NCBI GenBank assembly: GCA_017427065.1
Contig: JAFRTL010000012.1
Coordinates: 1 to 64,000 of the forward strand
From: Bacteroidaceae bacterium
GTDB taxonomy: Bacteria > Bacteroidota > Bacteroidia > Bacteroidales > Bacteroidaceae
Length of the DNA stretch: 64,000 nucleotides
Direction of reading: 5' to 3'
Below the pieces are notes generated by a model that was not told where the DNA came from, did no database searches, and was given only the letters and a program-made list of their open reading frames with translations. Shown piece by piece: positions 1 to 64,000 of this stretch (positions are counted from its first letter, which is position 1; every line of letters begins with the position of its first letter). Both the position numbers and the translations under genes were made by a program.

Positions 1-64
1 ATTAGTGCACCCCTCTTTTCCGAAAACGCTTACGATTTTTTAAACGCTCCAAAAATGAGGTCGG
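1..64 (-). repeat. Family-1 structured intergenic element, truncated by the window edge (copy E0)
   Basis: This is the head part of a family-1 element, read on the minus strand. It holds CCGACCTCA (positions 56-64 reversed), the GGAGCGTTT segment and the start of the GAAAAGAGGGGTGCAC core. It mirrors copy E1 at 2289-2540 almost base for base, because both lie in the arms of the large HU-gene inverted repeat. The rest lies outside the window. Confidence 0.8.
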
Positions 65-82
65 GGATTTGGCTGCGCAGCC

Positions 83-119
83 GTAATGTTTAATGTTAAA
101 TGTTTAATGTTTAACGTTA
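83..119. repeat. Heptanucleotide tandem tract (TTTAATG units)
   Basis: About five imperfect 7-bp units of TTTAATG/TTAAATG lie just after the stop codon of the minus-strand HU-like gene. They are bounded by the 12-bp perfect palindrome GGCTGCGCAGCC (71-82). The mirror tract is at 2234-2270. Confidence 0.75.
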
Positions 120-701
120 CCCGATACCGCCATCTGGGTTGCCCTGATCATTAGCGCCGCCGCCGTTGTCGTCACCGCCCGGAGTGGTATTGCCACCATT
201 GTCGGTGCTGCCGCCGTTTACGTTCTCGGTGGTCTCGCCGTTGTCGTTCTCGTTGTCCTCCACGGTGCCGGCATCGTCGCTGGTTACCTGCTTCACGAGG
301 TTGCCATCCTTGTCGTAGCAAGTGATGTTGATGCTCGTGCTCTTCAGCTCGTCCTTGATGTCCACGTTAGGCGTGAAGATCACCTTGCGCGTCTTGATCA
401 GTCCGGTGCTCACTTCCGACACGTCGGCTACAGAGGAGGCGCGCACGCCGAAGCGCATGGTACCGAGTCCAGGGATGGCTACGGAGTGGCCCTCGGTGGC
501 CCACGCCTTGATCACCTCGCCGATGGCTGCCCATGAGGCGTTGATGGTGCCCTGCGCGATGCCCGAGCGCATGGAGGCCTCCTTGATGACCTTGGCTTCC
601 GCCAGCTTGTTGTACAGTTGTGCCTGGAGAACGAATCGGTAGGTTCCGGCCATGGTGCCGACCTTCATCAGCATTTGTTTTGCAGTTACTTTGATACTCA
701 T
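117..701 (-). CDS. HU-like DNA-binding protein with low-complexity tail, copy 1
   Basis: This is a 194-residue protein of the Bacteroidales HU/IHF-like type (HU-HIG-like), expected to bind DNA in the cytoplasm and act in nucleoid architecture or local regulation. The HU-like region spans roughly residues 1-125, starting MSIKVTAKQ, and includes the segment SVAIPGLGTMRFGVRASS. That segment resembles the HU beta-arm entry region. Residues from about 145 onward are an Asp/Asn/Gly/Thr-rich tail ending NPDGGIG. The start codon lies about 56 bases downstream of a good -7 box (757-764 on the minus strand). The gene is divergent from a near-identical copy at 1658-2236. The two proteins differ at only two residues in the first 130 or so but strongly in the tail. 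Family assignment is by pattern recognition; the specific DNA target is unknown. Confidence 0.85.
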   Translation of the reverse strand: MSIKVTAKQMLMKVGTMAGTYRFVLQAQLYNKLAEAKVIKEASMRSGIAQGTINASWAAIGEVIKAWATEGHSVAIPGLGTMRFGVRASSVADVSEVSTGLIKTRKVIFTPNVDIKDELKSTSINITCYDKDGNLVKQVTSDDAGTVEDNENDNGETTENVNGGSTDNGGNTTPGGDDNGGGANDQGNPDGGIG

Positions 702-756
702 AGTTGTTTAGTTGTTTAAGGTTAATGGTTTAGGGTTATTTCATCGATCGACGTCG

Positions 757-789
757 CAAAGGTAGTATACGCGGATAGGTGTCGCCAAA
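757..789 (-). promoter_or_regulatory. Promoter of HU-like copy 1
   Basis: On the minus strand there is a -33 TTTG (complement of 786-789), a 21-base spacer, and a -7 box TACCTTTG (complement of 757-764). This fits the Bacteroidales consensus and gives a leader of roughly 50 bases. Confidence 0.75.
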
Positions 790-921
790 TATTTAACACT
801 TTTTCGAGGGCCTAAATCTTAAAAAGTATTAATTATTTTACGCTTTCTAATGTATTAAAATATGTCAATAGGGCGAAAAATGACCAAAGTAGTCGGGAGG
901 GGCGAAAAGCCAAATTTTATG

Positions 922-966
922 TTTCTAGTTAACAAAAAATATTTTCCTAGTTAGGAAAATAAAAAA
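922..966. repeat. Inverted repeat block with two CTAGTTA motifs, left
   Basis: The block reads TTTCTAGTTAACAAAAAATA followed by TTTTCCTAGTTAGGAAAAT. Its reverse complement recurs at 1222-1275. Each block has two CTAGTTA copies about 22-23 bp apart, close to two helical turns, which is the pattern expected of dimer-binding sites. Confidence 0.8.
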
Positions 967-980
967 GGCCTATTTAGCAA

Positions 981-1010
981 TGACAGTAATGACAGATGAC
1001 AGTTATTTTT
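981..1010. repeat. Inverted 30-mer with triple TGACAG, left
   Basis: Three TGACAG motifs occur at 8- and 7-base steps, followed by TTATTTTT. The reverse complement at 1141-1170 differs at only a few positions. Confidence 0.85.
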
Positions 1011-1061
1011 TGGGGTAGTAATTTGTGTTGTCTATTAGTTAAATATTATAACTATTATATT

Positions 1062-1099
1062 TATATTATAATTATATATATATATATAATTATAATATA
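1062..1099. repeat. 38-bp perfect palindrome made only of A and T
   Basis: Bases 1062-1080 and 1081-1099 are exact reverse complements (TATATTATAATTATATATA and its complement). The palindrome sits at the approximate midpoint of the flanking inverted blocks. It could extrude a cruciform or be an easily melted core. Confidence 0.95.
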
Positions 1100-1140
1100 G
1101 GTTCATTTCAGAGTGGAAGGCCTGTGAATGATATAAGCGA

Positions 1141-1170
1141 AAATAAAACTGTCATCTGTCAGTACTGTCA
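1141..1170. repeat. Inverted 30-mer with triple TGACAG, right
   Basis: This is the mirror of 981-1010. It reads CTGTCATCTGTCAGTACTGTCA on the plus strand after an A/T-rich lead. Confidence 0.85.
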
Positions 1171-1221
1171 GGAAAATCTCCCTCTCTTACTCCCCCACTC
1201 TTGCACCTCTCAAAACATGCA

Positions 1222-1275
1222 CTTATTTTTTTCCTAACTAGAAAAATATTTTTTCCTAACTAGAAAGATAAAAAA
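1222..1275. repeat. Inverted repeat block with two CTAGTTA motifs, right
   Basis: The block contains TTCCTAACTAGAAAAATA and TTTTTTCCTAACTAGAAAG, inverted relative to 922-966. Confidence 0.8.
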
Positions 1276-1468
1276 GACCATTTTGGCTGCGCATGAAAAT
1301 ACAACTTTGCCAATCCCCTTTTAGATGTGATTGACTCTGCATCGTAAATGTTTATTGTTTCACGACTACTATTGCCCATTTTGCCAAATTCAATATATTT
1401 TAACACTTTAGAAAATCAATGATATTACCACACTAACTAAAATCTGCATCCCAAAATGAAAGAATAAT

Positions 1469-1501
1469 TTTGACGACAGGCACTTTCATGTTGTATCTTT
1501 G
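1469..1501 (+). promoter_or_regulatory. Promoter of HU-like copy 2
   Basis: There is a -33 TTTG at 1469-1472, a 21-base spacer, and a -7 box TATCTTTG at 1494-1501. It overlaps the palindromic GCGACGTCGATCGATG segment shared with the other promoter. The predicted leader is about 150 bases, three times longer than in copy 1, because a family-2 element lies in it. Confidence 0.8.
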
Positions 1502-1535
1502 CGACGTCGATCGATGAAATAACCCTAAACTCTAA

Positions 1536-1614
1536 AGTTCGTGCAAACCGAATGCAAAGCCAAGCTTGCTTGAGCTATGCTGAGGTGCAGCCGAACTTCA
1601 CGGCGAAGACGTAA
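1536..1614 (+). repeat. Family-2 structured repeat (copy T1) in the HU leader
   Basis: The conserved interior runs from GTGCAAACCGAATGCA through AAGCTTGCTTGAGCTATGC to GAGGTGCAGCC. It is closed by AAGTTCG/CGAACTT and followed by CACGGCGAAGACGT. The corresponding leader of copy 1 (702-756) lacks it, so that leader acts as an empty site. Confidence 0.8.
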
Positions 1615-1657
1615 ACTCTAAACTAATTTACTATTAACCTTAAACAACTAAACAACT

Positions 1658-2236
1658 ATGAGTATCAAAGTAACTGCAAAACAAATGCTGATGAAAGTCG
1701 GCACCATGGCCGGAACCTACCGATTCGTTCTCCAGGCACAACTGTACAACAAGCTGGCGGAAGCCAAGGTCATCAAGGAGGCCTCCATGCGCTCGGGAAT
1801 CGCGCAGGGCACCATCAACGCCTCATGGGCAGCCATCGGCGAGGTGATCAAGGCGTGGGCCACTGAGGGCCACTCCGTAGCCATCCCTGGACTGGGCACC
1901 ATGCGCTTCGGCGTGCGCGCCTCCTCTGTGGCCGACGTGAGCGACGTGAGCACCGGACTGATCAAGACGCGCAAGGTGATCTTCACGCCTAACATGGACA
2001 TCAAGGACGAGCTTAAGAGCACGAGCATCAACATCACTTGCTACGACAAGGATGGCAACCTCGTGAAGCAGGTAACCAGCGATGATGCCGGCACCGTGGA
2101 GGACAACGAAGATGAGAACACCAACGGCACCGAAGGTGGCGGCACCGACAACACTGGTGGCAACACCGAGAATCAGGGTGGTGACGACAACGGCGGCGCT
2201 AATGATCAGGGCAACCCTGATGGCGGAATCGGGTAA
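1658..2236 (+). CDS. HU-like DNA-binding protein with low-complexity tail, copy 2
   Basis: This is a 192-residue near-twin of the divergent gene at 117-701, of the same HU/IHF-like Bacteroidales type and expected to bind DNA. Residues 1-140 match copy 1 except Asp for Glu (in DVSDVSTG) and Met for Val (in FTPNMDIK). The acidic Asn/Gly/Thr-rich tail, from about residue 142 to the NPDGGIG end, is rearranged and two residues shorter. The promoter at 1469-1501 is strong. A heptanucleotide tract, a family-1 element and the smalltalk peptide gene follow on the same strand. HU-like gene plus smalltalk peptide is a recurrent Bacteroidales pairing as I recall it. Target and partner are not deducible from the sequence. 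Confidence 0.85.
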   Translation: MSIKVTAKQMLMKVGTMAGTYRFVLQAQLYNKLAEAKVIKEASMRSGIAQGTINASWAAIGEVIKAWATEGHSVAIPGLGTMRFGVRASSVADVSDVSTGLIKTRKVIFTPNMDIKDELKSTSINITCYDKDGNLVKQVTSDDAGTVEDNEDENTNGTEGGGTDNTGGNTENQGGDDNGGANDQGNPDGGIG

Positions 2237-2270
2237 CGTTAAACATTAAACATTTAACATTAAACATTAC
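2234..2270. repeat. Heptanucleotide tandem tract (CATTAAA units)
   Basis: This is the mirror of 83-119. It has about five CATTAAA/CATTTAA units directly after the HU-like stop codon, followed by the palindrome GGCTGCGCAGCC at 2271-2282. Confidence 0.75.
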
Positions 2271-2288
2271 GGCTGCGCAGCCAAATCC

Positions 2289-2540
2289 CCGACCTCATTT
2301 TTGGAGCGTTTAAAAAATCGTAAGCGTTTTCGGAAAAGAGGGGTGCACCAACAAGAGCGCGAAGCGGTCGTCTTGCGCCCCTCCCGAAATATCGTGCAAA
2401 TGAGTGCAAAAACAAGCTTGCTTGTATTTGCCGAATGCAGCCGATATTCATGCTCCGTAAAACGTGAACGATTTTTAGTGGAAAAAATGCAGTCGGCGTG
2501 TTTCTTTGGTTCGTTTCTTTGCACGAGCAAAGAAATGAAT
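2289..2540 (+). repeat. Family-1 structured intergenic element (copy E1, core type A) with nested family-2 insert
   Basis: The head is CCGACCTCA (2289-2297) and the closing GTCGG is at 2492-2496. The inner core is GAGGGGTGCACC to TCTTGCGCCCCTC. The accessory hairpin TTTCTTTGC-ACGA-GCAAAGAAA lies at 2514-2535, and the copy ends TGAAT. Between CCCGAAA and AACGTGAACG it carries an extra family-2 unit (2389-2447) that is absent from copies E3 and E5. The element fills most of the 335-base gap between the HU-like gene and the smalltalk gene. Confidence 0.85.
2389..2447 (+). repeat. Family-2 structured repeat nested in E1 (divergent copy)
   Basis: It is closed by ATATCG/CGATAT. The interior keeps GTGCAAA, AAGCTTGCTT and GCAGCC but has its own inner stem, GCAAAAACAAG pairing with CTTGTATTTGC. 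It interrupts a family-1 element that is uninterrupted elsewhere. Confidence 0.75.
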
Positions 2541-2571
2541 AAAAAAATTTAAACCTTAAACCTTAACCACT

Positions 2572-2679
2572 ATGAAAAACAAGAAAGAACTTTTGAAGTA
2601 CGGCATTCAGCTATTGATAGCTATTCTCACTGCCATTGGAACCTCAATAGGCGTATCATCCTGCATGAGTATGCTGTGA
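2572..2679 (+). CDS. Smalltalk-family small protein
   Basis: A 35-residue ORF with a Lys-rich start (MKNKKELLKYG), a hydrophobic stretch (IQLLIAILTAIGTSIGV) and then SSCMSML. This matches the pattern I recall for the Bacteroidales 'smalltalk protein' family, tiny proteins encoded next to HU-like genes. One membrane-spanning segment is plausible. The Cys near the C-terminus is unlike a lipoprotein box because nothing would remain after cleavage. It lies 335 bases after the HU-like gene, behind a family-1 element and AAACCTT heptads, and is followed by an excellent terminator. Function is unknown. Confidence 0.8.
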   Translation: MKNKKELLKYGIQLLIAILTAIGTSIGVSSCMSML

Positions 2680-2687
2680 AAACAAGA

Positions 2688-2730
2688 AATCCCGATGCAT
2701 CATTAATCTTGCATCGGGATTCTTTATTTT
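2688..2730 (+). terminator. Rho-independent terminator after the smalltalk gene
   Basis: A perfect 12-bp stem, AATCCCGATGCA / TGCATCGGGATT, with a 10-base loop is followed by CTTTATTTT. Confidence 0.9.
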
Positions 2731-2747
2731 ACTTCACTTCTGTCAGC

Positions 2748-3257
2748 TCAATGCATTTTATTCATTTGGCGGATATAATCAAGTTTGGCTGCAGCCCATG
2801 CATTGTCGCCTGGAAGCTGGTAGCGGCAGTTGCCTGAAGGTGAAGGGATGAATGCTTTATAGGATGACGATCGGTCCATGAAATGTCGGAGATGACCTGC
2901 TCGGGTTGATAATGCACCTGGTGCCCAACTTCTCCGGGCGAGAACATCATGTCGACGTCTTCGGGCCATAGGTGGAAGAATGTCTGGGTATACTCACCCC
3001 CCTGAACGAAGTTGTATTCCGAATCGGACAAATGGCCGAAGTTGCCGCCCATTATATAGATGCATCTCCATGGCGAAAAGGTCGTCGGTGGAGGAGCAGA
3101 TATCAACGTCGAGGATAACCCGTGGCACGCCTGTCTGCTCCCATGGTATCTGGTAGTCATCATCCTCTGAACATGATGTGAGCGCAAGGAGGCCCACCAA
3201 AAGCAGGGCGATGACTCTTATGATTCTGAAAGGTAGTATTTGGCAATCGTATCTCAT
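2748..3257 (-). pseudogene. Degenerate nucleoside hydrolase-like lipoprotein gene
   Basis: Frame 1 begins MRYDCQILPF with a signal and lipobox (LLALTSCSEDD). It continues with GVPRVILDVDICSSTDDLFA, which resembles the N-terminal Asp-rich ribose/Ca site of inosine-uridine nucleoside hydrolases (usual form DxDxxxxDD). The reading then jumps frame to YIMGGNF...EYNFVQGG and EQVISDISWTDRHPIK, and again to SPSGNCRYQLPGDNAWAAAK near the end. About 165 recognisable residues remain of the 330-350 expected. Two internal deletions with frame changes are the simplest explanation. The family call is moderately sure and the broken state is clear. It lies directly downstream of the LRR peptidase gene on the same strand. 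Confidence 0.7.
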
Positions 3258-3259
3258 TA

Positions 3260-6200
3260 TTAATGCATTCCTATCTCACTTGATGGATAGTCATAAATAA
3301 TAGGAGGCGCACCAAGCTGACTGGCATCAACGTTGGCTGCACTCTTCTCCACATAATTCCTGGTCTGAGCTTCATTGGCTATGCGCTCCAAGTTCTTCTT
3401 GTCGTATGCCAAGAAATCTTGGAAGGTGTAACTCTCACCAGCCAATTCCATGATGTGCTTATAGATGGCCCAACGGCTGGGGGCGTTAAATATGGCAGTA
3501 GAAGAACTACCCCTCATAATACTGGTTTCTGTAGCTCTATAAATGCCCTTAGAATAACGAGACAACGCTCCCTCATATATACCTATTCTCTCTACGTCAT
3601 AATCATGATTCTGGATAAAATCTTTCCAAAGCACTTTCGTTGGATCTTTTTCCGTATCTACGTTCATAGACCAACCACGATTATGACTTGATTCTAATGA
3701 ACCTGAATAAATGCTATTGCCAGTAGGATCATCAGCAGTATATTCATCTGCCAGTTTTGCAAAACCATGACCTCCAACTTCATGACGAAGTGTTCCATCC
3801 CTTCCAACCTCTGTCAATCCTGAAGAATAACCATCGCTGTTCCAACTACAATTTGCCCTACTATAAGTACCCTCATTGTTCAGCAAGATGATAGCTGAAA
3901 CATCTTTTAAGTCGCCATTAAGTTCTGGCACTTTTCTTACATATTCTGCGATTTTTGTTCTATTGGTTAAATACGTTCCTCCACCTAGCATATCATCTTG
4001 CTCACCATTCTTAGTCTCAAAAATGATATCTTCATCTATAATTTCATTTTTCGAAACAGCAGTTACTGAATAGACATCAAAATAATCTTTGAAAGTAGTA
4101 TATGGCTCTATACCGAAGAAGGCTTCTATTGCCCAACTCACAGCTTCATCAAATGTGCCATTAGCTATTAACCTATCAGAAAAAGCGTCGCCTGTTATGA
4201 CAATAGTGATACCATTTCCCTTAGTATGGCTTAGCCATTTCTTGACTTGTCCGTCTGCAGAGAAATCGGAAGATTCATAAAGCCAGCCGTATTTTAGGCG
4301 ATAGCCAGATTGTTGCTTAATATTAAGGCCATTACTAATATTCTTCCACCAATCAGATTTAAGCAATGTTTCTGAAAGAATACCATCCATCTGATTTCGG
4401 CCTATATATAAACCTTTCAAGTTTTGTAAATTAATAAAACTATCAGGTATTGTTCCTGTCAGATTATTAAATTCAAGGTTTAAATATTCTAGATTAATTA
4501 AGTTTGCAATACTTTCTGGTATAGAACCTGACAATTGATTGCCTGCCATTTCTATTGTATGCATATTGATAAGATTACCAATGCTTTGGGGAATAGATCC
4601 TGTCAATTGATTGTCAGAAAGAAGCAGGTATTCCAAATATATGAGATTACCAATACTTTCTGGAATAGAACCAGATAATTGATTGTGACGTAAAACGAAA
4701 TGTTTAAGATTTGTAAGACTACCTATGCTTTCTGGAATAGAGCCTGATAGTTGATTATTTTCAAAATTCAAGTCTCCTAAGTTCTTAAGATTTCCAATAC
4801 TCTGAGGGATAGTACCTGTTAATTTATTATCCCTCAGAGTTAAATACATAATATTAACAAGATTCCCTATACTGACAGGTATATTGCCAGTAAACTGATT
4901 AAATGAGAAGTCTATAGTACTCAGATTCACAAGATTACCAATAGTTTCTGGAATAGAACCCGACAATTGGTTATAATAAAGATAAAGGCATTCTAATGCC
5001 ACAAGATTGACTAGAGTTTTTGGAATAGAGCCTGATAATTGATTTGCACCTAGCTCAAGATCTCTCAATTTTGATAAGTTACCAATGCTTTCTGGAATAG
5101 AACCCGACAACTGGTTACGATTAAGATATAAATACTCCAAATTCGCAAGGTTGCCAATACTTTCTGGAATAGAACCCGACAACTGGTTATTACCCAATTG
5201 TAAATACCTTAAATTAGTAAGTGAACCAATACTTTCTGGAATCGAACCTGACAATTGATTATTACTCAATCGTAAATACCTTAAATAAGTAAGTAAATCA
5301 ATACTTTCTGGTATCGAACCTTTTAATCCATTATCATTTAAATCTAAATTATATACATGTCCTCTATCGGTCCAAACCCCATACCATTCTGAGAGAGGTT
5401 TATCACTTCCCCAATTCTCTTTATTCTTCCAATTAGCGCCATCAGTAGAATTATAAAGATCCATCAAGGCTTGTCGCTCCCTCATTATTTCATCAGCCTC
5501 TTCTTTAAGGATGGCATCTGTATCAAGGCCAGTAAAGGTCTTAATCATGGCGCGTCTTACATCTACCTCCTTATCCGTCTTCTTCTCTATTGAGAACTCT
5601 TCATTCGTAGTGGGGTTAGTCCCATAAATGTAGAGCGTGAGACCCTTTTCATAAACGCCCACAGGCACTATGAAATAGAAATCGGTATTCTCATCGGCAT
5701 TTAGTTGCAAATCCCGTGGCCACATATCTATCGAAGAGCGCCAAGTGTCTTCTTCATCAGGCACCATCTGAAGAATAGGATTATCTTGGGATATGTCTAT
5801 AATGCCTTCTCCTGTGATCATCTCACCATTGTTGACCTGCAGACGAACTCGTTCAATGATATTCGTTCCCTTCAGTGAGAAGCGAATCAATCCACAGGTT
5901 TGTTTGAACTTCAGGTTATTGTCCGTACTCTTTGCCACCATGGGTAAAGGACGGTTATAGCTATCTACCGTATAGCCAATACCACCCCAAAGATTCACAT
6001 GAATGATATTTCTGTTGTCGGGATCTATGGCATTATCTCTGTATGGATAAAATGCATAAAAGGTATTACCAGAAATAGACCCTCCTGAAAAAACAGATTC
6101 TTGATAGCGGTATTCTTTCACATCCTCAGTGTCACTGTATACCCCTATCCAATCACCTTCATCCCACACCACTTGCTTGCCACCTTCCAAGTGTGAGCGG

Positions 6201-6334
6201 GTGATGCCTATATCTGCAATGCTTGCCGTAAAGGAAGAAAAAATCCTCCCTTCTGCCATTTGCTCAAGTTCCTCATCATAACAGCCTGTAAGGATAAGCG
6301 TTGATGCCAATAATGTATATAATATCTTTTTCAT
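3260..6334 (-). CDS. Secreted lipoprotein with plant-type LRRs and M64-like metallopeptidase domain
   Basis: A 1024-residue surface or periplasmic lipoprotein (lipobox LILTGCYDEE). Residues about 30-275 resemble a fimbrillin/Mfa-type beta domain, a tentative call. An N-cap (ALMDLYNSTDGANW...WYGV) precedes 13 tandem 24-residue leucine-rich repeats, about 340-652, of the plant type (GSIPESIGNLxNLxYLxLxxNQLS). The C-terminal part, about 690-990, resembles IgA-peptidase family M64. It has HEVGGHGFAKLADEY at about residue 851, and later EGALSRYSKGIYRATE and SIMRG. The HE and next His are separated by three residues rather than two, which should be checked against the family. It is the second gene of an operon, 19 bases after the BACON lipoprotein. 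Likely role: binding and cleaving host or dietary glycoprotein. Confidence 0.75.
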   Translation of the reverse strand: MKKILYTLLASTLILTGCYDEELEQMAEGRIFSSFTASIADIGITRSHLEGGKQVVWDEGDWIGVYSDTEDVKEYRYQESVFSGGSISGNTFYAFYPYRDNAIDPDNRNIIHVNLWGGIGYTVDSYNRPLPMVAKSTDNNLKFKQTCGLIRFSLKGTNIIERVRLQVNNGEMITGEGIIDISQDNPILQMVPDEEDTWRSSIDMWPRDLQLNADENTDFYFIVPVGVYEKGLTLYIYGTNPTTNEEFSIEKKTDKEVDVRRAMIKTFTGLDTDAILKEEADEIMRERQALMDLYNSTDGANWKNKENWGSDKPLSEWYGVWTDRGHVYNLDLNDNGLKGSIPESIDLLTYLRYLRLSNNQLSGSIPESIGSLTNLRYLQLGNNQLSGSIPESIGNLANLEYLYLNRNQLSGSIPESIGNLSKLRDLELGANQLSGSIPKTLVNLVALECLYLYYNQLSGSIPETIGNLVNLSTIDFSFNQFTGNIPVSIGNLVNIMYLTLRDNKLTGTIPQSIGNLKNLGDLNFENNQLSGSIPESIGSLTNLKHFVLRHNQLSGSIPESIGNLIYLEYLLLSDNQLTGSIPQSIGNLINMHTIEMAGNQLSGSIPESIANLINLEYLNLEFNNLTGTIPDSFINLQNLKGLYIGRNQMDGILSETLLKSDWWKNISNGLNIKQQSGYRLKYGWLYESSDFSADGQVKKWLSHTKGNGITIVITGDAFSDRLIANGTFDEAVSWAIEAFFGIEPYTTFKDYFDVYSVTAVSKNEIIDEDIIFETKNGEQDDMLGGGTYLTNRTKIAEYVRKVPELNGDLKDVSAIILLNNEGTYSRANCSWNSDGYSSGLTEVGRDGTLRHEVGGHGFAKLADEYTADDPTGNSIYSGSLESSHNRGWSMNVDTEKDPTKVLWKDFIQNHDYDVERIGIYEGALSRYSKGIYRATETSIMRGSSSTAIFNAPSRWAIYKHIMELAGESYTFQDFLAYDKKNLERIANEAQTRNYVEKSAANVDASQLGAPPIIYDYPSSEIGMH

Positions 6335-6353
6335 TGCTCTGATTATTTAAGGT

Positions 6354-7598
6354 TTACCATTCTTGCTTTTCATTTCCGAAATCCTCGTTACCGTTGGTGA
6401 AGCTCTGCTTCTTCACAGTCACTTGGCATTCTGCATTTGTGCGCCCATTGTCTGCCTGGACATATATGTTGACTGTGCCTTCATTTCTAGCCGTCACTAA
6501 TCCATTTTCATCAACATAAGCAACCCATGAGTTCTGGCTATACCACTGCAGTTCTTTATTGTCAGCATTTGTTGGAGCGATAGTTGCCTTTAATTGGGCG
6601 GTATCTCCTACATACAACTCCAGAGAGGTCTTGTTCAGTTGTAATTCTGAAACATAGATAAATCCACGCTGCTTGATAGTAATTACTTCAGAAACCCCAT
6701 CTCCACTAATAGTAATAGTAGCAGTACGACTATCTGTCGAATAATTGGCTGCCACAACAAAAGACAATTTGTTTTTCTGCAAGGCTCTGGTATCAGCCCG
6801 ATTTATCCATCCAGAACTGATGTCGACTGAATAATCTACGTTGGCTTCTACATCCACTTCGATAGTCTCGCCACTTACTGAAACATTGAATTCTTTCTGT
6901 GAAACTAAGATCGCGTCTTTTTGGTTTTGAATAACCACTATTTTATCACTTAATTCATACTCTTGGTTAACAAACACTATTTCAATGCTTCTCTGATCAT
7001 ATCCGTCATTGGAGGCTATAGTAAATGTAAATGTCTGATTTGATGTAGATGATGAGCTCTGAGAGATCCAATTGTTATCTGGCATTTCAACAGTCAGATC
7101 CATATTGGTCTTTACAATCACGCTGATATCTCCACCATCAGACCCTATTTTATACTCTTTACTATCCAACGTTAAAAATGGCTCACCTTTCTCCTGAGAC
7201 ACACTGATGGTTTGGCTTGCTGTTCCACTTTTAATGATAATATTAGACTCACGGTTTTTTAATGTCTCATTCTTATTTCCCTTAATTGTCAATGTATACC
7301 GCCCAGCGTTACCACTGGAAGGAGATACACTTATCCAATTTGCATCTTCAGAATTAGACACACTGGCCGTCCAGGCCTGAGTGGATGTAAAAGTCACGGT
7401 AGCGACCCCGCCTTCGGAATTAAAAACAGGTTTAGTGTTCTCTGTCTCTGGGATTTCAATCTTTGCAGCGACAGGAGTTGGCGTCGGCGTAGGTGTGGGG
7501 GTTGGTGTCGTGGGGTCATCATCTCCACCACATGAAGAAATAGAAAATGCTATCAGGATGGATAGCAGAATTGTTTCTGTAAGTCTGAGTGTTTTCAT
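6354..7598 (-). CDS. BACON and Ig-like (Big2) domain lipoprotein
   Basis: A 414-residue exported lipoprotein (lipobox FSISSCGGDDD) with a (Pro-Thr)n linker at residues about 28-42. It then carries three BACON-type beta-sandwich modules, about 60-135, 140-228 and 230-312, each with the typical WISVSPSSG or NWISQSS-like turn and a closing ITVxQ/TIKQRG strand. A Big2-like Ig module follows at about 318-395 (LNKTSLELYVGDTAQLKATI). BACON modules usually mediate binding to mucin or carbohydrate. It is the first gene of an operon with the LRR/M64 lipoprotein and probably works with it at the cell surface. The promoter is at 7652-7683. Confidence 0.8.
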   Translation of the reverse strand: MKTLRLTETILLSILIAFSISSCGGDDDPTTPTPTPTPTPTPVAAKIEIPETENTKPVFNSEGGVATVTFTSTQAWTASVSNSEDANWISVSPSSGNAGRYTLTIKGNKNETLKNRESNIIIKSGTASQTISVSQEKGEPFLTLDSKEYKIGSDGGDISVIVKTNMDLTVEMPDNNWISQSSSSTSNQTFTFTIASNDGYDQRSIEIVFVNQEYELSDKIVVIQNQKDAILVSQKEFNVSVSGETIEVDVEANVDYSVDISSGWINRADTRALQKNKLSFVVAANYSTDSRTATITISGDGVSEVITIKQRGFIYVSELQLNKTSLELYVGDTAQLKATIAPTNADNKELQWYSQNSWVAYVDENGLVTARNEGTVNIYVQADNGRTNAECQVTVKKQSFTNGNEDFGNEKQEW

Positions 7599-7651
7599 AT
7601 TAGGTATATGGTCACAAAGTTATTGTTATGATAAAAGTATGTCTTATTTTG

Positions 7652-7683
7652 CAAATGTAGTATTTTAGATAGAAATACCCAAG
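7652..7683 (-). promoter_or_regulatory. Promoter of the BACON/LRR lipoprotein operon
   Basis: On the minus strand the -7 box is TACATTTG (complement of 7652-7659). The -33 position reads CTTG, one base off consensus, with 20-base spacing. Confidence 0.55.
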
Positions 7684-7738
7684 CGGAATGACGATTTTTG
7701 CAAAATGCACTATGGCTGAGCTGGTTTTTTTTACCACC

Positions 7739-7762
7739 GCGTTGCAGCGTTGCGCGTTGCAA
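7739..7762. repeat. 24-bp palindromic repeat, copy 1
   Basis: GCGTTGCAGCG followed by TTGCGCGTTGCAA, with internal pairing TTGCA-GCG-TTG-CGC-GT-TGCAA. The identical 24 bases recur at 11639-11662 and 16718-16741. This copy lies about 20 bases upstream of the rho -33 element. Confidence 0.85.
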
Positions 7763-7780
7763 CGAATTTTTTGATATTTA

Positions 7781-7812
7781 TTTGGTAATTTATAGGTTTG
7801 TTCGTACCTTTG
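7781..7812 (+). promoter_or_regulatory. rho promoter
   Basis: TTTG at 7781-7784, a 20-base spacer, and TACCTTTG at 7805-7812, a close match to the Bacteroidales sigma consensus. Confidence 0.8.
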
Positions 7813-7905
7813 CATCCGAATTAAGAAAACATCAATCAGTCACCGTCCGTTGTGACTTCATTTTTAAATTCAATCCCGAATAAATAACACATTACTTTTT
7901 AATGT

Positions 7906-9879
7906 ATGTACAACAAAACTGAATTATTAGACAAAGAACTGTCTGAACTAGAAGTTATTGCCAAAGAATTGGACATTAAGAAAATCAACAGTTTATCGAA
8001 AGAAGCCTTAGTTTATGAGATATTAGATAAGCAGGCAGAGGTGCGTGCCAACGACAAGGCTCAGAAAGAAGAGGCCAAGGCCGCTAAACCTAAGCGCCAG
8101 CGTATCAAAAACACTACCGACAAAGTGTTCTCGGCCAACAAGAATGGGGAGCTGACAAAGCAGGAGGCACCTGCTGCCGTGAAGCCTGCTGTTCCTGAAG
8201 CTCCAGCTGCCGAGCCTGCTCCAAAGAAGGAGGAGGTGAAGGCGAAGCCTGCGGAGAAGAAGGAGGCAAAGCCTACGGAGAAGAAGGAGGCTGTGAAAGA
8301 GCCTGAGGCCACGACCACGGCAACCAAGAAGCGCGGCAGACCTAAGAAAAACGAGGAGGAGGCCGAGAAGGCTGCTCCTAAGGCTGAGGAAAAGGTGGAG
8401 CCTAAGCGTGCAAAGGCAGAGGAGAAGCCTGCTCAGGAGGAGAAGCCTGCACCTAAGGTGCATGTGAAACTGACGGAGATGGTGGATGATTTCATCCCTA
8501 TCGAGGATCTGCCTGACGGTGAGCCTACCGAACTGCCTGCCGAACTGAAGGAGAAGTTCGAAGCTACGCGCAAGAGGGCTCAGCAGGCGGCGATGAACAA
8601 GACTGAGAGGTATGAGCGTGTGGAGCGTCAGGAAAGACCTGAGCGTAAGGATCGTCCAGAGCGCGAACCAAGGGCACGCATTTCCAACGTACAGTATGAG
8701 AATGCTCCTCAGCCACAACCTCAACCTCAACCTCGCACCAAGATGCGTCCTTATGAATTCAACGATATTCTTTCGGGTGGCGGCGTGTTGGAGATCATGC
8801 CTGATGGCTATGGCTTCCTGCGTTCATCCGACTATAATTTCCTCTCTTCTCCTGACGACATCTATGTGTCTCAGTCGCAAATCAAGCTCTTCGGTCTGAA
8901 GACGGGCGACGTGGTGGAAGGTGTGATCCGTCCGCCAAAGGAGGGTGAGAAGTATTTCCCACTGGTGAAGGTTTCGCAGATCAATGGCTTGGATCCGCAG
9001 TATGTGCGCGACCGTGTGCCTTTCGAGCACCTCACCCCACTCTTCCCTGATGAGAAATTCATCCTGTGCCGTAACGACGGAAGTGACAGCCGTTCGGCCC
9101 GCGTGGTGGATCTGTTTACACCGATCGGTAAGGGTCAGCGTGCACTGATCGTGGCTCAGCCAAAGACTGGTAAGACAACCTTGCTGAAGGACATCGCGAA
9201 TGCCATCGCGGCCAACCATCCCGAGGTGTACATGATCGTGCTGCTGGTGGATGAGCGTCCTGAGGAGGTGACGGACATGGCACGCACCGTGAATGCGGAG
9301 GTGATTGCCTCTACGTTCGACGAGCCTGCCGAGCGTCACGTGAAGATAGCCAACATCGTACTGGAGAAGGCAAAGCGTCTGGTGGAATGTGGCCATGACG
9401 TGGTGATCTTCCTCGACTCTATCACACGACTGGCGCGTGCGTACAACACCGTTCAGCCGGCATCGGGCAAGGTGCTCTCTGGTGGTGTGGATGCCAATGC
9501 GCTGCATAAGCCAAAGAACTTCTTCGGTGCGGCTCGTAACATCGAGAATGGCGGTTCGCTGACCATCATCGCTACGGCTCTGACGGAGACGGGCTCCAAG
9601 ATGGACGACGTGATCTTCGAGGAGTTCAAGGGTACAGGCAACATGGAGTTGCAGCTGGATCGCTCTCTGAGCAACAAGCGTATCTTCCCTTCCATCAACC
9701 TGGTGGCTTCAAGTACGCGTCGTGACGATCTGCTGCAGGATAAGGTGACGCTGGACCGCATGTGGGTGGCTCGCAAGATGCTGAGTGACATGACCTCCCT
9801 GGAGGCTATCAACACCGTGAACCAGCTGATGGATAACACGAAGGACAATTATGAGTTCTTGGCAAGTATGAACAGTTAA
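7906..9879 (+). CDS. rho: Transcription termination factor Rho
   Basis: A 657-residue hexameric RNA-dependent ATPase that ends transcription. The N-terminal Rho_N SAP-like helix bundle is about residues 1-45. A Lys/Glu/Ala/Pro-rich segment follows (about 45-200), then an Arg/Glu-rich stretch ending REPRARIS and an (QP)n run (about 210-280). The RNA-binding cold-shock domain is next ([23 protein letters not shown]). The ATPase domain has Walker [13 protein letters not shown], Walker [17 protein letters not shown] and the Q/R-loop regions. E. coli Rho has about 419 residues, so some 220 are inserted, as is usual in Bacteroidetes. The insert is likely disordered and may bind RNA or phase-separate (inference). 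The ATG at 7902 is rejected because its frame closes after six codons. Confidence 0.98.
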
Positions 9880-9882
9880 TCA

Positions 9883-9976
9883 AATTGAAAATTGAAAATT
9901 GAGAATTGAAAATTAGGGCTGCGCAATGCCTCCATCCGGATGGTAATTCTCAATCCTCAATTCTCAATCCTCAATA
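9883..9976. repeat. Complementary heptanucleotide tracts forming a long hairpin
   Basis: AATTGAA/AATTGAG units (9883-9915) are matched by inverted TCTCAAT/CCTCAAT units (9944-9976). GGGCTGCGCAATGCC and the 12-bp palindrome CCATCCGGATGG (9932-9943) lie between them. It fills nearly the whole rho-ffh spacer and could act as a weak terminator or processing hairpin. Confidence 0.75.
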
Positions 9977-9993
9977 ATAAATATTAAATAAAG

Positions 9994-11334
9994 ATGTTCG
10001 ACAATTTAAGTGAAAGATTAGAGAGATCGTTCAAGATACTGAAGGGTGAAGGCAAGATCACCGAGATTAATGTAGCCGAAACCTTGAAGGATGTTCGCAA
10101 GGCACTGTTGGATGCCGACGTGAACTATAAGGTGGCCAAGTCATTTACGGACACCGTGAAGCAGAAGGCGCTGGGACAGAACGTGCTGACAGCCGTGAAG
10201 CCTAGCCAACTGATGGTGAAGATTGTGCATGATGAGCTGGCGCAGTTGATGGGTGGTGAGACCGCCGAGATCAATCTGGAGGGCAAGCCTGCGGTGATCC
10301 TGATGTCGGGTCTGCAGGGTTCTGGTAAGACCACCTTCACCGCGAAGTTGGCCCGCATGCTGAAGACGAAGCGCAACAAGCATCCGCTGTTGGTGGCGTG
10401 CGACGTGTATCGTCCTGCGGCTATCGAGCAGCTGAAGGTGCTGGCCACAGAGATTGGCGTACCAGTGTATGCCGAGCTCGACAGCAAGGATCCGGTGGCG
10501 ATTGCACAGCATGCCATCCAGGAGGCCAAGGCGAAGAGTTGTGACGTGGTGATCGTGGATACCGCCGGTCGTCTGGCTGTGGATGAGGAGATGATGAACG
10601 AGATTGAGGCCATCAAGAACGGCATCAATCCGAACGAGATCCTCTTCGTGGTGGACTCCATGACTGGTCAGGATGCCGTGAACACCGCCAAGGAGTTCAA
10701 CGACCGACTGGATTTCACGGGCGTGGTGCTGACCAAACTCGATGGTGATACACGTGGTGGTGCGGCGCTCTCTATCCGTACGGTAGTGGACAAGCCTATC
10801 AAGTTCATCGGTACCGGTGAGAAGATGGAGGCCATCGACCAGTTCCATCCAGAACGTATGGCCGACCGTATTCTCGGTATGGGCGACATCGTGTCTTTGG
10901 TGGAGCGTGCACAGGAGCAGTACGACGAGGAAGAGGCCAAGCGCCTGCAGAAGAAGATCCAGAAGAACCAGTTTGACTTCAACGACTTCCTCTCTCAGAT
11001 ACAGCAGATCAAGAAGATGGGTAACCTGAAGGATCTGGCATCGATGATTCCAGGTGTGGGCAAGGCCATCAAGGACATCGACATGGATGACGATGCCTTC
11101 AAGAGCATTGAGGCCATCATCTACTCCATGACACCCGAAGAGCGTACGCGTCCGGAACTGCTGAACGGCAGTCGCCGTCAGCGCATCGCCAAGGGTAGCG
11201 GCACGAACATCCAGGAGGTGAACCGTCTGATCAAGCAGTTCGACCAGACCCGCAAGATGATGAAGATGATGACGGGCAGCAAGTTTGCGAAAATGCAGGG
11301 GATGATGCAGGGAATGCAAGGTTTGAGGAGGTAA
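9994..11334 (+). CDS. ffh: Signal recognition particle GTPase Ffh (SRP54)
   Basis: A 446-residue SRP GTPase that binds signal peptides of nascent membrane proteins with the 4.5S-type RNA and docks with FtsY. Seen: N helical domain (MFDNLSERLERSFK), G1 GLQGSGKTTFTAKLA, DVYRPAAIEQL, G3 DTAGR, G4 TKLDGDTRGGAALS, and GTGEKMEAIDQF. The C-terminal Met-rich M domain carries the RNA-binding segment SRRQRIAKGSGT and a Met-rich end (MMKMMTGSKF...MQGMMQGMQG). Length is normal. It follows rho with a 114-base repeat-filled spacer. No SRP RNA gene is in the window. Confidence 0.98.
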   Translation: MFDNLSERLERSFKILKGEGKITEINVAETLKDVRKALLDADVNYKVAKSFTDTVKQKALGQNVLTAVKPSQLMVKIVHDELAQLMGGETAEINLEGKPAVILMSGLQGSGKTTFTAKLARMLKTKRNKHPLLVACDVYRPAAIEQLKVLATEIGVPVYAELDSKDPVAIAQHAIQEAKAKSCDVVIVDTAGRLAVDEEMMNEIEAIKNGINPNEILFVVDSMTGQDAVNTAKEFNDRLDFTGVVLTKLDGDTRGGAALSIRTVVDKPIKFIGTGEKMEAIDQFHPERMADRILGMGDIVSLVERAQEQYDEEEAKRLQKKIQKNQFDFNDFLSQIQQIKKMGNLKDLASMIPGVGKAIKDIDMDDDAFKSIEAIIYSMTPEERTRPELLNGSRRQRIAKGSGTNIQEVNRLIKQFDQTRKMMKMMTGSKFAKMQGMMQGMQGLRR

Positions 11335-11377
11335 TTCTCAAACCTTGCATTCTCCTGTTATTATAAAGTTTGCTTTT

Positions 11378-11561
11378 ATTCATTTCTTTCGCTCGTGCGA
11401 AAGAAACGAACCAAAGAAAGCACGCCGACTGCACTTCCGCAGCTAAGATTGCTTCGTTTTTCACTAAGCGCTGCAAGACGACCCCCTTCGGGGCTCTTAT
11501 TGGTGCAGCGCTCTTAACGTGAAAACCTCGCAATCTCTTCACGCTGCTCCAGTGAGGTCGG
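11378..11561 (-). repeat. Family-1 structured intergenic element (copy E2, core type B)
   Basis: Read on the minus strand: CCGAC...GTCGG closing stem; AGATTGC/GCAATCT; TTTTCAC/GTGAAAA; AGCGCTGCA/TGCAGCGCT; apical AAGAgCCCC-GAA-GGGG..TCTT. The accessory hairpin TTTCTTTCGC-ACGA-GCGAAAGAAA faces the ffh stop codon, 43 bases away. Confidence 0.85.
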
Positions 11562-11638
11562 AATCTTTGGGGCGACATCGCTTCGCTCGTTGTGCGCTTT
11601 ACGCTAACTTGACTATATGCTGACATGCTAGTAACTAT

Positions 11639-11662
11639 GCGTTGCAGCGTTGCGCGTTGCAA
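11639..11662. repeat. 24-bp palindromic repeat, copy 2
   Basis: Identical to 7739-7762. It lies in the centre between two oppositely oriented family-1 elements. Confidence 0.85.
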
Positions 11663-11727
11663 GTAATTTTGCAAACGCTTAAATACTTAATAATAGAGCG
11701 CCTTTACAATACTGAACACCCCCCTAT

Positions 11728-12016
11728 CCGTCCTCACATCTGGAGCGTGAAGAAAATCGGGAAAGTTTTCGGAAAAGAGGGGTGCACCAATAAGAGCGCG
11801 AAGCGGTCGTCTTGCGCCCCTCCCGAAAACGTGAGCGATTTTTAGCGGAAGATGTGCAGACGGCGGCGCTTCTTTTGGTTCTTTTTTTTGCAAGAATACA
11901 GGCTACACCTCAGCATAGCTCAAACTAGCTTGACTCTGCATTCGGTTTGCACTGTATTTCTTCGAGCTGTAGCGAAGAAAAGAATGAGTAACTTTCGCAC
12001 GAGCGAAAGAATGAAC
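11728..12016 (+). repeat. Family-1 structured intergenic element (copy E3, core type A) with nested family-2 insert
   Basis: The closing stem here is CCGTC/GACGG instead of CCGAC/GTCGG, a compensated change. Next come AAAATCG/CGATTTT, GTTTTCGG/CCGAAAAC and AGGGGTGCA/TGCGCCCCT. A second hairpin, TTCTTCG...CGAAGAA, is separated from its usual neighbour by the family-2 insert at 11895-11958. The tail hairpin CTTTCGC-ACGA-GCGAAAG ends 25 bases before the folD start. Confidence 0.85.
11895..11958 (-). repeat. Family-2 structured repeat nested in E3
   Basis: On the minus strand it is closed by AATACAG/CTGTATT around GTGCAAACCGAATGCAGAG...GAGCTATGCTGAGGTGTAGCC. The equivalent point in copy E5 (near 13320) is uninterrupted. 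Confidence 0.8.
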
Positions 12017-12041
12017 AGAATAAAAATAAAAATTATAGAGA

Positions 12042-12923
12042 ATGGAGTTAATTGACGGAAAAGCAGTAGCAGCGCAAATCAAGCAAGAGATTGCAGCTGA
12101 AGTAGAACAAATCGTGGCTGCAGGCGGCAAACGCCCGCATTTGGCAGCAATCCTCGTGGGTCACGATGGTGGCAGCGAAACATACGTCGCCAACAAGGTG
12201 AAGGCGTGTGAGGCGTGTGGCTTCAAATCTTCCCTGATTCGCTATGAGGCGGATGTCACGGAGGAGGAATTATTAAATAAGGTGGAAGAGCTGAATCAGG
12301 ATGCCGATGTGGATGGTTTCATCGTGCAGCTGCCTTTGCCGAAACACATCTCTGAGCAGAAGGTGATTGAGGCGATCGACTACCGCAAGGATGTGGATGG
12401 CTTCCATCCGATCAATGTGGGCCGACTGAACATCGGTCTACCTTGCTATGTATCGGCTACTCCTAATGGCATCTTGGAATTGCTGAGTCGCTACCACATA
12501 GAGACCAGCGGCAAGAAGTGTGTGGTGTTGGGACGCAGCAACATCGTGGGCAAGCCCATGGCTAGTCTGATGATGCGCAAGGCCACTCCCGGCGATGCCA
12601 CAGTGACCGTATGCCATAGCCATAGCAAGGATCTGGTGAAGGAGTGCCAAGAGGCCGACATCATCATCGCTGCTATCGGTAGACCAAACTTCGTGACGGG
12701 CGACATGGTGAAGGAAGGTGCCGTGGTAATCGATGTAGGTACCACCCGCGTGCCAGACGCCACAAAGAAGTCGGGCTTCCGTCTGAATGGTGATGTGAAG
12801 TTTGACGAGGTGGCACCGAAGTGCTCGTTCATCACTCCTGTGCCAGGAGGTGTAGGGCCTATGACGATTGTGTCGTTAATGAAGAATACGCTGTTGGCGG
12901 GAAAGAAGGCTATTTATAAATAG
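12042..12923 (+). CDS. folD: Methylenetetrahydrofolate dehydrogenase / cyclohydrolase
   Basis: A 293-residue bifunctional cytosolic enzyme interconverting 5,10-methylene-, 5,10-methenyl- and 10-formyl-tetrahydrofolate with NADP. Seen: the catalytic Tyr-x3-Lys segment [30 protein letters not shown], the conserved KDVDGFHP, the dinucleotide-binding [17 protein letters not shown], and the signature [11 protein letters not shown] near the C-terminus. Full length and ordinary. It is flanked on both sides by family-1 elements whose accessory hairpins face it, 25 bases before the start and 9 bases after the stop. I see no separate promoter consensus immediately upstream outside the repeat. Confidence 0.97.
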
Positions 12924-12932
12924 TATTTTCTT

Positions 12933-13112
12933 ATTCGTTTCTTTGCTCGTGCAAAGAAACGAATCAAAGAAACACGCCGACTGCATTTTTTCCGCTAAAA
13001 CTCACTCACGTTTTTCTAAGCGCCGCAAGACGGTCGCTTCGCTCACTTTGCGGTGCGGCGCTTTTAACGAAAAACATTCCTGAGTTTCTACACGCTGCAA
13101 AAATGAGGTCGG
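12933..13112 (-). repeat. Family-1 structured intergenic element (copy E4, core type B')
   Basis: Minus strand: CCGAC/GTCGG; AAACTC/GAGTTT (other copies have AATCG/CGATT or ATTGC/GCAAT here); GTTTTT/AAAAAC; AAGCGCCGCA/TGCGGCGCTT; apical GAGCGAAGCGACC. The accessory hairpin TTTCTTTGC-TCGT-GCAAAGAAA (plus-strand reading) lies 9 bases after the folD stop. Confidence 0.85.
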
Positions 13113-13166
13113 ACTAGGCTGCGCGATATATCATCATACGCCCCATCACATTGTAACACCCCCTTT

Positions 13167-13380
13167 CCGGCCTCACATCTGGAGCGTGAAGAAAATCGGG
13201 AAAGTTTTCGGAAAAGAGGGGTGCACCAATAAGAGCGCGAAGCGGTCGTCTTGCGCCCCTCCCGAAAACGTGAGCGATTTTTAGCGGAAGATGTGCAGTC
13301 GGCGGCGCTTCTTTTGGTTCTTTTCTTCGAGCTGTAGCGAAGAAAAGAATGTTTCTTTCGCACGAGCGAAAGAAATGAAT
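13167..13380 (+). repeat. Family-1 structured intergenic element (copy E5, core type A, uninterrupted)
   Basis: The head CCGGC pairs with GTCGG through one G-T wobble. The stems AAAATCG/CGATTTT, GTTTTCGG/CCGAAAAC and AGGGGTGCA/TGCGCCCCT match E3. Two adjacent tail hairpins follow: CTTTTCTTCG...CGAAGAAAAG and TTTCTTTCGC-ACGA-GCGAAAGAAA. It ends 11 bases before the CapA-like start codon and serves as the empty-site reference for E1 and E3. Confidence 0.85.
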
Positions 13381-13391
13381 ACAAACAAATT

Positions 13392-14522
13392 ATGATGCGA
13401 ATAAATTATATAATAATCTTATTAGGATTGCTTCTTCTGCTTTGTTGCGGAAAAGCAAACCAGAAACCTTTGGACGCAGAGGAGCCTGCACCACAGCAAG
13501 ATACGGTGCAGCACCTCACCCTGCTCTTTGCTGGTGACTTGATGCAGCACAAACCTCAAGTGACGGCTGCTGCGACTGCCGATGGCTACGACTATACGGA
13601 GTGCTTCCGCTACATGAAGCCACAGATAGAGGAAGCGGATGTGGCCATCGCCAATCTGGAGGTGACACTCGCTGGAAAGCCTTATACGGGCTACCCGACG
13701 TTCAGCGCTCCGGACGACTATCTGAAGGGGATCGTGGACGCAGGGTTCGATGTGCTGCTGACATCCAACAACCATTGTCTGGACCGTGGGCAGCAGGGCT
13801 TGGAACGTACGCTGACTGTACTGGATTCTTTCGATGTGCCGCATCTGGGGACCTACAGGGACGAGGCGGAACGGGAACGCTCCTACCCTTTCCTACTGGA
13901 AAAGAATGGCTTCCGCATCGCACTGCTCAACTTCACTTACGATACCAACGGCATAGAGGTGACGCCTCCGAATGTGGTGAATTACATCGATACTATACAA
14001 TTGGCGAAGGACATTTATAAGGCGCATGCCATGAGGCCCGACGCCATCATCGCCTGTCCGCATTGGGGCATCGAATACAAGCAGATCCCCAGTGACGATC
14101 AGCGATGGCTCACGCAGTGGTTGCTCGACCGCGGTGTGGATCATGTGATCGGCGGGCATCCGCATGTCTTGCAGCCGATGGAGATTCATACCAACGACTA
14201 TACATTGGCACAGCATCTGGTGGTGTATTCCATGGGCAACTATGTGTCCAACATGTCGGCCGTGAATACCGACGGCGGTGCGCAGGTGACTCTACACCTC
14301 AGCAAGTATGCCGGTATCACCAAGCTCGACAGCTGCAGCTACTCGCTGTTCTGGGTTTCGAAGCCGAAGGACTCGGGCCATAAGAACTACCGCGTGTATC
14401 CAGTGACGGTGAGTCCCGACTCGCTCAATGCTGTGGAAAAGTCGCTCCTGAACCGTTTTGTTACCAATGCCCGCACGCTTTTTAACGCCCGAAACGTGGG
14501 TATCAAAGAGAAAAGTGAATAA
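13392..14522 (+). CDS. CapA-like metallophosphatase-fold lipoprotein
   Basis: A 376-residue lipoprotein (hydrophobic IIILLGLLLLLCCGKANQ) of the CapA / poly-gamma-glutamate synthesis family, whose fold resembles calcineurin-like phosphoesterases. Visible family motifs in order: LLFAGDLMQHKPQV, VAIANLEVTLAG, FDVLLTSNNHCLDRGQQGL, NFTYDTN, CPHWGIEYKQIP, VIGGHPHVLQPMEI and VVYSMGNYVSNM. The metal-ligand residues (Asp, Asn-His, His-Trp-Gly, Gly-His-Pro-His) are all present. No capB/capC neighbours are seen, so a role in poly-glutamate capsule is unlikely; surface polymer or phosphoester hydrolysis is a guess. The first of two adjacent ATGs is taken; the second (13395) is equally possible. It stands alone behind a family-1 element. 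Confidence 0.88.
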   Translation: MMRINYIIILLGLLLLLCCGKANQKPLDAEEPAPQQDTVQHLTLLFAGDLMQHKPQVTAAATADGYDYTECFRYMKPQIEEADVAIANLEVTLAGKPYTGYPTFSAPDDYLKGIVDAGFDVLLTSNNHCLDRGQQGLERTLTVLDSFDVPHLGTYRDEAERERSYPFLLEKNGFRIALLNFTYDTNGIEVTPPNVVNYIDTIQLAKDIYKAHAMRPDAIIACPHWGIEYKQIPSDDQRWLTQWLLDRGVDHVIGGHPHVLQPMEIHTNDYTLAQHLVVYSMGNYVSNMSAVNTDGGAQVTLHLSKYAGITKLDSCSYSLFWVSKPKDSGHKNYRVYPVTVSPDSLNAVEKSLLNRFVTNARTLFNARNVGIKEKSE

Positions 14523-14524
14523 TA

Positions 14525-14556
14525 TTTGGTAATACATTCAATTTGCATTATCTTCG
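14525..14556 (+). promoter_or_regulatory. aspS promoter
   Basis: TTTG at 14525-14528, 20 bases, then TATCTTCG at 14549-14556. The predicted transcript start near 14562 supports the ATG at 14587 and argues against the upstream TTG. Confidence 0.75.
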
Positions 14557-14586
14557 CACTAAATTTTGAAAATAATTTTACTGACT

Positions 14587-16347
14587 ATGTATAGAACCAA
14601 TACTTGTGGAGAGCTTCGTCTCTCTGACGTGACTAAGAAAGTGACACTGGCCGGATGGGTGCAGCGTACGCGTAAGATGGGTGGTATGACCTTCGTGGAT
14701 CTGCGCGACCGCTATGGCATCACGCAGCTGGTGTTCAACGAGGAAGTGAATGCTGAGCTTTGTGCGGAAGCCAATAAGTTGGGACGTGAGTTTGTCATTC
14801 AGGTGAAGGGTACCGTAAATGAGCGTTTCAACAAGAACAAGAATCTGCCAACGGGCGACATCGAGATCATCGTGGATGAGCTGAAGGTGCTGAACGCTGC
14901 CCTCACCCCTCCGTTTACTATCGAGGACAATACCGATGGTGGCGACGATCTGCGTATGAAGTACCGCTACCTCGACCTTCGTCGTACGGCTGTGCGCAAG
15001 AATCTGGAACTGCGCCACAAGATGACCATGGAGGTGCGCAAGTACCTCGACAGTAAGGGTTTCTTGGAGGTGGAGACACCGATGCTCATCGGTTCTACTC
15101 CAGAGGGTGCACGCGACTTCGTGGTGCCTTCTCGCATGAATCCGGGACAGTTCTATGCCCTGCCACAGAGTCCGCAGACACTGAAGCAGTTGCTGATGGT
15201 GTCTGGTTTCGACCGCTACTTCCAAATCGTGAAGTGCTTCCGTGATGAGGACCTTCGTGCCGACCGCCAACCGGAGTTCACACAGATCGACTGTGAGATG
15301 TCGTTCGTGCAGCAAGAGGATATCATCGAGCTCTTCGAGGGCATGGCGAAGCATCTGTTCAAGGAAATCCGCGGTGTGGAGCTCACAGAGCCTTTCCTGC
15401 GCATGTCTTGGGCCGATGCCATGAAGTATTATGGCAGCGACAAGCCTGACCTGCGCTTCGACATGAAGTTCGTGGAACTGATGGATGTGCTGAAGGGTTA
15501 TGGCTTCGCAGTGTTCGACAATGCGGCTTACATCGGTGGTATCTGCGCCAAGGGTGCTGCCACTTATACTCGCAAGCAACTGGATGCACTCACTGAGTTT
15601 GTGAAGCGTCCGCAGATAGGTGCCAAGGGCATGGTTTACGCCCGTGTAGAGGCCGATGGCAACGTGAAATCAAGCGTGGATAAGTTCTATACCCAAGAGG
15701 TGCTGCAGCAGATGAAGGTAGCGTTCGGTGCTGAGCCGGGCGACTTGATCCTCATCCTCAGCGGCGATGATGTGATGAAGACACGCAAACAACTCTGCGA
15801 ACTCCGTTTGGAGGTAGCCAGTCAGTTGGGCTTGCGCGACAAGAATAAGTTCGCTCTACTGTGGGTGGTAGACTTCCCAATGTTCGAGTGGAGCGAGGAG
15901 GAAGGTCGACTGATGGCTATGCACCATCCGTTCACCCATCCGAAGGATGAGGACATCACCCTGCTGGATACTGATCCTGCTGCTGTGCGTGCCGATGCTT
16001 ACGACATGGTTTGCAATGGCGTGGAAGTTGGTGGTGGTTCCATCCGTATCCACGATCCGAAGTTGCAAGCCAAAATGTTCGAGATTCTGGGCTTCACCCC
16101 AGAGAAGGCCGAGGAGCAGTTTGGCTTCTTGATGAATGCCTTCAAGTATGGTGCACCTCCTCATGGCGGTCTGGCTTACGGACTCGACCGTTGGGTAAGC
16201 ATCTTCGCCGGTCTCGACAGCATCCGCGACTGCATCGCCTTCCCGAAGAACAACAGCGGACGTGACGTGATGCTCGATGCTCCTGCCCCATTGGAACAGA
16301 AGCAACTGGATGAATTGAACCTGGTAGTGGATATCAAAGAAGATTAA
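14587..16347 (+). CDS. aspS: Aspartyl-tRNA synthetase
   Basis: A class II aminoacyl-tRNA synthetase charging tRNA-Asp. It has 586 residues from the chosen ATG. The reading frame is open seven codons further up to a TTG at 14566, but that lies almost on the predicted transcript start. Domains: N-terminal OB-fold anticodon-binding domain ([26 protein letters not shown]), motif 1 region (FLEVETPML), motif 2 [18 protein letters not shown], bacterial GAD insert in the middle (about 280-420), and motif 3 [16 protein letters not shown]. The bacterial-type insert is present. Whether it is discriminating or non-discriminating cannot be told here. Confidence 0.98.
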
Positions 16348-16424
16348 AAAAATTAAGAAAACTTCTTGTTGTTTTCACTGATAATTATTTTCTTTGCATT
16401 AGTAACTTTTAATTCTATTGCATT

Positions 16425-16613
16425 ATGTTAGGTACTATTATTTGGCTCATTGGTGTCATTCTTGCCATCAAGGCCGTTTTGGAAATTCTGAAGTGGAACA
16501 TCAACCCTATCGTGAAGATCTTAGTGGCTGTTCTGTTGCTGATCACCAGTTGGATTGGTCTGATCATTTACTACCTGTGGGGTAAGGACAATTTGGAAAA
16601 ATTGTTGAAGTAA
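16425..16613 (+). CDS. Small inner-membrane protein, PLDc_N-like
   Basis: A 62-residue protein with two hydrophobic segments, GTIIWLIGVILAIKAVLEIL and VKILVAVLLLITSWIGLIIYYLW. They are joined by KWNINPI and followed by a short Lys-rich tail (GKDNLEKLLK). The pattern of two helices ending in IGLIIYYLWG resembles the cardiolipin-synthase N-terminal (PLDc_N) membrane module. Standalone copies of this module are common and of unknown function. It sits between aspS and a pair of terminator hairpins. Confidence 0.75.
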   Translation: MLGTIIWLIGVILAIKAVLEILKWNINPIVKILVAVLLLITSWIGLIIYYLWGKDNLEKLLK

Positions 16614-16637
16614 GTTTTCCAATTTTACTAACAAAAT

Positions 16638-16670
16638 AAAGGTAGAGGCTTTCGCCACTACCTTTTTTAT
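16638..16670 (+). terminator. Rho-independent terminator after the PLDc_N-like gene
   Basis: Stem AAAGGTAG/CTACCTTT, with inner GGC/GCC, followed by TTTTTATTTT. Confidence 0.85.
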
Positions 16671-16682
16671 TTTCTCTCCAAG

Positions 16683-16710
16683 TGTCCCCTCCATAGCGGG
16701 GACATTTTTA
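16683..16710 (+). terminator. Second terminator-like hairpin
   Basis: Stem TGTCCCC/GGGGACA with a 9-base loop, then TTTTTAA. It is probably a back-up stop before the convergent SGNH hydrolase gene. Confidence 0.65.
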
Positions 16711-16717
16711 ACATTCA

Positions 16718-16741
16718 GCGTTGCAGCGTTGCGCGTTGCAA
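16718..16741. repeat. 24-bp palindromic repeat, copy 3
   Basis: The same 24 bases as at 7739 and 11639. It lies 6 bases from the stop codon of the minus-strand SGNH hydrolase. Confidence 0.85.
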
Positions 16742-16747
16742 GCAAAA

Positions 16748-17446
16748 TTACTTTGCCAACTTCTTGATGGCTTTCACGATCATAGGCTCCATGATGGCGT
16801 AGCCCTCCAACGTAGGATGCACACCGTCCTTTGAGAGCGACTCTGGCAGTCCGTTGGTATTATCCTTCATGGCAGCATGGAAATCCACGTATGGAATCTT
16901 ATGCGCTTTCGCGTAGGCTTCCAGCTTCTTGTTCAGCTCGATGATGATCTGCGAAGGATCGCCTAGCTCTGGACGCCAGCCGTACTTATTGGCAGGAAGC
17001 ACAGAGCAGATGATCACCTTGATCTTGTGGGCCTTGGCAAGCTCGCACATCGAATAAACATTCTGCGCAATATTCTCTACATCGATGTATTGCTGATTAC
17101 GGGCGATATCGTTAGTACCAGCCAAGATCGTCACCACTTTAGGATTCAGGGCTATCACATCGGCTTGGAAACGCGCCAGCATCTGGGCCGTCACCTGACC
17201 AGAGATGCCACGTCCCACGTAGTTGTTCTGCGTGAAAAACTCCGCGTGCATACGTGCCCAATTGTCGGTGATGGAGTTGCCCATAAACACGGCAGTTGGT
17301 CGGGTGGTTACTTGTGCATTCGCTGGTGCGTAGCGTTCATAGTTGGCCCATGTTCTCTTGTCATTGTTGTTGTTTTGCTGGGCAGATAGGTTCAGGCTCA
17401 GCAACATTGCTCCTGCAAAGAGCGCTGTTCTAAAAATCTTTTTCAT
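16748..17446 (-). CDS. Exported SGNH/GDSL-family hydrolase
   Basis: A 232-residue secreted esterase-like protein with a signal peptide (FAGAMLLSLNLSAQ, cleavage likely after SAQ). The SGNH blocks are seen in order: block I VFMGNSITDNW (Ser nucleophile), block II Gly in NYVGRGISGQ, block III TILAGTNDIAR (Asn), and block V SKDGVHPTLEGY (Asp and His). These suit a periplasmic carbohydrate esterase or lysophospholipase-type hydrolase removing acyl groups. The substrate is not deducible. The family-1 element E6 lies in sense orientation 28 bases upstream of its start. Confidence 0.9.
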   Translation of the reverse strand: MKKIFRTALFAGAMLLSLNLSAQQNNNNDKRTWANYERYAPANAQVTTRPTAVFMGNSITDNWARMHAEFFTQNNYVGRGISGQVTAQMLARFQADVIALNPKVVTILAGTNDIARNQQYIDVENIAQNVYSMCELAKAHKIKVIICSVLPANKYGWRPELGDPSQIIIELNKKLEAYAKAHKIPYVDFHAAMKDNTNGLPESLSKDGVHPTLEGYAIMEPMIVKAIKKLAK

Positions 17447-17474
17447 AATATATAGTTTTAATAAAAAATCATCT

Positions 17475-17660
17475 ATTCATTTCTTTTGCTCGTGCAAAAG
17501 AAACGGAATCAAAGAAAACACGCCGACTGCATTTTTTCCACTAAAAATCACTCACGTTTTCCTAAAGCGCGAAAACTCGCAAGCTCCGCTTGCTCAAACA
17601 GCCCGCGCTTTTTAACGGAAAACTTTCCCGATTTTCTTAACGCTCCAAAAATGAGGTCGG
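17475..17660 (-). repeat. Family-1 structured intergenic element (copy E6, core type C)
   Basis: Minus strand: CCGAC/GTCGG; AAAATC/GATTTT; GTTTTCC/GGAAAAC; AAAGCGCG/CGCGCTTT; apical GAGCAAGC-GGA-GCTTGC. The accessory hairpin TTTCTTTTGC-ACGA-GCAAAAGAAA (minus-strand reading) precedes the SGNH hydrolase start by 28 bases. Confidence 0.85.
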
Positions 17661-17770
17661 ACCAGGCTACGCACAGCACGGAGTTTATAGTCATCTCCCT
17701 CTCTCAGTCTTCCCCATGGGGGGTAGATAAAGAGGGGTAGCAACGAGCAAAGCAATGTTGTGTCAAATCT

Positions 17771-17952
17771 CCGACCTCACTGGAGCAGCGTAAAGAGATT
17801 GCGAGTTTTTCACGTTTAAAGCGCCGCACCAATAAGAGCCCCGAAGGGGGTCGTCTTGCGGCGCTTAGTGAAAAGCGAAGCAATCTTAGCTGCGCAAGTG
17901 CAGTCGGCGTGTTTCTTTGATTCGTTTCTTTTGCACGAGCAAAGAAATGAAT
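17771..17952 (+). repeat. Family-1 structured intergenic element (copy E7, core type B)
   Basis: Its core AGCGCCGCA/TGCGGCGCT differs from E2 (AGCGCTGCA/TGCAGCGCT) by one compensated base pair. Other stems are AGATTGC/GCAATCT and TTTTTCAC/GTGAAAA. The accessory hairpin has one unpaired base (TTTTGC vs GCAAAG). The tail ends 7 bases from the helicase stop codon. Confidence 0.85.
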
Positions 17953-17959
17953 AAGAAAA

Positions 17960-20900
17960 CTAATCCTTCACATAAATAACACCATTGATCTCTTTCAACT
18001 TCCCTTCCTTCAAGAGACCTGAGATGGCAGCATCCGTCATCGTCTCTATGTTGGTCCCCATGCGGAAGCCCAGTTGCTTTGCCATCATGCGCTTCAGGTC
18101 GTCACGACTCAATGACACCTGCTGCCCCACGATGTAGAGCGCCAGGTTGCTCCACTCCACTTCGGGAATGTCCTGCGCATCGCGCTCCGACTCCACTCTG
18201 TAGAAGTGATAGCCGTCCATGGCACTCTTGTCTGCCCAGAAGGTGTAGTTCTTTCCATTGCTGCGCGGATCCTTATAGCAAGGCAGCAGACACTGATCCA
18301 CCAATTCCTGCAGGCGCGGAGTGACGCGTGGCAGCACCCATGCCTGTGCGATGCGCTTATAGATATAGGTGTTGGTGATGGGTTGCTCTGCCTTGACCAA
18401 CTGCTGCACTTGCGTCTTCACACGGTCGGCATGCTGAAGCACCTTTTCAATGCCAGGCACGCCACGGTACTTAGTGATAGTCAGCTGCTCATATTTCTTC
18501 TCTCGGTCGTTCACGGCTACCACGGGCTTTTCTGCCGCGAGGTTGAACTTCATCACTGGAGCTGCCGGTTCCTCTTTCTTTTCGGCAGGCTTAGGGTTTC
18601 TGATTTCCTCCACACGCTGCACGATGCGGTCGATGACCTTGGTGCGGTTCTCGAACCAATCCACCGCCCATACGCGCATCACCTCCCAGCCCAGCATGTT
18701 CATCACGTTAGGCTGACAGATCTCACGGTCGCGCGTGGTAGGTGTGTCGTAGTAGTTCTTGCCGTCGCAGAGGATGCCCATCACATACTCATCGTCCTTG
18801 TCGGGGTTCAGCACGGCAATATCTACCTTGAAGTTGCTCTTACCCACCATGGTGTCCACCTTCAGTCCGCGCTCTTCCAGCGCAGCAGCTATCTCGCCGA
18901 TGAGGATGCTCTCCCGCTGCTCCACCTTCTTGATGGCAGGTATGGCGCTCATGCCACGCTCTGCAAACTCGAGGAATTTCTTCAATCCGATCACACCCTT
19001 CGCCTGACTGCGACGGAGGTCTATCTGCTCTGCCTTCAAGGTGGAGAAGATGATCATCTCGTAGCGTGAACGCGATACAGCCACATTCAGTCGGCGCTCG
19101 CCGCCCTCGTTGTTCAGCGGTCCGAAGTTCATCGACACATGACCGTACTTGTCGGGGCCATAGCCCACGGAGAAGAGGATCACGTCACGCTCATCACCCT
19201 GCACGTTCTCCAGGTTCTTGATGAAGATAGGCTCCTCGCCGCCATAGGCCTTCGCCTCCAGATCGGGATACTTCGCCAGTTCATCGGTCAGCACATCTTC
19301 TATCAGGTTCTGCTGTACCTTACTGAACGAAACGATACCTATGCTGTATTTGCTCAGTTCCTCATCTTTCAGTCGGCGGATCACCTCTTCCACGATGGCC
19401 TTCGCCTCGGCAGCATTGCTGCGCGTGTGGCCCTTGTCGTAGGTACCTTCCACCTGTACGAGGCGCACCTTCGAGAGGCGGTCGTCCACCGATGGGAAGG
19501 TGTAGAGTTTGCCGTCGTAGTATTGCACATTGCTGAAGGCTATCAGGCTCTCATGCTTGCTGCGGTAGTGCCACGTGAGGTAGCGCGACGGGATGGAGAG
19601 CGTGATGCAATCGTCGAGGATGCTGTCCATATCATCGAGTTCTGCCTCGTCCTCATCCACCATGGAGGTCTCGAAGAAGCTCGTCGGCGGCATCTGCATC
19701 GGGTCGCCCACCACTACCAGTGCCTTGCCACGTGCGATGGCACCAACGGCCTCGCTGGTTGGCATCTGCGATGCTTCGTCGAAGATCACCAAGTCGAACT
19801 TAGGCGCATTCAAGTCGATGAACTGTGCCACACTGATAGGACTCATCAGCATGCAAGGACAGAGCCTTGGCAACAAGGTTGGTATCTGGTCCATGATCTT
19901 GCGGATGCTCATGCCGCGTCCGCCATTGGCGATGTTGCGCTTCAGGATACCCATCTCCGAACTGTTGGCAGCTTCCATGGTCGGTGAAGGGATGTTGGCC
20001 ACCAAGCGGTAGTAAAGTTCCTTCTTGGTCAGCTCTTGGAAGTTGCTGGTCTCTTGGCGGTACTTCTTTATCAGGTCCTCCATCAGCAGACCGTTGAACA
20101 TACGCAGGTCGTCGTCGGCATCCACCAGTTTCAACGACAGTTGGTGATACACACCACGCTTCAAGGCGTTGGCAGCCTCTGCCCCAGTTTTGTGTCCATC
20201 CACGATATAAGCCGTCACACCCTGCAAGTGCTCTGCTTCCAGTTCGTGCTTCTTGAGGGTCCACTGACACCATTCGCGAGCTTGACCGAAGTGCGCCAGC
20301 CATTGCTCCACATGGGTGCTCAGGTAGTCCACCACATTGCCCTCTGGCAGTGGGATCACAGCCACCTCATCGAGTTGTTTCTGCACGTCTTGCAAGTGAT
20401 GATAGGCGTTCCTCATCTCGTTGGCTTTCTGACTCTTAGGATCGTTTATTAGCGCATGACTTTCACCGATGAGTTTTGCCAAAGCAGCCTTCTTTTCCAA
20501 CACATTTTCCATGCTCCCTATAAGCGCATTCATGCCGTCCCACGTGGCTGTAGGAGCCACTTGCTTGATGCGGCTCATGAAACTGCGCTTAGCGAAGAAG
20601 CGTGGCAGGAACCACTTCTGAGCTATCTGCTGCATCTCCTCACGCAGCAGCGCTGGCTTCTCTTTCAGCACGTCGTCCTTGGTCTTGGAGAGAAGCGTGT
20701 CGCGGGCGTCATTGTAGGCATCCAAGGCAGCACAAGTCTCCAAGGCATGCAGATAGTCTTTACGCTGATCACCATCGGCCGACTGGCTCATAAAGCCGTT
20801 CACGGCCTCGGCGTATGGTTTCAGCAGACTTTCCACTTTGTCCAGACTCTCCTTGCGCGCATCCTTCGGCTCCAAGCCACAGAGCGGATGGTCGGCTGGA

Positions 20901-23446
20901 TGGCCTGTGATTTGGAACACCGTATCGAGGGTTTCTATAGCTGCGCCCCATGCCTCAAGCTTATCAGGATTGACAAGCTCCAGTGGCGGCAGCGTTCGAT
21001 AGAGTTCCCCACCCTTCAGTGCCACATAGCCAGAGATGCAGTCGTAGAGTGAGAAGCCGTTCTCATGCTTCCGATGCAGCGCCTCCATATTGGCGATGAG
21101 TTTCTTACGATGCTCGAAGAGGGCTGCAGAGGTCTTCTCGTAGTCCTCGCTGCGGGCGATGTGTATGGCATTCAGCGCCTTCTCCATCTGAGAGAGGAAG
21201 TGGCTCTTCGTCACCTTATTGCTATGCAGTTCCAAGCAGAAAGGCTCCAGTCCCACCTTGGTCAGACGTTTCTCCACCACGCTCAGCGCCGCCATCTTCT
21301 CGGCCACGAAGAGCACGCGCTTGCCTTGATAGAGGGCGTTGGCTATCATGTTGGTGATGGTCTGGCTCTTGCCCGTTCCAGGAGGGCCGTGCAGGATGAA
21401 GCTCTTGCCTTCGCCGCTCATGATCACCGCTTCCATCTGGCTGGAGTCCACATCCATCGGAATGGCGTAAGCCTTCGGCTCCACCTCCTTGTCCATCTGG
21501 CGGGCATCCACTGGCTCCGTCTGATCCTGCCACTTCAGCTTCTGCTCCATCAGCGTGGCTATCACTTGGTTCTCTTTCAGTTTCTCAGCCCCCGAATGGA
21601 TGTCGTTCCACATCACGAACTTGCTGAAGGAGAAGAGTCCCAGCAGGGCTTCCTCCAGCACGTTCCAGCGCTTCTGTCCGGCGATGGCCTGCCTTACCCC
21701 TGCGAAGATGCGCTTCACATCCACCCCATGGTCGTCGGTAGGCAGTGGGTTCATCACACCCAGGTTGATGCGGAACTCCTGCTTCAGCATCTCCACCAGG
21801 GTGGTATTCAGTATGATGTCTTCCTCACGGCTGCGGATCACATAGCCCGTGGCTCCTCCCTTGCGAATGATGTCCACAGGCAACAGCAGTATGGGTGAGT
21901 AGCGTGGCTGTATGCTCTTGTCGTTCTCATACCAGCGCAGCATGCCCAGCGCCATGAAGAGGCTGTTGGCACCGTTCTCTTCCATGGAGGTGCGTGCCGT
22001 GCGGTAGATGAATTTCAGTGCCGATTTCAGTTCTGCTTCACTGAGGTAAGACACCAGCGTGTCTTTCAGCTGATGCGTCACCACCAGGTCTCTGAGGTTC
22101 GTGGCCTGCAGGGGTGAGTCGTACATGCCTCCCTGTGGTTTCAGACCCTCCACGGGGCAAGGCAGCACATGGTAGCTCTCACCGTCTTGCAGCAGGTCTT
22201 CCAGTCGGTCTATCTCGAAGGAGATGAATGGGATGACGCGCTTGCCGAGTTTGGTGTTCAGCAGGTTGTTCCTCAGTGAGAAGTCCAGCAACTTACGCTC
22301 CCAGATGGTCTGCTTGGTCACGGGCTGCTTGTCGTCCTCGAACTTCAGGGCGAAGTGGTCCAGCTGCTTCACCTCCTCGGTGGCCTGCTCATGCTCCAAG
22401 CCCTCCAGCACCCACTTGCCGTCTTTCTCCACGCGCTGTGGCAGCGGACGGATGCCACTGAGGCGGCAGCGATGCACGTCGATGAAGCATTCGAACTGCT
22501 CCTCACGCTTCAAGGCACTTTCTCCTTGGTGCACGGCCTCCTCGAAGCTCACGGCACTGCTCTGTGCCACGGCCGTAGTCTCCAGCACCACGATGTTGTT
22601 CAGTCCGTCGGCACAGTTGCGCAGCAAGAAGCTGGGGTCATCGCCCACGCACTGCGCGTAGATGTCCTCCGTGAGCCAAGCGCCCACGAAGATGTGCCCC
22701 TTCTGCAGCACCAGCAGTGGGAAGATGCCCATGTTCTCCAGTGCCGAGGCAAAGAGCAGCGTCAGGTCAAGGCACGTGCCCAATTTCTCGCTCAGCACGC
22801 GTTCTGGCAGTCGCACGCGCTGTCCTGTCTCCTCGAAGCTGGCAGGCACGGCGCTATAGACAATGCCTTCGGCACGCAGGGCCTCATACACGGCTGCCAC
22901 CATCTGGCGCACACGGTTGCGGTCTTGCGTCTGGTACTCGTCGAGGGCCGATGAGCCAGTCCACTTCTCCAGCAACTTAGACGCAGCGACGCTCACACGT
23001 GACAGTGCGGGATGGTTTGGCGTGACGAACGATGCCAGCAGCTCGGGCATCACGGAGGTGCCGCTCCACTGATCATAGGCCATGAGGGTCAGCGGATGCG
23101 TCTCTGTGTGCACCACCCTGCCCTCCATTTCCACGGTGAGGGTGAAGTGGGTCTGCACCGCCTCGGTCATCTCCATGAGGCGTGTCATGTCGGGCTTCAG
23201 CTCCAGCGTTTCCAGTGTGATGCGGTTGCCCATGAGCACCTGATCCACCACCGCTGCCGAAGTCTGCAACCCCTCACCGCTGAGGGTCACCTGCACAGGT
23301 CCCCAGTCGCGCTCATCGTCGTTCTCCAACTGCAGGCGCGTGATGGTTTTCACCCCGTTCATCAGCATGGCACTGTTCACACCTGGCAAGTAATCCAGTA
23401 TAAGTTGTCCCTGCCAATTCTTGGTATTTATTGTTTCTTGTTCCAT
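17960..23446 (-). CDS. Giant DUF4011-type SF1 helicase with C-terminal nuclease and DUF3320 domains
   Basis: A 1828-residue cytosolic ATPase. The N-terminal part (about 1-330) contains a beta-rich and transglutaminase-like region (EKLGTCLDLTLLFASALENM). The DUF4011 region begins near KQTIWERKLLDFSLRNNLLN. SF1 helicase motifs follow: Walker A LHGPPGTGKSQTITNMIANA (about residue 687), Walker B FDEASQMPTSEAVG with VVGDPMQMPP (about 1225), and motifs IV-VI including VQGDERDVILFSVGYGPD and LNVAVSRSRYEMIIFS. A Vsr/MTES_1575-like PD-(D/E)XK fold comes next (VDIAVL...GILCDGKNYYDTPTTRDREI, about 1565). A DUF3320-like C-terminus follows (YKRIAQAWVLPRVTPRL). The order matches antiphage helicase-nucleases described as DUF4011-helicase-Vsr (Hhe). 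A defence role is inferred. It lies 31 bases after the DUF4923 gene, probably in its operon. Confidence 0.85.
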   Translation of the reverse strand: MEQETINTKNWQGQLILDYLPGVNSAMLMNGVKTITRLQLENDDERDWGPVQVTLSGEGLQTSAAVVDQVLMGNRITLETLELKPDMTRLMEMTEAVQTHFTLTVEMEGRVVHTETHPLTLMAYDQWSGTSVMPELLASFVTPNHPALSRVSVAASKLLEKWTGSSALDEYQTQDRNRVRQMVAAVYEALRAEGIVYSAVPASFEETGQRVRLPERVLSEKLGTCLDLTLLFASALENMGIFPLLVLQKGHIFVGAWLTEDIYAQCVGDDPSFLLRNCADGLNNIVVLETTAVAQSSAVSFEEAVHQGESALKREEQFECFIDVHRCRLSGIRPLPQRVEKDGKWVLEGLEHEQATEEVKQLDHFALKFEDDKQPVTKQTIWERKLLDFSLRNNLLNTKLGKRVIPFISFEIDRLEDLLQDGESYHVLPCPVEGLKPQGGMYDSPLQATNLRDLVVTHQLKDTLVSYLSEAELKSALKFIYRTARTSMEENGANSLFMALGMLRWYENDKSIQPRYSPILLLPVDIIRKGGATGYVIRSREEDIILNTTLVEMLKQEFRINLGVMNPLPTDDHGVDVKRIFAGVRQAIAGQKRWNVLEEALLGLFSFSKFVMWNDIHSGAEKLKENQVIATLMEQKLKWQDQTEPVDARQMDKEVEPKAYAIPMDVDSSQMEAVIMSGEGKSFILHGPPGTGKSQTITNMIANALYQGKRVLFVAEKMAALSVVEKRLTKVGLEPFCLELHSNKVTKSHFLSQMEKALNAIHIARSEDYEKTSAALFEHRKKLIANMEALHRKHENGFSLYDCISGYVALKGGELYRTLPPLELVNPDKLEAWGAAIETLDTVFQITGHPADHPLCGLEPKDARKESLDKVESLLKPYAEAVNGFMSQSADGDQRKDYLHALETCAALDAYNDARDTLLSKTKDDVLKEKPALLREEMQQIAQKWFLPRFFAKRSFMSRIKQVAPTATWDGMNALIGSMENVLEKKAALAKLIGESHALINDPKSQKANEMRNAYHHLQDVQKQLDEVAVIPLPEGNVVDYLSTHVEQWLAHFGQAREWCQWTLKKHELEAEHLQGVTAYIVDGHKTGAEAANALKRGVYHQLSLKLVDADDDLRMFNGLLMEDLIKKYRQETSNFQELTKKELYYRLVANIPSPTMEAANSSEMGILKRNIANGGRGMSIRKIMDQIPTLLPRLCPCMLMSPISVAQFIDLNAPKFDLVIFDEASQMPTSEAVGAIARGKALVVVGDPMQMPPTSFFETSMVDEDEAELDDMDSILDDCITLSIPSRYLTWHYRSKHESLIAFSNVQYYDGKLYTFPSVDDRLSKVRLVQVEGTYDKGHTRSNAAEAKAIVEEVIRRLKDEELSKYSIGIVSFSKVQQNLIEDVLTDELAKYPDLEAKAYGGEEPIFIKNLENVQGDERDVILFSVGYGPDKYGHVSMNFGPLNNEGGERRLNVAVSRSRYEMIIFSTLKAEQIDLRRSQAKGVIGLKKFLEFAERGMSAIPAIKKVEQRESILIGEIAAALEERGLKVDTMVGKSNFKVDIAVLNPDKDDEYVMGILCDGKNYYDTPTTRDREICQPNVMNMLGWEVMRVWAVDWFENRTKVIDRIVQRVEEIRNPKPAEKKEEPAAPVMKFNLAAEKPVVAVNDREKKYEQLTITKYRGVPGIEKVLQHADRVKTQVQQLVKAEQPITNTYIYKRIAQAWVLPRVTPRLQELVDQCLLPCYKDPRSNGKNYTFWADKSAMDGYHFYRVESERDAQDIPEVEWSNLALYIVGQQVSLSRDDLKRMMAKQLGFRMGTNIETMTDAAISGLLKEGKLKEINGVIYVKD

Positions 23447-23477
23447 AATGGTGCTTATTTGTGGAAAGTGTCTGGCA

Positions 23478-24131
23478 CTACTTCGTCATCTCGAAGCCGA
23501 GGCGCACACCATCGAAGTTCTTACTAAGCTCGCCGATGGCTTGGAGTGACTGGTTGCCACTTAGCTGTCCGATGGTCTGCAAGAGTTGCATGAGGCGCTG
23601 GCTCTCAACAAGGATACCAATGGTGTTTCCACTGCGCTCCACATAGCATGGAAGGGTGAGCAGCAGACTCTGAAGCGTGAGGCGCCCATCGGCTGGGTCA
23701 AAGGTGTATTGACCGCTGAAACTCTTACCATCAATCTTGGCACTGAAGGTTTTGTCCTCCTTGAAAGTGAACTGCGTGTTACTACTCTTGATACCCACTT
23801 TAGAGTAGTACTCCTGCAACTGATTCTTCACGCGTTGAGCAGCCACTGCTCCACCGGCCTTTGCCAAAGCATTGTCGCTTGTAAAGGCACATCCTGGCTG
23901 GCTATATTTCCAAGTACCATAGAGGTCGGCCTCTGTAAGTTTATTGAGTCCCAACACATTACCAAGGATGCTCTCCAAGATAGAAACTGCATCGCCTGTG
24001 TTGATGCCTGTTTGTGGATTACCACCATTACTGGTCTGACCATTAGTACCTGTGGCCATAGTACCACAACTGGCAAATGTTATAGCTATGAAAGCCATTG
24101 CTAAAATCAAAGTCTTTTTCATAATGCTCAT
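23478..24131 (-). CDS. DUF4923-like lipocalin-fold lipoprotein
   Basis: A 217-residue exported lipoprotein. The start is probably the second Met (position 24122, MKKTLILAMAFIAITFASCG), leaving 214 residues. After an Asn/Gly/Thr-rich linker, the domain LTEADLYGTWKYSQPGCAF...FTFKEDKTFSAKIDGKSFSGQYTFD...SLLLTLPCYVERSG looks like a small beta-barrel with the 'GTWxY' lipocalin-like opening typical of Bacteroidales DUF4923. Two Cys residues (PGCAF and LPCYV) may form a disulfide. Function is unknown. It sits between a protease-like gene (38-47 bases upstream) and the large helicase, all on the same strand. Confidence 0.8.
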   Translation of the reverse strand: MSIMKKTLILAMAFIAITFASCGTMATGTNGQTSNGGNPQTGINTGDAVSILESILGNVLGLNKLTEADLYGTWKYSQPGCAFTSDNALAKAGGAVAAQRVKNQLQEYYSKVGIKSSNTQFTFKEDKTFSAKIDGKSFSGQYTFDPADGRLTLQSLLLTLPCYVERSGNTIGILVESQRLMQLLQTIGQLSGNQSLQAIGELSKNFDGVRLGFEMTK

Positions 24132-24169
24132 ATTATTATTTTTAGTTTATAATTTTCAAATCACTATTC

Positions 24170-25117
24170 TCAATCGATAAATATAACTCTTTTATTCTCT
24201 GTGCTTATCAATGTCTTCTGCTGCGCCAACACATCATATCCCACTAAGCCATCGATACCATCCTCAGCCTCGATGCCCATCGTACGGAGATTATGCAGAA
24301 GGAACTCCATGCCAGTGAATAGCTTGCCAGCAATCTCCATGCGAAACACTTCAATTTGAGTCACGCGTACAGGAATGCGTGAAATACCAGTCAGTTCCAT
24401 AGCACCAACGGGACGACTATGATTAGCCAATTGCCTCCTGTAGGTCTGCGAGAGTACACCACCCCCAGCTCCACAATCGATGCCCAACTGGTAGATATCA
24501 TCGCCAATTTTTGCCTCTACACATGGCACATGTTCCACAATAGTGAGTGGAGCCTCATGCAAAGCATTTGCAGAATATGTAGCAGCCAAATAAGCATCCG
24601 TATCAGATGGACGAATGAAGGTCAAAGTGGAGTCGGAATAATTGTAAAGCACATCATACCCCTGTAAGGTTTGTGCGCCTATCATGCCCAAAGCCTCTAT
24701 ACCATCCTCGCGCTCCATCTGTGACATCTCGATGCTGAGATACTGGGCACCTTCTTCTCGAATACCCTGTAGATCGAATTCATGAGCCGTATAGGTGTCG
24801 CGTCCTAGCATAGGCACTCCACTCACATCAGTGATGCGACTGTAGCTGCGACTGCGCTGACGAGAAGGATGGAAGTATCGGCGATTCACCATGGTACGAG
24901 GAGAGCCTGTATCGAAGATGAACCACCCTTGTAGGGAATCCAATTTCGCTTGCACAGCTATCATCTTATTAGGAGTGAGGTGAAAAGGCACAGTAATCAC
25001 AGGCGGAACATCAGCAGCAAGTTGTCTGCCAGACTCTTCCTTCGGGTGACTCATAGCACACTGCGATAAGAGAAAGATAAGGGCACCAAGCCAGATGTGA
25101 TATTTGGTCTTCGTCAT
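24170..25117 (-). CDS. Retropepsin-like aspartic protease, exported
   Basis: A protein of 315 residues from the ATG at 25117 (MTKTKYHIWLGALIFLLSQ). The frame extends 12 codons further to 25153, but the -7 box TACTTTTG (25122-25129, minus) lies inside that extension, so the shorter form is preferred. The signal ends in LLSQCAMSH, a possible lipobox. Two pepsin-type halves are visible: GWFIFDTGSPRTMVNRR (first DTG) and LGIDCGAGGGVLSQTY (second site DCG, with Cys replacing Thr). Each half ends in a hydrophobic-Gly motif (IEALGMIGAQTL, IDGLVGYDVL). It is probably a periplasmic single-chain two-lobed protease. The non-canonical second triad may lower activity. Confidence 0.8.
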   Translation of the reverse strand: MTKTKYHIWLGALIFLLSQCAMSHPKEESGRQLAADVPPVITVPFHLTPNKMIAVQAKLDSLQGWFIFDTGSPRTMVNRRYFHPSRQRSRSYSRITDVSGVPMLGRDTYTAHEFDLQGIREEGAQYLSIEMSQMEREDGIEALGMIGAQTLQGYDVLYNYSDSTLTFIRPSDTDAYLAATYSANALHEAPLTIVEHVPCVEAKIGDDIYQLGIDCGAGGGVLSQTYRRQLANHSRPVGAMELTGISRIPVRVTQIEVFRMEIAGKLFTGMEFLLHNLRTMGIEAEDGIDGLVGYDVLAQQKTLISTENKRVIFID

Positions 25118-25138
25118 GCCGCAAAAGTAAGGAAAATT

Positions 25139-25170
25139 TTTGGCATTGTACACGTTTTATCTTATCTTTG
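25139..25170 (+). promoter_or_regulatory. Promoter of the peptidase C26-addAB-recR operon
   Basis: TTTG at 25139-25142, 20 bases, then TATCTTTG at 25163-25170, 19 bases before the chosen ATG at 25190. It overlaps the opposite-strand -7 box of the retropepsin-like gene (25122-25129), so the two genes share about 70 bases of control DNA. Confidence 0.8.
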
Positions 25171-25189
25171 TCATAAAATAATTATTCTT

Positions 25190-25966
25190 ATGAAAAGACG
25201 TTTTTTCCTGAGTCTAATACTGACTATCTTATGCCTCACGGCACTGGCACAGGCTTCTAAGCCTGTCATTGGCATTACAACGGGGTTCAGCAACCAAATG
25301 TACACACTGCGCTATACCTGTGTGGAATCTGTAAAAGAGGCAGGGGGTATCCCCTTCATTCTGCCTTTTGTCGATAATGCAGAGGATGCTCGCGACTATA
25401 TCGCTCGCGTCGATGGACTGTTGCTAAGTGGCGGCGCTGATGTAGACCCTGTCTACTACAACGAAGAACCAGAGCGTGCACTTGGTTCGGTAGATCCTGA
25501 TCGTGATCTGGCAGAAATGCTTTACATTGAAGCAACAAAGAATGCCAATAAGCCTATACTTGCCATCTGCAGAGGTTCACAAATTCTCAATGTGGCCTTT
25601 GGTGGTACGCTCTACCAAGATATTTCTTCCTCTGTGAGAGGAGCCATCAAACATGGGCAGAGTCAGCCGGGCAAGTTCCCTTCACACAGCATCAGCATTG
25701 CCAAAGACTCTTACCTATACCAACTCATAGGATTGGAGGAAGTACGCGTGAACTCCTTCCACCACCAAGCAGTGAAAGACATTGCGCCTGATTTCAAGGT
25801 AACAGCTTATGCGCCTGACGGTGTCGTGGAGGCTTATGAGGGCTTCCCAAAGTGGGACGTTTTGGCTATACAATCTCATCCCGAGTATTTCGTGGCCGAC
25901 AATCATGATCCTCTATGGCTGAAAATCTTTACTGACTTCATTGACAGGGCGAACAAAAAGAGATGA
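25190..25966 (+). CDS. Exported class-I glutamine-amidotransferase-like hydrolase (peptidase C26, PuuD-like)
   Basis: 258 residues from the ATG at 25190; the frame is open further upstream but this start gives a signal peptide (MKRRFFLSLILTILCLTALAQ) and lies after the promoter. Family gamma-glutamyl-gamma-aminobutyrate hydrolase: GGADVDPVYYNEEP, the nucleophile elbow PILAICRGSQILNVAFGG (Cys), VNSFHHQAVKD, and the His-x-Glu of the triad in VLAIQSHPEYF. The signal sequence implies periplasmic hydrolysis of gamma-glutamyl compounds, unlike cytosolic PuuD. The stop overlaps the next start by four bases (ATGA), so it is translationally coupled to a DNA-repair helicase. That is an odd partnership. 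Confidence 0.88.
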   Translation: MKRRFFLSLILTILCLTALAQASKPVIGITTGFSNQMYTLRYTCVESVKEAGGIPFILPFVDNAEDARDYIARVDGLLLSGGADVDPVYYNEEPERALGSVDPDRDLAEMLYIEATKNANKPILAICRGSQILNVAFGGTLYQDISSSVRGAIKHGQSQPGKFPSHSISIAKDSYLYQLIGLEEVRVNSFHHQAVKDIAPDFKVTAYAPDGVVEAYEGFPKWDVLAIQSHPEYFVADNHDPLWLKIFTDFIDRANKKR

Positions 25967-28900
25967 GTTTAAAAATCTACAAGGCATCAGCTGGCAGCGG
26001 TAAGACCTATACGTTGGCAGTGGAGTATATCAAGTTCTTGATACAGAATCCACTGGCGTACAGGCAAATATTGGCTGTGACCTTTACCAATAAAGCTACA
26101 GCTGAAATGAAAGAGCGCATTGTCCAACAACTCTATGGGTTGGCCACAGGCGATGCTGACTCTGACTCCTATCTGCGCAGCATCAGTAAAGGATTGGGAG
26201 GAAAGGTGACAGACGAAGTGATTCGAAAAAATGCCAGTATAGCCTTGCAGAATATCCTTCATGACTACTCGCGTTTCCGTGTGCAGACCATTGATGCCTT
26301 TTTTCAGGAAGTGATGCGTAATCTGGCTCGCGAACTGAATCTGATGCCAGGCATGACCATCGAATTGAATACAACAGGGGTAGTTAATCAAGCCGTGGAG
26401 CATCTTATCGACGGGCTTCAGCGTGGCAACCAGGTGCTGGGGTGGATTGAAAGTTTCATAGAGGAACGAATCAGCGAAGGTAAGAAATGGGATGTGACTG
26501 CCGACACACAGCACTTTGGTATCAACCTTTTCAATGAAAACTATTTACAATATGGGAAGAAGCAGAGCGAGATGTTGCTTAAAGAACCCACATTGATAAA
26601 AAACTATCGAAGCCAACTGAAAACTTTGGAAAAGGCAGCGCTGGAAGAGATGAAGGACTATGGTGATAGATTCTTCTCCCTATTGAATGACAATGGACTG
26701 TCGGTGGATGATCTAGCAGGTAAAGGTAATGGTATAAGCAGCTACTTCAATAAGTTGTCAAAGGGCACTTTTCTCGACGAAGAAAAGGTGCGCAACAAAA
26801 CGGTGGAGAAGCATTTGGAGAGTGTCGAAGCATGGTGTACAAAGACCTCCAAACACAGGGCAGAAATCGTGTTCATAGCCGAAGAAAGTCTACTTCCATT
26901 ACTGAGGGAAGCAGAACAAAAACGAGGGCTGAATACACGCTTAATCAACACCTGCCAACTTTCATTAAGACATCTCAGTAAACTTCAGTTACTGGATAGT
27001 ATCAGTCAGCAGGTGAATATCGATAATAAAGAGGCTAATCGTTTCCTTCTCTCTGGTACAAATGCCCTACTCCACAGCCTTATGGAAGAAGGAGATGCAA
27101 ACTTTATCTTTGAAAAAATAGGTACCAGCATCAAGCATGTAATGATAGATGAATTCCAAGATACCAGCAGTATGCAATGGGACAACTTTATGTTGCTATT
27201 GGAAAATATTCTATCCGAGGGAAAGGACAGTCTTATAGTAGGCGATGTGAAACAGAGCATCTACCGCTGGCGCAATGGCGACTGGAACATTCTGAACCGT
27301 CTAGGTACTCCAAACGGTGAATTTCATCGGCACATACTTGTGGAGTCACTGAACTACAACCGGCGCAGTGAGAGCCGTATCGTAGACTTCAACAATGCAC
27401 TATTTCAAGAGGCACTACCCTACTTTCGTGAACTTGAGCCAAAGGAACCTGAAAAGGAATACGAAAAGCTGCAACAGGCTTACAGTGATGTCAAGCAATT
27501 GCTACCTGAAGATAAGGAGAAAGACAAGGGCTTTGTAAAAGTCAGCATGGTGAATGCGACAAAGGACTACGTTGAGGAAACGATCTCCCTTCTAGGAGAG
27601 GAAGTGAAACACCTCATGAATAGTGGGATTGAGCCTAACCAGATGGCTATCTTATTGCGTAACAATCTTAAATTGCCCGACATTGCTACGTATTTTGAAA
27701 CAGAACTGGGTATTCATCTAGTATCCGACGAAGCTTTCTTGTTAAGCGCATCAGAGGCAGTATGCCTCTTGATAGATGCCTTACGCGTATTGAGTGATCC
27801 TGAAAATTTAGTGGCAAAGGCATCGCTCCGCTTGGGATTTGAGTTACTGCACAAGGAGGAGAAACCTGCTTCATGGCATTCGATTTTCTCAAAAGAAAGT
27901 CAGCAACTAATACTCCCACCAACCTTCTCAGAGCATTTGAATGAATTAAGCCAATTACCTCTATACGAACTGGTTGAAGAACTTTATTCTATTTTTGAAT
28001 TAGATAAGATAAAGAAACAGGATGCCTATCTGCTTTGCTTTATGGACGAGGTGTCACAGTATCTTACCAACCATCCTTCAGATATCTCGGCGTTCCTCAA
28101 CTATTGGGATGAGGAGCTTAATGGCAAGTCCATTCCAAGTAGTGAGACTGACGGCATCAGGGTACTCACCATACACAAATCCAAAGGTCTGCAATTCCAT
28201 ACAGTGCTGATTCCTTTCTGCGACTGGACATTAGAGAAGGACGGACTGCATGAGTTGCTGATGTGGAATAAGAGTGTAGAACAGTCTCCATTCAATGCAC
28301 TCGATATTGTGCCAATGAACTTTGGTAAACAAATGCGAGACTCACTTTACCAAGCTGACTATGAAAAAGAACGTTTGCAACTATGGGTGGACAATCTGAA
28401 CCTGTTGTATGTGGCTGTAACCCGCGCTGAAAAAAATCTGTTGATGTGGAGCAAAGCCAGCACTTCTAACGAAAAATCGAAAAAGAATAGTCCGGCCTAT
28501 ATCTATGGACTTCTGGAGTATGTACTCCCAAAGATTGCGTATTCTCCTTTAGGTACATGGGATGCTGAAGAAAGCATCTATGAATTAGGGACGCTATGCA
28601 CAGACAATTCGAAGACTAACTCAAAGGGACATAATAAGTTGGTTAAGCATCAACAATCGCATAATGTTGAAATGGTAAGCGTGAAACCAAAGATACAGTT
28701 CCGCCAGTCCAACCGTTCTGCAGATTTCATTGCAGGAGTGGATGAGGAGGAGTCTCCGCAACGTTTCATCAATAGAGGAAAGTTGCTTCACGAGGTCTTC
28801 TCCGCCATTAGCACCAAGGAAGACATTCAACAAGCCATAGACCGCTTGGTGTTTGAGGGAGTGATTGGCTCACAAGCTGAAGAGCAGGAGATTAAGGCAT

Positions 28901-29205
28901 TGACAGAGCATGCGCTAACGCTTCCAGAAGTGCAAGAATGGTACAGCGGTAATTGGAAGTTGTTCAATGAGTGCGACATCATCTGGATGGAGCATGACGA
29001 GTTGAAGAAACGTCGTCCCGACCGTGTGATGCAGCACGACAATGATTTGGTCGTGGTGGACTTCAAATTTGGTCAGCCCCAAGAGAAATACCATCGCCAA
29101 GTACTAGGTTATATGAATCTTCTGCGAGGCATGATGGGCAATGAGAATAAGGCTATTAGAGGCTATCTGTGGTATGTGGACAATGATAAAATAGAGCGCG
29201 TATGA
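25963..29205 (+). CDS. AddA-like UvrD-family helicase-nuclease
   Basis: A 1080-residue SF1A helicase with a C-terminal RecB-type nuclease, probably the AddA partner in double-strand-break end resection. Motifs: Walker A IYKASAGSGKTYTLA (residue about 10), AVTFTNKATAEMKERI (Ia), MIDEFQDTSSMQWDNF (II), VGDVKQSIYRWRNGDW (III), VLTIHKSKGLQFHTVLIPF (V) and LLYVAVTRAEKNLLMW (VI). The nuclease is ECDIIWMEHDELKKRRPDRV then DLVVVDFKFGQPQEKYHRQV. This has the spaced Asp, D-F-K and Gln/Tyr residues of the family. It overlaps both neighbours by 4 bases, forming a tight operon with the AddB-like gene and recR. No canonical recB/recC is seen. Confidence 0.92.
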   Translation: MSLKIYKASAGSGKTYTLAVEYIKFLIQNPLAYRQILAVTFTNKATAEMKERIVQQLYGLATGDADSDSYLRSISKGLGGKVTDEVIRKNASIALQNILHDYSRFRVQTIDAFFQEVMRNLARELNLMPGMTIELNTTGVVNQAVEHLIDGLQRGNQVLGWIESFIEERISEGKKWDVTADTQHFGINLFNENYLQYGKKQSEMLLKEPTLIKNYRSQLKTLEKAALEEMKDYGDRFFSLLNDNGLSVDDLAGKGNGISSYFNKLSKGTFLDEEKVRNKTVEKHLESVEAWCTKTSKHRAEIVFIAEESLLPLLREAEQKRGLNTRLINTCQLSLRHLSKLQLLDSISQQVNIDNKEANRFLLSGTNALLHSLMEEGDANFIFEKIGTSIKHVMIDEFQDTSSMQWDNFMLLLENILSEGKDSLIVGDVKQSIYRWRNGDWNILNRLGTPNGEFHRHILVESLNYNRRSESRIVDFNNALFQEALPYFRELEPKEPEKEYEKLQQAYSDVKQLLPEDKEKDKGFVKVSMVNATKDYVEETISLLGEEVKHLMNSGIEPNQMAILLRNNLKLPDIATYFETELGIHLVSDEAFLLSASEAVCLLIDALRVLSDPENLVAKASLRLGFELLHKEEKPASWHSIFSKESQQLILPPTFSEHLNELSQLPLYELVEELYSIFELDKIKKQDAYLLCFMDEVSQYLTNHPSDISAFLNYWDEELNGKSIPSSETDGIRVLTIHKSKGLQFHTVLIPFCDWTLEKDGLHELLMWNKSVEQSPFNALDIVPMNFGKQMRDSLYQADYEKERLQLWVDNLNLLYVAVTRAEKNLLMWSKASTSNEKSKKNSPAYIYGLLEYVLPKIAYSPLGTWDAEESIYELGTLCTDNSKTNSKGHNKLVKHQQSHNVEMVSVKPKIQFRQSNRSADFIAGVDEEESPQRFINRGKLLHEVFSAISTKEDIQQAIDRLVFEGVIGSQAEEQEIKALTEHALTLPEVQEWYSGNWKLFNECDIIWMEHDELKKRRPDRVMQHDNDLVVVDFKFGQPQEKYHRQVLGYMNLLRGMMGNENKAIRGYLWYVDNDKIERV

Positions 29206-32090
29206 AGACCTTTTTGGAATTAGTAGCAGAAGACCTCTATGCAAAGATAGGCAACGAGCTTTCAGAAACGGCTGTGGTTTTTCCCAACAAGCGTGCCAGT
29301 TTGTTCTTCAACGAATACTTAGCCAAGAAAGCAGGGCGACCGGTTTGGGCGCCTGCCTTTATCAGCATCAGTGAGCTTTTCAGAGGATTGACGTCTTTAC
29401 AAGCAGCTGACAGTATTCGTTTGGTCTGCGAACTCTATAAGGTTTATCAAGAGGAAACTGGCAGCAAGGAATCTCTGGATGATTTCTACTTCTGGGGAGA
29501 ATTGTTAATCAGTGACTTTGACGATGTAGATAAGAACAAGGTTGATGCAACAAGGCTCTTCACCAATTTACGCCATCTGCAAGAACTCGGCAGAGGTTCT
29601 GACTTTCTGACTGATGAGCAAGTGGCCGCTATACGCGAGTTCTTCGATGATTTCTCCTTTGACAAACCTACCCAACTGAAGGAGAAGTTTATAAATATCT
29701 GGGACCATTTGGGTGCTCTCTATCAACAGTTCAGGAAACGACTTGAAGAGCAAGGAATCGCCTATGAAGGAATGATGTATAGAGAAGCCATCGAGCAATT
29801 GGATGCCTCTACCCTGCCCTATAAGCACTATGTGCTGGTGGGTTTCAATGTTCTCAATGCCGTGGAGCGCGAACTATTCGGAAAATTACAAGAATCTGGA
29901 AAGGCCATGTTCTATTGGGATTATGATGTGTTTTATACGAATTGGCCTAAGCATGAGGCTGGTGACTTTATCAATCGTAATCTACGGCAGTTCCCTAACG
30001 AGCTAACAGATACTTCTCTCTTTGATGTGATGAAAGGCCCGAAGGAAGTTAGATACATCGCTGCTCCAACTGAAAATGCCCAAGCAAGGTTTCTTCATCA
30101 ATGGATAGATCCTCAGACATGGGATGCTAACAAAGAGAAAGAACATGCGGTGGTGCTTTGCAATGAAGGCTTATTACTCCCAGTACTGCACAGCATTCCT
30201 TCATGTGTGAAGAACCTCAATGTCACTATGGGATTCCCTTTGTCCCAAACACCTGTGTGTGGCTTCATAAACGCCTTGATGGACCTTCAAACTAAAGGCT
30301 ATCAAGTGCAAGATGGGCGCTTCAGTTTTGAAACTGCCACAGCCGTTTTGAAACATCCTTATACGCTGCGACTGAGCAATCAGGCAAAAAATGTGCTGGA
30401 TCTCTTGGTAAAGAACAATCGCTTTTTCCCAACACTTTCGGAACTACAACTAGATGAATTCCTCACGCTGCTGTTCACCCCTCAGCAAGGTATCAAGGCT
30501 CTGTGCGAATACCTGATTAATATGTTACAGCAAGTCACAAAGCTTTATAGGGAGGAAACAGAAACTGAGGTTTTCAATCAATTATATCGGGAGTCACTCT
30601 TCAAAAGCTACACAATCATCAATCGCCTGATGAACTTGATAGAAGAAGGCACACTCACCGTACAACCGTCAACTTTCAGACGATTATTGTCAAGATTATT
30701 GCTGGGCGCAAGCATACCTTTCCATGGAGAACCTGCCATAGGTATGCAAATAATGGGGGTACTTGAAACTCGAAACCTTGACTTTAAGGACCTTTTGCTT
30801 CTTTCTGTCAATGAAGGGAAATTGCCTCATGGCGAAAGTGAAGCATCCTTTATACCTTACAATCTGCGTAAGGCTTTTGGAATGACTACCATAGAGCATA
30901 AGATTTCTGTCTATGCCTACTATTTCTATCGACTCATACAACGTGCAGAAAAAGTCACCTTGCTATATAATACATCCACAGACGGCATGAATCGTGGAGA
31001 AATGTCACGCTTCATGTTGCAATTCCTGGTTGATTGGCCACATGAAGTGACACAAGAATATTTGAAAGCCTCGCAAATTCCTGCGAATGAACGGTCGTTT
31101 GTGGTGGAGAAAGATACGGAAGTCATCCATAGCCTCTATCATCGCTTCGATGCAGAGAAAGATGCAGGCAAACCAGAAGAGAAACAAACGATGCTTTCAC
31201 CTTCTGCCATCAATTATTATATAGACTGTTCGATGAAGTTCTATTTCCGCTATGTGGCAGGATTGAGAGTGCCAGATGAAGTAAGTGCGGACATTGACAA
31301 TGCCCTCTTCGGCACCATCTTCCACTTGACAGCTCAGTATATCTATGAGGATCTAACAAAGCATGGAAAGCTGGTGCAGGCATCTGATCTGGAGACACTC
31401 TTGAAAGATAAGGTTAAGCTGCGTGACTATGTAGATCGGGCGTTTAAAGAAAAGTTCTTTAAAATTGGAAATGATGAGAAGAGTCAATATAATGGCGCTC
31501 AGATAGTGAACTTCGATGTGATTTTAAAATACATCACACAACTGCTACGAAATGATTGTCATCATGCGCCTTTCTCCTCTGAAGGAATGGAATTAAAGCA
31601 CACAGAGATCTTCCCTGTAAAGACACCACAAGGTATCTTGAATGTGCGTATTGGTGGAGTTATCGACCGTATGGATAGTAAAGGCGACACCTTGCGTATC
31701 ATCGACTATAAGACAGGAAAGGAAAAGGGCAATGCCACAACCTTGGAAGCTCTCTTTGTTTCTGCAAGAGAACGACCTTATCATGCTTTCCAAGCATTTC
31801 TTTATGCATGCATCATGAGTGGAAAACTCCAAGCGAAAGGACGGAATATGAAAATTCAGCCTGCACTTTACTACATACAAAAGTCGGCTGATGAATCATA
31901 TGAGCCAACCATCACTGTTGGTGGAAAAGGAAATGAAGTGAACGACTTCGCCGAACAATACGAAAAAGAGTTCAGAGAGCGTTTGCAAACATTACTTGAA
32001 GAGATCTTCAACCCGGAAGTTCCTTTTATGCAGACGGAGATAGAAGACCACTGCAAGTATTGCGATTTCAGGCAGTTGTGTAGAAGGTAA
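29202..32090 (+). CDS. AddB-like PD-(D/E)XK nuclease with iron-sulfur-type cysteines
   Basis: A 962-residue partner of the upstream AddA-like protein. The N-terminal helicase-like domain lacks an obvious intact Walker A (ETAVVFPNKRASLFFNEYLAKK opens it). The C-terminal RecB-type nuclease shows GGVIDRMDSKGDTLRIIDYKTGKEK and YHAFQAFLYACIM. One Cys in SAINYYIDCSMKFYF plus three in EDHCKYCDFRQLCRR bracket the nuclease domain, the arrangement that holds a 4Fe-4S cluster in AddB. The pair should process double-strand breaks for RecA loading. It starts in a 4-base overlap with the preceding gene. Confidence 0.9.
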   Translation: MKTFLELVAEDLYAKIGNELSETAVVFPNKRASLFFNEYLAKKAGRPVWAPAFISISELFRGLTSLQAADSIRLVCELYKVYQEETGSKESLDDFYFWGELLISDFDDVDKNKVDATRLFTNLRHLQELGRGSDFLTDEQVAAIREFFDDFSFDKPTQLKEKFINIWDHLGALYQQFRKRLEEQGIAYEGMMYREAIEQLDASTLPYKHYVLVGFNVLNAVERELFGKLQESGKAMFYWDYDVFYTNWPKHEAGDFINRNLRQFPNELTDTSLFDVMKGPKEVRYIAAPTENAQARFLHQWIDPQTWDANKEKEHAVVLCNEGLLLPVLHSIPSCVKNLNVTMGFPLSQTPVCGFINALMDLQTKGYQVQDGRFSFETATAVLKHPYTLRLSNQAKNVLDLLVKNNRFFPTLSELQLDEFLTLLFTPQQGIKALCEYLINMLQQVTKLYREETETEVFNQLYRESLFKSYTIINRLMNLIEEGTLTVQPSTFRRLLSRLLLGASIPFHGEPAIGMQIMGVLETRNLDFKDLLLLSVNEGKLPHGESEASFIPYNLRKAFGMTTIEHKISVYAYYFYRLIQRAEKVTLLYNTSTDGMNRGEMSRFMLQFLVDWPHEVTQEYLKASQIPANERSFVVEKDTEVIHSLYHRFDAEKDAGKPEEKQTMLSPSAINYYIDCSMKFYFRYVAGLRVPDEVSADIDNALFGTIFHLTAQYIYEDLTKHGKLVQASDLETLLKDKVKLRDYVDRAFKEKFFKIGNDEKSQYNGAQIVNFDVILKYITQLLRNDCHHAPFSSEGMELKHTEIFPVKTPQGILNVRIGGVIDRMDSKGDTLRIIDYKTGKEKGNATTLEALFVSARERPYHAFQAFLYACIMSGKLQAKGRNMKIQPALYYIQKSADESYEPTITVGGKGNEVNDFAEQYEKEFRERLQTLLEEIFNPEVPFMQTEIEDHCKYCDFRQLCRR

Positions 32091-32123
32091 TAGTATTGAT
32101 TTAGAGTTTAATCTAATTAAAAT

Positions 32124-32738
32124 ATGAACGAACAATATTCCTCCCAATTATTGGAGAAAGCAGTCAATGAATTTTCCAAATTGCCAGGCATCGGACGAAA
32201 GACAGCGATGCGTCTAGTGCTGCACTTGCTGCGTCAAGACGATGCAACGGTCGATGCTTTTGGAACAAGTATCATGACTTTGAAGCATAAGGTAAAGTAC
32301 TGCCATGTGTGCCACAACATATCTGATACCGAGACTTGCAATATTTGTGCAAATCCTCTAAGAGACAACACATCAGTCTGTGTAGTAGAAAGTATTCGTG
32401 ATGTGATGGCCATAGAGGCAACGCAGCAATATCACGGACTGTACCATGTACTTGGAGGTGTTATTTCTCCTATGGAGAGTATCGGTCCTAGCGATTTGGA
32501 GATTCAGAGCTTGATAGATCGAGTGAAGGCTGGCGGCGTGAAAGAGGTTATCTTGGCACTCAGCACCACTATGGAAGGTGATACCACCAACTTCTTCATA
32601 TATCGGAAACTGAAAGATGAACCAGTTAAGATTTCTGTATTAGCACGTGGAGTGTCTGTAGGTGATGAGTTGCAATATACTGATGAAGTGACATTAGGGC
32701 GCAGTATTATTAATCGAACACCCTATAATGGAAATTGA
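32124..32738 (+). CDS. recR: Recombination mediator RecR
   Basis: A 204-residue RecFOR-pathway clamp that helps load RecA on gapped DNA. Visible: helix-hairpin-helix [20 protein letters not shown], Cys4 zinc finger [16 protein letters not shown], and Toprim domain ([35 protein letters not shown]). A conserved C-terminus ([31 protein letters not shown]) follows. Full length. It follows the AddAB-like pair by 33 bases, so two recombination routes (break resection and gap repair) are in one transcription unit. Confidence 0.97.
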
Positions 32739-32751
32739 TATTAAATAGACT

Positions 32752-33192
32752 ATGGAAGATATTAAGAAAACGTTAAGTACAGTAAAGCAATGGTTTGGCA
32801 TCTTTTGGGCCATTCCTATTATTATCGTTTTAGTGCGTGAGCTTTCAGAAGATGGGAATGGACGCTTAGCCGACAATGCATCAGTTGTGTATGCCATGGA
32901 AACAGCAACCATTCTGCTTACCTGCATCAACGTGCCTTTGGCACTAAAGCTATTTACCTTATTTTTGAAGAAGAAAATTAATCACGTTGAATTAGGAGAT
33001 GCCTTGAAACTCTACAAGAAATGGAGTCTTGTCCGCTTGCTGCTATTGCTTGTTCCCGTTTATTTAGGACTAGCGACCTACTACATGTGCATGAGTACCA
33101 CTGGCATTCTATGTACAGCCATTGCCCTTACCGCTTCGTTGTTCTGTGTACCAAGCGAGAAAAACATAAAACAAGATCTAGAGATTGAATAA
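32752..33192 (+). CDS. Conserved membrane protein of unknown function
   Basis: A 146-residue protein with three to four hydrophobic segments: WFGIFWAIPIIIVLVREL, ATILLTCINVPLALKLFTLF, LVRLLLLLVPVYLGLATYYM and ILCTAIALTASLFCV. It starts 13 bases after recR. A charged loop (KKKINHVELGDALKLYKKW) lies between segments 2 and 3. I recognise no functional motif. It probably belongs to the recR operon and ends before the fabD promoter. Confidence 0.75.
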   Translation: MEDIKKTLSTVKQWFGIFWAIPIIIVLVRELSEDGNGRLADNASVVYAMETATILLTCINVPLALKLFTLFLKKKINHVELGDALKLYKKWSLVRLLLLLVPVYLGLATYYMCMSTTGILCTAIALTASLFCVPSEKNIKQDLEIE

Positions 33193-33236
33193 GAGGCAGA
33201 TAAACTGCATCCAGACATAAAAAATAAGTCACACAT

Positions 33237-33267
33237 TTTGTTATGCCCTCGATTTGCACTATCTTTG
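33237..33267 (+). promoter_or_regulatory. fabD promoter
   Basis: TTTG at 33237-33240, 19 bases, then TATCTTTG at 33260-33267. The leader is about 28 bases. Confidence 0.8.
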
Positions 33268-33300
33268 CAGCCTAATTTGTAAAAACAAACAATAGGTATT

Positions 33301-34185
33301 ATGAAAGCTTATGTATTTCCTGGGCAAGGTGCCCAATTCGTAGGAATGGGTAAAGACCTCTACGACAACTATCCTTTGGCAAAAGAACTCTTCGAGAAAG
33401 CAAATGAAATACTTGGTTACCGAATCACTGACATTATGTTTGAAGGCACTGATGAGGATCTCCGTCAGACAAAAGTTACTCAACCAGCTGTATTCCTCCA
33501 CTCTGTGATTTCTGCCCTTTGCTTAGGTGACGATTTTCAGCCAGAGATGACTGCCGGACATTCGTTGGGTGAGTTTTCTGCACTAGTGGCTGCAGGTGCA
33601 CTTGATTTCGAAGATGGTTTAAAATTGGTTTATGCTCGCGCTATGGCTATGCAGAAAGCTTGTGAAGCTCAACCATCAACCATGGCAGCTATCATCGGCC
33701 TACCTGATGAGAAGGTAGTAGAAATCTGTGAGGAAATCAATAACAATGGTGATGTGGTGGTTGCTGCTAATTTCAACTGTCCTGGTCAGCTTGTTATTTC
33801 TGGCTCTTTGGAGGGTATAAGCAAAGCCTGTGATGCACTGAAAGCTGCTGGAGCAAAGCGTGCTCTTCCACTCAAGGTTGGAGGAGCTTTCCATTCCCCT
33901 CTGATGCAACCAGCTAAGGAGGAATTGGAACAGGCCATCAATGCTACCAATTTCCACACTCCTAAATGCCCAGTTTATCAGAATGTTGACGCTCTGCCTC
34001 ATACTGATCCTGCAGAGATTAAGGCCAATTTGGTGGCACAGCTTACCGCTCCTGTTCGCTGGACTCAAATAGCTCAGCACATGCTGGCCGATGGTGCCAC
34101 TGAATTTACAGAGTGCGGTCCTGGTGCCGTATTACAGGGACTTATCAAACGCATCGACAAAGAAGCTAATGCTCATGGTATCTGA
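33301..34185 (+). CDS. fabD: Malonyl-CoA:ACP transacylase
   Basis: A 294-residue cytosolic enzyme that moves malonyl from CoA to acyl-carrier protein to start fatty-acid elongation. Visible: N-terminal VFPGQGAQFVGMG (oxyanion Gln), nucleophile elbow TAGHSLGEFSALVAAG with Ser88, Arg in KLVYARAMAMQKA, VAANFNCPGQLVISG, and catalytic His in KVGGAFHSPLM. The C-terminus VRWTQIAQHML...ECGPGAVLQGLIKRI is typical. Full length, with its own promoter, followed by a strong terminator. Other fab genes are not adjacent. Confidence 0.97.
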   Translation: MKAYVFPGQGAQFVGMGKDLYDNYPLAKELFEKANEILGYRITDIMFEGTDEDLRQTKVTQPAVFLHSVISALCLGDDFQPEMTAGHSLGEFSALVAAGALDFEDGLKLVYARAMAMQKACEAQPSTMAAIIGLPDEKVVEICEEINNNGDVVVAANFNCPGQLVISGSLEGISKACDALKAAGAKRALPLKVGGAFHSPLMQPAKEELEQAINATNFHTPKCPVYQNVDALPHTDPAEIKANLVAQLTAPVRWTQIAQHMLADGATEFTECGPGAVLQGLIKRIDKEANAHGI

Positions 34186-34230
34186 TGAGCATTCTTTAAT
34201 ATCAACACTTTACATATTTACATAAACGAA

Positions 34231-34270
34231 GAAAGCCTCGGCCCTATAAAGAGCCGAGGCTTTCATTTTG
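34231..34270 (+). terminator. Terminator between fabD and the convergent thioredoxin-like gene
   Basis: A 12-bp stem GAAAGCCTCGGC/GCCGAGGCTTTC with a 10-base loop, followed by ATTTTGTTG. It could serve both strands. Confidence 0.85.
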
Positions 34271-34336
34271 TTGTATTGTCCTTCTTATTACATTCAAAAT
34301 ACATTCCTACATAGATGTAACTGAGCGCGCAATGGC

Positions 34337-34834
34337 TCAATTCAGGTATGTAGGAATATCATCAGCATCGATATCACAGGCAATAATCACGCCCTTCTCA
34401 TCGATTAAATAGTTTGAGAACCCTTCATCAAGATTATAATAATTAAGTAGCTCTGAGTTCTCATTGTCAAGTCCTCTGTAACTTTGACTTTTTGCTATTT
34501 GGTCCGTTCTGATGGTTTCAAGGCAAATGGATTCATACTTATCCAAAGATACAGAAACCATCTCTACACTTTCGGGAGCCAACTGATTTAATTCATAGCT
34601 CAGATTGGCATTTCGCAGCCTTGATGAAGCATCGTAGCTGGCCCAAAAACTAAGCAATACCATGTGCCCCCGCTTCTCTGACAGCGTTTGCACAGATTGC
34701 TCAGCTACAGGCTGAAGATGTATGTCAGGGGCTTTGTCACCCACTCGCAACCCTCCAGCAGGCTGATCTTTTTCTACAAAAGATGTCAAGGAACAAATTA
34801 GTAATACAACAAATAACCACTTAACATTTCTCAT
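34337..34834 (-). CDS. Thioredoxin-fold (TlpA/AhpC-like) exported protein without active-site cysteines
   Basis: A 165-residue exported protein (signal NVKWLFVVLLICSLTSF). The fold markers are present: GLRVGDKAPDIHLQPV opening, GHMVLLSFWASYDASSRLRN at the active-site loop, SVEMVSVSLDKYE, and the closing NYLIDEKGVIIACDI. The usual W-C-x-x-C position reads ASYDAS, so both redox cysteines are absent. It cannot be a classical disulfide reductase. A binding or structural role is likely. Close relatives in Bacteroidetes often carry WCxxC. Confidence 0.82.
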   Translation of the reverse strand: MRNVKWLFVVLLICSLTSFVEKDQPAGGLRVGDKAPDIHLQPVAEQSVQTLSEKRGHMVLLSFWASYDASSRLRNANLSYELNQLAPESVEMVSVSLDKYESICLETIRTDQIAKSQSYRGLDNENSELLNYYNLDEGFSNYLIDEKGVIIACDIDADDIPTYLN

Positions 34835-35061
34835 GTTTTCTGGTTTTAGTTATACACAACCAAAGCCCGCCTCACGGCGTCGATTCCACTCTGGCATTAA
34901 CTGTATGGCCCTCTTCTATCACAGAAGAATTACTCATTCTCACAGCCATTTTTTTCAGGAATCGGACTGCAAAGTTGGGTATTTCTTTTCTAATAACCAA
35001 ATTTCCTCCACTATTTTAACACTATTGATGCTAAAAAGAAGAAAAAGTTAAGTTTTTTTCG

Positions 35062-35069
35062 TACCTTCG
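35062..35069 (+). promoter_or_regulatory. -7 box of the DEAD-box helicase gene
   Basis: TACCTTCG, 19 bases before the start codon. The region about 20 bases upstream is A-rich without TTTG, so the -33 is weak. Confidence 0.55.
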
Positions 35070-35088
35070 CATCATAATATATATTAGC

Positions 35089-36393
35089 ATGTTTTTTACG
35101 GAATTAGACCTCAACGACAGCATACTTGACGCCTTAGATGCCATGCGTTTTGAGCAATGCACTCCTATACAAGAAAAATCCATTCCTCCTTTACTCAAAG
35201 GATGCGATCTTATCGGAGTGGCACAGACTGGCACAGGTAAGACTGCTGCATATCTTCTCCCAATCCTTAATAAACTATCTGATGGTGGCTATCCCGAAGA
35301 TGCAGTGAACTGCATCATTATGGCACCAACCCGTGAGTTAGCTCAGCAAATAGATCAAGCCATGCAGGGCTTCTCTTACTTCATGTCTGTCAGCAGTGTG
35401 GCTGTTTACGGAGGTAACGACGGTATTCTTTTTACTCAACAGAAACGTGGACTCACCAAGGGAGCAGATGTGGTGATTGCTACTCCGGGGCGACTAATTT
35501 CTCACATTCAGATGGGTTATGTGGATCTTTCGCGCGTATCATTTTTCGTTTTAGACGAAGCTGATCGTATGCTCGATATGGGGTTTTATGATGATATTAT
35601 GCAGATAGTGAAATTGCTTCCCAAAGAGCGACAAACCATCATGTTTTCTGCGACTATGCCTGAAAAGATTCAGCAGTTGGCTCATCAGATTCTCACCAAT
35701 CCTGTAGAAGTAAAAATAGCAGTTTCTCGTCCTGCAGAAAAAATAAAGCAAGGAGTTTATTACTGCTATGAGAAACAGAAGCTTGCTCTCGTCCGTTCAC
35801 TCTTCCAGCATAAGGATGCTAAACGCGTTCTAATCTTCGCCAGTAAGAAAGTCAAGGTCAAGGAAGTGGCACGTTCATTAAGGCAGATGGGAATGAATGT
35901 AGGTGAGATGCATTCCGATTTAGAGCAGACTAAACGCGAAGAAGTAATGTTGGCTTTCAAGAATGGGCATATCAGTATTCTAGTAGCCACTGATATCGTG
36001 TCGAGAGGCATCGATATCGATGACATTCAGATAGTAATCAACTTTGATGTTCCACACGATTATGAGGATTATGTACACCGTATTGGACGTACTGCTAGAG
36101 CTGGTGCAGAAGGCGAAGCGCTTACGTTCGTAAGCCCTGATGACCTACGTTATTTCAGACAGATAGAAAATTTCCTACGTTACAAAGTAGAACCTTTGAA
36201 TGTACCAGATGAATTAGGTGGGAATGCTGAAATAAAGGGTGAACAGCAACATCATCAAATAAACAAGGGGAAAGATGGGCGCAAGCACAAACCCAACCCT
36301 CGTCGTTTTAAAAGATCATCCAAGACAAAACCTGCTGGAGCAAAGACAGAAAGGGTAAAAAATAAGAAGCAAGATAAATCAAAAGAGCAATAA
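35089..36393 (+). CDS. DEAD-box ATP-dependent RNA helicase (RhlE-like)
   Basis: A 434-residue cytosolic RNA-unwinding ATPase. Motifs: Q motif FEQCTPIQEKSIPPLL, Walker A AQTGTGKTAAYLLP, Ia APTRELAQQ, DEAD box FFVLDEADRMLDMGF, SAT (MFSATMP), motif IV LIFASKKVKVKEVA, motif V LVATDIVSRGIDIDDI and motif VI YVHRIGRTARAGAEG. The C-terminal 60 residues are a Lys/Arg-rich basic tail (KGKDGRKHKPNPRRFKRSSK) for RNA binding. It probably acts in ribosome assembly or mRNA turnover. Its stop codon abuts the stop of the convergent DUF4738-like gene with no spacer. Confidence 0.95.
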   Translation: MFFTELDLNDSILDALDAMRFEQCTPIQEKSIPPLLKGCDLIGVAQTGTGKTAAYLLPILNKLSDGGYPEDAVNCIIMAPTRELAQQIDQAMQGFSYFMSVSSVAVYGGNDGILFTQQKRGLTKGADVVIATPGRLISHIQMGYVDLSRVSFFVLDEADRMLDMGFYDDIMQIVKLLPKERQTIMFSATMPEKIQQLAHQILTNPVEVKIAVSRPAEKIKQGVYYCYEKQKLALVRSLFQHKDAKRVLIFASKKVKVKEVARSLRQMGMNVGEMHSDLEQTKREEVMLAFKNGHISILVATDIVSRGIDIDDIQIVINFDVPHDYEDYVHRIGRTARAGAEGEALTFVSPDDLRYFRQIENFLRYKVEPLNVPDELGGNAEIKGEQQHHQINKGKDGRKHKPNPRRFKRSSKTKPAGAKTERVKNKKQDKSKEQ

Positions 36394-37203
36394 TTACTGA
36401 GCTAATTTTATGCGCAGTTCCTTTTCTGGAGTTATGGTTAAATTCAACTGATAAGCTGCTGCCATCGAACTCTCAGGATCGCCTACTAAGGCATCATAGT
36501 GATAACCTTCGTCATCCACACCCATAAAATCCATATCAGCAAGAATGCTACTATCTAGAAAATCGGCTGGAATATAATCAGCAAAGAGTTGTTTCGTGAT
36601 GTCTCTGCCATAAAGCTCAGTTGCACCTGTATAGACACAGATATGAATTATATTATCGTAATACACATTATCCACTAGCATTCCAGACGGGCCAATGGAT
36701 GTCTTAATCACCCTCATCTTACTGGGATTCACGAATACATACCCCCTGTATCGCTTCCCGTTATACATCACCACACTGTCTTTCTCAATACGCTCCGTCA
36801 CTATAGGTAGTGGATCCTGTTTGTCTACGAAATAAAGAGAATCCTCCTCAGTTTCAGAATGATATAAGGCAATGATATTATCCTCAAATTGATGAAACTT
36901 GAAACGCGCTTCTGTCTGTAGGTCTATGGCATAAGGAACTGTATCTGCTCCTACCACAAAGAAAGAATCACGTTTGATGAAGAAAGATGATGTAAGATTT
37001 TCTGAATCAGAATAATAGATAGAATCACCAACAATCTTCATAAAAGGCATATCTGTCTCATCGTCCACCCAGATTCCTTGCAACATCTGCTTGGCAACGA
37101 GATCCTCTGGTTCCTCAGCCTCTTGCCTGACTTCCTTACAAGAAGCCAAAAGTAAGGGTAAAATGAGCAAACAGCACAGAAGCGACAAATAACCTTTTCC
37201 CAT
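36394..37203 (-). CDS. DUF4738-like lipoprotein
   Basis: 269 residues from the ATG at 37203 (MGKGYLSLLCCLLILPLLLA, lipobox LLASCKEV). An upstream in-frame ATG at 37215 lies only 8 bases from the -7 box TACCTTTG (37224-37231, minus), so the inner start is preferred. The body is beta-rich with repeated short acidic strands (IWVDDETDMPFMKIVGDSIY, YNGKRYRGYVFVNPSKM, YDNIIHICVYTG). It resembles the Bacteroidales DUF4738 lipoproteins I recall. Function is unknown. Convergent with the DEAD-box helicase. Confidence 0.7.
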   Translation of the reverse strand: MGKGYLSLLCCLLILPLLLASCKEVRQEAEEPEDLVAKQMLQGIWVDDETDMPFMKIVGDSIYYSDSENLTSSFFIKRDSFFVVGADTVPYAIDLQTEARFKFHQFEDNIIALYHSETEEDSLYFVDKQDPLPIVTERIEKDSVVMYNGKRYRGYVFVNPSKMRVIKTSIGPSGMLVDNVYYDNIIHICVYTGATELYGRDITKQLFADYIPADFLDSSILADMDFMGVDDEGYHYDALVGDPESSMAAAYQLNLTITPEKELRIKLAQ

Positions 37204-37223
37204 TGTTTTATTCATAGATTATG

Positions 37224-37231
37224 CAAAGGTA
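37224..37231 (-). promoter_or_regulatory. -7 box of the DUF4738-like gene
   Basis: TACCTTTG on the minus strand. It decides between two possible starts (37215 and 37203) in favour of the inner one. Confidence 0.6.
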
Positions 37232-37305
37232 GTTAAAAAATAGTTTCCTTGAAAAAATAGCTGTAAAAAAACATCTTCAAAAGAAACAAATAAAAGAATT
37301 ATTTG

Positions 37306-37313
37306 TATCTTTG
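37306..37313 (+). promoter_or_regulatory. -7 box of the HU-CCDC81/SPOR gene
   Basis: TATCTTTG ends 8 bases before the ATG at 37322, so the transcript would begin at or within a few bases of the start codon. No TTTG is seen at the -33 position. Confidence 0.6.
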
Positions 37314-37321
37314 ACGGCAGT

Positions 37322-38464
37322 ATGAAAGAATTAGCTAAACACATTCACCATTTATTACAAGAGAACGATTGTGTCATCGTTCCGGGGTTTGGTGGATTCA
37401 TTGTCCATCATAACCCTGCCACATGGATAGAGAAAGACAATACCTTCCTCCCTCCTTCTAGAGAGATTGCCTTCAACCCTTTGCTCAAAATCAATGATGG
37501 GCTGCTGGCTCAGTCATATATGGCTTCCTACCAAACTAGCTTTTCTGAGGCAACGCGTAGAATAGATCGTGCCGTGAAACAGTTGGTACGTAGCCTTTTT
37601 GAAGATGGCACAGTTTACCTACCTGAAATTGGTGAATTGCGCTTTAATATTCACCATACTTATGAGTTCCATCCTGAAGATGATAAAATCATTACCCCTT
37701 CTCTCTATGGATTGGGTAGTTTTGAACTAAGTACACTTCAGGAAGTACAACAGCAACGTATTGCCGCCAAACAACTTGAGGCTAAGCAACGTGAAGAAGA
37801 AGAGCGCAAGAGGCGTGAAGCTGAATTCAAACGTCAACAGGAAGAAAGACTTCGTATTGCTGAAGAAAAACGACTTGCTGAAGAAGAACTTCGTCGCCAA
37901 GAAGCAGGAGAACGAGCACGCGCTAAAGTCGAAAGAGCTGCAGAACGTACACTCTCTCGTCGTCGTGCATTACGCAGAACGTTGAATACGATAGGTACTA
38001 TGGCTGCTATGATAGCCATCCTATTCTTATGCTTTACCTTTGCTACTCCATTAGAAAATACCACAATAAGCACAGAGAGCCATGCTGAACTCAATCCAAA
38101 GGAATTGCTCAATAACCTGATGAACCATTCGCTTATTACGCAACCTGTTGGTGAATCTTCTGAAGCGATGGCACCTGTGCAGAATTCACTTGAAGCAGAA
38201 ACCGCACCAACACCCGTTATTGAGGTACAAGTTCCAAAGATTTACCATGTTATCGTGGCAAGTGTAGGGGCTTCATCCGATGCCGAGCGTATGGCCCAAG
38301 AGCTTACTCAGAAAGGGTATAAGGATGCCAAAGCTATTGTAGGAGGAGGCTATAACCGCGTTTGCATTGGTAGTTTCGAGACTGAACAAGAAGCCTACAG
38401 CATGGTTCGCCAACTAAAGGCAGACAATGTTTACGAGCAGTCTTGGGTTCTTAAACGTCAATGA
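37322..38464 (+). CDS. HU-CCDC81-like and SPOR domain inner-membrane protein
   Basis: A 380-residue protein. Residues about 1-145 form two HU-like CCDC81-type modules (CVIVPGFGGFIVHHNPA, REIAFNPLLKINDGLL, VYLPEIGELRFN). A highly charged Glu/Arg/Gln-rich coiled coil follows at about 140-215 (RKRREAEFKRQQEERLRIAE), then one membrane helix (GTMAAMIAILFLCFTFATPL, about 222-245). A Pro-containing linker leads to the C-terminal SPOR peptidoglycan-binding domain (YHVIVASVGASSDAERMAQE...VCIGSFETEQEA, about 305-378). This suggests a link from cytoplasmic DNA or partners through the inner membrane to denuded septal glycan. The next gene overlaps by 4 bases. Confidence 0.88.
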   Translation: MKELAKHIHHLLQENDCVIVPGFGGFIVHHNPATWIEKDNTFLPPSREIAFNPLLKINDGLLAQSYMASYQTSFSEATRRIDRAVKQLVRSLFEDGTVYLPEIGELRFNIHHTYEFHPEDDKIITPSLYGLGSFELSTLQEVQQQRIAAKQLEAKQREEEERKRREAEFKRQQEERLRIAEEKRLAEEELRRQEAGERARAKVERAAERTLSRRRALRRTLNTIGTMAAMIAILFLCFTFATPLENTTISTESHAELNPKELLNNLMNHSLITQPVGESSEAMAPVQNSLEAETAPTPVIEVQVPKIYHVIVASVGASSDAERMAQELTQKGYKDAKAIVGGGYNRVCIGSFETEQEAYSMVRQLKADNVYEQSWVLKRQ

Positions 38465-39012
38465 AACACCTGTTTCTCATAGGGATTCTTCTCTGTGTAA
38501 CCAGTATATCATTCGCGCAGAGCGATGTAAATGCTGATACCCTCCGAGTCAATCCTGCTGACTTTATTAATCTATCTGGCAATCCACGAATGGACCGCCC
38601 TCAGACGTATGATGGTTTCTTACTCGATATTGATTTACCTCATTCTACGGAGTCAACCAAACCTCTCGTTCAGAGCCTAAAAGCATTAATGCCTGACTAT
38701 AGCCAACTGATTCCTCAGTCACCAGCTACTTTCGGAACACTTTCGGGCAGTACACTTCTTCCAAGTTATTCTTTAGGTTCTTATGGAAACTCCTATTTCA
38801 ATACAGTACCTTCTATTGGCAATATACAAGTAGCTAATTTTCGACTGAAAAATGGAATGACCATTAGCACCATGGGGGATTATGATGCTAATGGTAGTCG
38901 TGTGAATCGCCCTATCAATCCGTGGCAGCGCAATAATTTCCAAGGTGCTTTCCAACTAAAATCTGCCGATGGCAAATTCAGCTTCGGAATTCGAGTCAGC
39001 AATGGATATTAA
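38461..39012 (+). CDS. Exported protein of unknown function, coupled to the SPOR protein
   Basis: 183 residues with a clear signal peptide (MKHLFLIGILLCVTSISFAQ). The mature part is Ser/Gly/Asn/Pro-rich with beta-strand-like ends (LKNGMTISTMGDYDANGSRV, FQLKSADGKFSFGIRVSNGY). I recognise no family. The ATGA overlap with the SPOR gene points to translational coupling, so it may be a periplasmic or outer-membrane partner at the division site. The last 4 bases overlap the 3' end of the convergent TlpA-like gene. Confidence 0.7.
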   Translation: MKHLFLIGILLCVTSISFAQSDVNADTLRVNPADFINLSGNPRMDRPQTYDGFLLDIDLPHSTESTKPLVQSLKALMPDYSQLIPQSPATFGTLSGSTLLPSYSLGSYGNSYFNTVPSIGNIQVANFRLKNGMTISTMGDYDANGSRVNRPINPWQRNNFQGAFQLKSADGKFSFGIRVSNGY

Positions 39013-40010
39013 TATGCTCCAAACGTATTCTCTAAGCTTTTCACTAAGCCATCAGAGTCTAAAGAGACACTTAGAATCCGACCTTCTGGATCCAGCAAGA
39101 AGTAAGCAGGAATCCATCGAATAGCATATTGATTCACTACCTCACTCTGCCAATACTTCAACTCTGACACATGTGTCCAGTTTAGGCCATACTGACCTAT
39201 TGCCTTCACCCAAGGATCTTTTGCACGATCAAGTGATACACTAAATATCGTGAAGTTCTTATCTTTTAGTTTTTCATAGGCATTGACCACTTCTGGAATC
39301 TCACGACGACAATCAGGACACCAACTTGCCCAGAAATCCAGCAATACATACTTACCACGTAAAGAAGACAAACTTTGAAGATTTCCATCAGGGTCTGGAA
39401 GACTGATTTCTGGAGCTACCTGTCCCACATCTACCCGCTCTTTTCTACTGATAAGATCGTTCAACTGCTCCATATAGAAAGAATTCTCTAATGCTGGAGT
39501 CATTTGATCACGAAGTGCTTTCAGCCCTTGAGTATCGAAGCCCCACGAGTAGCTTTTCATCAATAGATAAGCAGCTACAGGAGAGTCAGGATGATTCGCC
39601 ACCAACGTATCTATCAGGAGGCCATCCTGCTTCGCATATTCTTGAACCTTACGGAAGAATCTATCTGATTCTGAACCTTCTACGCTAATTTGCTTACTTT
39701 CTTCATCAATACTCACTTTTAGCTTTCCATTCTCCAAGAAGAACAACAACGGACTGTTATCCGTGGGTGAAGTAGTGAGTCCGTAAGCCTCTGCTCCATG
39801 AGGTAGAATACCTTCCAATGTGAATTTTCCATTCACTATTTGAGCAGAATCTGTAATGCTGAACGTCTTATCCTCCACCCTTTTCAGGTAAACAGTACCT
39901 TCTGAGGCACTACTGATCTCACCATTGATTACATATCCTTTCGGAGTGCTTTCACATGCTGTCATTGCTGCAAGTACTCCCATTCCTAAAAACAGCTTAC
40001 TTAGTTTCAT
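39009..40010 (-). CDS. TlpA-family disulfide reductase lipoprotein with DUF4369-like N-domain
   Basis: 333 residues. Lipobox MGVLAAMTACEST; N-terminal DUF4369-like beta domain about 25-125 (YVINGEISSASEGTVYLKRV); helical linker; C-terminal thioredoxin-like domain about 200-333 with VGQVAPEISLPDPDGN and the redox motif LDFWASWCPDCRREIPEV, plus the cis-Pro region IRWIPAYFLLDPEG. It is probably a membrane-tethered periplasmic thiol-disulfide oxidoreductase. It is the last gene of a three-gene unit with the DUF3805/DUF3806 and ABC-F genes (17-base gap). It contrasts with the Cys-less relative at 34337-34834. Confidence 0.92.
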   Translation of the reverse strand: MKLSKLFLGMGVLAAMTACESTPKGYVINGEISSASEGTVYLKRVEDKTFSITDSAQIVNGKFTLEGILPHGAEAYGLTTSPTDNSPLLFFLENGKLKVSIDEESKQISVEGSESDRFFRKVQEYAKQDGLLIDTLVANHPDSPVAAYLLMKSYSWGFDTQGLKALRDQMTPALENSFYMEQLNDLISRKERVDVGQVAPEISLPDPDGNLQSLSSLRGKYVLLDFWASWCPDCRREIPEVVNAYEKLKDKNFTIFSVSLDRAKDPWVKAIGQYGLNWTHVSELKYWQSEVVNQYAIRWIPAYFLLDPEGRILSVSLDSDGLVKSLENTFGAY

Positions 40011-40027
40011 ATTTCAATTCTTATTCA

Positions 40028-41812
40028 TTAATTTTCAATTTCACTCAATTCCAACCACCGCATAGACTTTTCATCCAACTCTTCATTCAGCGTTGGTAGG
40101 CGTTTTGATTTCTCTGTCAACTCCTCCACGCTAAGTTTTCCACTGCACAAAGCAACCTCCAAGCCTTTCTTTTCCTCCTCTAATGCAGCGATTTCCATCT
40201 CAAGCTGCTCCATCTCACGACGCTCCTTGAAAGTTAGTCGCCGCTGACTATTCTCCCGTTGACGCCAAGAAGAAGCCTGAGGTTTCTCATCCCGTAGTTT
40301 TTCTTGTTCTCTATCATGCCTCAGTTTCTCTTCTTTCCAAGTCCTGTACTGTGTATAGTTACCAGGGAAGTCACGAATATCACCCTCCCCATTGAAAACC
40401 AGTAAATGGTCCACCACTTTATCCATAAAATAGCGATCGTGACTCACCACAATCAAGCACCCTCCGAAGTTCTTCAGATACTCTTCCAGTACATTCAGTG
40501 TGATGATGTCCAAATCGTTGGTAGGCTCATCCAAAATCAGGAAGTTAGGATTACGCATCAATACCGTACAGAGATACAATCTCCTTTTCTCCCCACCGCT
40601 GAGTTTATACACATAATTATATTGTTGCTCAGGAGTGAAAAGGAAATACTGCAAGAACTGCGAAACACCCAACTTTTCTCCGCCACCAATATCAACAACT
40701 TCAGCAATGTCTCGCACCACATCTATCACCTTCATCTGCTCATTGAAATGCAAGCCATCCTGAGAATAATAGCCAAAACGCACCGTTTCACCAATATCCA
40801 GATTCCCTTTGTCGGGTTGTATCTGACCTAATAGAATCTTTAGAAACGTCGATTTACCAGTTCCATTATTACCTACAATACCCATCTTCTCATAACGGGC
40901 AAAGATATAGGAAAAATCATCCAGAATTTTCTTATCTCCGAACGACTTATAGAGATGATCAGCTTCAAAAATCTTTTTGCCAATGTAAGCAGATTTTACT
41001 TCCAGTCTCACATTCCGTTCATCAAACCGTTGTTTGGCCACTTTTTCTAGCTCATAAAACGCTTCTTCGCGATAGCGAGCCTTGTGTCCTCGCGCCTGAG
41101 GCATTCGTCGCATCCATTCCAACTCTGTACGATACAAGTTATTCGCTCTTGCCACCTCCACTTGCTTGGCATCCAGTCGTTCCTGTCGCTTTTCCAAATA
41201 GTAGCTATAGTTGCCCTGATAGGCATACACCCTTTGTGCATCTATTTCCAAAATATCGGTACAGAGACGATCAAGAAAATAGCGATCATGCGTTACCATT
41301 AGCAGACTTACCTTGTTCCTTTTCAGATAATCCTCCAACCACTCTATGACTGAAAGATCCAAATGGTTCGTAGGCTCGTCCATCATTAGGAAATCAGGAT
41401 CAGAGAGCAAGGCACTCGCTAATGCTACACACTTCTGCTTGCCACCCGAAAGTTCAGCGACTATCTGATGAAAATCCGTTATACCTAATTGTGTAAGTAG
41501 TTGTTTTGCACGCAGTTCCTCTTCCTCACCACAGATCATCCTACTGCATGCCTGCCATACAGTTTCTCCCTCATGAAACACTGGAGTCTGTGGCAAATAC
41601 CCCACCTTTACATCTTTTCTAAAAGTGATTTTCCCTTCATCTGCACTATCCAAACCCGCCAATAATCCCAGCAAAGTACTTTTTCCGCAGCCATTCCTGC
41701 CAATGAGCCCCACATGCTGTCCTTCTGTCATTCCAAAGCTCACATGCTCAAATAGCAGCAGGTCGCCAAACGACTTGCTCAGATTCTCGACTTGCAGTAT
41801 AGGGATTGCCAT
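40028..41812 (-). CDS. ABC-F family ATPase (Uup-like)
   Basis: A 594-residue soluble protein with two ATP-binding cassettes and no membrane segments. Cassette 1: Walker A GLIGRNGCGKSTLLGLLAG, signature ELSGGKQKCVALASAL, Walker B FLMMDEPTNHLDLSV. Cassette 2: GIVGNNGTGKSTFLKILLG, signature KLSGGEKRRLYLC, Walker B LILDEPTNDLDIITL. The interdomain linker is about 230-300 (YYLEKRQERLDAKQVEVARA). The C-terminal coiled coil (EMEQLEMEIAALEEEKKGLE) is Uup-type. ABC-F proteins act on the ribosomal E site. Uup-like members affect stalled complexes or DNA-associated processes rather than transport. It starts 6 bases after the DUF3805/DUF3806 gene. Confidence 0.94.
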   Translation of the reverse strand: MAIPILQVENLSKSFGDLLLFEHVSFGMTEGQHVGLIGRNGCGKSTLLGLLAGLDSADEGKITFRKDVKVGYLPQTPVFHEGETVWQACSRMICGEEEELRAKQLLTQLGITDFHQIVAELSGGKQKCVALASALLSDPDFLMMDEPTNHLDLSVIEWLEDYLKRNKVSLLMVTHDRYFLDRLCTDILEIDAQRVYAYQGNYSYYLEKRQERLDAKQVEVARANNLYRTELEWMRRMPQARGHKARYREEAFYELEKVAKQRFDERNVRLEVKSAYIGKKIFEADHLYKSFGDKKILDDFSYIFARYEKMGIVGNNGTGKSTFLKILLGQIQPDKGNLDIGETVRFGYYSQDGLHFNEQMKVIDVVRDIAEVVDIGGGEKLGVSQFLQYFLFTPEQQYNYVYKLSGGEKRRLYLCTVLMRNPNFLILDEPTNDLDIITLNVLEEYLKNFGGCLIVVSHDRYFMDKVVDHLLVFNGEGDIRDFPGNYTQYRTWKEEKLRHDREQEKLRDEKPQASSWRQRENSQRRLTFKERREMEQLEMEIAALEEEKKGLEVALCSGKLSVEELTEKSKRLPTLNEELDEKSMRWLELSEIEN

Positions 41813-41818
41813 CTTCTT

Positions 41819-42625
41819 TTAGAGTATATCTTTATAAATCTCCACTAAGTTCACCTTCTCGCCAGCTTTCACACGACTCCAAACCAACTTCATCGGGTCT
41901 ATCAACGTCAGTTCGTCGTCCACACTTACCATCACTGGAGCTTCCCGATTGCCATCCACCAAAGTGCGCCATTCCATACCTTCCACTTCGTTGGCTAATA
42001 TAACACACAACGTGATGCCTAATGCCATCCAAGCATCCCGCTTCTTAGGGTTCAACTTACCACTTTCAACCAGACGCTGCATGTTTTCCACATCCTCTTC
42101 TTCAGCACGGAAGTCCTTTTTCAATAGTTGCTTCACCTCCTCTTGCACCCAATCGAAAGCTTCGTCTATTTGCAAGATTTCAGAAAGTCTCACAGGTATC
42201 ACTTCAGCAGGATACTTTACTCCTAAGCGCCTTACGTGCAGTGATTCTATGATGCCACGAGCCGCATCTACAGGATCGCCCGCTTTTACAGCAAACGATA
42301 TTTCAAACGCCACATCTGCAGCACCCGTCACCCATTGATGGTTTTCATACACCCCATCTTCCTCGGTAAACTGTTCCATGCTGTACGCACAATCCATCGA
42401 TCCTATACGCACGATGCGCGATTGCCTGTTCTCCTTCAGTTCCAAGTCCACACACTCTTTGCCATAGTTTTCATTCCCTCGGAATGCGGAGATGCGGAAA
42501 TTTCCCGTCCATTTATCAGGATTATAAAAGAGGAAGGAACCTTCACCATCCTCAAACTCGCTCCAGTCTACAGGGTACACCATGTCGAACCACGCCCCTG
42601 GCGCTATGAATTTCTTTCCTTTCAT
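41819..42625 (-). CDS. DUF3805/DUF3806 domain protein
   Basis: A 268-residue predicted cytosolic protein without a signal. The N-terminal half (FIAPGAWFDMVYPVDWSEFE, GSFLFYNPDKWTGNFRISAF) matches my recollection of DUF3805. The C-terminal half (KKRDAWMALGITLCVILANE, DPMKLVWSRV) matches DUF3806. Both are characteristic of Bacteroidales, and function is unknown. It heads a likely operon with an ABC-F ATPase and a TlpA-like lipoprotein. The last half is enriched in Glu/Val. Confidence 0.8.
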   Translation of the reverse strand: MKGKKFIAPGAWFDMVYPVDWSEFEDGEGSFLFYNPDKWTGNFRISAFRGNENYGKECVDLELKENRQSRIVRIGSMDCAYSMEQFTEEDGVYENHQWVTGAADVAFEISFAVKAGDPVDAARGIIESLHVRRLGVKYPAEVIPVRLSEILQIDEAFDWVQEEVKQLLKKDFRAEEEDVENMQRLVESGKLNPKKRDAWMALGITLCVILANEVEGMEWRTLVDGNREAPVMVSVDDELTLIDPMKLVWSRVKAGEKVNLVEIYKDIL

Positions 42626-42790
42626 TGTCAGTAGTGAATAATTTGGCGTTAAAATTACGATAAATTACATTGATTTGCAACTTTATGACGGAATAATCTA
42701 TCAGCAGACAAAGACTCTTATTGATTGCCATCTGCATTTATTCGGATTGTTTTTCAGTGTACGAAGTTACGATAATTTCAAAAATAATCA

Positions 42791-42798
42791 TACCTTTG
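42791..42798 (+). promoter_or_regulatory. -7 box of the LMW phosphatase gene
   Basis: TACCTTTG ends 4 bases before the ATG at 42803. A transcript from this box would start at about the A of the ATG. Confidence 0.6.
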
Positions 42799-42802
42799 TC
42801 GT

Positions 42803-43306
42803 ATGGAAAACAAGTTTGAAAAGAAATCTCCACTCTTCAGCATTCTCTTTGTTTGTCTGGGGAATATTTGTCGCTCTCCTGCAGCCGAAGGAATCATGAA
42901 ACAGCAGTTGGAACTCAACGGACTAGCAGACAAGGTGTTTGTGGATTCTGCAGGAATTGGCAACTGGCATGTGGGCGATCTTCCTGATGCACGTATGCGG
43001 GTGCATGGCAACAGACGAGGCTATGATTTCTGCAGTCGTGCTCGCCAGATAAAACGTGCGGATTTCGACCGCTTTGATCTGATCATTGTGATGGATGAGG
43101 ACAATTACGATGATGTCTGCAGCCTGGCAAGAAACGAAGACGACAGGGCGAAAGTGCACCTAATGACGGAGTATCTGAACCGCTACAAAGGCAGACGCAC
43201 CGTGCCTGATCCCTACTATGGTGGTGATGCAGGCTTTGAGTTGGTGCTCGACTTGCTGGAAGACGGGATTGAAGGACTGATAAAACTTATTAAAGAATGG
43301 GCATAG
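42803..43306 (+). CDS. Low-molecular-weight protein-tyrosine phosphatase
   Basis: A 167-residue cytosolic phosphatase. The P-loop [17 protein letters not shown] (C-x5-R-S) is at about residues 16-30. The general-acid loop [15 protein letters not shown] has the Asp-Pro-Tyr. [17 protein letters not shown] is also family-typical. These enzymes often control Tyr-phosphorylated polysaccharide co-polymerases, but no such genes are near. No alternative start exists between the -7 box and the P-loop, so a leaderless transcript is likely. The 3' end overlaps the TerB/DnaJ gene by 10 bases. Confidence 0.93.
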
Positions 43307-44115
43307 GAAAATGGATTGGAGGCGCACTGGGATTCATCCAGTTTGGGCCATTGGGAGCACTGGCAGGATTTGCACTGGGCTCTCTTTTCGACAATATGTT
43401 TGGCAGTACGACCATAAGTGATGGGCAGCCATATGGTGGTGGCACCTATGGCAGTGATACTTATAGTCAGGAGACCTATCGTCAAGACAGCAGGGGACAG
43501 CGCAACAGCTTCCTCTTCTCCATGCTGGTGATGGCGTCGTACATCATCCGTGCAGACAATAAGATCATGCACAGCGAGATGGAGTATGTGCGCCAATTCC
43601 TGCGTGTGAACTTCGGAGAAAATGCAGTGACAGAAGGAGAGCAGATATTGCTCAACCTCTTCGAACAGCGTAAGCAGATGGATGCCCAGAATCCAAATGC
43701 TTTCAAGAATACCATCGCTCAATGTGGTCAGCAGATAGCCATGTACATGAACTACAGCGAACGTCTGCAACTGCTCAATTTCTTGGTGCAGATTGCTAAG
43801 GCTGATGGCAGCGTGGTGACGGAGGAAATCAATGCGCTGAAGGAAGTAGCAGTATCTATGGGGCTCAGCGTCAGCGATGTGGATTCTGCCCTCAGTTTGG
43901 GTGGCACTACGCTCGAAGAGGCTTACAAGGTGCTGGAGATTTCTCCTGATGCTACGGATGAGGAGGTGCGCAAGGCTTATCGCAAACTGGCCTTGGAACA
44001 TCATCCTGATAAGGTGGAGACACTGGGCGAGGATATCAAGAAGGCTGCGGAACAGAAGTTTAAGCAAATCAATGAAGCGAAGGAAATTGTTTACAAAGCT
44101 CGAGGAATGAAATAA
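43297..44115 (+). CDS. TerB-like and J-domain protein (DjlA-like)
   Basis: 272 residues. The N-terminal Gly-rich hydrophobic segment ([20 protein letters not shown]) resembles the DjlA membrane-associating motif. A Gly/Tyr/Ser/Thr linker follows, then a TerB-like helical domain at about 70-190 ([38 protein letters not shown]). The C-terminal J domain is about 205-270 ([25 protein letters not shown] at the DnaK-stimulating loop, [13 protein letters not shown]). It is a likely DnaK co-chaperone at the inner membrane. Translation is coupled to the phosphatase gene through a 10-base overlap. Confidence 0.92.
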
Positions 44116-44121
44116 CGCTAA

Positions 44122-44152
44122 AAATTGAGAATTGAAAATTGAGAATTGAGAA
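44122..44152. repeat. Heptanucleotide tandem tract (AATTGAG/AATTGAA)
   Basis: Four 7-bp units lie between the TerB/DnaJ gene and the GH78-like gene, ending about 20 bases before the start codon. Confidence 0.75.
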
Positions 44153-44173
44153 ATAAACGCTTAACTTTAATAT

Positions 44174-46420
44174 ATGAAAAACACATTGTTACTTACTGGA
44201 GTTTTGGCTATTTGTACTGCTACTCTCCAAGCGCAGACAGCCTTTGATCCGATGCTGGATCCTAATGCAAAGGTTGTGACTCCAGTCGAACAAGAATCTT
44301 GGAACAGCACCTACATGTGGTATCCTGGATTGCTCAGCGCCCACATGCAAAGGGTACAGAAAGCGGCCAGCTATGAGCGCTGTGTGAACGTGAACTATCC
44401 AGGCAACTTTCTGAAAGACAGCAATGAGAGCTACTTCCGTAAGACCGTTCGCCTATCCAAAGATACAGACATCAGTTGGGCTGCTCCTGCCAATCTTACT
44501 CTAACGGTCGATGGCCAAGCAGTAAATACTTCCCAAAACAAATATACCCTAAAACGGGGCACACATACCCTACTCTTCCACATTGCTACAGACGGTCCGC
44601 TTCCTGCCATAATACTGAAAGGTGAAGGCGTAGAAGGCACTGCTGGTTGGCAAGTGAGTCTTGACGGACAGACATGGAACATGCCTGAAACAGACCCACG
44701 CTTTTGCCATCCTGCCACACTACCAGACAGTCCGCAGGAAATCACCGTTCAGTATTTTCCCACTACATACAACTTTTTCCGTAACTGCGAAAAAAAATCA
44801 GACGGCACTCTGGCCTTAGGACGTGAGGGCAAACTCATCGTGGATTTCCACCATCTGGAGATAGGCTATGTGGTCTTCAAGGCCAAGGGACAAGGTAAAC
44901 TCTATGTCTCTGTGGGTGAATCGCCAGAGGAGGTCATTGACGAGCAGACCGTTCGTGAACTACCACGTGGTGCTCAGAGTGACGACGGACTGGGTGAGGC
45001 AAAGTCCTACCTCTATGAACAGAAGAAGATAGACCCGATAGAGCTGACCAGCACAGAAAAAGAATATCGCATGCCACTGATGGCTGTACGCTTCATGGAG
45101 CTGGAGAGCGAATGGGGCGCCACCATCTCAGACATCCGCTTCGATGCCCAAGTGTGGCCTGTGGATTTCCTCATGCAGTTCAACAGCGACAATGAGAATG
45201 TCAACCAGCTGTGGAAGGCCAGCGTTGCCACACTGCACACCTCCATGCACAATTTCTACCTCGATGGTGTGAAGCGCGACTTCCTGCCATGGTCTATGGA
45301 TGCCATCGTGAGCTCATTGGGAGGCGATTACCTGTTTGGCGACCGTCAAGTGGCTCGCAACGGACTCTCCATCGCCTTGATGCCACCCCACCCTTCAAAG
45401 GCAGATTGGGGCATCGTGGACTATCCGCTGCATGCGCTCATCGGCTTGAAGCACGACTATCTGCGCTATGGCGACATCAACACTTCCCTGATGTTCCGCG
45501 ACCGCATCGAGCAGCAGTTGGCCCTCTACGAGAGCGTGCAGGATGAGCGTGGTTTCATCTCCTCCGAGCGTCCACAGAGTGGATTCATCCCTGGATGGAG
45601 CCGCGACATGGGACCAGATTCCTATGGCACACCTTGCTATCCACAAATCATGCTCTATGAGAATTTCCGCATCGCAGCCTATTTCTATCGCCTTTGGAAA
45701 GAGCCTAAGCGAGCTGCCTACTACGACCAGAAGGCCGAATTCTTGCAGAAGAACATTTTTGACCATTTCTGGGACACTACGCAGAAAGCCTTCATCAATG
45801 GCTATCGCTCCGATGGCAGTCGTGATGAGCGCATCTCGCACCATGCCCAGTATTGGAGTGTGATCACAGGCCTCTACCCTGAGCGCCTGCTGGATTACCT
45901 CTACGAGACCGTCATTCCATCCATACCTTATTATAAAGAGAACGTGAGTTACGAGAAAGGCTACGAGATGCTGGCCTATATCAAGGCTGGTCGCTTCAAT
46001 GAGATGTTCAGTCTGCTGGATGAGGTTTGGGGCGACTGGCTCCGTCAAGGTGGCACCCGCTTCCCTGAGAACTTCATGCCACAGCAGCCGTTGAAGAAGC
46101 AACTAGAATTCTATGGTCGTCCTTTCGGACTGAGCCTCTGCCACGGAGCCAATGGTGTCCCAGGAGTAGTGGCCGTCCTGAATGGCATCTTTGGTTTCTG
46201 TCAGAACGACCAGAAACCCAATGAATACACCTTGCGCCCCACCCTTTGGCAGATGACACATGCTGAAGGTCGCATCCCTGTGAAAGAAGGCTTCATCGAA
46301 GTCAATTTCCAGAAGAACGGCACCTCCTCAGTGACCATCCCAGCAGGATGCACAGTAAAGGTTGTGATGAATGGCAAAGTGCAGACCCTGAAGAAAGCAG
46401 GAAAGCACTTTTTAAATTGA
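44174..46420 (+). CDS. Exported alpha-L-rhamnosidase-like glycoside hydrolase (GH78-like)
   Basis: 748 residues with a signal peptide (LLLTGVLAICTATLQAQ). N-terminal beta-sandwich domains cover about 60-330. An (alpha/alpha)6 barrel, about 345-650, contains YLDGVKRDFLPWSMDAIVSS, the counterpart of the 'DG-KRD' acid region of six-hairpin rhamnosidases, and the aromatic/Asp-rich SGFIPGWSRDMGPDSYGTP. A C-terminal beta domain ends in VPGVVAVLNGIFGF...TLRPTL. It is expected to remove terminal rhamnose or a related sugar from plant glycans in the periplasm. GH78 is the best guess; other six-hairpin families are possible. Its stop codon lies within a heptanucleotide tract. First of three glycosidase genes. 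Confidence 0.82.
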   Translation: MKNTLLLTGVLAICTATLQAQTAFDPMLDPNAKVVTPVEQESWNSTYMWYPGLLSAHMQRVQKAASYERCVNVNYPGNFLKDSNESYFRKTVRLSKDTDISWAAPANLTLTVDGQAVNTSQNKYTLKRGTHTLLFHIATDGPLPAIILKGEGVEGTAGWQVSLDGQTWNMPETDPRFCHPATLPDSPQEITVQYFPTTYNFFRNCEKKSDGTLALGREGKLIVDFHHLEIGYVVFKAKGQGKLYVSVGESPEEVIDEQTVRELPRGAQSDDGLGEAKSYLYEQKKIDPIELTSTEKEYRMPLMAVRFMELESEWGATISDIRFDAQVWPVDFLMQFNSDNENVNQLWKASVATLHTSMHNFYLDGVKRDFLPWSMDAIVSSLGGDYLFGDRQVARNGLSIALMPPHPSKADWGIVDYPLHALIGLKHDYLRYGDINTSLMFRDRIEQQLALYESVQDERGFISSERPQSGFIPGWSRDMGPDSYGTPCYPQIMLYENFRIAAYFYRLWKEPKRAAYYDQKAEFLQKNIFDHFWDTTQKAFINGYRSDGSRDERISHHAQYWSVITGLYPERLLDYLYETVIPSIPYYKENVSYEKGYEMLAYIKAGRFNEMFSLLDEVWGDWLRQGGTRFPENFMPQQPLKKQLEFYGRPFGLSLCHGANGVPGVVAVLNGIFGFCQNDQKPNEYTLRPTLWQMTHAEGRIPVKEGFIEVNFQKNGTSSVTIPAGCTVKVVMNGKVQTLKKAGKHFLN

Positions 46421-46448
46421 AAATTGAGAATTGAAAATTGAGAATTAT
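46414..46448. repeat. Heptanucleotide tandem tract (AATTGAA/AATTGAG) overlapping a stop codon
   Basis: About five 7-bp units. The TGA stop of the GH78-like gene (46418-46420) is inside the first unit. Confidence 0.75.
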
Positions 46449-46507
46449 TGTGCAAACCGAATGCAGAGCCAAGCTTGCTTGAGCTATGCTGAGGTGCAGC
46501 CAATAAT
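46444..46507 (+). repeat. Family-2 structured repeat (copy T2)
   Basis: Closed by ATTATTG/CAATAAT around the conserved GTGCAAACCGAATGCAGAGC...GAGGTGCAGC interior. The closing stem sequence differs from T1 and T3 but is fully paired. Confidence 0.8.
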
Positions 46508-46525
46508 CAACGTAGTTAATTATGA

Positions 46526-46553
46526 ATTATTGTGCAAACCGCATGCAGAACTG
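46526..46553 (+). repeat. Truncated family-2 repeat
   Basis: ATTATTGTGCAAACCGCATG followed by CAGAACTGCG; the right half is missing. It lies just downstream of T2. Confidence 0.6.
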
Positions 46554-46574
46554 CGAAAAAGAAAGCATACAGTT

Positions 46575-46757
46575 CCGACCTCACTGGAGCAGCGTGAAGA
46601 AATTTTGTGCTTTTTTCGTTAAGAAGCGCGGGCTGTTTGAGCAAGCGGAGCTTGCGAGTTTTCGCGCTTTAGAAAAAAGGATAAAATTTTAGCTGCGCAA
46701 GTGCAGTCGGCGGGCTTTCTTTGATTCGTTTCTTTCGCCCGTGCGAAAGAAATGAAT
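46575..46757 (+). repeat. Family-1 structured intergenic element (copy E8, core type C)
   Basis: CCGAC/GTCGG; AAATTTT/AAAATTT; TTTTTT/AAAAAA; AAGCGCG/CGCGCTT; apical GAGCAAGC-GGA-GCTTGC as in E6. The accessory hairpin is TTTCTTTCGC-CCGT-GCGAAAGAAA. It ends 36 bases before the GH35-like start. Confidence 0.85.
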
Positions 46758-46793
46758 ACTAGACATAGAAACAAAAAGAATAAAAGACATATT

Positions 46794-48506
46794 ATGAAAA
46801 AGAAACTATTAACAGCAATCATGCTGCTGTCTGCAGTAACACTCAGCACAGCAGCCCAAAACATCCCTACACTGAAAAAAGTAGGCCAAAGCACTTGCCT
46901 TGTCGTTAATGGCAAGCCCCTGGTCATGCGTAGTGGTGAACTTCATAACTCCACTGCCTCCTCTCTGGAGTACATGCGTGAGAACCGTGTGATGGAACGC
47001 ATGGCAGCCATGAACCTTAACTCCGTAATTGCCACCATATCTTGGGAGCAGTTTGAACCCGTGGAGGGGAAATACGACTACACCCTCGTTGACGGACTGC
47101 TGCAAGATGCCCGCAAGAACAACCTCAAGCTGATGCTTATCTGGTTTGGCACTTGGAAAAACCCTATGATGACCTACGCGCCAACATGGGTGAAGCACGA
47201 TCCTAAGCGCTTCCCTCGTGCCGTGGATGAGCAAGGCAACGAGATGGAGATGCTCAGCCTCTTCAGTGACAATATCACCAAGGCTGATGCCAAGGCTTAC
47301 GTAGCCCTGCTTAAGCACCTGAGGGATGTAGATAAACAACGCACAGTTGTGATGATGCAGATAGAGAATGAGCCAGGCATCCGTGGTACGAAACGCGATT
47401 ACAGTGAACTGGCAGAGAAAGCCTGGAAGGCTGATGTGCCTAAACAACTCATTGAGTACCTGAAGAAAAACAAGGCTACACTGAAGCCCGATCTCAAGCA
47501 AGCTTGGGAAAGCAATGGCAGCAAGACCAAGGGTTCTTGGGAAGAAGTTTTCGGAAAGAGTCTGACACAGGACGATGGCACCAACCCTATCCTCAACCTC
47601 ACAGAGCACCTGTTCACAGCCTATAGCTTCGCCCAGCATTTGGAATACCTTGCTGCAGAAGGTAAGAAGGTTTATGCCCTGCCAACCTTCGTCAATGCCT
47701 CCGTCTTTGGCATCAAGTCACGTGGTCGTAGCTTGGGTAATGGTTGCTCCATCGACGAGTTCTTCGACATCTACCGTGCAGGAGCGCCCAATCTGGATAT
47801 CCTGACACCTAATTCATACATGACACAGCTCGACCAGATCTGTCAGGAGTACAGTTGGAAGGGCAATCCTATCCTCATCCCAGAGAGTTCTGTCTTTGGC
47901 GCACGTGCCCTCTATACCATTGGCGAATGGGATGCCATCGCCTTCTCTCCTTTTGGTATCGACAGTGCTGACACCAATCCTGACCCTACAGCCAAGAAGA
48001 ATTGCGAACTGCTGGTAGAGAGCTATGGTGCCATCAAGAACATGGAAGAACTGATTCAGAGCAAGCTTGGCACGGATGAGATGCGTGGTTTCCTGATCTA
48101 CAACGGTAAGGATACGGCCTCTGTGGTGATGGGCGACTACAAGATCAGCATCACCCCACGTCGTGGCTTCGATATTGGCGCTCTGATGGCTCCTGCTGCA
48201 GGCGCTGGCAATACACTCAATGGGGCTCCTGCCCGCCAGCAGCAACAGCAACCAGCCTATCAGGGTGGTGCCATCATCATCCAGACAGCCAAGGATGAGT
48301 TCTACCTCGTGGGCTATGGTTTCAATGCCGATTTCACCGTGCGTGATGGCATCAAGACACGCTATACGGGCTATGACAGCATCTACGAAGGTCGCTTTGA
48401 GAATGGCAAGTTCATCCCTGGTCGACTGCTCAATGGTGATGAGCGCAATGTCTTCATTGGTCAAGACCACGTGGGCGTGCTGAAAGTCAATGTGTACCAT
48501 TATTGA
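46794..48506 (+). CDS. Exported GH35-like beta-galactosidase with DUF5597-like C-terminus
   Basis: 570 residues from ATG 46794 (MKKKLLTAIMLLSAVTLSTA, cleavage after TAAQ). The frame is open to an ATG at 46752, but that lies in the tail of a family-1 element and would bury the signal peptide. A (beta/alpha)8 barrel spans about 25-370: LVMRSGELHNSTASS, acid/base Glu in TVVMMQIENEPGI, and probable nucleophile Glu in NPILIPESSVFGA. A beta domain follows with a Gln-rich run (APARQQQQQPAYQGG). This matches GH35 enzymes with a DUF5597 domain, some of which act on xyloglucan galactose. It sits 30 bases before the GH3 gene, with which it is probably co-transcribed. Confidence 0.87.
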   Translation: MKKKLLTAIMLLSAVTLSTAAQNIPTLKKVGQSTCLVVNGKPLVMRSGELHNSTASSLEYMRENRVMERMAAMNLNSVIATISWEQFEPVEGKYDYTLVDGLLQDARKNNLKLMLIWFGTWKNPMMTYAPTWVKHDPKRFPRAVDEQGNEMEMLSLFSDNITKADAKAYVALLKHLRDVDKQRTVVMMQIENEPGIRGTKRDYSELAEKAWKADVPKQLIEYLKKNKATLKPDLKQAWESNGSKTKGSWEEVFGKSLTQDDGTNPILNLTEHLFTAYSFAQHLEYLAAEGKKVYALPTFVNASVFGIKSRGRSLGNGCSIDEFFDIYRAGAPNLDILTPNSYMTQLDQICQEYSWKGNPILIPESSVFGARALYTIGEWDAIAFSPFGIDSADTNPDPTAKKNCELLVESYGAIKNMEELIQSKLGTDEMRGFLIYNGKDTASVVMGDYKISITPRRGFDIGALMAPAAGAGNTLNGAPARQQQQQPAYQGGAIIIQTAKDEFYLVGYGFNADFTVRDGIKTRYTGYDSIYEGRFENGKFIPGRLLNGDERNVFIGQDHVGVLKVNVYHY

Positions 48507-48524
48507 ATTGAGAATTGAGAATTT
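48504..48524. repeat. Short heptanucleotide tract (AATTGAG)
   Basis: Two and a half AATTGAG units overlap the GH35-like stop codon and fill the gap to the GH3 gene. Confidence 0.65.
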
Positions 48525-48536
48525 AATACTATTATT

Positions 48537-51092
48537 ATGAGAAACATTATTCTAGCACTGACAATGGTTTTGGTCTGCAGCTGCAACCAGACACTACCTT
48601 ACCAAGACCGTAGCCTGTCTCCTGAAGAACGCGCTCAGGACTTGCTGGGGAGACTGACTTTAGAAGAAAAAGCCTCTCTGATGCAACACACCTCTCCTGC
48701 CATCGAGCGTCTTGGCATTAAGGAGTACAACTGGTGGAACGAGGCCCTGCATGGTGTGGGACGAAACGGTACGGCTACCGTCTATCCACAGACCATTGGT
48801 ATGGCTGCGTCTTTCGACAGCGATTTGCTGAATCGTATCTTCACTGCTGTGAGTGACGAGGCGCGCGCCAAGAACCGCATGGCTCGTGAAGAAGGCAGCT
48901 ATAAGATCTATCAGGGACTGACGTTCTGGACGCCCAACATCAACATCTTCCGTGATCCTCGTTGGGGACGCGGACAGGAGACTTATGGTGAAGACCCCTA
49001 CCTCACCTCTCGCATGGGTGTGGCTGTAGTGAAGGGTATTCAGGGACCTGCTGATGCAGAAACACTGAAGGCAGAAGCCTGCGCCAAGCACTTTGCCGTT
49101 CACAGCGGACCAGAATGGAACCGTCACCAATTCAATGCTGAAGACATTGATCCACGCGACCTATTCGAGACTTACCTGCCTGCTTTCAAGGACTTGGTGA
49201 TCGAAGGTAACGTGCAGCAGGTGATGTGTGCCTACAACCGCTTCGAGGGCGATCCTTGCTGCGACAGCGACCGTCTGCTCACCCAGATCCTGCGCAACGA
49301 CTGGGGCTATAAAGGCATCATCGTGAGCGACTGCTGGGCTATTGATGATTTCTTCGTTAAGGGTCGTCACGAAACGCATCCCGATCGTGCCTCTGCTGCA
49401 GCCTCTGCCGTTCTGAGTGGTACGGACCTGGAGTGTGGACAGGCTTTCGCTGCCCTGCCTGATGCTGTGCGTAGCGGACTCATCAAGGAGAGTGACATCG
49501 ACGAGCACGTGCTCCGTCTGCTCACAGCACGCTTCCGTCTGGGTGAGATGGATCAGGATGTTCCTAATGAATGGGACGAGATTCCTTACAGCGTCATCAG
49601 CAGCGACGAGCACAGCGCACTGGCCCTGCAGATGGCCCATGAGAGCATGGTGCTCCTGCAGAACAAGAACGACCTGCTGCCTCTGAAGAGCGACATGAAG
49701 ATTGCTGTGATTGGTGCCAATGCCAACGACAGTACCATGCAGTGGGGCAACTACAACGGCTTCCCTAAGCACACTGAGACCTTGGTATCTGCCCTCAAGA
49801 AGCGCATCCCTGCCCAGAACCTCACAGTGATAGACGGAGGTAGTCTGGTGCTCGACTACTATTATGCCAGCCTGTTCGACCAATGCTCTACTGCCAACGG
49901 TAACGGACTGGATGCTACCTACTATGGCAACAAGGAGTATCAGGGTGACCCTATCGCCACTACCCGCTACACCACTCCGCTGGATTTGCATACGCAAGGT
50001 GCTACCACCTTCGCACAGGGAGTGCCTCTCACCGATTTCTCTGTGAGCTATAAGACCACGCTGCACAACAAGCAGGCTGGTAAGGTTGGCTTCCAGATTA
50101 AGATGACTGGCCACTATGACCTCATCATCAATGGTGACACCGTTTCTTCACAAGATGCACGCCTCAGAGGCGACGACCCTGTGTATGAGATGAATGCCGT
50201 GGCTGGAAAGGACTACGACATCGAACTGCGCTACAACTTCATTTCGACGACAGCCGACCTCTCTTTCGACATCGTGCGTAAGCACAACTATGATACCAAC
50301 GCACTGATTTCACAAGTCAGAAGCGCTGATGTGGTGATCTATGCAGGTGGCATCTCTCCCCGTCTGGAAGGCGAGGAAATGCCTGTGACTGTGGAAGGCT
50401 TCAAGGGTGGCGACCGTACCGATATCCAATTGCCTAAGGTACAGCGTGAGTTCCTGAAGAAGCTGAAGGCTGCTGGCAAGCGCGTGGTATTGGTGAACTA
50501 CTCTGGTAGTGCCGTTGGCTTGGTAGCTGAGAAGCAGAGCTGCGATGCCATCCTGCAAGCCTGGTATCCTGGTCAGGAAGGTGGCACAGCCATCGTCGAT
50601 GTGCTGCTGGGCGATTACAATCCATCAGGCCGTCTGCCTGTGACGTTCTATACTGATACCCTGCAGATTCCTGATTTCCAGGAGTACAGCATGAAGGGAC
50701 GCACCTATCGCTACATGGAGGCCAAGCCAGCTTTCGCCTTTGGTTACGGACTGAGCTACACCACCTTCGAGTATGGCAAGGCCGAGGTGAAGAACGGTGC
50801 CCTGGTTGTAGATGTGAAGAACACAGGTAAGCGCGATGGCGAGGAAGTAGTACAGCTCTACATCAATCGCCCTGGCGATGCAGATGGCCCTATCAAGACC
50901 CTGCGTGGTTTCCAGCGCGTGAGCATTCCTGCAGGAGCCAGCATCACCGTAAGCATCCCATTGACGGATGAGACCTTCCAGTGGTGGGACAGCCAGTCTA
51001 ACACCGTCCGTCCGCTGAAGGGAGAATACACCCTGTTTGTTGGCAACTCCTCTGACGATCCGAAGATGCAAGCACTCCCTTACACCTTCTAA
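48537..51092 (+). CDS. GH3 beta-glucosidase/beta-xylosidase lipoprotein with PA14 insert
   Basis: An 851-residue lipoprotein (MVLVCSCNQT). The N-terminal GH3 barrel shows EEKASLMQHTSPAIERLGIK, YNWWNEALHGVGR, FWTPNINIFRDPRWGRGQET, ACAKHFAVHSGPEWNRH, and the nucleophile region YKGIIVSDCWAIDDF. The GH3 C-domain (SMVLLQNKNDLLPL, IAVIGANAND) is split by a PA14-like carbohydrate-binding insert (GNGLDATYYGNKEYQGDP to about LSFDIV). An Ig/FN3-like end (FAFGYGLSYTTFEY, KNTGKRDGEEVVQLYI) follows. The motif set resembles bacterial beta-xylosidases. With the GH78-like and GH35-like genes it forms a side-chain-trimming set. No SusC/SusD pair is in the window. Confidence 0.93.
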   Translation: MRNIILALTMVLVCSCNQTLPYQDRSLSPEERAQDLLGRLTLEEKASLMQHTSPAIERLGIKEYNWWNEALHGVGRNGTATVYPQTIGMAASFDSDLLNRIFTAVSDEARAKNRMAREEGSYKIYQGLTFWTPNINIFRDPRWGRGQETYGEDPYLTSRMGVAVVKGIQGPADAETLKAEACAKHFAVHSGPEWNRHQFNAEDIDPRDLFETYLPAFKDLVIEGNVQQVMCAYNRFEGDPCCDSDRLLTQILRNDWGYKGIIVSDCWAIDDFFVKGRHETHPDRASAAASAVLSGTDLECGQAFAALPDAVRSGLIKESDIDEHVLRLLTARFRLGEMDQDVPNEWDEIPYSVISSDEHSALALQMAHESMVLLQNKNDLLPLKSDMKIAVIGANANDSTMQWGNYNGFPKHTETLVSALKKRIPAQNLTVIDGGSLVLDYYYASLFDQCSTANGNGLDATYYGNKEYQGDPIATTRYTTPLDLHTQGATTFAQGVPLTDFSVSYKTTLHNKQAGKVGFQIKMTGHYDLIINGDTVSSQDARLRGDDPVYEMNAVAGKDYDIELRYNFISTTADLSFDIVRKHNYDTNALISQVRSADVVIYAGGISPRLEGEEMPVTVEGFKGGDRTDIQLPKVQREFLKKLKAAGKRVVLVNYSGSAVGLVAEKQSCDAILQAWYPGQEGGTAIVDVLLGDYNPSGRLPVTFYTDTLQIPDFQEYSMKGRTYRYMEAKPAFAFGYGLSYTTFEYGKAEVKNGALVVDVKNTGKRDGEEVVQLYINRPGDADGPIKTLRGFQRVSIPAGASITVSIPLTDETFQWWDSQSNTVRPLKGEYTLFVGNSSDDPKMQALPYTF

Positions 51093-51112
51093 GCCAACAA
51101 AGGAAAGCAAAC

Positions 51113-51143
51113 AAAAAGGGCTGCAAACTTGCAGCCCTTTTCT
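51113..51143 (+). terminator. Terminator after the glycoside hydrolase cluster
   Basis: Stem AAAGGGCTGCAA/TTGCAGCCCTTT with a very short loop, then TCTTATACT. It lies 20 bases after the GH3 stop. Confidence 0.85.
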
Positions 51144-51152
51144 TATACTCTA

Positions 51153-51230
51153 AAGTTCGTGCAAACCGAACGCAGAGCCAAGCTTGCTTGAGCTATGCTG
51201 AGGTGCAGCCGAATTTCACGGCGAAGCCGT
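51153..51230 (+). repeat. Family-2 structured repeat (copy T3)
   Basis: Closed by AAGTTCG/CGAATTT (one G-T wobble). The interior is as in T1, followed by the small hairpin ACGGC-GAA-GCCGT. It lies between the GH3 terminator and the convergent small membrane protein gene. Confidence 0.8.
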
Positions 51231-51243
51231 AAACCAGAAAACC

Positions 51244-51615
51244 TCACTTCCTCACAAACACCACATACGACACATTCCAATCCTTCTCGTTCGAAAGACG
51301 AGCCATATTACGTTCCATGTCAAGCGGATATTCCAGACAGAAGACCGTGTCGTTCCACAGCGAATAGAAGAACGGCTCCCCCTTGTACATCGAGCTGCCT
51401 TCCTCACCATCCTCATACCCCATCTCCTTGAGGCTCTGAGGCAAATGCTTCTCCTTGTGCTGATAGGCCTTGATCTCCTCCATCAATTCATTCCCCAAGC
51501 CCTGCATATAGCGGTCGTGCGACCCCTTGAAATAGTTGGCAATGCCAAACGCAGCATACACCAGCAATCCCACTGCCACGATTCCTGTAAAAAAAACTCT
51601 CTTTTTTCTATCCAT
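51244..51615 (-). CDS. Small single-pass membrane protein of unknown function
   Basis: 123 residues. A basic start (MDRKKR) precedes one transmembrane helix (VFFTGIVAVGLLVYAAFGIA). A periplasmic domain follows with MQGLGNELMEEIKAYQHKEK, HLPQSLKEMGYED and a C-terminal hydrophobic strand VSYVVFVRK. The layout, an N-terminal helix with a small alpha/beta domain, resembles type-II pseudopilin-like proteins, but I cannot place it. No partner genes are adjacent. Confidence 0.7.
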   Translation of the reverse strand: MDRKKRVFFTGIVAVGLLVYAAFGIANYFKGSHDRYMQGLGNELMEEIKAYQHKEKHLPQSLKEMGYEDGEEGSSMYKGEPFFYSLWNDTVFCLEYPLDMERNMARLSNEKDWNVSYVVFVRK

Positions 51616-51684
51616 TTTCGTAATTTTTCGACTGCGAAGATAATATTTTTCTTTCAGAATTAGAAAAATTTAAGAATTTGTTTG

Positions 51685-51692
51685 TATCTTTA
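51685..51692 (+). promoter_or_regulatory. -7 box of the cytidylate-kinase-like gene
   Basis: TATCTTTA, one base off consensus, about 54 bases before the start codon. No clear -33. Confidence 0.45.
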
Positions 51693-51746
51693 CCCCAAAG
51701 TATGCAAACCCCCTAAACGCTAGATAACAATTTAACCTTAAATATC

Positions 51747-52376
51747 ATGAATAAGAGCGAAAAATTTCTCATTACGATTAATCGAGAGCTGGGTTCTGGC
51801 GGTGGCAGTGTAGGCCGTCGACTGGCAGAAAGACTGGATGTGAAATATTATGACAAAGTCATTCTCCAGGCTTTGAAAGAGAAGTTCCACCTCACTGCTG
51901 AGGAGATAGAAAAGCTGAAAGGTCAGAAAGATGGCTGGTGGGCAGAGTTCACACGCAAGGTTGTACCTTTCCAGGAGCCAGGTGTTCCTGAGGAACCAGA
52001 AATCATTACCACAGAAGATGTATATCAGACCGAAGTAGAAATTCTGAAGGGAATCGCTGAACAGGAGTCATGTGTCATTACTGGTCGTAGTGCCTTCTTC
52101 GTACTGCGTGATCATCCCAACCACCTTAGCATATTCATACAAGCACCTATGGAGCAGCGCATCCAGCGTGTCATGAAGGAACATGAGGTCAATCGTAACC
52201 AAGCCATCAAGACCATCAAGCAGGTCGATGAGATGCGTGAGAACTATGTGAGACGCTTCGCCAATACTACACGTTACGATACACGCAACTACGATCTTGT
52301 GATCTCTATGGAAAACCTGAAGATCGACGATGCAGTCGATATCATTCTGGATTATGTTTTCCGTCAGAATCTATAG
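51747..52376 (+). CDS. Cytidylate kinase-like protein
   Basis: A 209-residue P-loop kinase-like protein of the Cytidylate_kin2 type. ITINRELGSGGGSVGRRLAE at residues about 9-28 is the Gly-rich nucleotide loop. KYYDKVILQALKEKFH, CVITGRSAFFVLRDHPN, and the Arg-rich lid MEQRIQRVMKEHEVN and NYVRRFANTTRYDTRNYDLV follow. It lacks the full length and signature of Cmk, so the substrate is uncertain; a nucleotide or small-molecule kinase is likely. Monocistronic between hypothetical and ppdK genes. Confidence 0.88.
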   Translation: MNKSEKFLITINRELGSGGGSVGRRLAERLDVKYYDKVILQALKEKFHLTAEEIEKLKGQKDGWWAEFTRKVVPFQEPGVPEEPEIITTEDVYQTEVEILKGIAEQESCVITGRSAFFVLRDHPNHLSIFIQAPMEQRIQRVMKEHEVNRNQAIKTIKQVDEMRENYVRRFANTTRYDTRNYDLVISMENLKIDDAVDIILDYVFRQNL

Positions 52377-52496
52377 TCTATAGTTTTTACATTTTTCATA
52401 CTCCCTCCACCCACAACCTATGGGTTGCCCCTCTGCTATTTACTGGCAGGGGGGATTTTTATTGGGGGGAGAGCAACTCCTGTATAAGAGAGAAAA

Positions 52497-52541
52497 TAAA
52501 AAAAGATGGTGACCTCCTTGGAAGTCACCACCTTATTATAC
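52497..52541 (-). terminator. Terminator of ppdK
   Basis: On the minus strand the stem GGTGGTGACTTCC/GGAGGTCACCATC is followed by TTTTTTATT. It lies about 15 bases after the ppdK stop. Confidence 0.8.
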
Positions 52542-52556
52542 TAATAAAGACGTCTC

Positions 52557-55337
52557 TTATTTAGCATCCTCAGTAGCATGCTGCTTGCGGGCCTTCTTCT
52601 CAGCCTCCTCAGCCAGCACGTCCTCCACAGCAGCCTGAGCGGCAGCCAGACGGGCGATAGGCACGCGGAATGGAGAACAGCTCACATAGTTCAGACCAAC
52701 ACGATGGCAGAACTTCACTGAGCTAGGCTCACCACCATGCTCACCACAGATACCGCAGATCAGATCAGGACGGGTAGCACGACCCTTCTTCACAGCCATG
52801 TCGATAAGCTGGCCTACACCTTCCTGATCCAGCACCTGGAATGGATCCACGTTCAGGATCTTCTTCTCCAGATATACAGGCAAGAAGCTGGCGATGTCAT
52901 CACGGCTATAGCCGAAGGTCATCTGCGTCAAGTCGTTCGTACCAAAGCTGAAGTACTCAGCATGCTGAGCAATCTTGTCAGCAGTCAGGGCAGCACGAGG
53001 AATCTCGATCATCGTACCAATGCGGAAGCGCACGCGGATACCCTCTTCCTTGAACATCTTCTCAGCAGTCTCACGGATCACCTTCTCCTGCAGATCGAAC
53101 TCGTTCACCAGACCGATCAGAGGCACCATGATCTCAGGACGTGGGTCGTATCCCTCCTTGCGCAGCTTGATGGCAGCACCCAGGATGGCACGCGTCTGCA
53201 TGGCCGTGATTTCTGGATAGGTGTTACCCAGACGGCAGCCACGGTGACCCAGCATTGGGTTGCTCTCATTCAGAGCAGCCACACGCTGCTGGATTTCCTG
53301 AACGGTCACGCCCATATCCTCTGCCATAGCCTGCTGGCCAGCCAGATCGTGAGGCACGAACTCATGCAATGGAGGATCGAGCAGACGGATGTTCACTGGG
53401 CAGTCGTCCATTGTCTTCAGGATCTCATAGAAGTCGATCATCTGGTAAGGCAGGATCTTCTCCAAAGCCTTCTCACGACCTTCCTTATCGTCTGCAAGGA
53501 TCATCTCACGCATAGCGCGTATCTTCTTAGCCTCGAAGAACATGTGCTCCGTACGGCACAGACCGATACCCTCAGCACCAAAGCTGTGAGCCACGGCAGC
53601 ATCACGAGGCGTATCAGCGTTGGTACGTACGTGCAGCTTGCTGTACTTGTCGCACAGGTTCATCAATTCAGCGAAGTCACCACTGAGCTCAGCAGCCTTC
53701 GTATCGATACGACCTTCGTACACCTCACCCGTGCTACCATTCAGTGACAGATAGTCACCCTCATGCAGCACAGTGTCGCCGATGGTCAAAGTCTTGTTCT
53801 TATAGTCCACGATCATGGCACCAGCACCCGTCACGCAGCACTTACCCATACCACGAGCCACCACAGCAGCGTGGCTGGTCATACCACCACGACAGGTCAC
53901 GATACCCTGAGCCACAGCCATACCAGCCAAGTCCTCAGGCGAAGTCTCCTGGCGTACCAGGATCACACGCTTACCCAGACCATGTACGCGAGCAGCATCA
54001 TCAGCGAAGAATGTGATGTGACCGCAGGCAGCACCTGGAGAAGCAGGCAGACCGTGAGTCAATACGTGAGCACGCTTCAGCGCACGCTTGTCGAATACAG
54101 GGTGCAACAGCTCATCCAGCTTGTTAGGCTCGCAACGCATGATGGCCGTCTTCTCGTCGATCATGTCCTCACGCCACAGATCCATGGCAATCTTCACCAT
54201 GGCCGTACCCGTACGCTTACCGTTACGAGTCTGCAGGAACCACAGCTTGCCCTCCTGAACGGTGAACTCCATGTCCTGCATGTCCTTATAGTGATTCTCC
54301 AGACGCTCCTGGATATCATACAGCTGCTTGTAGATCTCAGGCATAGACTCCTCCATAGAAGGATACTTCGAAGCACGCTCCTCCTCGCTGATGCCCTGCA
54401 GCTTCGCCCAACGGCGAGAGCCTTCCAGCGTGATCTGCTGAGGAGTACGGATACCAGCTACCACATCCTCACCCTGAGCATTTACCAGATACTCACCGTT
54501 GAAGATGTTCTCACCTGTAGCAGCGTCGCGGCTGAAGCAAACACCCGTAGCAGACGTGTTGCCCATATTACCGAATACCATCGCCATCACGCTCACGGCA
54601 GTACCCCACTCAGAAGGTATGCCCTCCATCTTACGATACAGGATGGCACGCTCGTTCATCCAGCTGTCGAACACAGCGCAGATAGCGCCCCACAGCTGCT
54701 CGATAGGATCGTCTGGGAAATTCTTGCCCGTACGTTTCTTGATGGCCTCCTTGAAGAGCTTCACCAGCTTCTTCAGCTCGTCCACGTTCATCTCGTTGTC
54801 GAGCTTGATGCCACGCTCAGCCTTTACCTTCTCTATGATAGCCTCGAAGGGGTCGATTTCAGTCTTGTCCACAGGCTTCAAGCCCAGCACCACGTCGCCA
54901 TACATCTGTACGAAACGGCGATAGCTGTCGTACACGAAGCGCTCATTGCCAGTCTTCTTCACCATACCCTCAGCCACCTTGTCGTTCAGACCCAGGTTCA
55001 GGATGGTATCCATCATACCAGGCATAGAAGCACGTGCACCCGAGCGAACAGACACCAGCAGCGGATTCTTTGGATCACCGAACTTGCTGTTCATCAGGCC
55101 CTCGATGTGAGCCACAGCCTTCATGACATCGTCGTTAAGCAATGCCACCACTTCATCTCTTCCCTTCTGGAAGTACTCGTTACAAACATCTGTGGTAATG
55201 GTAAAGCCCGGAGGCACAGGCACACCAATCAGGTTCATTTCGGCGCAGTTGGCACCCTTTCCACCCAGCAGATTACGCATGTCAGCGCGACCCTCTGCCT
55301 GTCCATTACCAAAGGTATAAACTCTTTTGTCGTTCAT
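52557..55337 (-). CDS. ppdK: Pyruvate, phosphate dikinase
   Basis: 926 residues from ATG 55337 (MNDKRVYTFGNGQAEGRADM). The frame is open 13 codons further but those encode an Asn/Leu-rich non-conserved leader. The enzyme interconverts pyruvate + ATP + Pi and PEP + AMP + PPi. Domains: N-terminal ATP-grasp (LLGGKGANCAEMNLIGVPVP, SVRSGARASMPGMMDT), swivelling His domain with phosphorylatable His in RGGMTSHAAVVARGMGK, and C-terminal PEP/pyruvate TIM barrel (GAEGIGLCRTEHMFFE, SFGTNDLTQMTFGYSRDD, CGICGEHGGEPSSV). A C-terminal Ala/Glu/Lys tail is extra. It is typical of Bacteroidales glycolysis. A -7 box TATCTTTG lies at 55415-55422 (minus). Confidence 0.97.
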   Translation of the reverse strand: MNDKRVYTFGNGQAEGRADMRNLLGGKGANCAEMNLIGVPVPPGFTITTDVCNEYFQKGRDEVVALLNDDVMKAVAHIEGLMNSKFGDPKNPLLVSVRSGARASMPGMMDTILNLGLNDKVAEGMVKKTGNERFVYDSYRRFVQMYGDVVLGLKPVDKTEIDPFEAIIEKVKAERGIKLDNEMNVDELKKLVKLFKEAIKKRTGKNFPDDPIEQLWGAICAVFDSWMNERAILYRKMEGIPSEWGTAVSVMAMVFGNMGNTSATGVCFSRDAATGENIFNGEYLVNAQGEDVVAGIRTPQQITLEGSRRWAKLQGISEEERASKYPSMEESMPEIYKQLYDIQERLENHYKDMQDMEFTVQEGKLWFLQTRNGKRTGTAMVKIAMDLWREDMIDEKTAIMRCEPNKLDELLHPVFDKRALKRAHVLTHGLPASPGAACGHITFFADDAARVHGLGKRVILVRQETSPEDLAGMAVAQGIVTCRGGMTSHAAVVARGMGKCCVTGAGAMIVDYKNKTLTIGDTVLHEGDYLSLNGSTGEVYEGRIDTKAAELSGDFAELMNLCDKYSKLHVRTNADTPRDAAVAHSFGAEGIGLCRTEHMFFEAKKIRAMREMILADDKEGREKALEKILPYQMIDFYEILKTMDDCPVNIRLLDPPLHEFVPHDLAGQQAMAEDMGVTVQEIQQRVAALNESNPMLGHRGCRLGNTYPEITAMQTRAILGAAIKLRKEGYDPRPEIMVPLIGLVNEFDLQEKVIRETAEKMFKEEGIRVRFRIGTMIEIPRAALTADKIAQHAEYFSFGTNDLTQMTFGYSRDDIASFLPVYLEKKILNVDPFQVLDQEGVGQLIDMAVKKGRATRPDLICGICGEHGGEPSSVKFCHRVGLNYVSCSPFRVPIARLAAAQAAVEDVLAEEAEKKARKQHATEDAK

Positions 55338-55414
55338 AAGTTTAGTATATAAATTAAGGTTTATAAATAAATTCAATTCCTATTTTCCGACCCTCTCAAG
55401 GTCAGTGATAATTG

Positions 55415-55422
55415 CAAAGATA
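55415..55422 (-). promoter_or_regulatory. -7 box of ppdK
   Basis: TATCTTTG on the minus strand, 77 bases upstream of the chosen start. The -33 is not clear. Confidence 0.55.
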
Positions 55423-55601
55423 GACAAAATAATCATACCTTTAGTCATTTTCCGAAGAAAAATGCATTTTTTATGCAAGTAGAGACCACCAGAAACGCTC
55501 CAGCCATACACACTATTAATAAAGAGAAGCGTAAAAAACGTTGAATTTGTGATTTTTTTATTATTTTTGAAGCCAGATATCAACCCCCTTAATCTCATAG
55601 C

Positions 55602-56846
55602 ATGAAAAAGTTACTATTAGCACTGATTGGCGGCGCATTGATGGCCGCCTGCACATCCAACGCACCAAAGGAAACTCCACTAAGTCCAGACGTCTTCGTC
55701 CGAGTAGAAGGACCCAATCTTATCAAGCCCGATGGCAGCAAGCTTTTCATTCGTGGGACCAACCTGGGCAACTGGCTCAATCCCGAAGGCTACATGTTCG
55801 GCTTTGGTCGCACCAACAGCACCTGGATGATCGACCTGATGATCAAGGAACTTGCAGGACCCGAGTTTGCAGCTCAGTTCTGGAAAGCCTTCAAGGACAC
55901 CTACATCACCCGTGCCGATGTGGAATACATCGCCAAGACAGGTGCCAATACCATCCGTCTGCCATTCAACTACAAGCTATTCACTGATGAAGATTTCATG
56001 GGACTCACTGCCCAGCAAGACGGCTTCGCTCGCGTAGATAGCGTGGTGAACTGGTGCAGGGATAACGACCTCTACCTCATCCTCGACATGCACGATGCCC
56101 CTGGCGGACAGACGGGCGACAACATCGACGACAGCTACGGCTACCCTTGGCTTCTGGAAGACGAAGCCTGCCAGCAGCAGTTCTGCGACATCTGGAAACT
56201 GATAGCCGACAGATACAAGAACGAGCCCGTGATCCTGGGCTACGAACTTATCAACGAGTCCATAGCCCCCTACTTCGACATCGATGCCCTCAACCCCAAA
56301 TTGGAACCCCTGCACAAGAGAGCCGTGAAAGCCATCCGCGAGGTGGACCAGAACCACATCATCCTGCTGGGTGGCCCGCAGTGGAACTCCATCTTCAGCG
56401 TGTTCAAGGACAGCTATTATGACGACAAGCTGATGTACACCTGCCACCGCTATGGAGGCGCCCCCACGGCAGAAGCCATCAGCCACTTCATTCAGTTCCG
56501 CGACAGCGTGAACCTGCCCATGTACATGGGAGAGATAGGCCATGGCACCGATGAGTGGCAAGAAGCCTTCTGTAAGACGATGGAAGCCAACAACATCGGA
56601 TACACCTTCTGGCCCTACAAGAAGATCAATAGCGGCTGCATGATGGGTATTCCCACCCCAGAAAATTGGGACGTGGTGAGAACCTTCTCAGAAGCCCCAC
56701 GCTCCACCTTCAGTGAAATCAGGGAAGCCCGTCCCGACCAGGAAACAGCCAAGCAAGCACTGATGGATTATGTGAAAAACAGTGCCTTAGCCAACTGCCT
56801 CCCACAAGAGGGCTACATCCGCTCCATATTACTGAAGGTGCCTTAA
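55602..56846 (+). CDS. GH5-like cellulase/endoglucanase lipoprotein
   Basis: A 414-residue lipoprotein (LIGGALMAACTSN). A (beta/alpha)8 glycosidase of clan GH-A: LFIRGTNLGNWLNPEGYMFG, GANTIRLPFNYKLF, LYLILDMHDAPGGQTGDNI, acid/base Glu in ILGYELINESIAPYFD, YTCHRYGGAPT, and nucleophile Glu in NLPMYMGEIGHGTDEW, then GYTFWPYKKINSG. The overall pattern is GH5 cellulase-like, but the exact substrate (glucan, mannan or xyloglucan) is open. It is surface- or periplasm-anchored. Its stop overlaps the convergent RND permease gene by 4 bases. Confidence 0.88.
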   Translation: MKKLLLALIGGALMAACTSNAPKETPLSPDVFVRVEGPNLIKPDGSKLFIRGTNLGNWLNPEGYMFGFGRTNSTWMIDLMIKELAGPEFAAQFWKAFKDTYITRADVEYIAKTGANTIRLPFNYKLFTDEDFMGLTAQQDGFARVDSVVNWCRDNDLYLILDMHDAPGGQTGDNIDDSYGYPWLLEDEACQQQFCDIWKLIADRYKNEPVILGYELINESIAPYFDIDALNPKLEPLHKRAVKAIREVDQNHIILLGGPQWNSIFSVFKDSYYDDKLMYTCHRYGGAPTAEAISHFIQFRDSVNLPMYMGEIGHGTDEWQEAFCKTMEANNIGYTFWPYKKINSGCMMGIPTPENWDVVRTFSEAPRSTFSEIREARPDQETAKQALMDYVKNSALANCLPQEGYIRSILLKVP

Positions 56847-59800
56847 GAGAGGCTCGACTTTGATAGCGTAAAGATAGGCAGAAAGAAGAAGATACCTACC
56901 AGCGACATGAGCAGTCCGCCTATGGTGCCTGCTGCCAGTGGGAACCAGAAGGCTTCGCGACTGGTGCCTATCAGGAAGGGGATGAAGCCCAAGATGGTGG
57001 ATACCACCGTGAGGAAGATGGGAATGACCTTGGTGTTCCACGCCTTGGTATAGGCACGCACAGGCGACAGGCATGGCTGGCGCTTACGCACTTTGTTGTA
57101 CTCGTTCATGATATAGATGCTGGCATTCACCGTGATGCCACAGAGCAGCACAAAGGAGGCAAAGCCACCCTGGTCGAAGTTCAGGTTGAAAAGATAGAAC
57201 GTCAGGAACACGCCAATATAGGAAATAGGTATCACGAAGACAATGGCCAAGGGCTGCGTCAGCGAGTTGAACAGGATGGACGTGATGAAGATGATGATGA
57301 CGATGACCAGCAACAGCAGGGCATACTGCCCCTTGGTCTGCGCGCTGAACGTATAATAGGAATCATCCAGCTCGATGCTGTAGCCCATGGGCAAGGTCTG
57401 CTGCATCGCCTCCACATCCTGCTTGAGCAGCCTGCGTCCCTGCTCGCCTGAACCCACATACTCATACTGCACACAGAGGCGGTATTGCTGATCCTCCTTC
57501 GCCACCTCCTGAGGCGACTGCCCCTTCTCCAGCGTGGCAAAGTCGGCCAGCTTATAGTATCTCTCGCCTATCTGGAAGGGCACGTTCACCAGCGCCCACA
57601 CGTCATACTCTTCACTCTGCAGCGAGGTGAGTTTCAGGTTTTCCGACTGGTTGTCCACCACGATGCTGCCCATGTGCTGGTTGCGTGTATAGAGCGGACG
57701 TAAGGCCGTGAACAGCTGCAAGGCAGAGACGCCTTCCTGCGCCATCGCCTCCTTGTCCAGCTTCAGGTAATACTCGCTGTAGTCGTTCTTCCAGAAGGTA
57801 TATTCCGAGTTGATCAACACGTCACGGATACGCCTGCGCTCCAGCAGTTTGCTCTTCAGGCGCTCTGCCTGCGCATACAGCTCGTCGTAGTTGTAGCCAT
57901 ACATCGTGACGTGCATAGAACCAGCCGTCTCACGCACATCGTTGCTGAAGCCCTGGTCCTGCAGACCAGTCACACTCCAACTGCCACCGCCCAGCGTCAG
58001 CGCCTTGCTGATGATGTCCGACTTCAGCGTATAGGGGAACCCTCCATGCTCGTAGGCTTTCTTGAAATAGATGCTCATGCGTGCCTGATAAGGGCTGTAG
58101 ATGGACGTCTGGAACTGGCGTATCTCCTTGAACTCACTGAGGTAGGCCTCCATCTTCCCCATGAGGGTGTTCATCTGCTCCAGCGTGCTGCCGTTAGGCA
58201 GGGTGGCATAGACGCTGAGCACCACCTCACCCACTCCACGATTGTAGTAACTGAAGCTGCGCACCTTGTCTGCAAAGAGGCGCAGCGTGCCGCCCAGTGC
58301 CGTGTCCACATAGGGCTTCACAGACTGCTTGTAGGTCTCACTGCCAAAGACCTTGTTGTACCACTCCGCCCAGACGCTCTCTCCCTCCGCCTTCTCAGGC
58401 AGCATGAAGACAGGCAACCCGAAAGCCAGTACCAGCAGCAGGCAGGCCGCTACCCTGTAGCGCACCAACTTTCCTATCAGCCACTGGTAGGCTGTGGTGA
58501 GGCGCACAGCGAGGCGATGCTGCCAACTGTGCAACCTGTGTGTCTGTCTGTTCTCCAGCCCTATCTTCTCCATCAGCGAGGGCACGAAGAAGAGGGCCAC
58601 CAGCAGTGACACTGCCAGGTTGATGATGACCACAGCCGCAAAGTCCTGCAGGTTCAGGCGTATCTTCTCGTCCATGAAGAAGATGATCACCAGCGCCCCT
58701 ATCGTGGTGAGCGTAGCAGCCAGGATGGAGAGAAACGCCTGCAGGTTGCGCTTGCGCATCAGATGATCTGCCATCACGATAGTGTTGTCTATCACCAAGT
58801 TGAGTGAAATAGTTATACCAGCAAGTGAATAGATCTGAATCTCCAATCCGAAGAGGTAGTAGCATATCAAGGCGATGCAGAGATTCACTGTGAGGCTGCA
58901 CACGATGAGGAAAAGGTACTTCCTGTTGAGCGTGATCAGCGCCACGAACACCAGCAGGATGAGCACTGTGAGCCCAGTGCGAAAATAGATCTTGTCCAGC
59001 TCCTCCTGAATGTATTCCGTAGCATCGTAGCCCATGTGCACCTCATAGCCCACAGGCAGCAGCGCTTCCAGACGCCCCATGGCCTCCTTCACCTCACTGG
59101 CCAGGCGCAGCTGGTTGGCACTCTCCTCTGCCGTAAGGTTCATATACACAGAGTTCAGACCGTTGATGCGATAGTAGCTGTTGGGTGCCTGCTGCACATG
59201 CGCCACGCTAAGCAACTTGTCCAACGAGATGAGCTCCCCCTGCCCTGTACGCACGAAGATGACCTTCAGGTTCAAGTCCTCATCGCTGCCCGTCTTCGCC
59301 ACCCGTATCCACTCCCTGTCGCCATCGCTATGCTCCAGTGCCACGATGCCCATGAACTCCCTGCCCAGATGGTTGGAGATGGCTGCCTGCACATCGCCCA
59401 CGCTGATGTCGTGCTGAGCCAACTGCCTGTTGTCGTAGGTCAGGCGCCACTCCTGTGGCGTAGCCCCAGAGAGATCCACCCTGTAGATGCCCGCTATCTG
59501 CCCCAGCACAGGCTTCATGTTCATCTCTGCCCACTGCTGTATCAGGTAGGGATCCACAGGCGCGTTGATGGTATAGGTAAGGAAAGGCCTCGCAGCCTCG
59601 TCCTCCGTCTGCTGGGCGCTGATGACGGGATAGCTCACCCCTGCAGGCAGCTCAGGCCACGTCTGCCTGATGATGGTGGAGACCTCGAAGCGCAGCATGT
59701 CCATGTCCGCATGCTTGTCTAGCTGCATGGTGATGCGCCCACTGCCGTTGTCCGACACAGACTCCACCTTCTCTATGCCGCTCACCCTTGCCAGCATGCC

Positions 59801-59998
59801 CTCCAGCTTGCTGGTCACCTCTGCCTCTACCACTCTGGAAGAGTTGCCTGGCATCGAGAAAGACACCGTGAGCGAGGGCAGCGTGCGTGAGGGGTTCAGC
59901 TTCACTGGCAACATGGGCAGCAAAGCCAGACCTATCAGTGAGAGCGCCACAAACGCCACGATAAGCGTGAAGGACGATATGGCGAACTTATGTTTCAT
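56843..59998 (-). CDS. RND-family efflux permease, subunit B
   Basis: 1051 residues, 12 predicted membrane helices and two large periplasmic loops, full RND length. N-terminus ISSFTLIVAFVALSLIGLAL. The porter-domain start is TLPSLTVSFSMPGNSSRVVE. The TM4 proton-relay region is LNLVIDNTIVMADHLMRKR (a single Asp instead of AcrB's Asp-Asp), and the C-terminal half has TSILFNSLTQPLAIVFVIPI and GITVNASIYIMNEYNKV. It exports hydrophobic compounds or metals by proton antiport together with TolC. It is the last gene of a minus-strand operon, starting in a 4-base overlap with the TolC stop. It is only distantly similar to the first permease at 61543. Confidence 0.93.
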   Translation of the reverse strand: MKHKFAISSFTLIVAFVALSLIGLALLPMLPVKLNPSRTLPSLTVSFSMPGNSSRVVEAEVTSKLEGMLARVSGIEKVESVSDNGSGRITMQLDKHADMDMLRFEVSTIIRQTWPELPAGVSYPVISAQQTEDEAARPFLTYTINAPVDPYLIQQWAEMNMKPVLGQIAGIYRVDLSGATPQEWRLTYDNRQLAQHDISVGDVQAAISNHLGREFMGIVALEHSDGDREWIRVAKTGSDEDLNLKVIFVRTGQGELISLDKLLSVAHVQQAPNSYYRINGLNSVYMNLTAEESANQLRLASEVKEAMGRLEALLPVGYEVHMGYDATEYIQEELDKIYFRTGLTVLILLVFVALITLNRKYLFLIVCSLTVNLCIALICYYLFGLEIQIYSLAGITISLNLVIDNTIVMADHLMRKRNLQAFLSILAATLTTIGALVIIFFMDEKIRLNLQDFAAVVIINLAVSLLVALFFVPSLMEKIGLENRQTHRLHSWQHRLAVRLTTAYQWLIGKLVRYRVAACLLLVLAFGLPVFMLPEKAEGESVWAEWYNKVFGSETYKQSVKPYVDTALGGTLRLFADKVRSFSYYNRGVGEVVLSVYATLPNGSTLEQMNTLMGKMEAYLSEFKEIRQFQTSIYSPYQARMSIYFKKAYEHGGFPYTLKSDIISKALTLGGGSWSVTGLQDQGFSNDVRETAGSMHVTMYGYNYDELYAQAERLKSKLLERRRIRDVLINSEYTFWKNDYSEYYLKLDKEAMAQEGVSALQLFTALRPLYTRNQHMGSIVVDNQSENLKLTSLQSEEYDVWALVNVPFQIGERYYKLADFATLEKGQSPQEVAKEDQQYRLCVQYEYVGSGEQGRRLLKQDVEAMQQTLPMGYSIELDDSYYTFSAQTKGQYALLLLVIVIIIFITSILFNSLTQPLAIVFVIPISYIGVFLTFYLFNLNFDQGGFASFVLLCGITVNASIYIMNEYNKVRKRQPCLSPVRAYTKAWNTKVIPIFLTVVSTILGFIPFLIGTSREAFWFPLAAGTIGGLLMSLVGIFFFLPIFTLSKSSLS

Positions 59999-61479
59999 CT
60001 GTACATGCCTGCAGCATAGTCGAACTTAGCCGACAGTGAGAAGCCGCTCTCAAAGTCGTGCAGCGTCAGGCGTCTTAGCTTGTAGTAGTCCTGCCAGTAG
60101 TTGCGCAGCGCCTGTATGTAGTTCTTCTGCGCCTCCTGTTGGCGGTTCAGCGAGAGCGTCAGACTGTTCACGTCAGCCCGCCCTATGATGAAACGCTGGC
60201 GTGTCTGCTCATGTGCCTGAATGGCCAGGTCGAGCGCCTCCTCCGCACTGGCGATGAGCCGTTGCTGTATGTTGAAGTCGCTCACTGTGACGATGATCTC
60301 CTTCTCCACGCTCTGGCGTTCCTGATCAGCGGAGGTACGCACCACGTTGAGGTTGTTCTTCGCCATGTTCACCCTACCCTTACGCACGCCCCAGTCCACC
60401 AGCGGGATGCTCAGCGTCACCTGCACCAAGTCCTGACGCAGGGGGTGCCGATACGCCTCGCTCAGCTTATCAGCCACCTGGTTGAAGCCTATGCTGGCAT
60501 TCACGCTCGCATTGAAGCGAGCCTCCATCCTGGCACGGTCCAGACTCTGCTCAGCCTCCAGCACGTTCTGCTCCTGCTCCAGATAGGTAGGGTTGTTCTC
60601 CTCCGCCTTGGCCAATGCCTCCTCCACCGTGATGGTCTTGCTGGTAGGCTTGCCAGGCAAGTCGAGGGTGATCTCCGTATCCTTGTCGATGTTCAGAAAG
60701 GTCGCCATGGAGAACATCGCACGCTTCACGGCTATCTCCGCATTCTGCAGGGTGTTCTGCGCATTCACATGGTCCAGGCGTAATGTCAGCAGGTCGGCCT
60801 GCGATATGGAGGCTATCTTCTGTCGCTGCACGCCTATCTTGTAGAGCGTGTCCGTAGAGACCAGGTTCTCCTGCGCCAGCGCCAGCTCTGCCTGTGCCAG
60901 TGCCAGCTCGAAGAAGTACGCCACAGCCTCCTCTGCCATCTGCTCCGTGTTGTAGATGAACTGCTTCTTCACCTTCTCGTACTTCAGCGGCTCTATCTTG
61001 CGCTCCCAGCGGAAGGGGTTGTAGCCCAGCAGGTTCTGCTGATAGCCTATGCGCAGCGGCACGCTGGAGTACTGCGTGTAAGTCTGTGCCCCGAAGTTGC
61101 GCATATAGTCCAGGTCCGTATCTATGTAGAACGTACCACCCGTAAGGTCGAAGTTCTGCGAGATATTCAGTCCGCCCGAGGCGCTGAACATCTGCTGCTC
61201 ACGATACACGTCGATGTCCTGCCCAGAGTCGTAGCGCTGGGTGATGTAGCGGTAGTACCTGGCAGGCGTGAGGTTCAGCGTCAGACTGGGCAGGCGATTG
61301 GCCTGATACGTGCGATACTCCCAGTACCCCGCCAGATACATGTTCTGGTTCCTGAAGGCCGTCAGTGAACTGTCTGCTGCCATCTCTATCACCCTGTCCA
61401 ATGTCAGTCGCAACTGCCCCTGCAAACTCGTGCAGAAGATTAGACCTATTAGTATAATGCAAAGCTTCTTCATACTCAA
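59995..61479 (-). CDS. TolC-family outer-membrane channel
   Basis: 494 residues with a signal peptide (KLCIILIGLIFCTSLQGQ). Two long coiled-coil repeats typical of outer-membrane efflux proteins are visible (LDRVIEMAADSSLTAFRNQN, QAELALAQENLVSTDTLYKI, SLDRARMEARFNASVNASIG, QTRQRFIIGRADVNSLTLSL). It is probably a trimeric duct taking substrates from the RND permeases across the outer membrane. It sits between two RND permease genes, 63 bases after the first and overlapping the second by 4. That 63-base gap consists of heptanucleotide repeats. Confidence 0.93.
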   Translation of the reverse strand: MSMKKLCIILIGLIFCTSLQGQLRLTLDRVIEMAADSSLTAFRNQNMYLAGYWEYRTYQANRLPSLTLNLTPARYYRYITQRYDSGQDIDVYREQQMFSASGGLNISQNFDLTGGTFYIDTDLDYMRNFGAQTYTQYSSVPLRIGYQQNLLGYNPFRWERKIEPLKYEKVKKQFIYNTEQMAEEAVAYFFELALAQAELALAQENLVSTDTLYKIGVQRQKIASISQADLLTLRLDHVNAQNTLQNAEIAVKRAMFSMATFLNIDKDTEITLDLPGKPTSKTITVEEALAKAEENNPTYLEQEQNVLEAEQSLDRARMEARFNASVNASIGFNQVADKLSEAYRHPLRQDLVQVTLSIPLVDWGVRKGRVNMAKNNLNVVRTSADQERQSVEKEIIVTVSDFNIQQRLIASAEEALDLAIQAHEQTRQRFIIGRADVNSLTLSLNRQQEAQKNYIQALRNYWQDYYKLRRLTLHDFESGFSLSAKFDYAAGMYR

Positions 61480-61483
61480 TTTT

Positions 61484-61557
61484 CAATTGTGAATTGTGAA
61501 TTGTGAATTCTCAATAATACTCTAAACCCTAAACTCTAAACCCTAAACCCTAAACCT
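61484..61557. repeat. Two heptanucleotide tracts between RND and TolC genes
   Basis: Plus strand: TTGTGAA units at 61484-61515, then CCCTAAA/CTCTAAA units at 61518-61557. The second tract overlaps the 3' end of the RND gene, whose stop codon is at 61543. It resembles a telomere repeat by chance only. Confidence 0.75.
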
Positions 61558-64000
61558 ATAAATCCCCCAATACACCAGCGGCACCACAAACAAACTCACC
61601 AGCGTACCCATCACCATCGCCCCTATCATGGCAATGGCCAACGGCTGTTGCATCTCCGACCCCATGTCCGAGGTGAAGAGCAGCGGCACCATGGCGAAGA
61701 TGGTCGTCAGTGACGTCATGATGATAGGACGCAGGCGACGGCTTCCTGCCGTATGTATGGCCTCATAGAGCGGCATGCCCTTCTTGCGAAGCTCGTTGAT
61801 GCTGTCCAGCTTCAGGATGGAGTCGTTCACCACGATACCACAGGTCACGATGATGCCAATGGCCGACATCAGGTTGAGCGTATGGCCGCATATCCACAGC
61901 GTCAGCAAGGCGAAAGCCGTGTCGATAGGAATCTCCGCCAGCACGATGAGCGGCTGCAGGAAGCTCTCGAACTGGGCGCACATGATGAAGTACATCAGCA
62001 GCACAGACACCAGCAGGATGATGACCAGCTCACCCAGCATCTCCCTATTGTCCAGGAAGCTGCCCCCAAAGTCCACATCCCAGTCGGCATGCTGCGTCAC
62101 CACGCTGCGCACCTCGTTCATCAGGCGCTGTTCACCACCCGTCAGGTAGTAGTTCAGTGGCACGTACTCGCCATTATCGTCAGCGATGATGCTCTTCAGA
62201 TCCTCTGAAGGCACCGCCTTGACCAACTCTCGCAGTGGGATCTGGTAGATGCGCCCCTGCGCGTCTGGCATGGTCTGCACCAAGGTCTCTGCCAGCACCC
62301 TGTTCACGCTCTGCTCCTCACCAGCGATGCTGATGGTGAGGTACTGCTGGTAAGAGTGCAGCGTAGAAGCCTGGTTCTCCCTGAAGGCCGTACGCAGCAC
62401 ACGGTCCACCTCCGCATAGGCCACGTTGTAGAGCAGCAGCTTCTCATGGTCCACCTGCAGGTTGAGCTGACTGCTCCATGGTATGTCGTCCGTCTGTCGC
62501 TGTGTCTGCTTCCCTAGCTCCGACTGCAGCGCACGTAGGTTCTCAGGCGCTGGTGAGGCATTGCGGTTCATCAGGCGCAACTTAGCCACCACGTCAGGCT
62601 CGCCCGTCACGAAGAGCTTCTCGAAGATGGTCTCAGGAGGTGAGAAAGTCACCACGGCCCCACCATATTGCTGCCTGAGCCATGCTGCCACGGCCTGCTG
62701 CAGCTGTGCTATCTGACTGGGCTTCTCCGTCTTCAGGTACACCTCCGCCTCTGTGGCAGTCAGCTCATCTGTACCGCTGGCTAGCAGATAGTCCTGTATG
62801 CCCACATACACCTCGTGCGCTGTGACCTGCCCCTCCACCTCCTTCAGCAGCTGGTTCACACGACGGTTGTTTTCTTCCACATGGATGTTCTCATTCCACT
62901 CTATGCGGGCTATCAGTTCGTTCTGGTCTATCTCAGGCATACGCTCCTTCTGCATGAAGATGAAGAGCACTATGCAGGCAGGGATGGTTAGGGCTGTCAG
63001 TGTCAGGGTAAGTGCCTTGTGGCTGAATACCCACGCCATGCCCTTGTCGTAGAAGTTTTGCAGCGTGTTGGCGTGCTGGCGTTTTAGCGTGGTAGCTATG
63101 CCCTTCCACTTCATTTTATAGAATATTGAGTAAAGCACTGGCAGCAGCATGATGCCCGTCAGGTAAGACACTGCCAAGCCCACAGTGATGGAGAAGGCCT
63201 GGTCCATGAAGATGGCACCTGCAATGCCACTCATGAAGATCAACGGCACGAAGACCGCTATTGTGGTGAGGTTGGAGCTCAGCATGGGCGTAATCATTTC
63301 TGTGGTACCAGTGGCACAGGCATCGTCCAGCGAGAGGCCACGCTCCCTGTACTGCGCGATGTTCTCCGTCACGATGATGCTGCTGTCTATCATCATACCC
63401 ACCGCCAGAATCAGACCAGAGAGTGAGATCACGTTGAGCGACACCCCAAAGAGGTAGAACAGGAAGAAAGTGATCACGATGCTCACCACCATGCTGATGC
63501 CTATCACCAGCGGCGAGCGCACATCGCCCAGGAAGAAGATGCTCACGATGAAGATGAACAGCAGGCCCAGCATCAGATTCTGCTGCAGGTTGGAGATGGT
63601 ATAGTCCAGCAGCTCCGTCTGGTTGCGACTGATGCTGAAGTCTATCTGTGGGTAGCTCGTGCGGAAGTAGTCTATCGTCTCACTGAGCTTGTCCTTCATG
63701 CGGTCCATGTTCTCGTCGCTCTGCTTGATGATGGCCAGTGTCACAGCACGCTTGCCTGCGCTCAGGCTCCGTCCCGTCTCCTTCTTCGATACCACCCCTA
63801 TCTGGCAGAAGTCCTTCAACTGGAACAGGCGGCCCGCCTTGCTCAGGTAGATGTTCTGCACATCCTCAGGCGTACGCAGCAGGTTGTCCATGCGGATGTT
63901 GTACTCATAGTACCCATCGCGCACCAGCATGCTGCCAGGCTCCACGTTGTTCACGCTCAGCGCCTGCTCTATGTCCTCTATGGTGACGCCCATCATTGCC
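61543..64000 (-). CDS. RND-family efflux permease, subunit A (5' end outside window)
   Basis: The C-terminal 819 or so residues of an RND permease; about 200-230 N-terminal residues lie beyond the window. Visible: TM4 region GLILAVGMMIDSSIIVTENI (a single Asp-Ser, not Asp-Asp), YRERGLSLDDACATGTTEMI, LPVLYSIFYKMKWKG at mid-protein, second porter loop, and GIIVTCGIVVNDSILKLDSI with RLRPIIMTSLTTIFAMVPLL near the end. It is first in the visible operon; a membrane-fusion protein gene is expected upstream, outside the window. It probably forms a mixed trimer with, or an alternative to, the second permease at 56843. Confidence 0.92.
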   Translation of the reverse strand, partial: AMMGVTIEDIEQALSVNNVEPGSMLVRDGYYEYNIRMDNLLRTPEDVQNIYLSKAGRLFQLKDFCQIGVVSKKETGRSLSAGKRAVTLAIIKQSDENMDRMKDKLSETIDYFRTSYPQIDFSISRNQTELLDYTISNLQQNLMLGLLFIFIVSIFFLGDVRSPLVIGISMVVSIVITFFLFYLFGVSLNVISLSGLILAVGMMIDSSIIVTENIAQYRERGLSLDDACATGTTEMITPMLSSNLTTIAVFVPLIFMSGIAGAIFMDQAFSITVGLAVSYLTGIMLLPVLYSIFYKMKWKGIATTLKRQHANTLQNFYDKGMAWVFSHKALTLTLTALTIPACIVLFIFMQKERMPEIDQNELIARIEWNENIHVEENNRRVNQLLKEVEGQVTAHEVYVGIQDYLLASGTDELTATEAEVYLKTEKPSQIAQLQQAVAAWLRQQYGGAVVTFSPPETIFEKLFVTGEPDVVAKLRLMNRNASPAPENLRALQSELGKQTQRQTDDIPWSSQLNLQVDHEKLLLYNVAYAEVDRVLRTAFRENQASTLHSYQQYLTISIAGEEQSVNRVLAETLVQTMPDAQGRIYQIPLRELVKAVPSEDLKSIIADDNGEYVPLNYYLTGGEQRLMNEVRSVVTQHADWDVDFGGSFLDNREMLGELVIILLVSVLLMYFIMCAQFESFLQPLIVLAEIPIDTAFALLTLWICGHTLNLMSAIGIIVTCGIVVNDSILKLDSINELRKKGMPLYEAIHTAGSRRLRPIIMTSLTTIFAMVPLLFTSDMGSEMQQPLAIAMIGAMVMGTLVSLFVVPLVYWGIYRFRV

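Follow-up and report, generated by a model that had tools for sequence, protein, structure and literature searches.

A dispersed intergenic element of Bacteroidota with a structurally conserved rod and a pseudoknotted, probably triple-stranded tail

Small dispersed repeats of bacteria are usually taken as simple palindromes left behind by transposases. Integron attC sites conserve structure over sequence, with a variable apex and the end boxes RYYYAAC/GTTRRRY, while telomerase RNA and SAM-II contain triple-helix pseudoknots and some eukaryotic RNAs carry triple helices that stabilise them. REP palindromes are described as 20-40 bp in size (PMC3733652), bacterial MITEs are exemplified by BrickBuilt of Porphyromonas and MITECca01 of Cardinium (PMC10969869, PMC9769881), and the guanidine-III riboswitch is an H-type pseudoknot with a triple helix (PMC5696562). 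According to PMC8040213, 250 of 3161 candidate structured RNAs of the human microbiome are palindromic, some of them mostly or only in Bacteroidetes, and one of these candidates could overlap the core described below. Searches of the open-licence PMC literature (including PMC2267715 and PMC12306157) brought up no title or abstract opening that names an element of the present kind.

The window analysed here is a stretch of 64,000 nucleotides from Bacteroidaceae bacterium (GCA_017427065.1, contig JAFRTL010000012.1, positions 1-64,000, forward strand), and represents contig C9 of a 2.5-Mb assembly that is 83.41% complete. It contains an element of about 200 bases, dispersed between genes and made up of a core rod of about 140 nt followed by a tail of about 45 nt. 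The sequence-only reading had placed nine copies in the window, and all nine positions hold members of the family, namely eight cores, from copies that are whole or nearly whole, and a fragment (1-65) at the contig end. The features are as follows, with the parts of the tail given for the copy at 46574-46757.

1-65 (minus strand): core fragment cut by the contig start (model match 1-64, 39.1 bits), head-to-head with the copy at 2288
2288-2540 (plus strand): copy with core 2288-2497, which carries a foreign insert, and tail to 2540
11378-11562 (minus strand): copy with core 11424-11562 and tail 11378-11423
11563-11726: spacer of 164 bp within a head-to-head pair, between ffh and folD
11727-12016 (plus strand): copy with core 11727-11864, its tail broken by another small repeat at about 11894-11961
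12933-13113 (minus strand): copy with core 12976-13113 and tail 12933-12975
13114-13165: spacer of 52 bp within a head-to-head pair, between folD and the PGA_cap gene
13166-13380 (plus strand): copy with core 13166-13303, followed by two tail hairpins in succession
17475-17661 (minus strand): copy with core 17522-17661 and tail 17475-17521
17662-17769: spacer of 108 bp within a head-to-head pair
17770-17952 (plus strand): copy with core 17770-17908 and tail to 17952
46574-46757 (plus strand): single copy with core 46574-46711 and tail to 46757
46711-46715 (plus strand): pseudoknot stem S1, 5' strand, CGGGC, with its partner GCCCG at 46737-46741
46716-46723 (plus strand): loop L1, a pyrimidine mirror of the S2 5' strand and proposed third strand
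46724-46736 (plus strand): stem S2, 5' strand
46737-46741 (plus strand): stem S1, 3' strand, GCCCG
46745-46757 (plus strand): stem S2, 3' strand

Several other repeats occur in the window. A second small hairpin repeat (GTGCAAACCGAATGCA...GGTGCAGCC) is found at 1541-1592, 11901-11952, 46451-46502 and 51159-51210, where the outer stems vary in sequence and stay complementary; it is inserted into tails of the present element at about 11894-11961 and also at loci L029 and L033. The contig start (117-2236) holds an inverted duplication of an HU-HIG gene, with arms at 226-729 and 1630-2133 that are 95% complementary. Because contig C6 has what looks like this stretch at its right end (L022), contigs C9 and C6 probably adjoin each other, or else the assembly was interrupted at the duplication. 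At 4431-5335, tandem repeats of 72 bp lie within a leucine-rich-repeat protein (3260-6334) that has a peptidase M64-like domain.

A covariance model of the core (R1), built from 13 copies, identifies 36 distinct cores in the source genome (the 37th row repeats one of these on the reverse strand), with best E-values of 6.5e-38 within that genome, where some copies are 92-98% alike. The sequence-only reading did not recognise the family, which indeed matches no Rfam entry: in Rfam 15 the window has no gathering match, five genus-level loci gave only matches far below gathering, eight loci of other families had no match at E 0.5, and no match to the IscB omega RNA/HEARO was obtained among the window and the searched loci.

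For the copy at 46570-46762 the predicted folding energy as RNA is -76.7 kcal/mol (z = -4.75, 200 shuffles), and under DNA parameters z is -5.72; the reverse strand of this copy folds well too (z = -4.56). In an alignment of 29 diverse cores, hand-chosen from about 100, 26 of the 29 base pairs have changed on both sides, 92.7% of the cells are paired as against 63.6% after shuffling, and the covariation score is 0.792 against 0.227, a value reached by 0 of 500 shuffles and approached by no slid version of the structure (at most 0.188). A second alignment of 84 distinct rows, mostly from other families and covering 54 of 57 sources (L154, L166 and L189 being left out), has 90.3% of cells paired against 56.8% and a score of 0.808 against 0.202, figures that lean towards the model since these rows were fitted to R2, a second covariance model used for the wider search, which comprises the core and no tail beyond a few bases. 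Margins of this size, the E-values of the model and the fold of the single copy show that the family is no product of chance. The shuffles and permutations throughout this work ignore the relatedness of the copies. The stem pairs quoted in the sequence-only reading are readable in the window, and its central claim, that pairing is kept while sequence changes, holds in many genomes, with covariation far above the shuffled and slid controls; as the fold is kept in this way, it appears to be the fold itself, and not the sequence, that evolution preserves.

Most rods contain twice an internal loop of the type C[GTNAA]R opposite Y[A]G, and the apex of the core varies in length among copies (both by eye). 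GNA triloops form stable DNA mini-hairpins; an apical GNA triloop is not claimed for the element, as some copies have other triloops. In the stems, G.T occupies 40 cells and A.C 4 cells, a count that is favoured by the structure having been predicted with G-U allowed, and this excess points to the plus strand as the folded strand.

The tail is more than the hairpin that had been described at first, which is real and corresponds to stem S2 only: its segments are arranged in the order S1 - L1 - S2 - S1' - S2', which is that of an H-type pseudoknot, and complementarity is kept in S1 as well. Among 104 copies, nearly all from the same genus (reverse-strand and duplicate rows dropped), 91 tails could be parsed, the other 13 being mainly tails broken by inserts or copies lacking such a tail; five of these copies, in G008 and G029, have no tail of the pseudoknot kind. 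S1 complementarity, summed over the 49 unique combinations, reaches 250.5 where permutation gives 181.4 (sd 6.8; 0 of 500 as high), and 20 of the 49 have Watson-Crick runs of 5 or more, where 6.6 are expected. The variants of S1 include CGTG/CACG, CGGGC/GCCCG, CTTGAT/ATCAAG, CTTGAC/GTCAAG, TGTC/GACA and GGTGGC/GCCACC. Because R2 holds almost none of the tail, the copies found with it test the pseudoknot afresh: in 90 of 97 rows, mostly from other families (four duplicates and three partial hits dropped), an S2-type hairpin is present in 84, the S1 sum over 76 unique tails is 398.0 against 310.7 (sd 7.5; 0 of 500 permutations), and runs of at least 5 are found in 47 of 73 against 27.6 expected.

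Loop L1 is a pyrimidine tract that mirrors the 5' strand of S2, and would therefore run parallel to the purine strand of S2, as a pyrimidine third strand requires. For 32 unique tracts of the genus-level set, the longest-match sum is 263 in the mirror reading (220.9 expected, sd 4.6) and 230 in the direct reading (216.0, sd 3.6), both above all 2000 permutations and the mirror by the larger margin. When only informative tracts are considered, meaning unique ones that reach 7 nt and contain an internal C (27 of 37 in this set), 21 favour the mirror and 0 the direct reading, with 6 ties. In the independent set 20 of the 90 tails are unparsed for L1/S2 and most loops are short T-runs, so that 35 of 46 unique parses are uninformative; the remaining 11 give 7 mirror, 1 direct and 3 ties, and in bulk the direct score (450 against 412.4, sd 6.8) exceeds the mirror score (399 against 358.7, sd 6.1), both lying above all 500 permutations. 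Together, the informative unique tails of both sets favour the mirror in 28 cases and the direct reading in 1, with 9 ties, while 45 of the 83 unique parses are uninformative for this test. The mirror test is thus weaker in the independent set: the pseudoknot is general, and the mirror loop is established for long loops only. L1 may lie in the groove of S2 as a putative pyrimidine triple helix of the telomerase-RNA pattern, and the tail is probably triple-stranded.

The sequence-only reading, which contained neither the pseudoknot, the mirror loop nor the paired arrangement of the copies, had left open whether structure is selected as RNA or as extruded DNA. The G.T excess speaks for the plus strand, and a tail with interleaved stems and a mirrored loop is more in keeping with RNA; all three features suit an RNA pseudoknot that has a triple helix in its major groove, beside which a folded single-stranded DNA form stays as an alternative. 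It is very improbable that no selection on structure is involved and that template switching during replication merely keeps the palindromes complementary. Template switching can yield compensatory changes in simple hairpins, but it leaves the interleaved S1/S2 pairing, the L1-S2 mirror and the recurring internal-loop motif (seen by eye) unexplained, and the S1 permutations, though ignoring relatedness, point towards covariation at S1.

In the source genome, 28 of 37 copies (the 36 cores and the fragment 1-65) form 14 head-to-head pairs with their tails outwards, separated by 20 to 925 bp and, at the window start, by 2.2 kb, and 9 copies are single; in the G003 region, 16 of 21 copies are in such pairs. 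The pairs of the window adjoin ffh, folD, PGA_cap, GDSL-lipase and helicase-like genes, and fill gaps of 707 bp between ffh and folD and 469 bp between folD and PGA_cap. Between ffh and folD, the three closest relatives searched, whose FolD is 93-94% identical, have 46-55 bp, and the 26 of 29 relatives' loci that allow the measurement have 3 to 409 bp, except for two with more than 1,000 bp; the folD-PGA_cap gap is at most 198 bp in 14 relatives' loci (from the first aligned PGA_cap residue). As the same gaps are short in relatives, the pairs either are insertions or were retained in this genome and disappeared from the others. Loss by deletion is suggested by two matching sites at which the element of one species is represented by a remnant in another: the atpG-helicase site, with the element in G021 and a remnant alone in Bacteroides finegoldii, and a site beside an mnmA-like gene (named by eye), where G012 and G009 differ in the same way. 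At L016 (1686-2453) a head-to-head pair encloses a gene for a 255-aa protein resembling uracil-DNA glycosylase (by eye).

No target duplication was detected around 27 pairs, where direct repeats in the 14-nt flanks sum to 96 against 90.6 (sd 4.5; 70 of 500 permutations as high). TAnnTTTG is the promoter motif of Bacteroidota, and no excess of it occurs upstream of the copies (3 against 3.2 shuffled). A cognate gene beside low-copy elements was sought and rejected, the neighbours being ordinary-looking (by eye).

The position of the tails bears on a different reading, unlikely in our judgement, in which the element serves the host as RNA: copies would lie within neighbouring mRNAs, where the triple-helix pseudoknot would block 3' exonucleases, as the stabilising helices of eukaryotic RNAs might suggest, or act as a bidirectional end signal. 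Of the 96 tail-side genes scored for 104 copies, 60 turn their stop towards the element; for 28 of them the stop is 22-63 nt from the core end, which is about the length of the tail, and one tail comes within 1 nt of the stop codon of a convergent gene. However, 36 of the 96 tail-side genes present their start, the copies are patchy (16 of 61 genomes, including the source; 15 of the 16 belong to the same genus), remnants suggest loss, and the neighbouring genes are varied (partly by eye).

With R2 at E <= 1e-5, 30 of the 294 genomes searched at order level carry the element, as do 42 of the 392 sampled across the phylum Bacteroidota (source genome included); the family spans the phylum. A full copy (61.2 bits) occurs in a replicon of Ilyobacter polytropus (Fusobacteriota), in whose record the tail part of the query matches six places. 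In G003 and G026, 15 of 16 and 9 of 9 R1 copies, respectively, gather in clusters of about 80 kb and 86 kb, and 20 proteins picked from these clusters include several encoded by polysaccharide genes as well as HU-HIG, VapE and AAA_14/DUF4143. G541 and G240 have tandem arrays instead of pairs. In one closed genome, units of about 700 bp containing the element stand in tandem at L162 (5795-8130) and L163 (5930-7485), with three element copies at one of these loci and two at the other. In G193, successive copies in the same orientation separate single genes or small gene sets (by eye). From L159 17168 to L160 6483, what lies between same-orientation copies is likewise a single gene or a small set, with an AAA_14-type ATPase by resemblance, toxin-antitoxin-like pairs and a Fic-like gene (by eye).

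The arrangement in G193, the G003 and G026 clusters with their gene content and an apical part that is variable, as in attC, would fit an attC-like recombination site of folded single-stranded DNA that lets cassettes between copies be swapped, a reading which we hold to be improbable, somewhat more so than a host-serving RNA. The copies of the window have ordinary core genes for neighbours (ffh, folD and aspS among them), the attC end boxes are not visible in the alignment (by eye), and a pseudoknot with a mirror loop would be needless for such a site. A cassette array around each copy is ruled out for the window, where the neighbours are core genes.

The search for a mobilising enzyme used the same 392 genomes of the phylum as the element search, taken as one draw. 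Matches to RVT_1, Y1 and TnpB are absent from the source genome (83% complete). RVT_1 is not associated with the element (16 of 42 bearing genomes, 150 of 350 others), nor is TnpB (1 of 42, 21 of 350), and retro-mobility driven by a reverse transcriptase and a TnpB reRNA or guide RNA were each rejected on this lack of association and of a match in the source genome. Y1_Tnp occurs in 33 of 42 element-bearing genomes and in 211 of 350 others (Fisher p = 0.03, genome size uncontrolled), a weak excess which, with its absence from the source genome, led to the Y1 transposase being rejected as the mobiliser. The same excess, and inverted pairs that resemble BIME/REPIN arrangements, could be read as signs of a remnant DNA transposon (MITE or REP) that a Y1 transposase (RAYT) or another transposase moves, and in which the fold matters only as a DNA hairpin. 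This is a little less probable again than a recombination site, because the 36 copies of the source genome and those of G193 occur without a Y1 match, target duplication is lacking and the unit is far longer than a REP.

The best reading, held tentatively and at somewhat less than even chance, is that of a non-autonomous mobile element, a bacterial counterpart of a SINE or MITE, that functions through its plus strand, folded as a single strand and most likely RNA. As no mobiliser is associated beyond the weak excess of Y1_Tnp and no target duplication is seen, mobility is judged from the distribution of the copies, which would move. The plus strand would be transcribed and fold into rod and pseudoknot, with L1 lying in the groove of S2 as a triple helix, and an enzyme supplied in trans would read rod and knot and then copy and insert the element. 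The bolder proposal, that this is the first bacterial SINE-like RNA element, with a telomerase-like triple-helix pseudoknot in the 3' part of its transcript that a putative trans enzyme recognises, is rather unlikely. Since the rod, the repeated internal-loop motifs, the pseudoknot and the mirror loop are kept over the phylum, a specific binding partner is predicted, which would represent a new system of RNA- or single-stranded-DNA-binding mobilisation, or of RNA processing, in bacteria that dominate the gut. Should the triple helix prove real, natural variants matched in all three strands would make a test set for triplex rules.

Compared with known systems, the element shares with integron attC sites a structure kept over sequence, a variable apex and, sometimes, a position between single genes, but it shows no end boxes by eye, is dispersed among core genes and has a pseudoknotted tail. 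With the triple-helix pseudoknots of telomerase RNA, SAM-II and guanidine-III it has in common the H-type order S1-L1-S2-S1'-S2', in which S1 and S2 are interleaved, and a loop able to enter the S2 groove, the mirror match of L1 having the Hoogsteen sense in the informative tails; it differs from them in being a dispersed repeat with a long rod, and its triples are predicted from sequence. Like REP, BIME and REPIN sequences with their RAYT, it is dispersed, intergenic, palindromic and often in inverted pairs, whereas its length of about 200 nt, against 20-40 nt for REP/REPIN, and its complex rod and pseudoknot rule out a simple REP origin, and its source genome is without a Y1 match, which 33 of the 42 bearing genomes sampled possess. 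It resembles the MITEs BrickBuilt and MITECca01 in being short, non-coding, intergenic and arranged in inverted fashion, and is distinguished from bacterial MITEs by the lack of a target duplication around the 27 pairs and by a fold that is conserved across the phylum.
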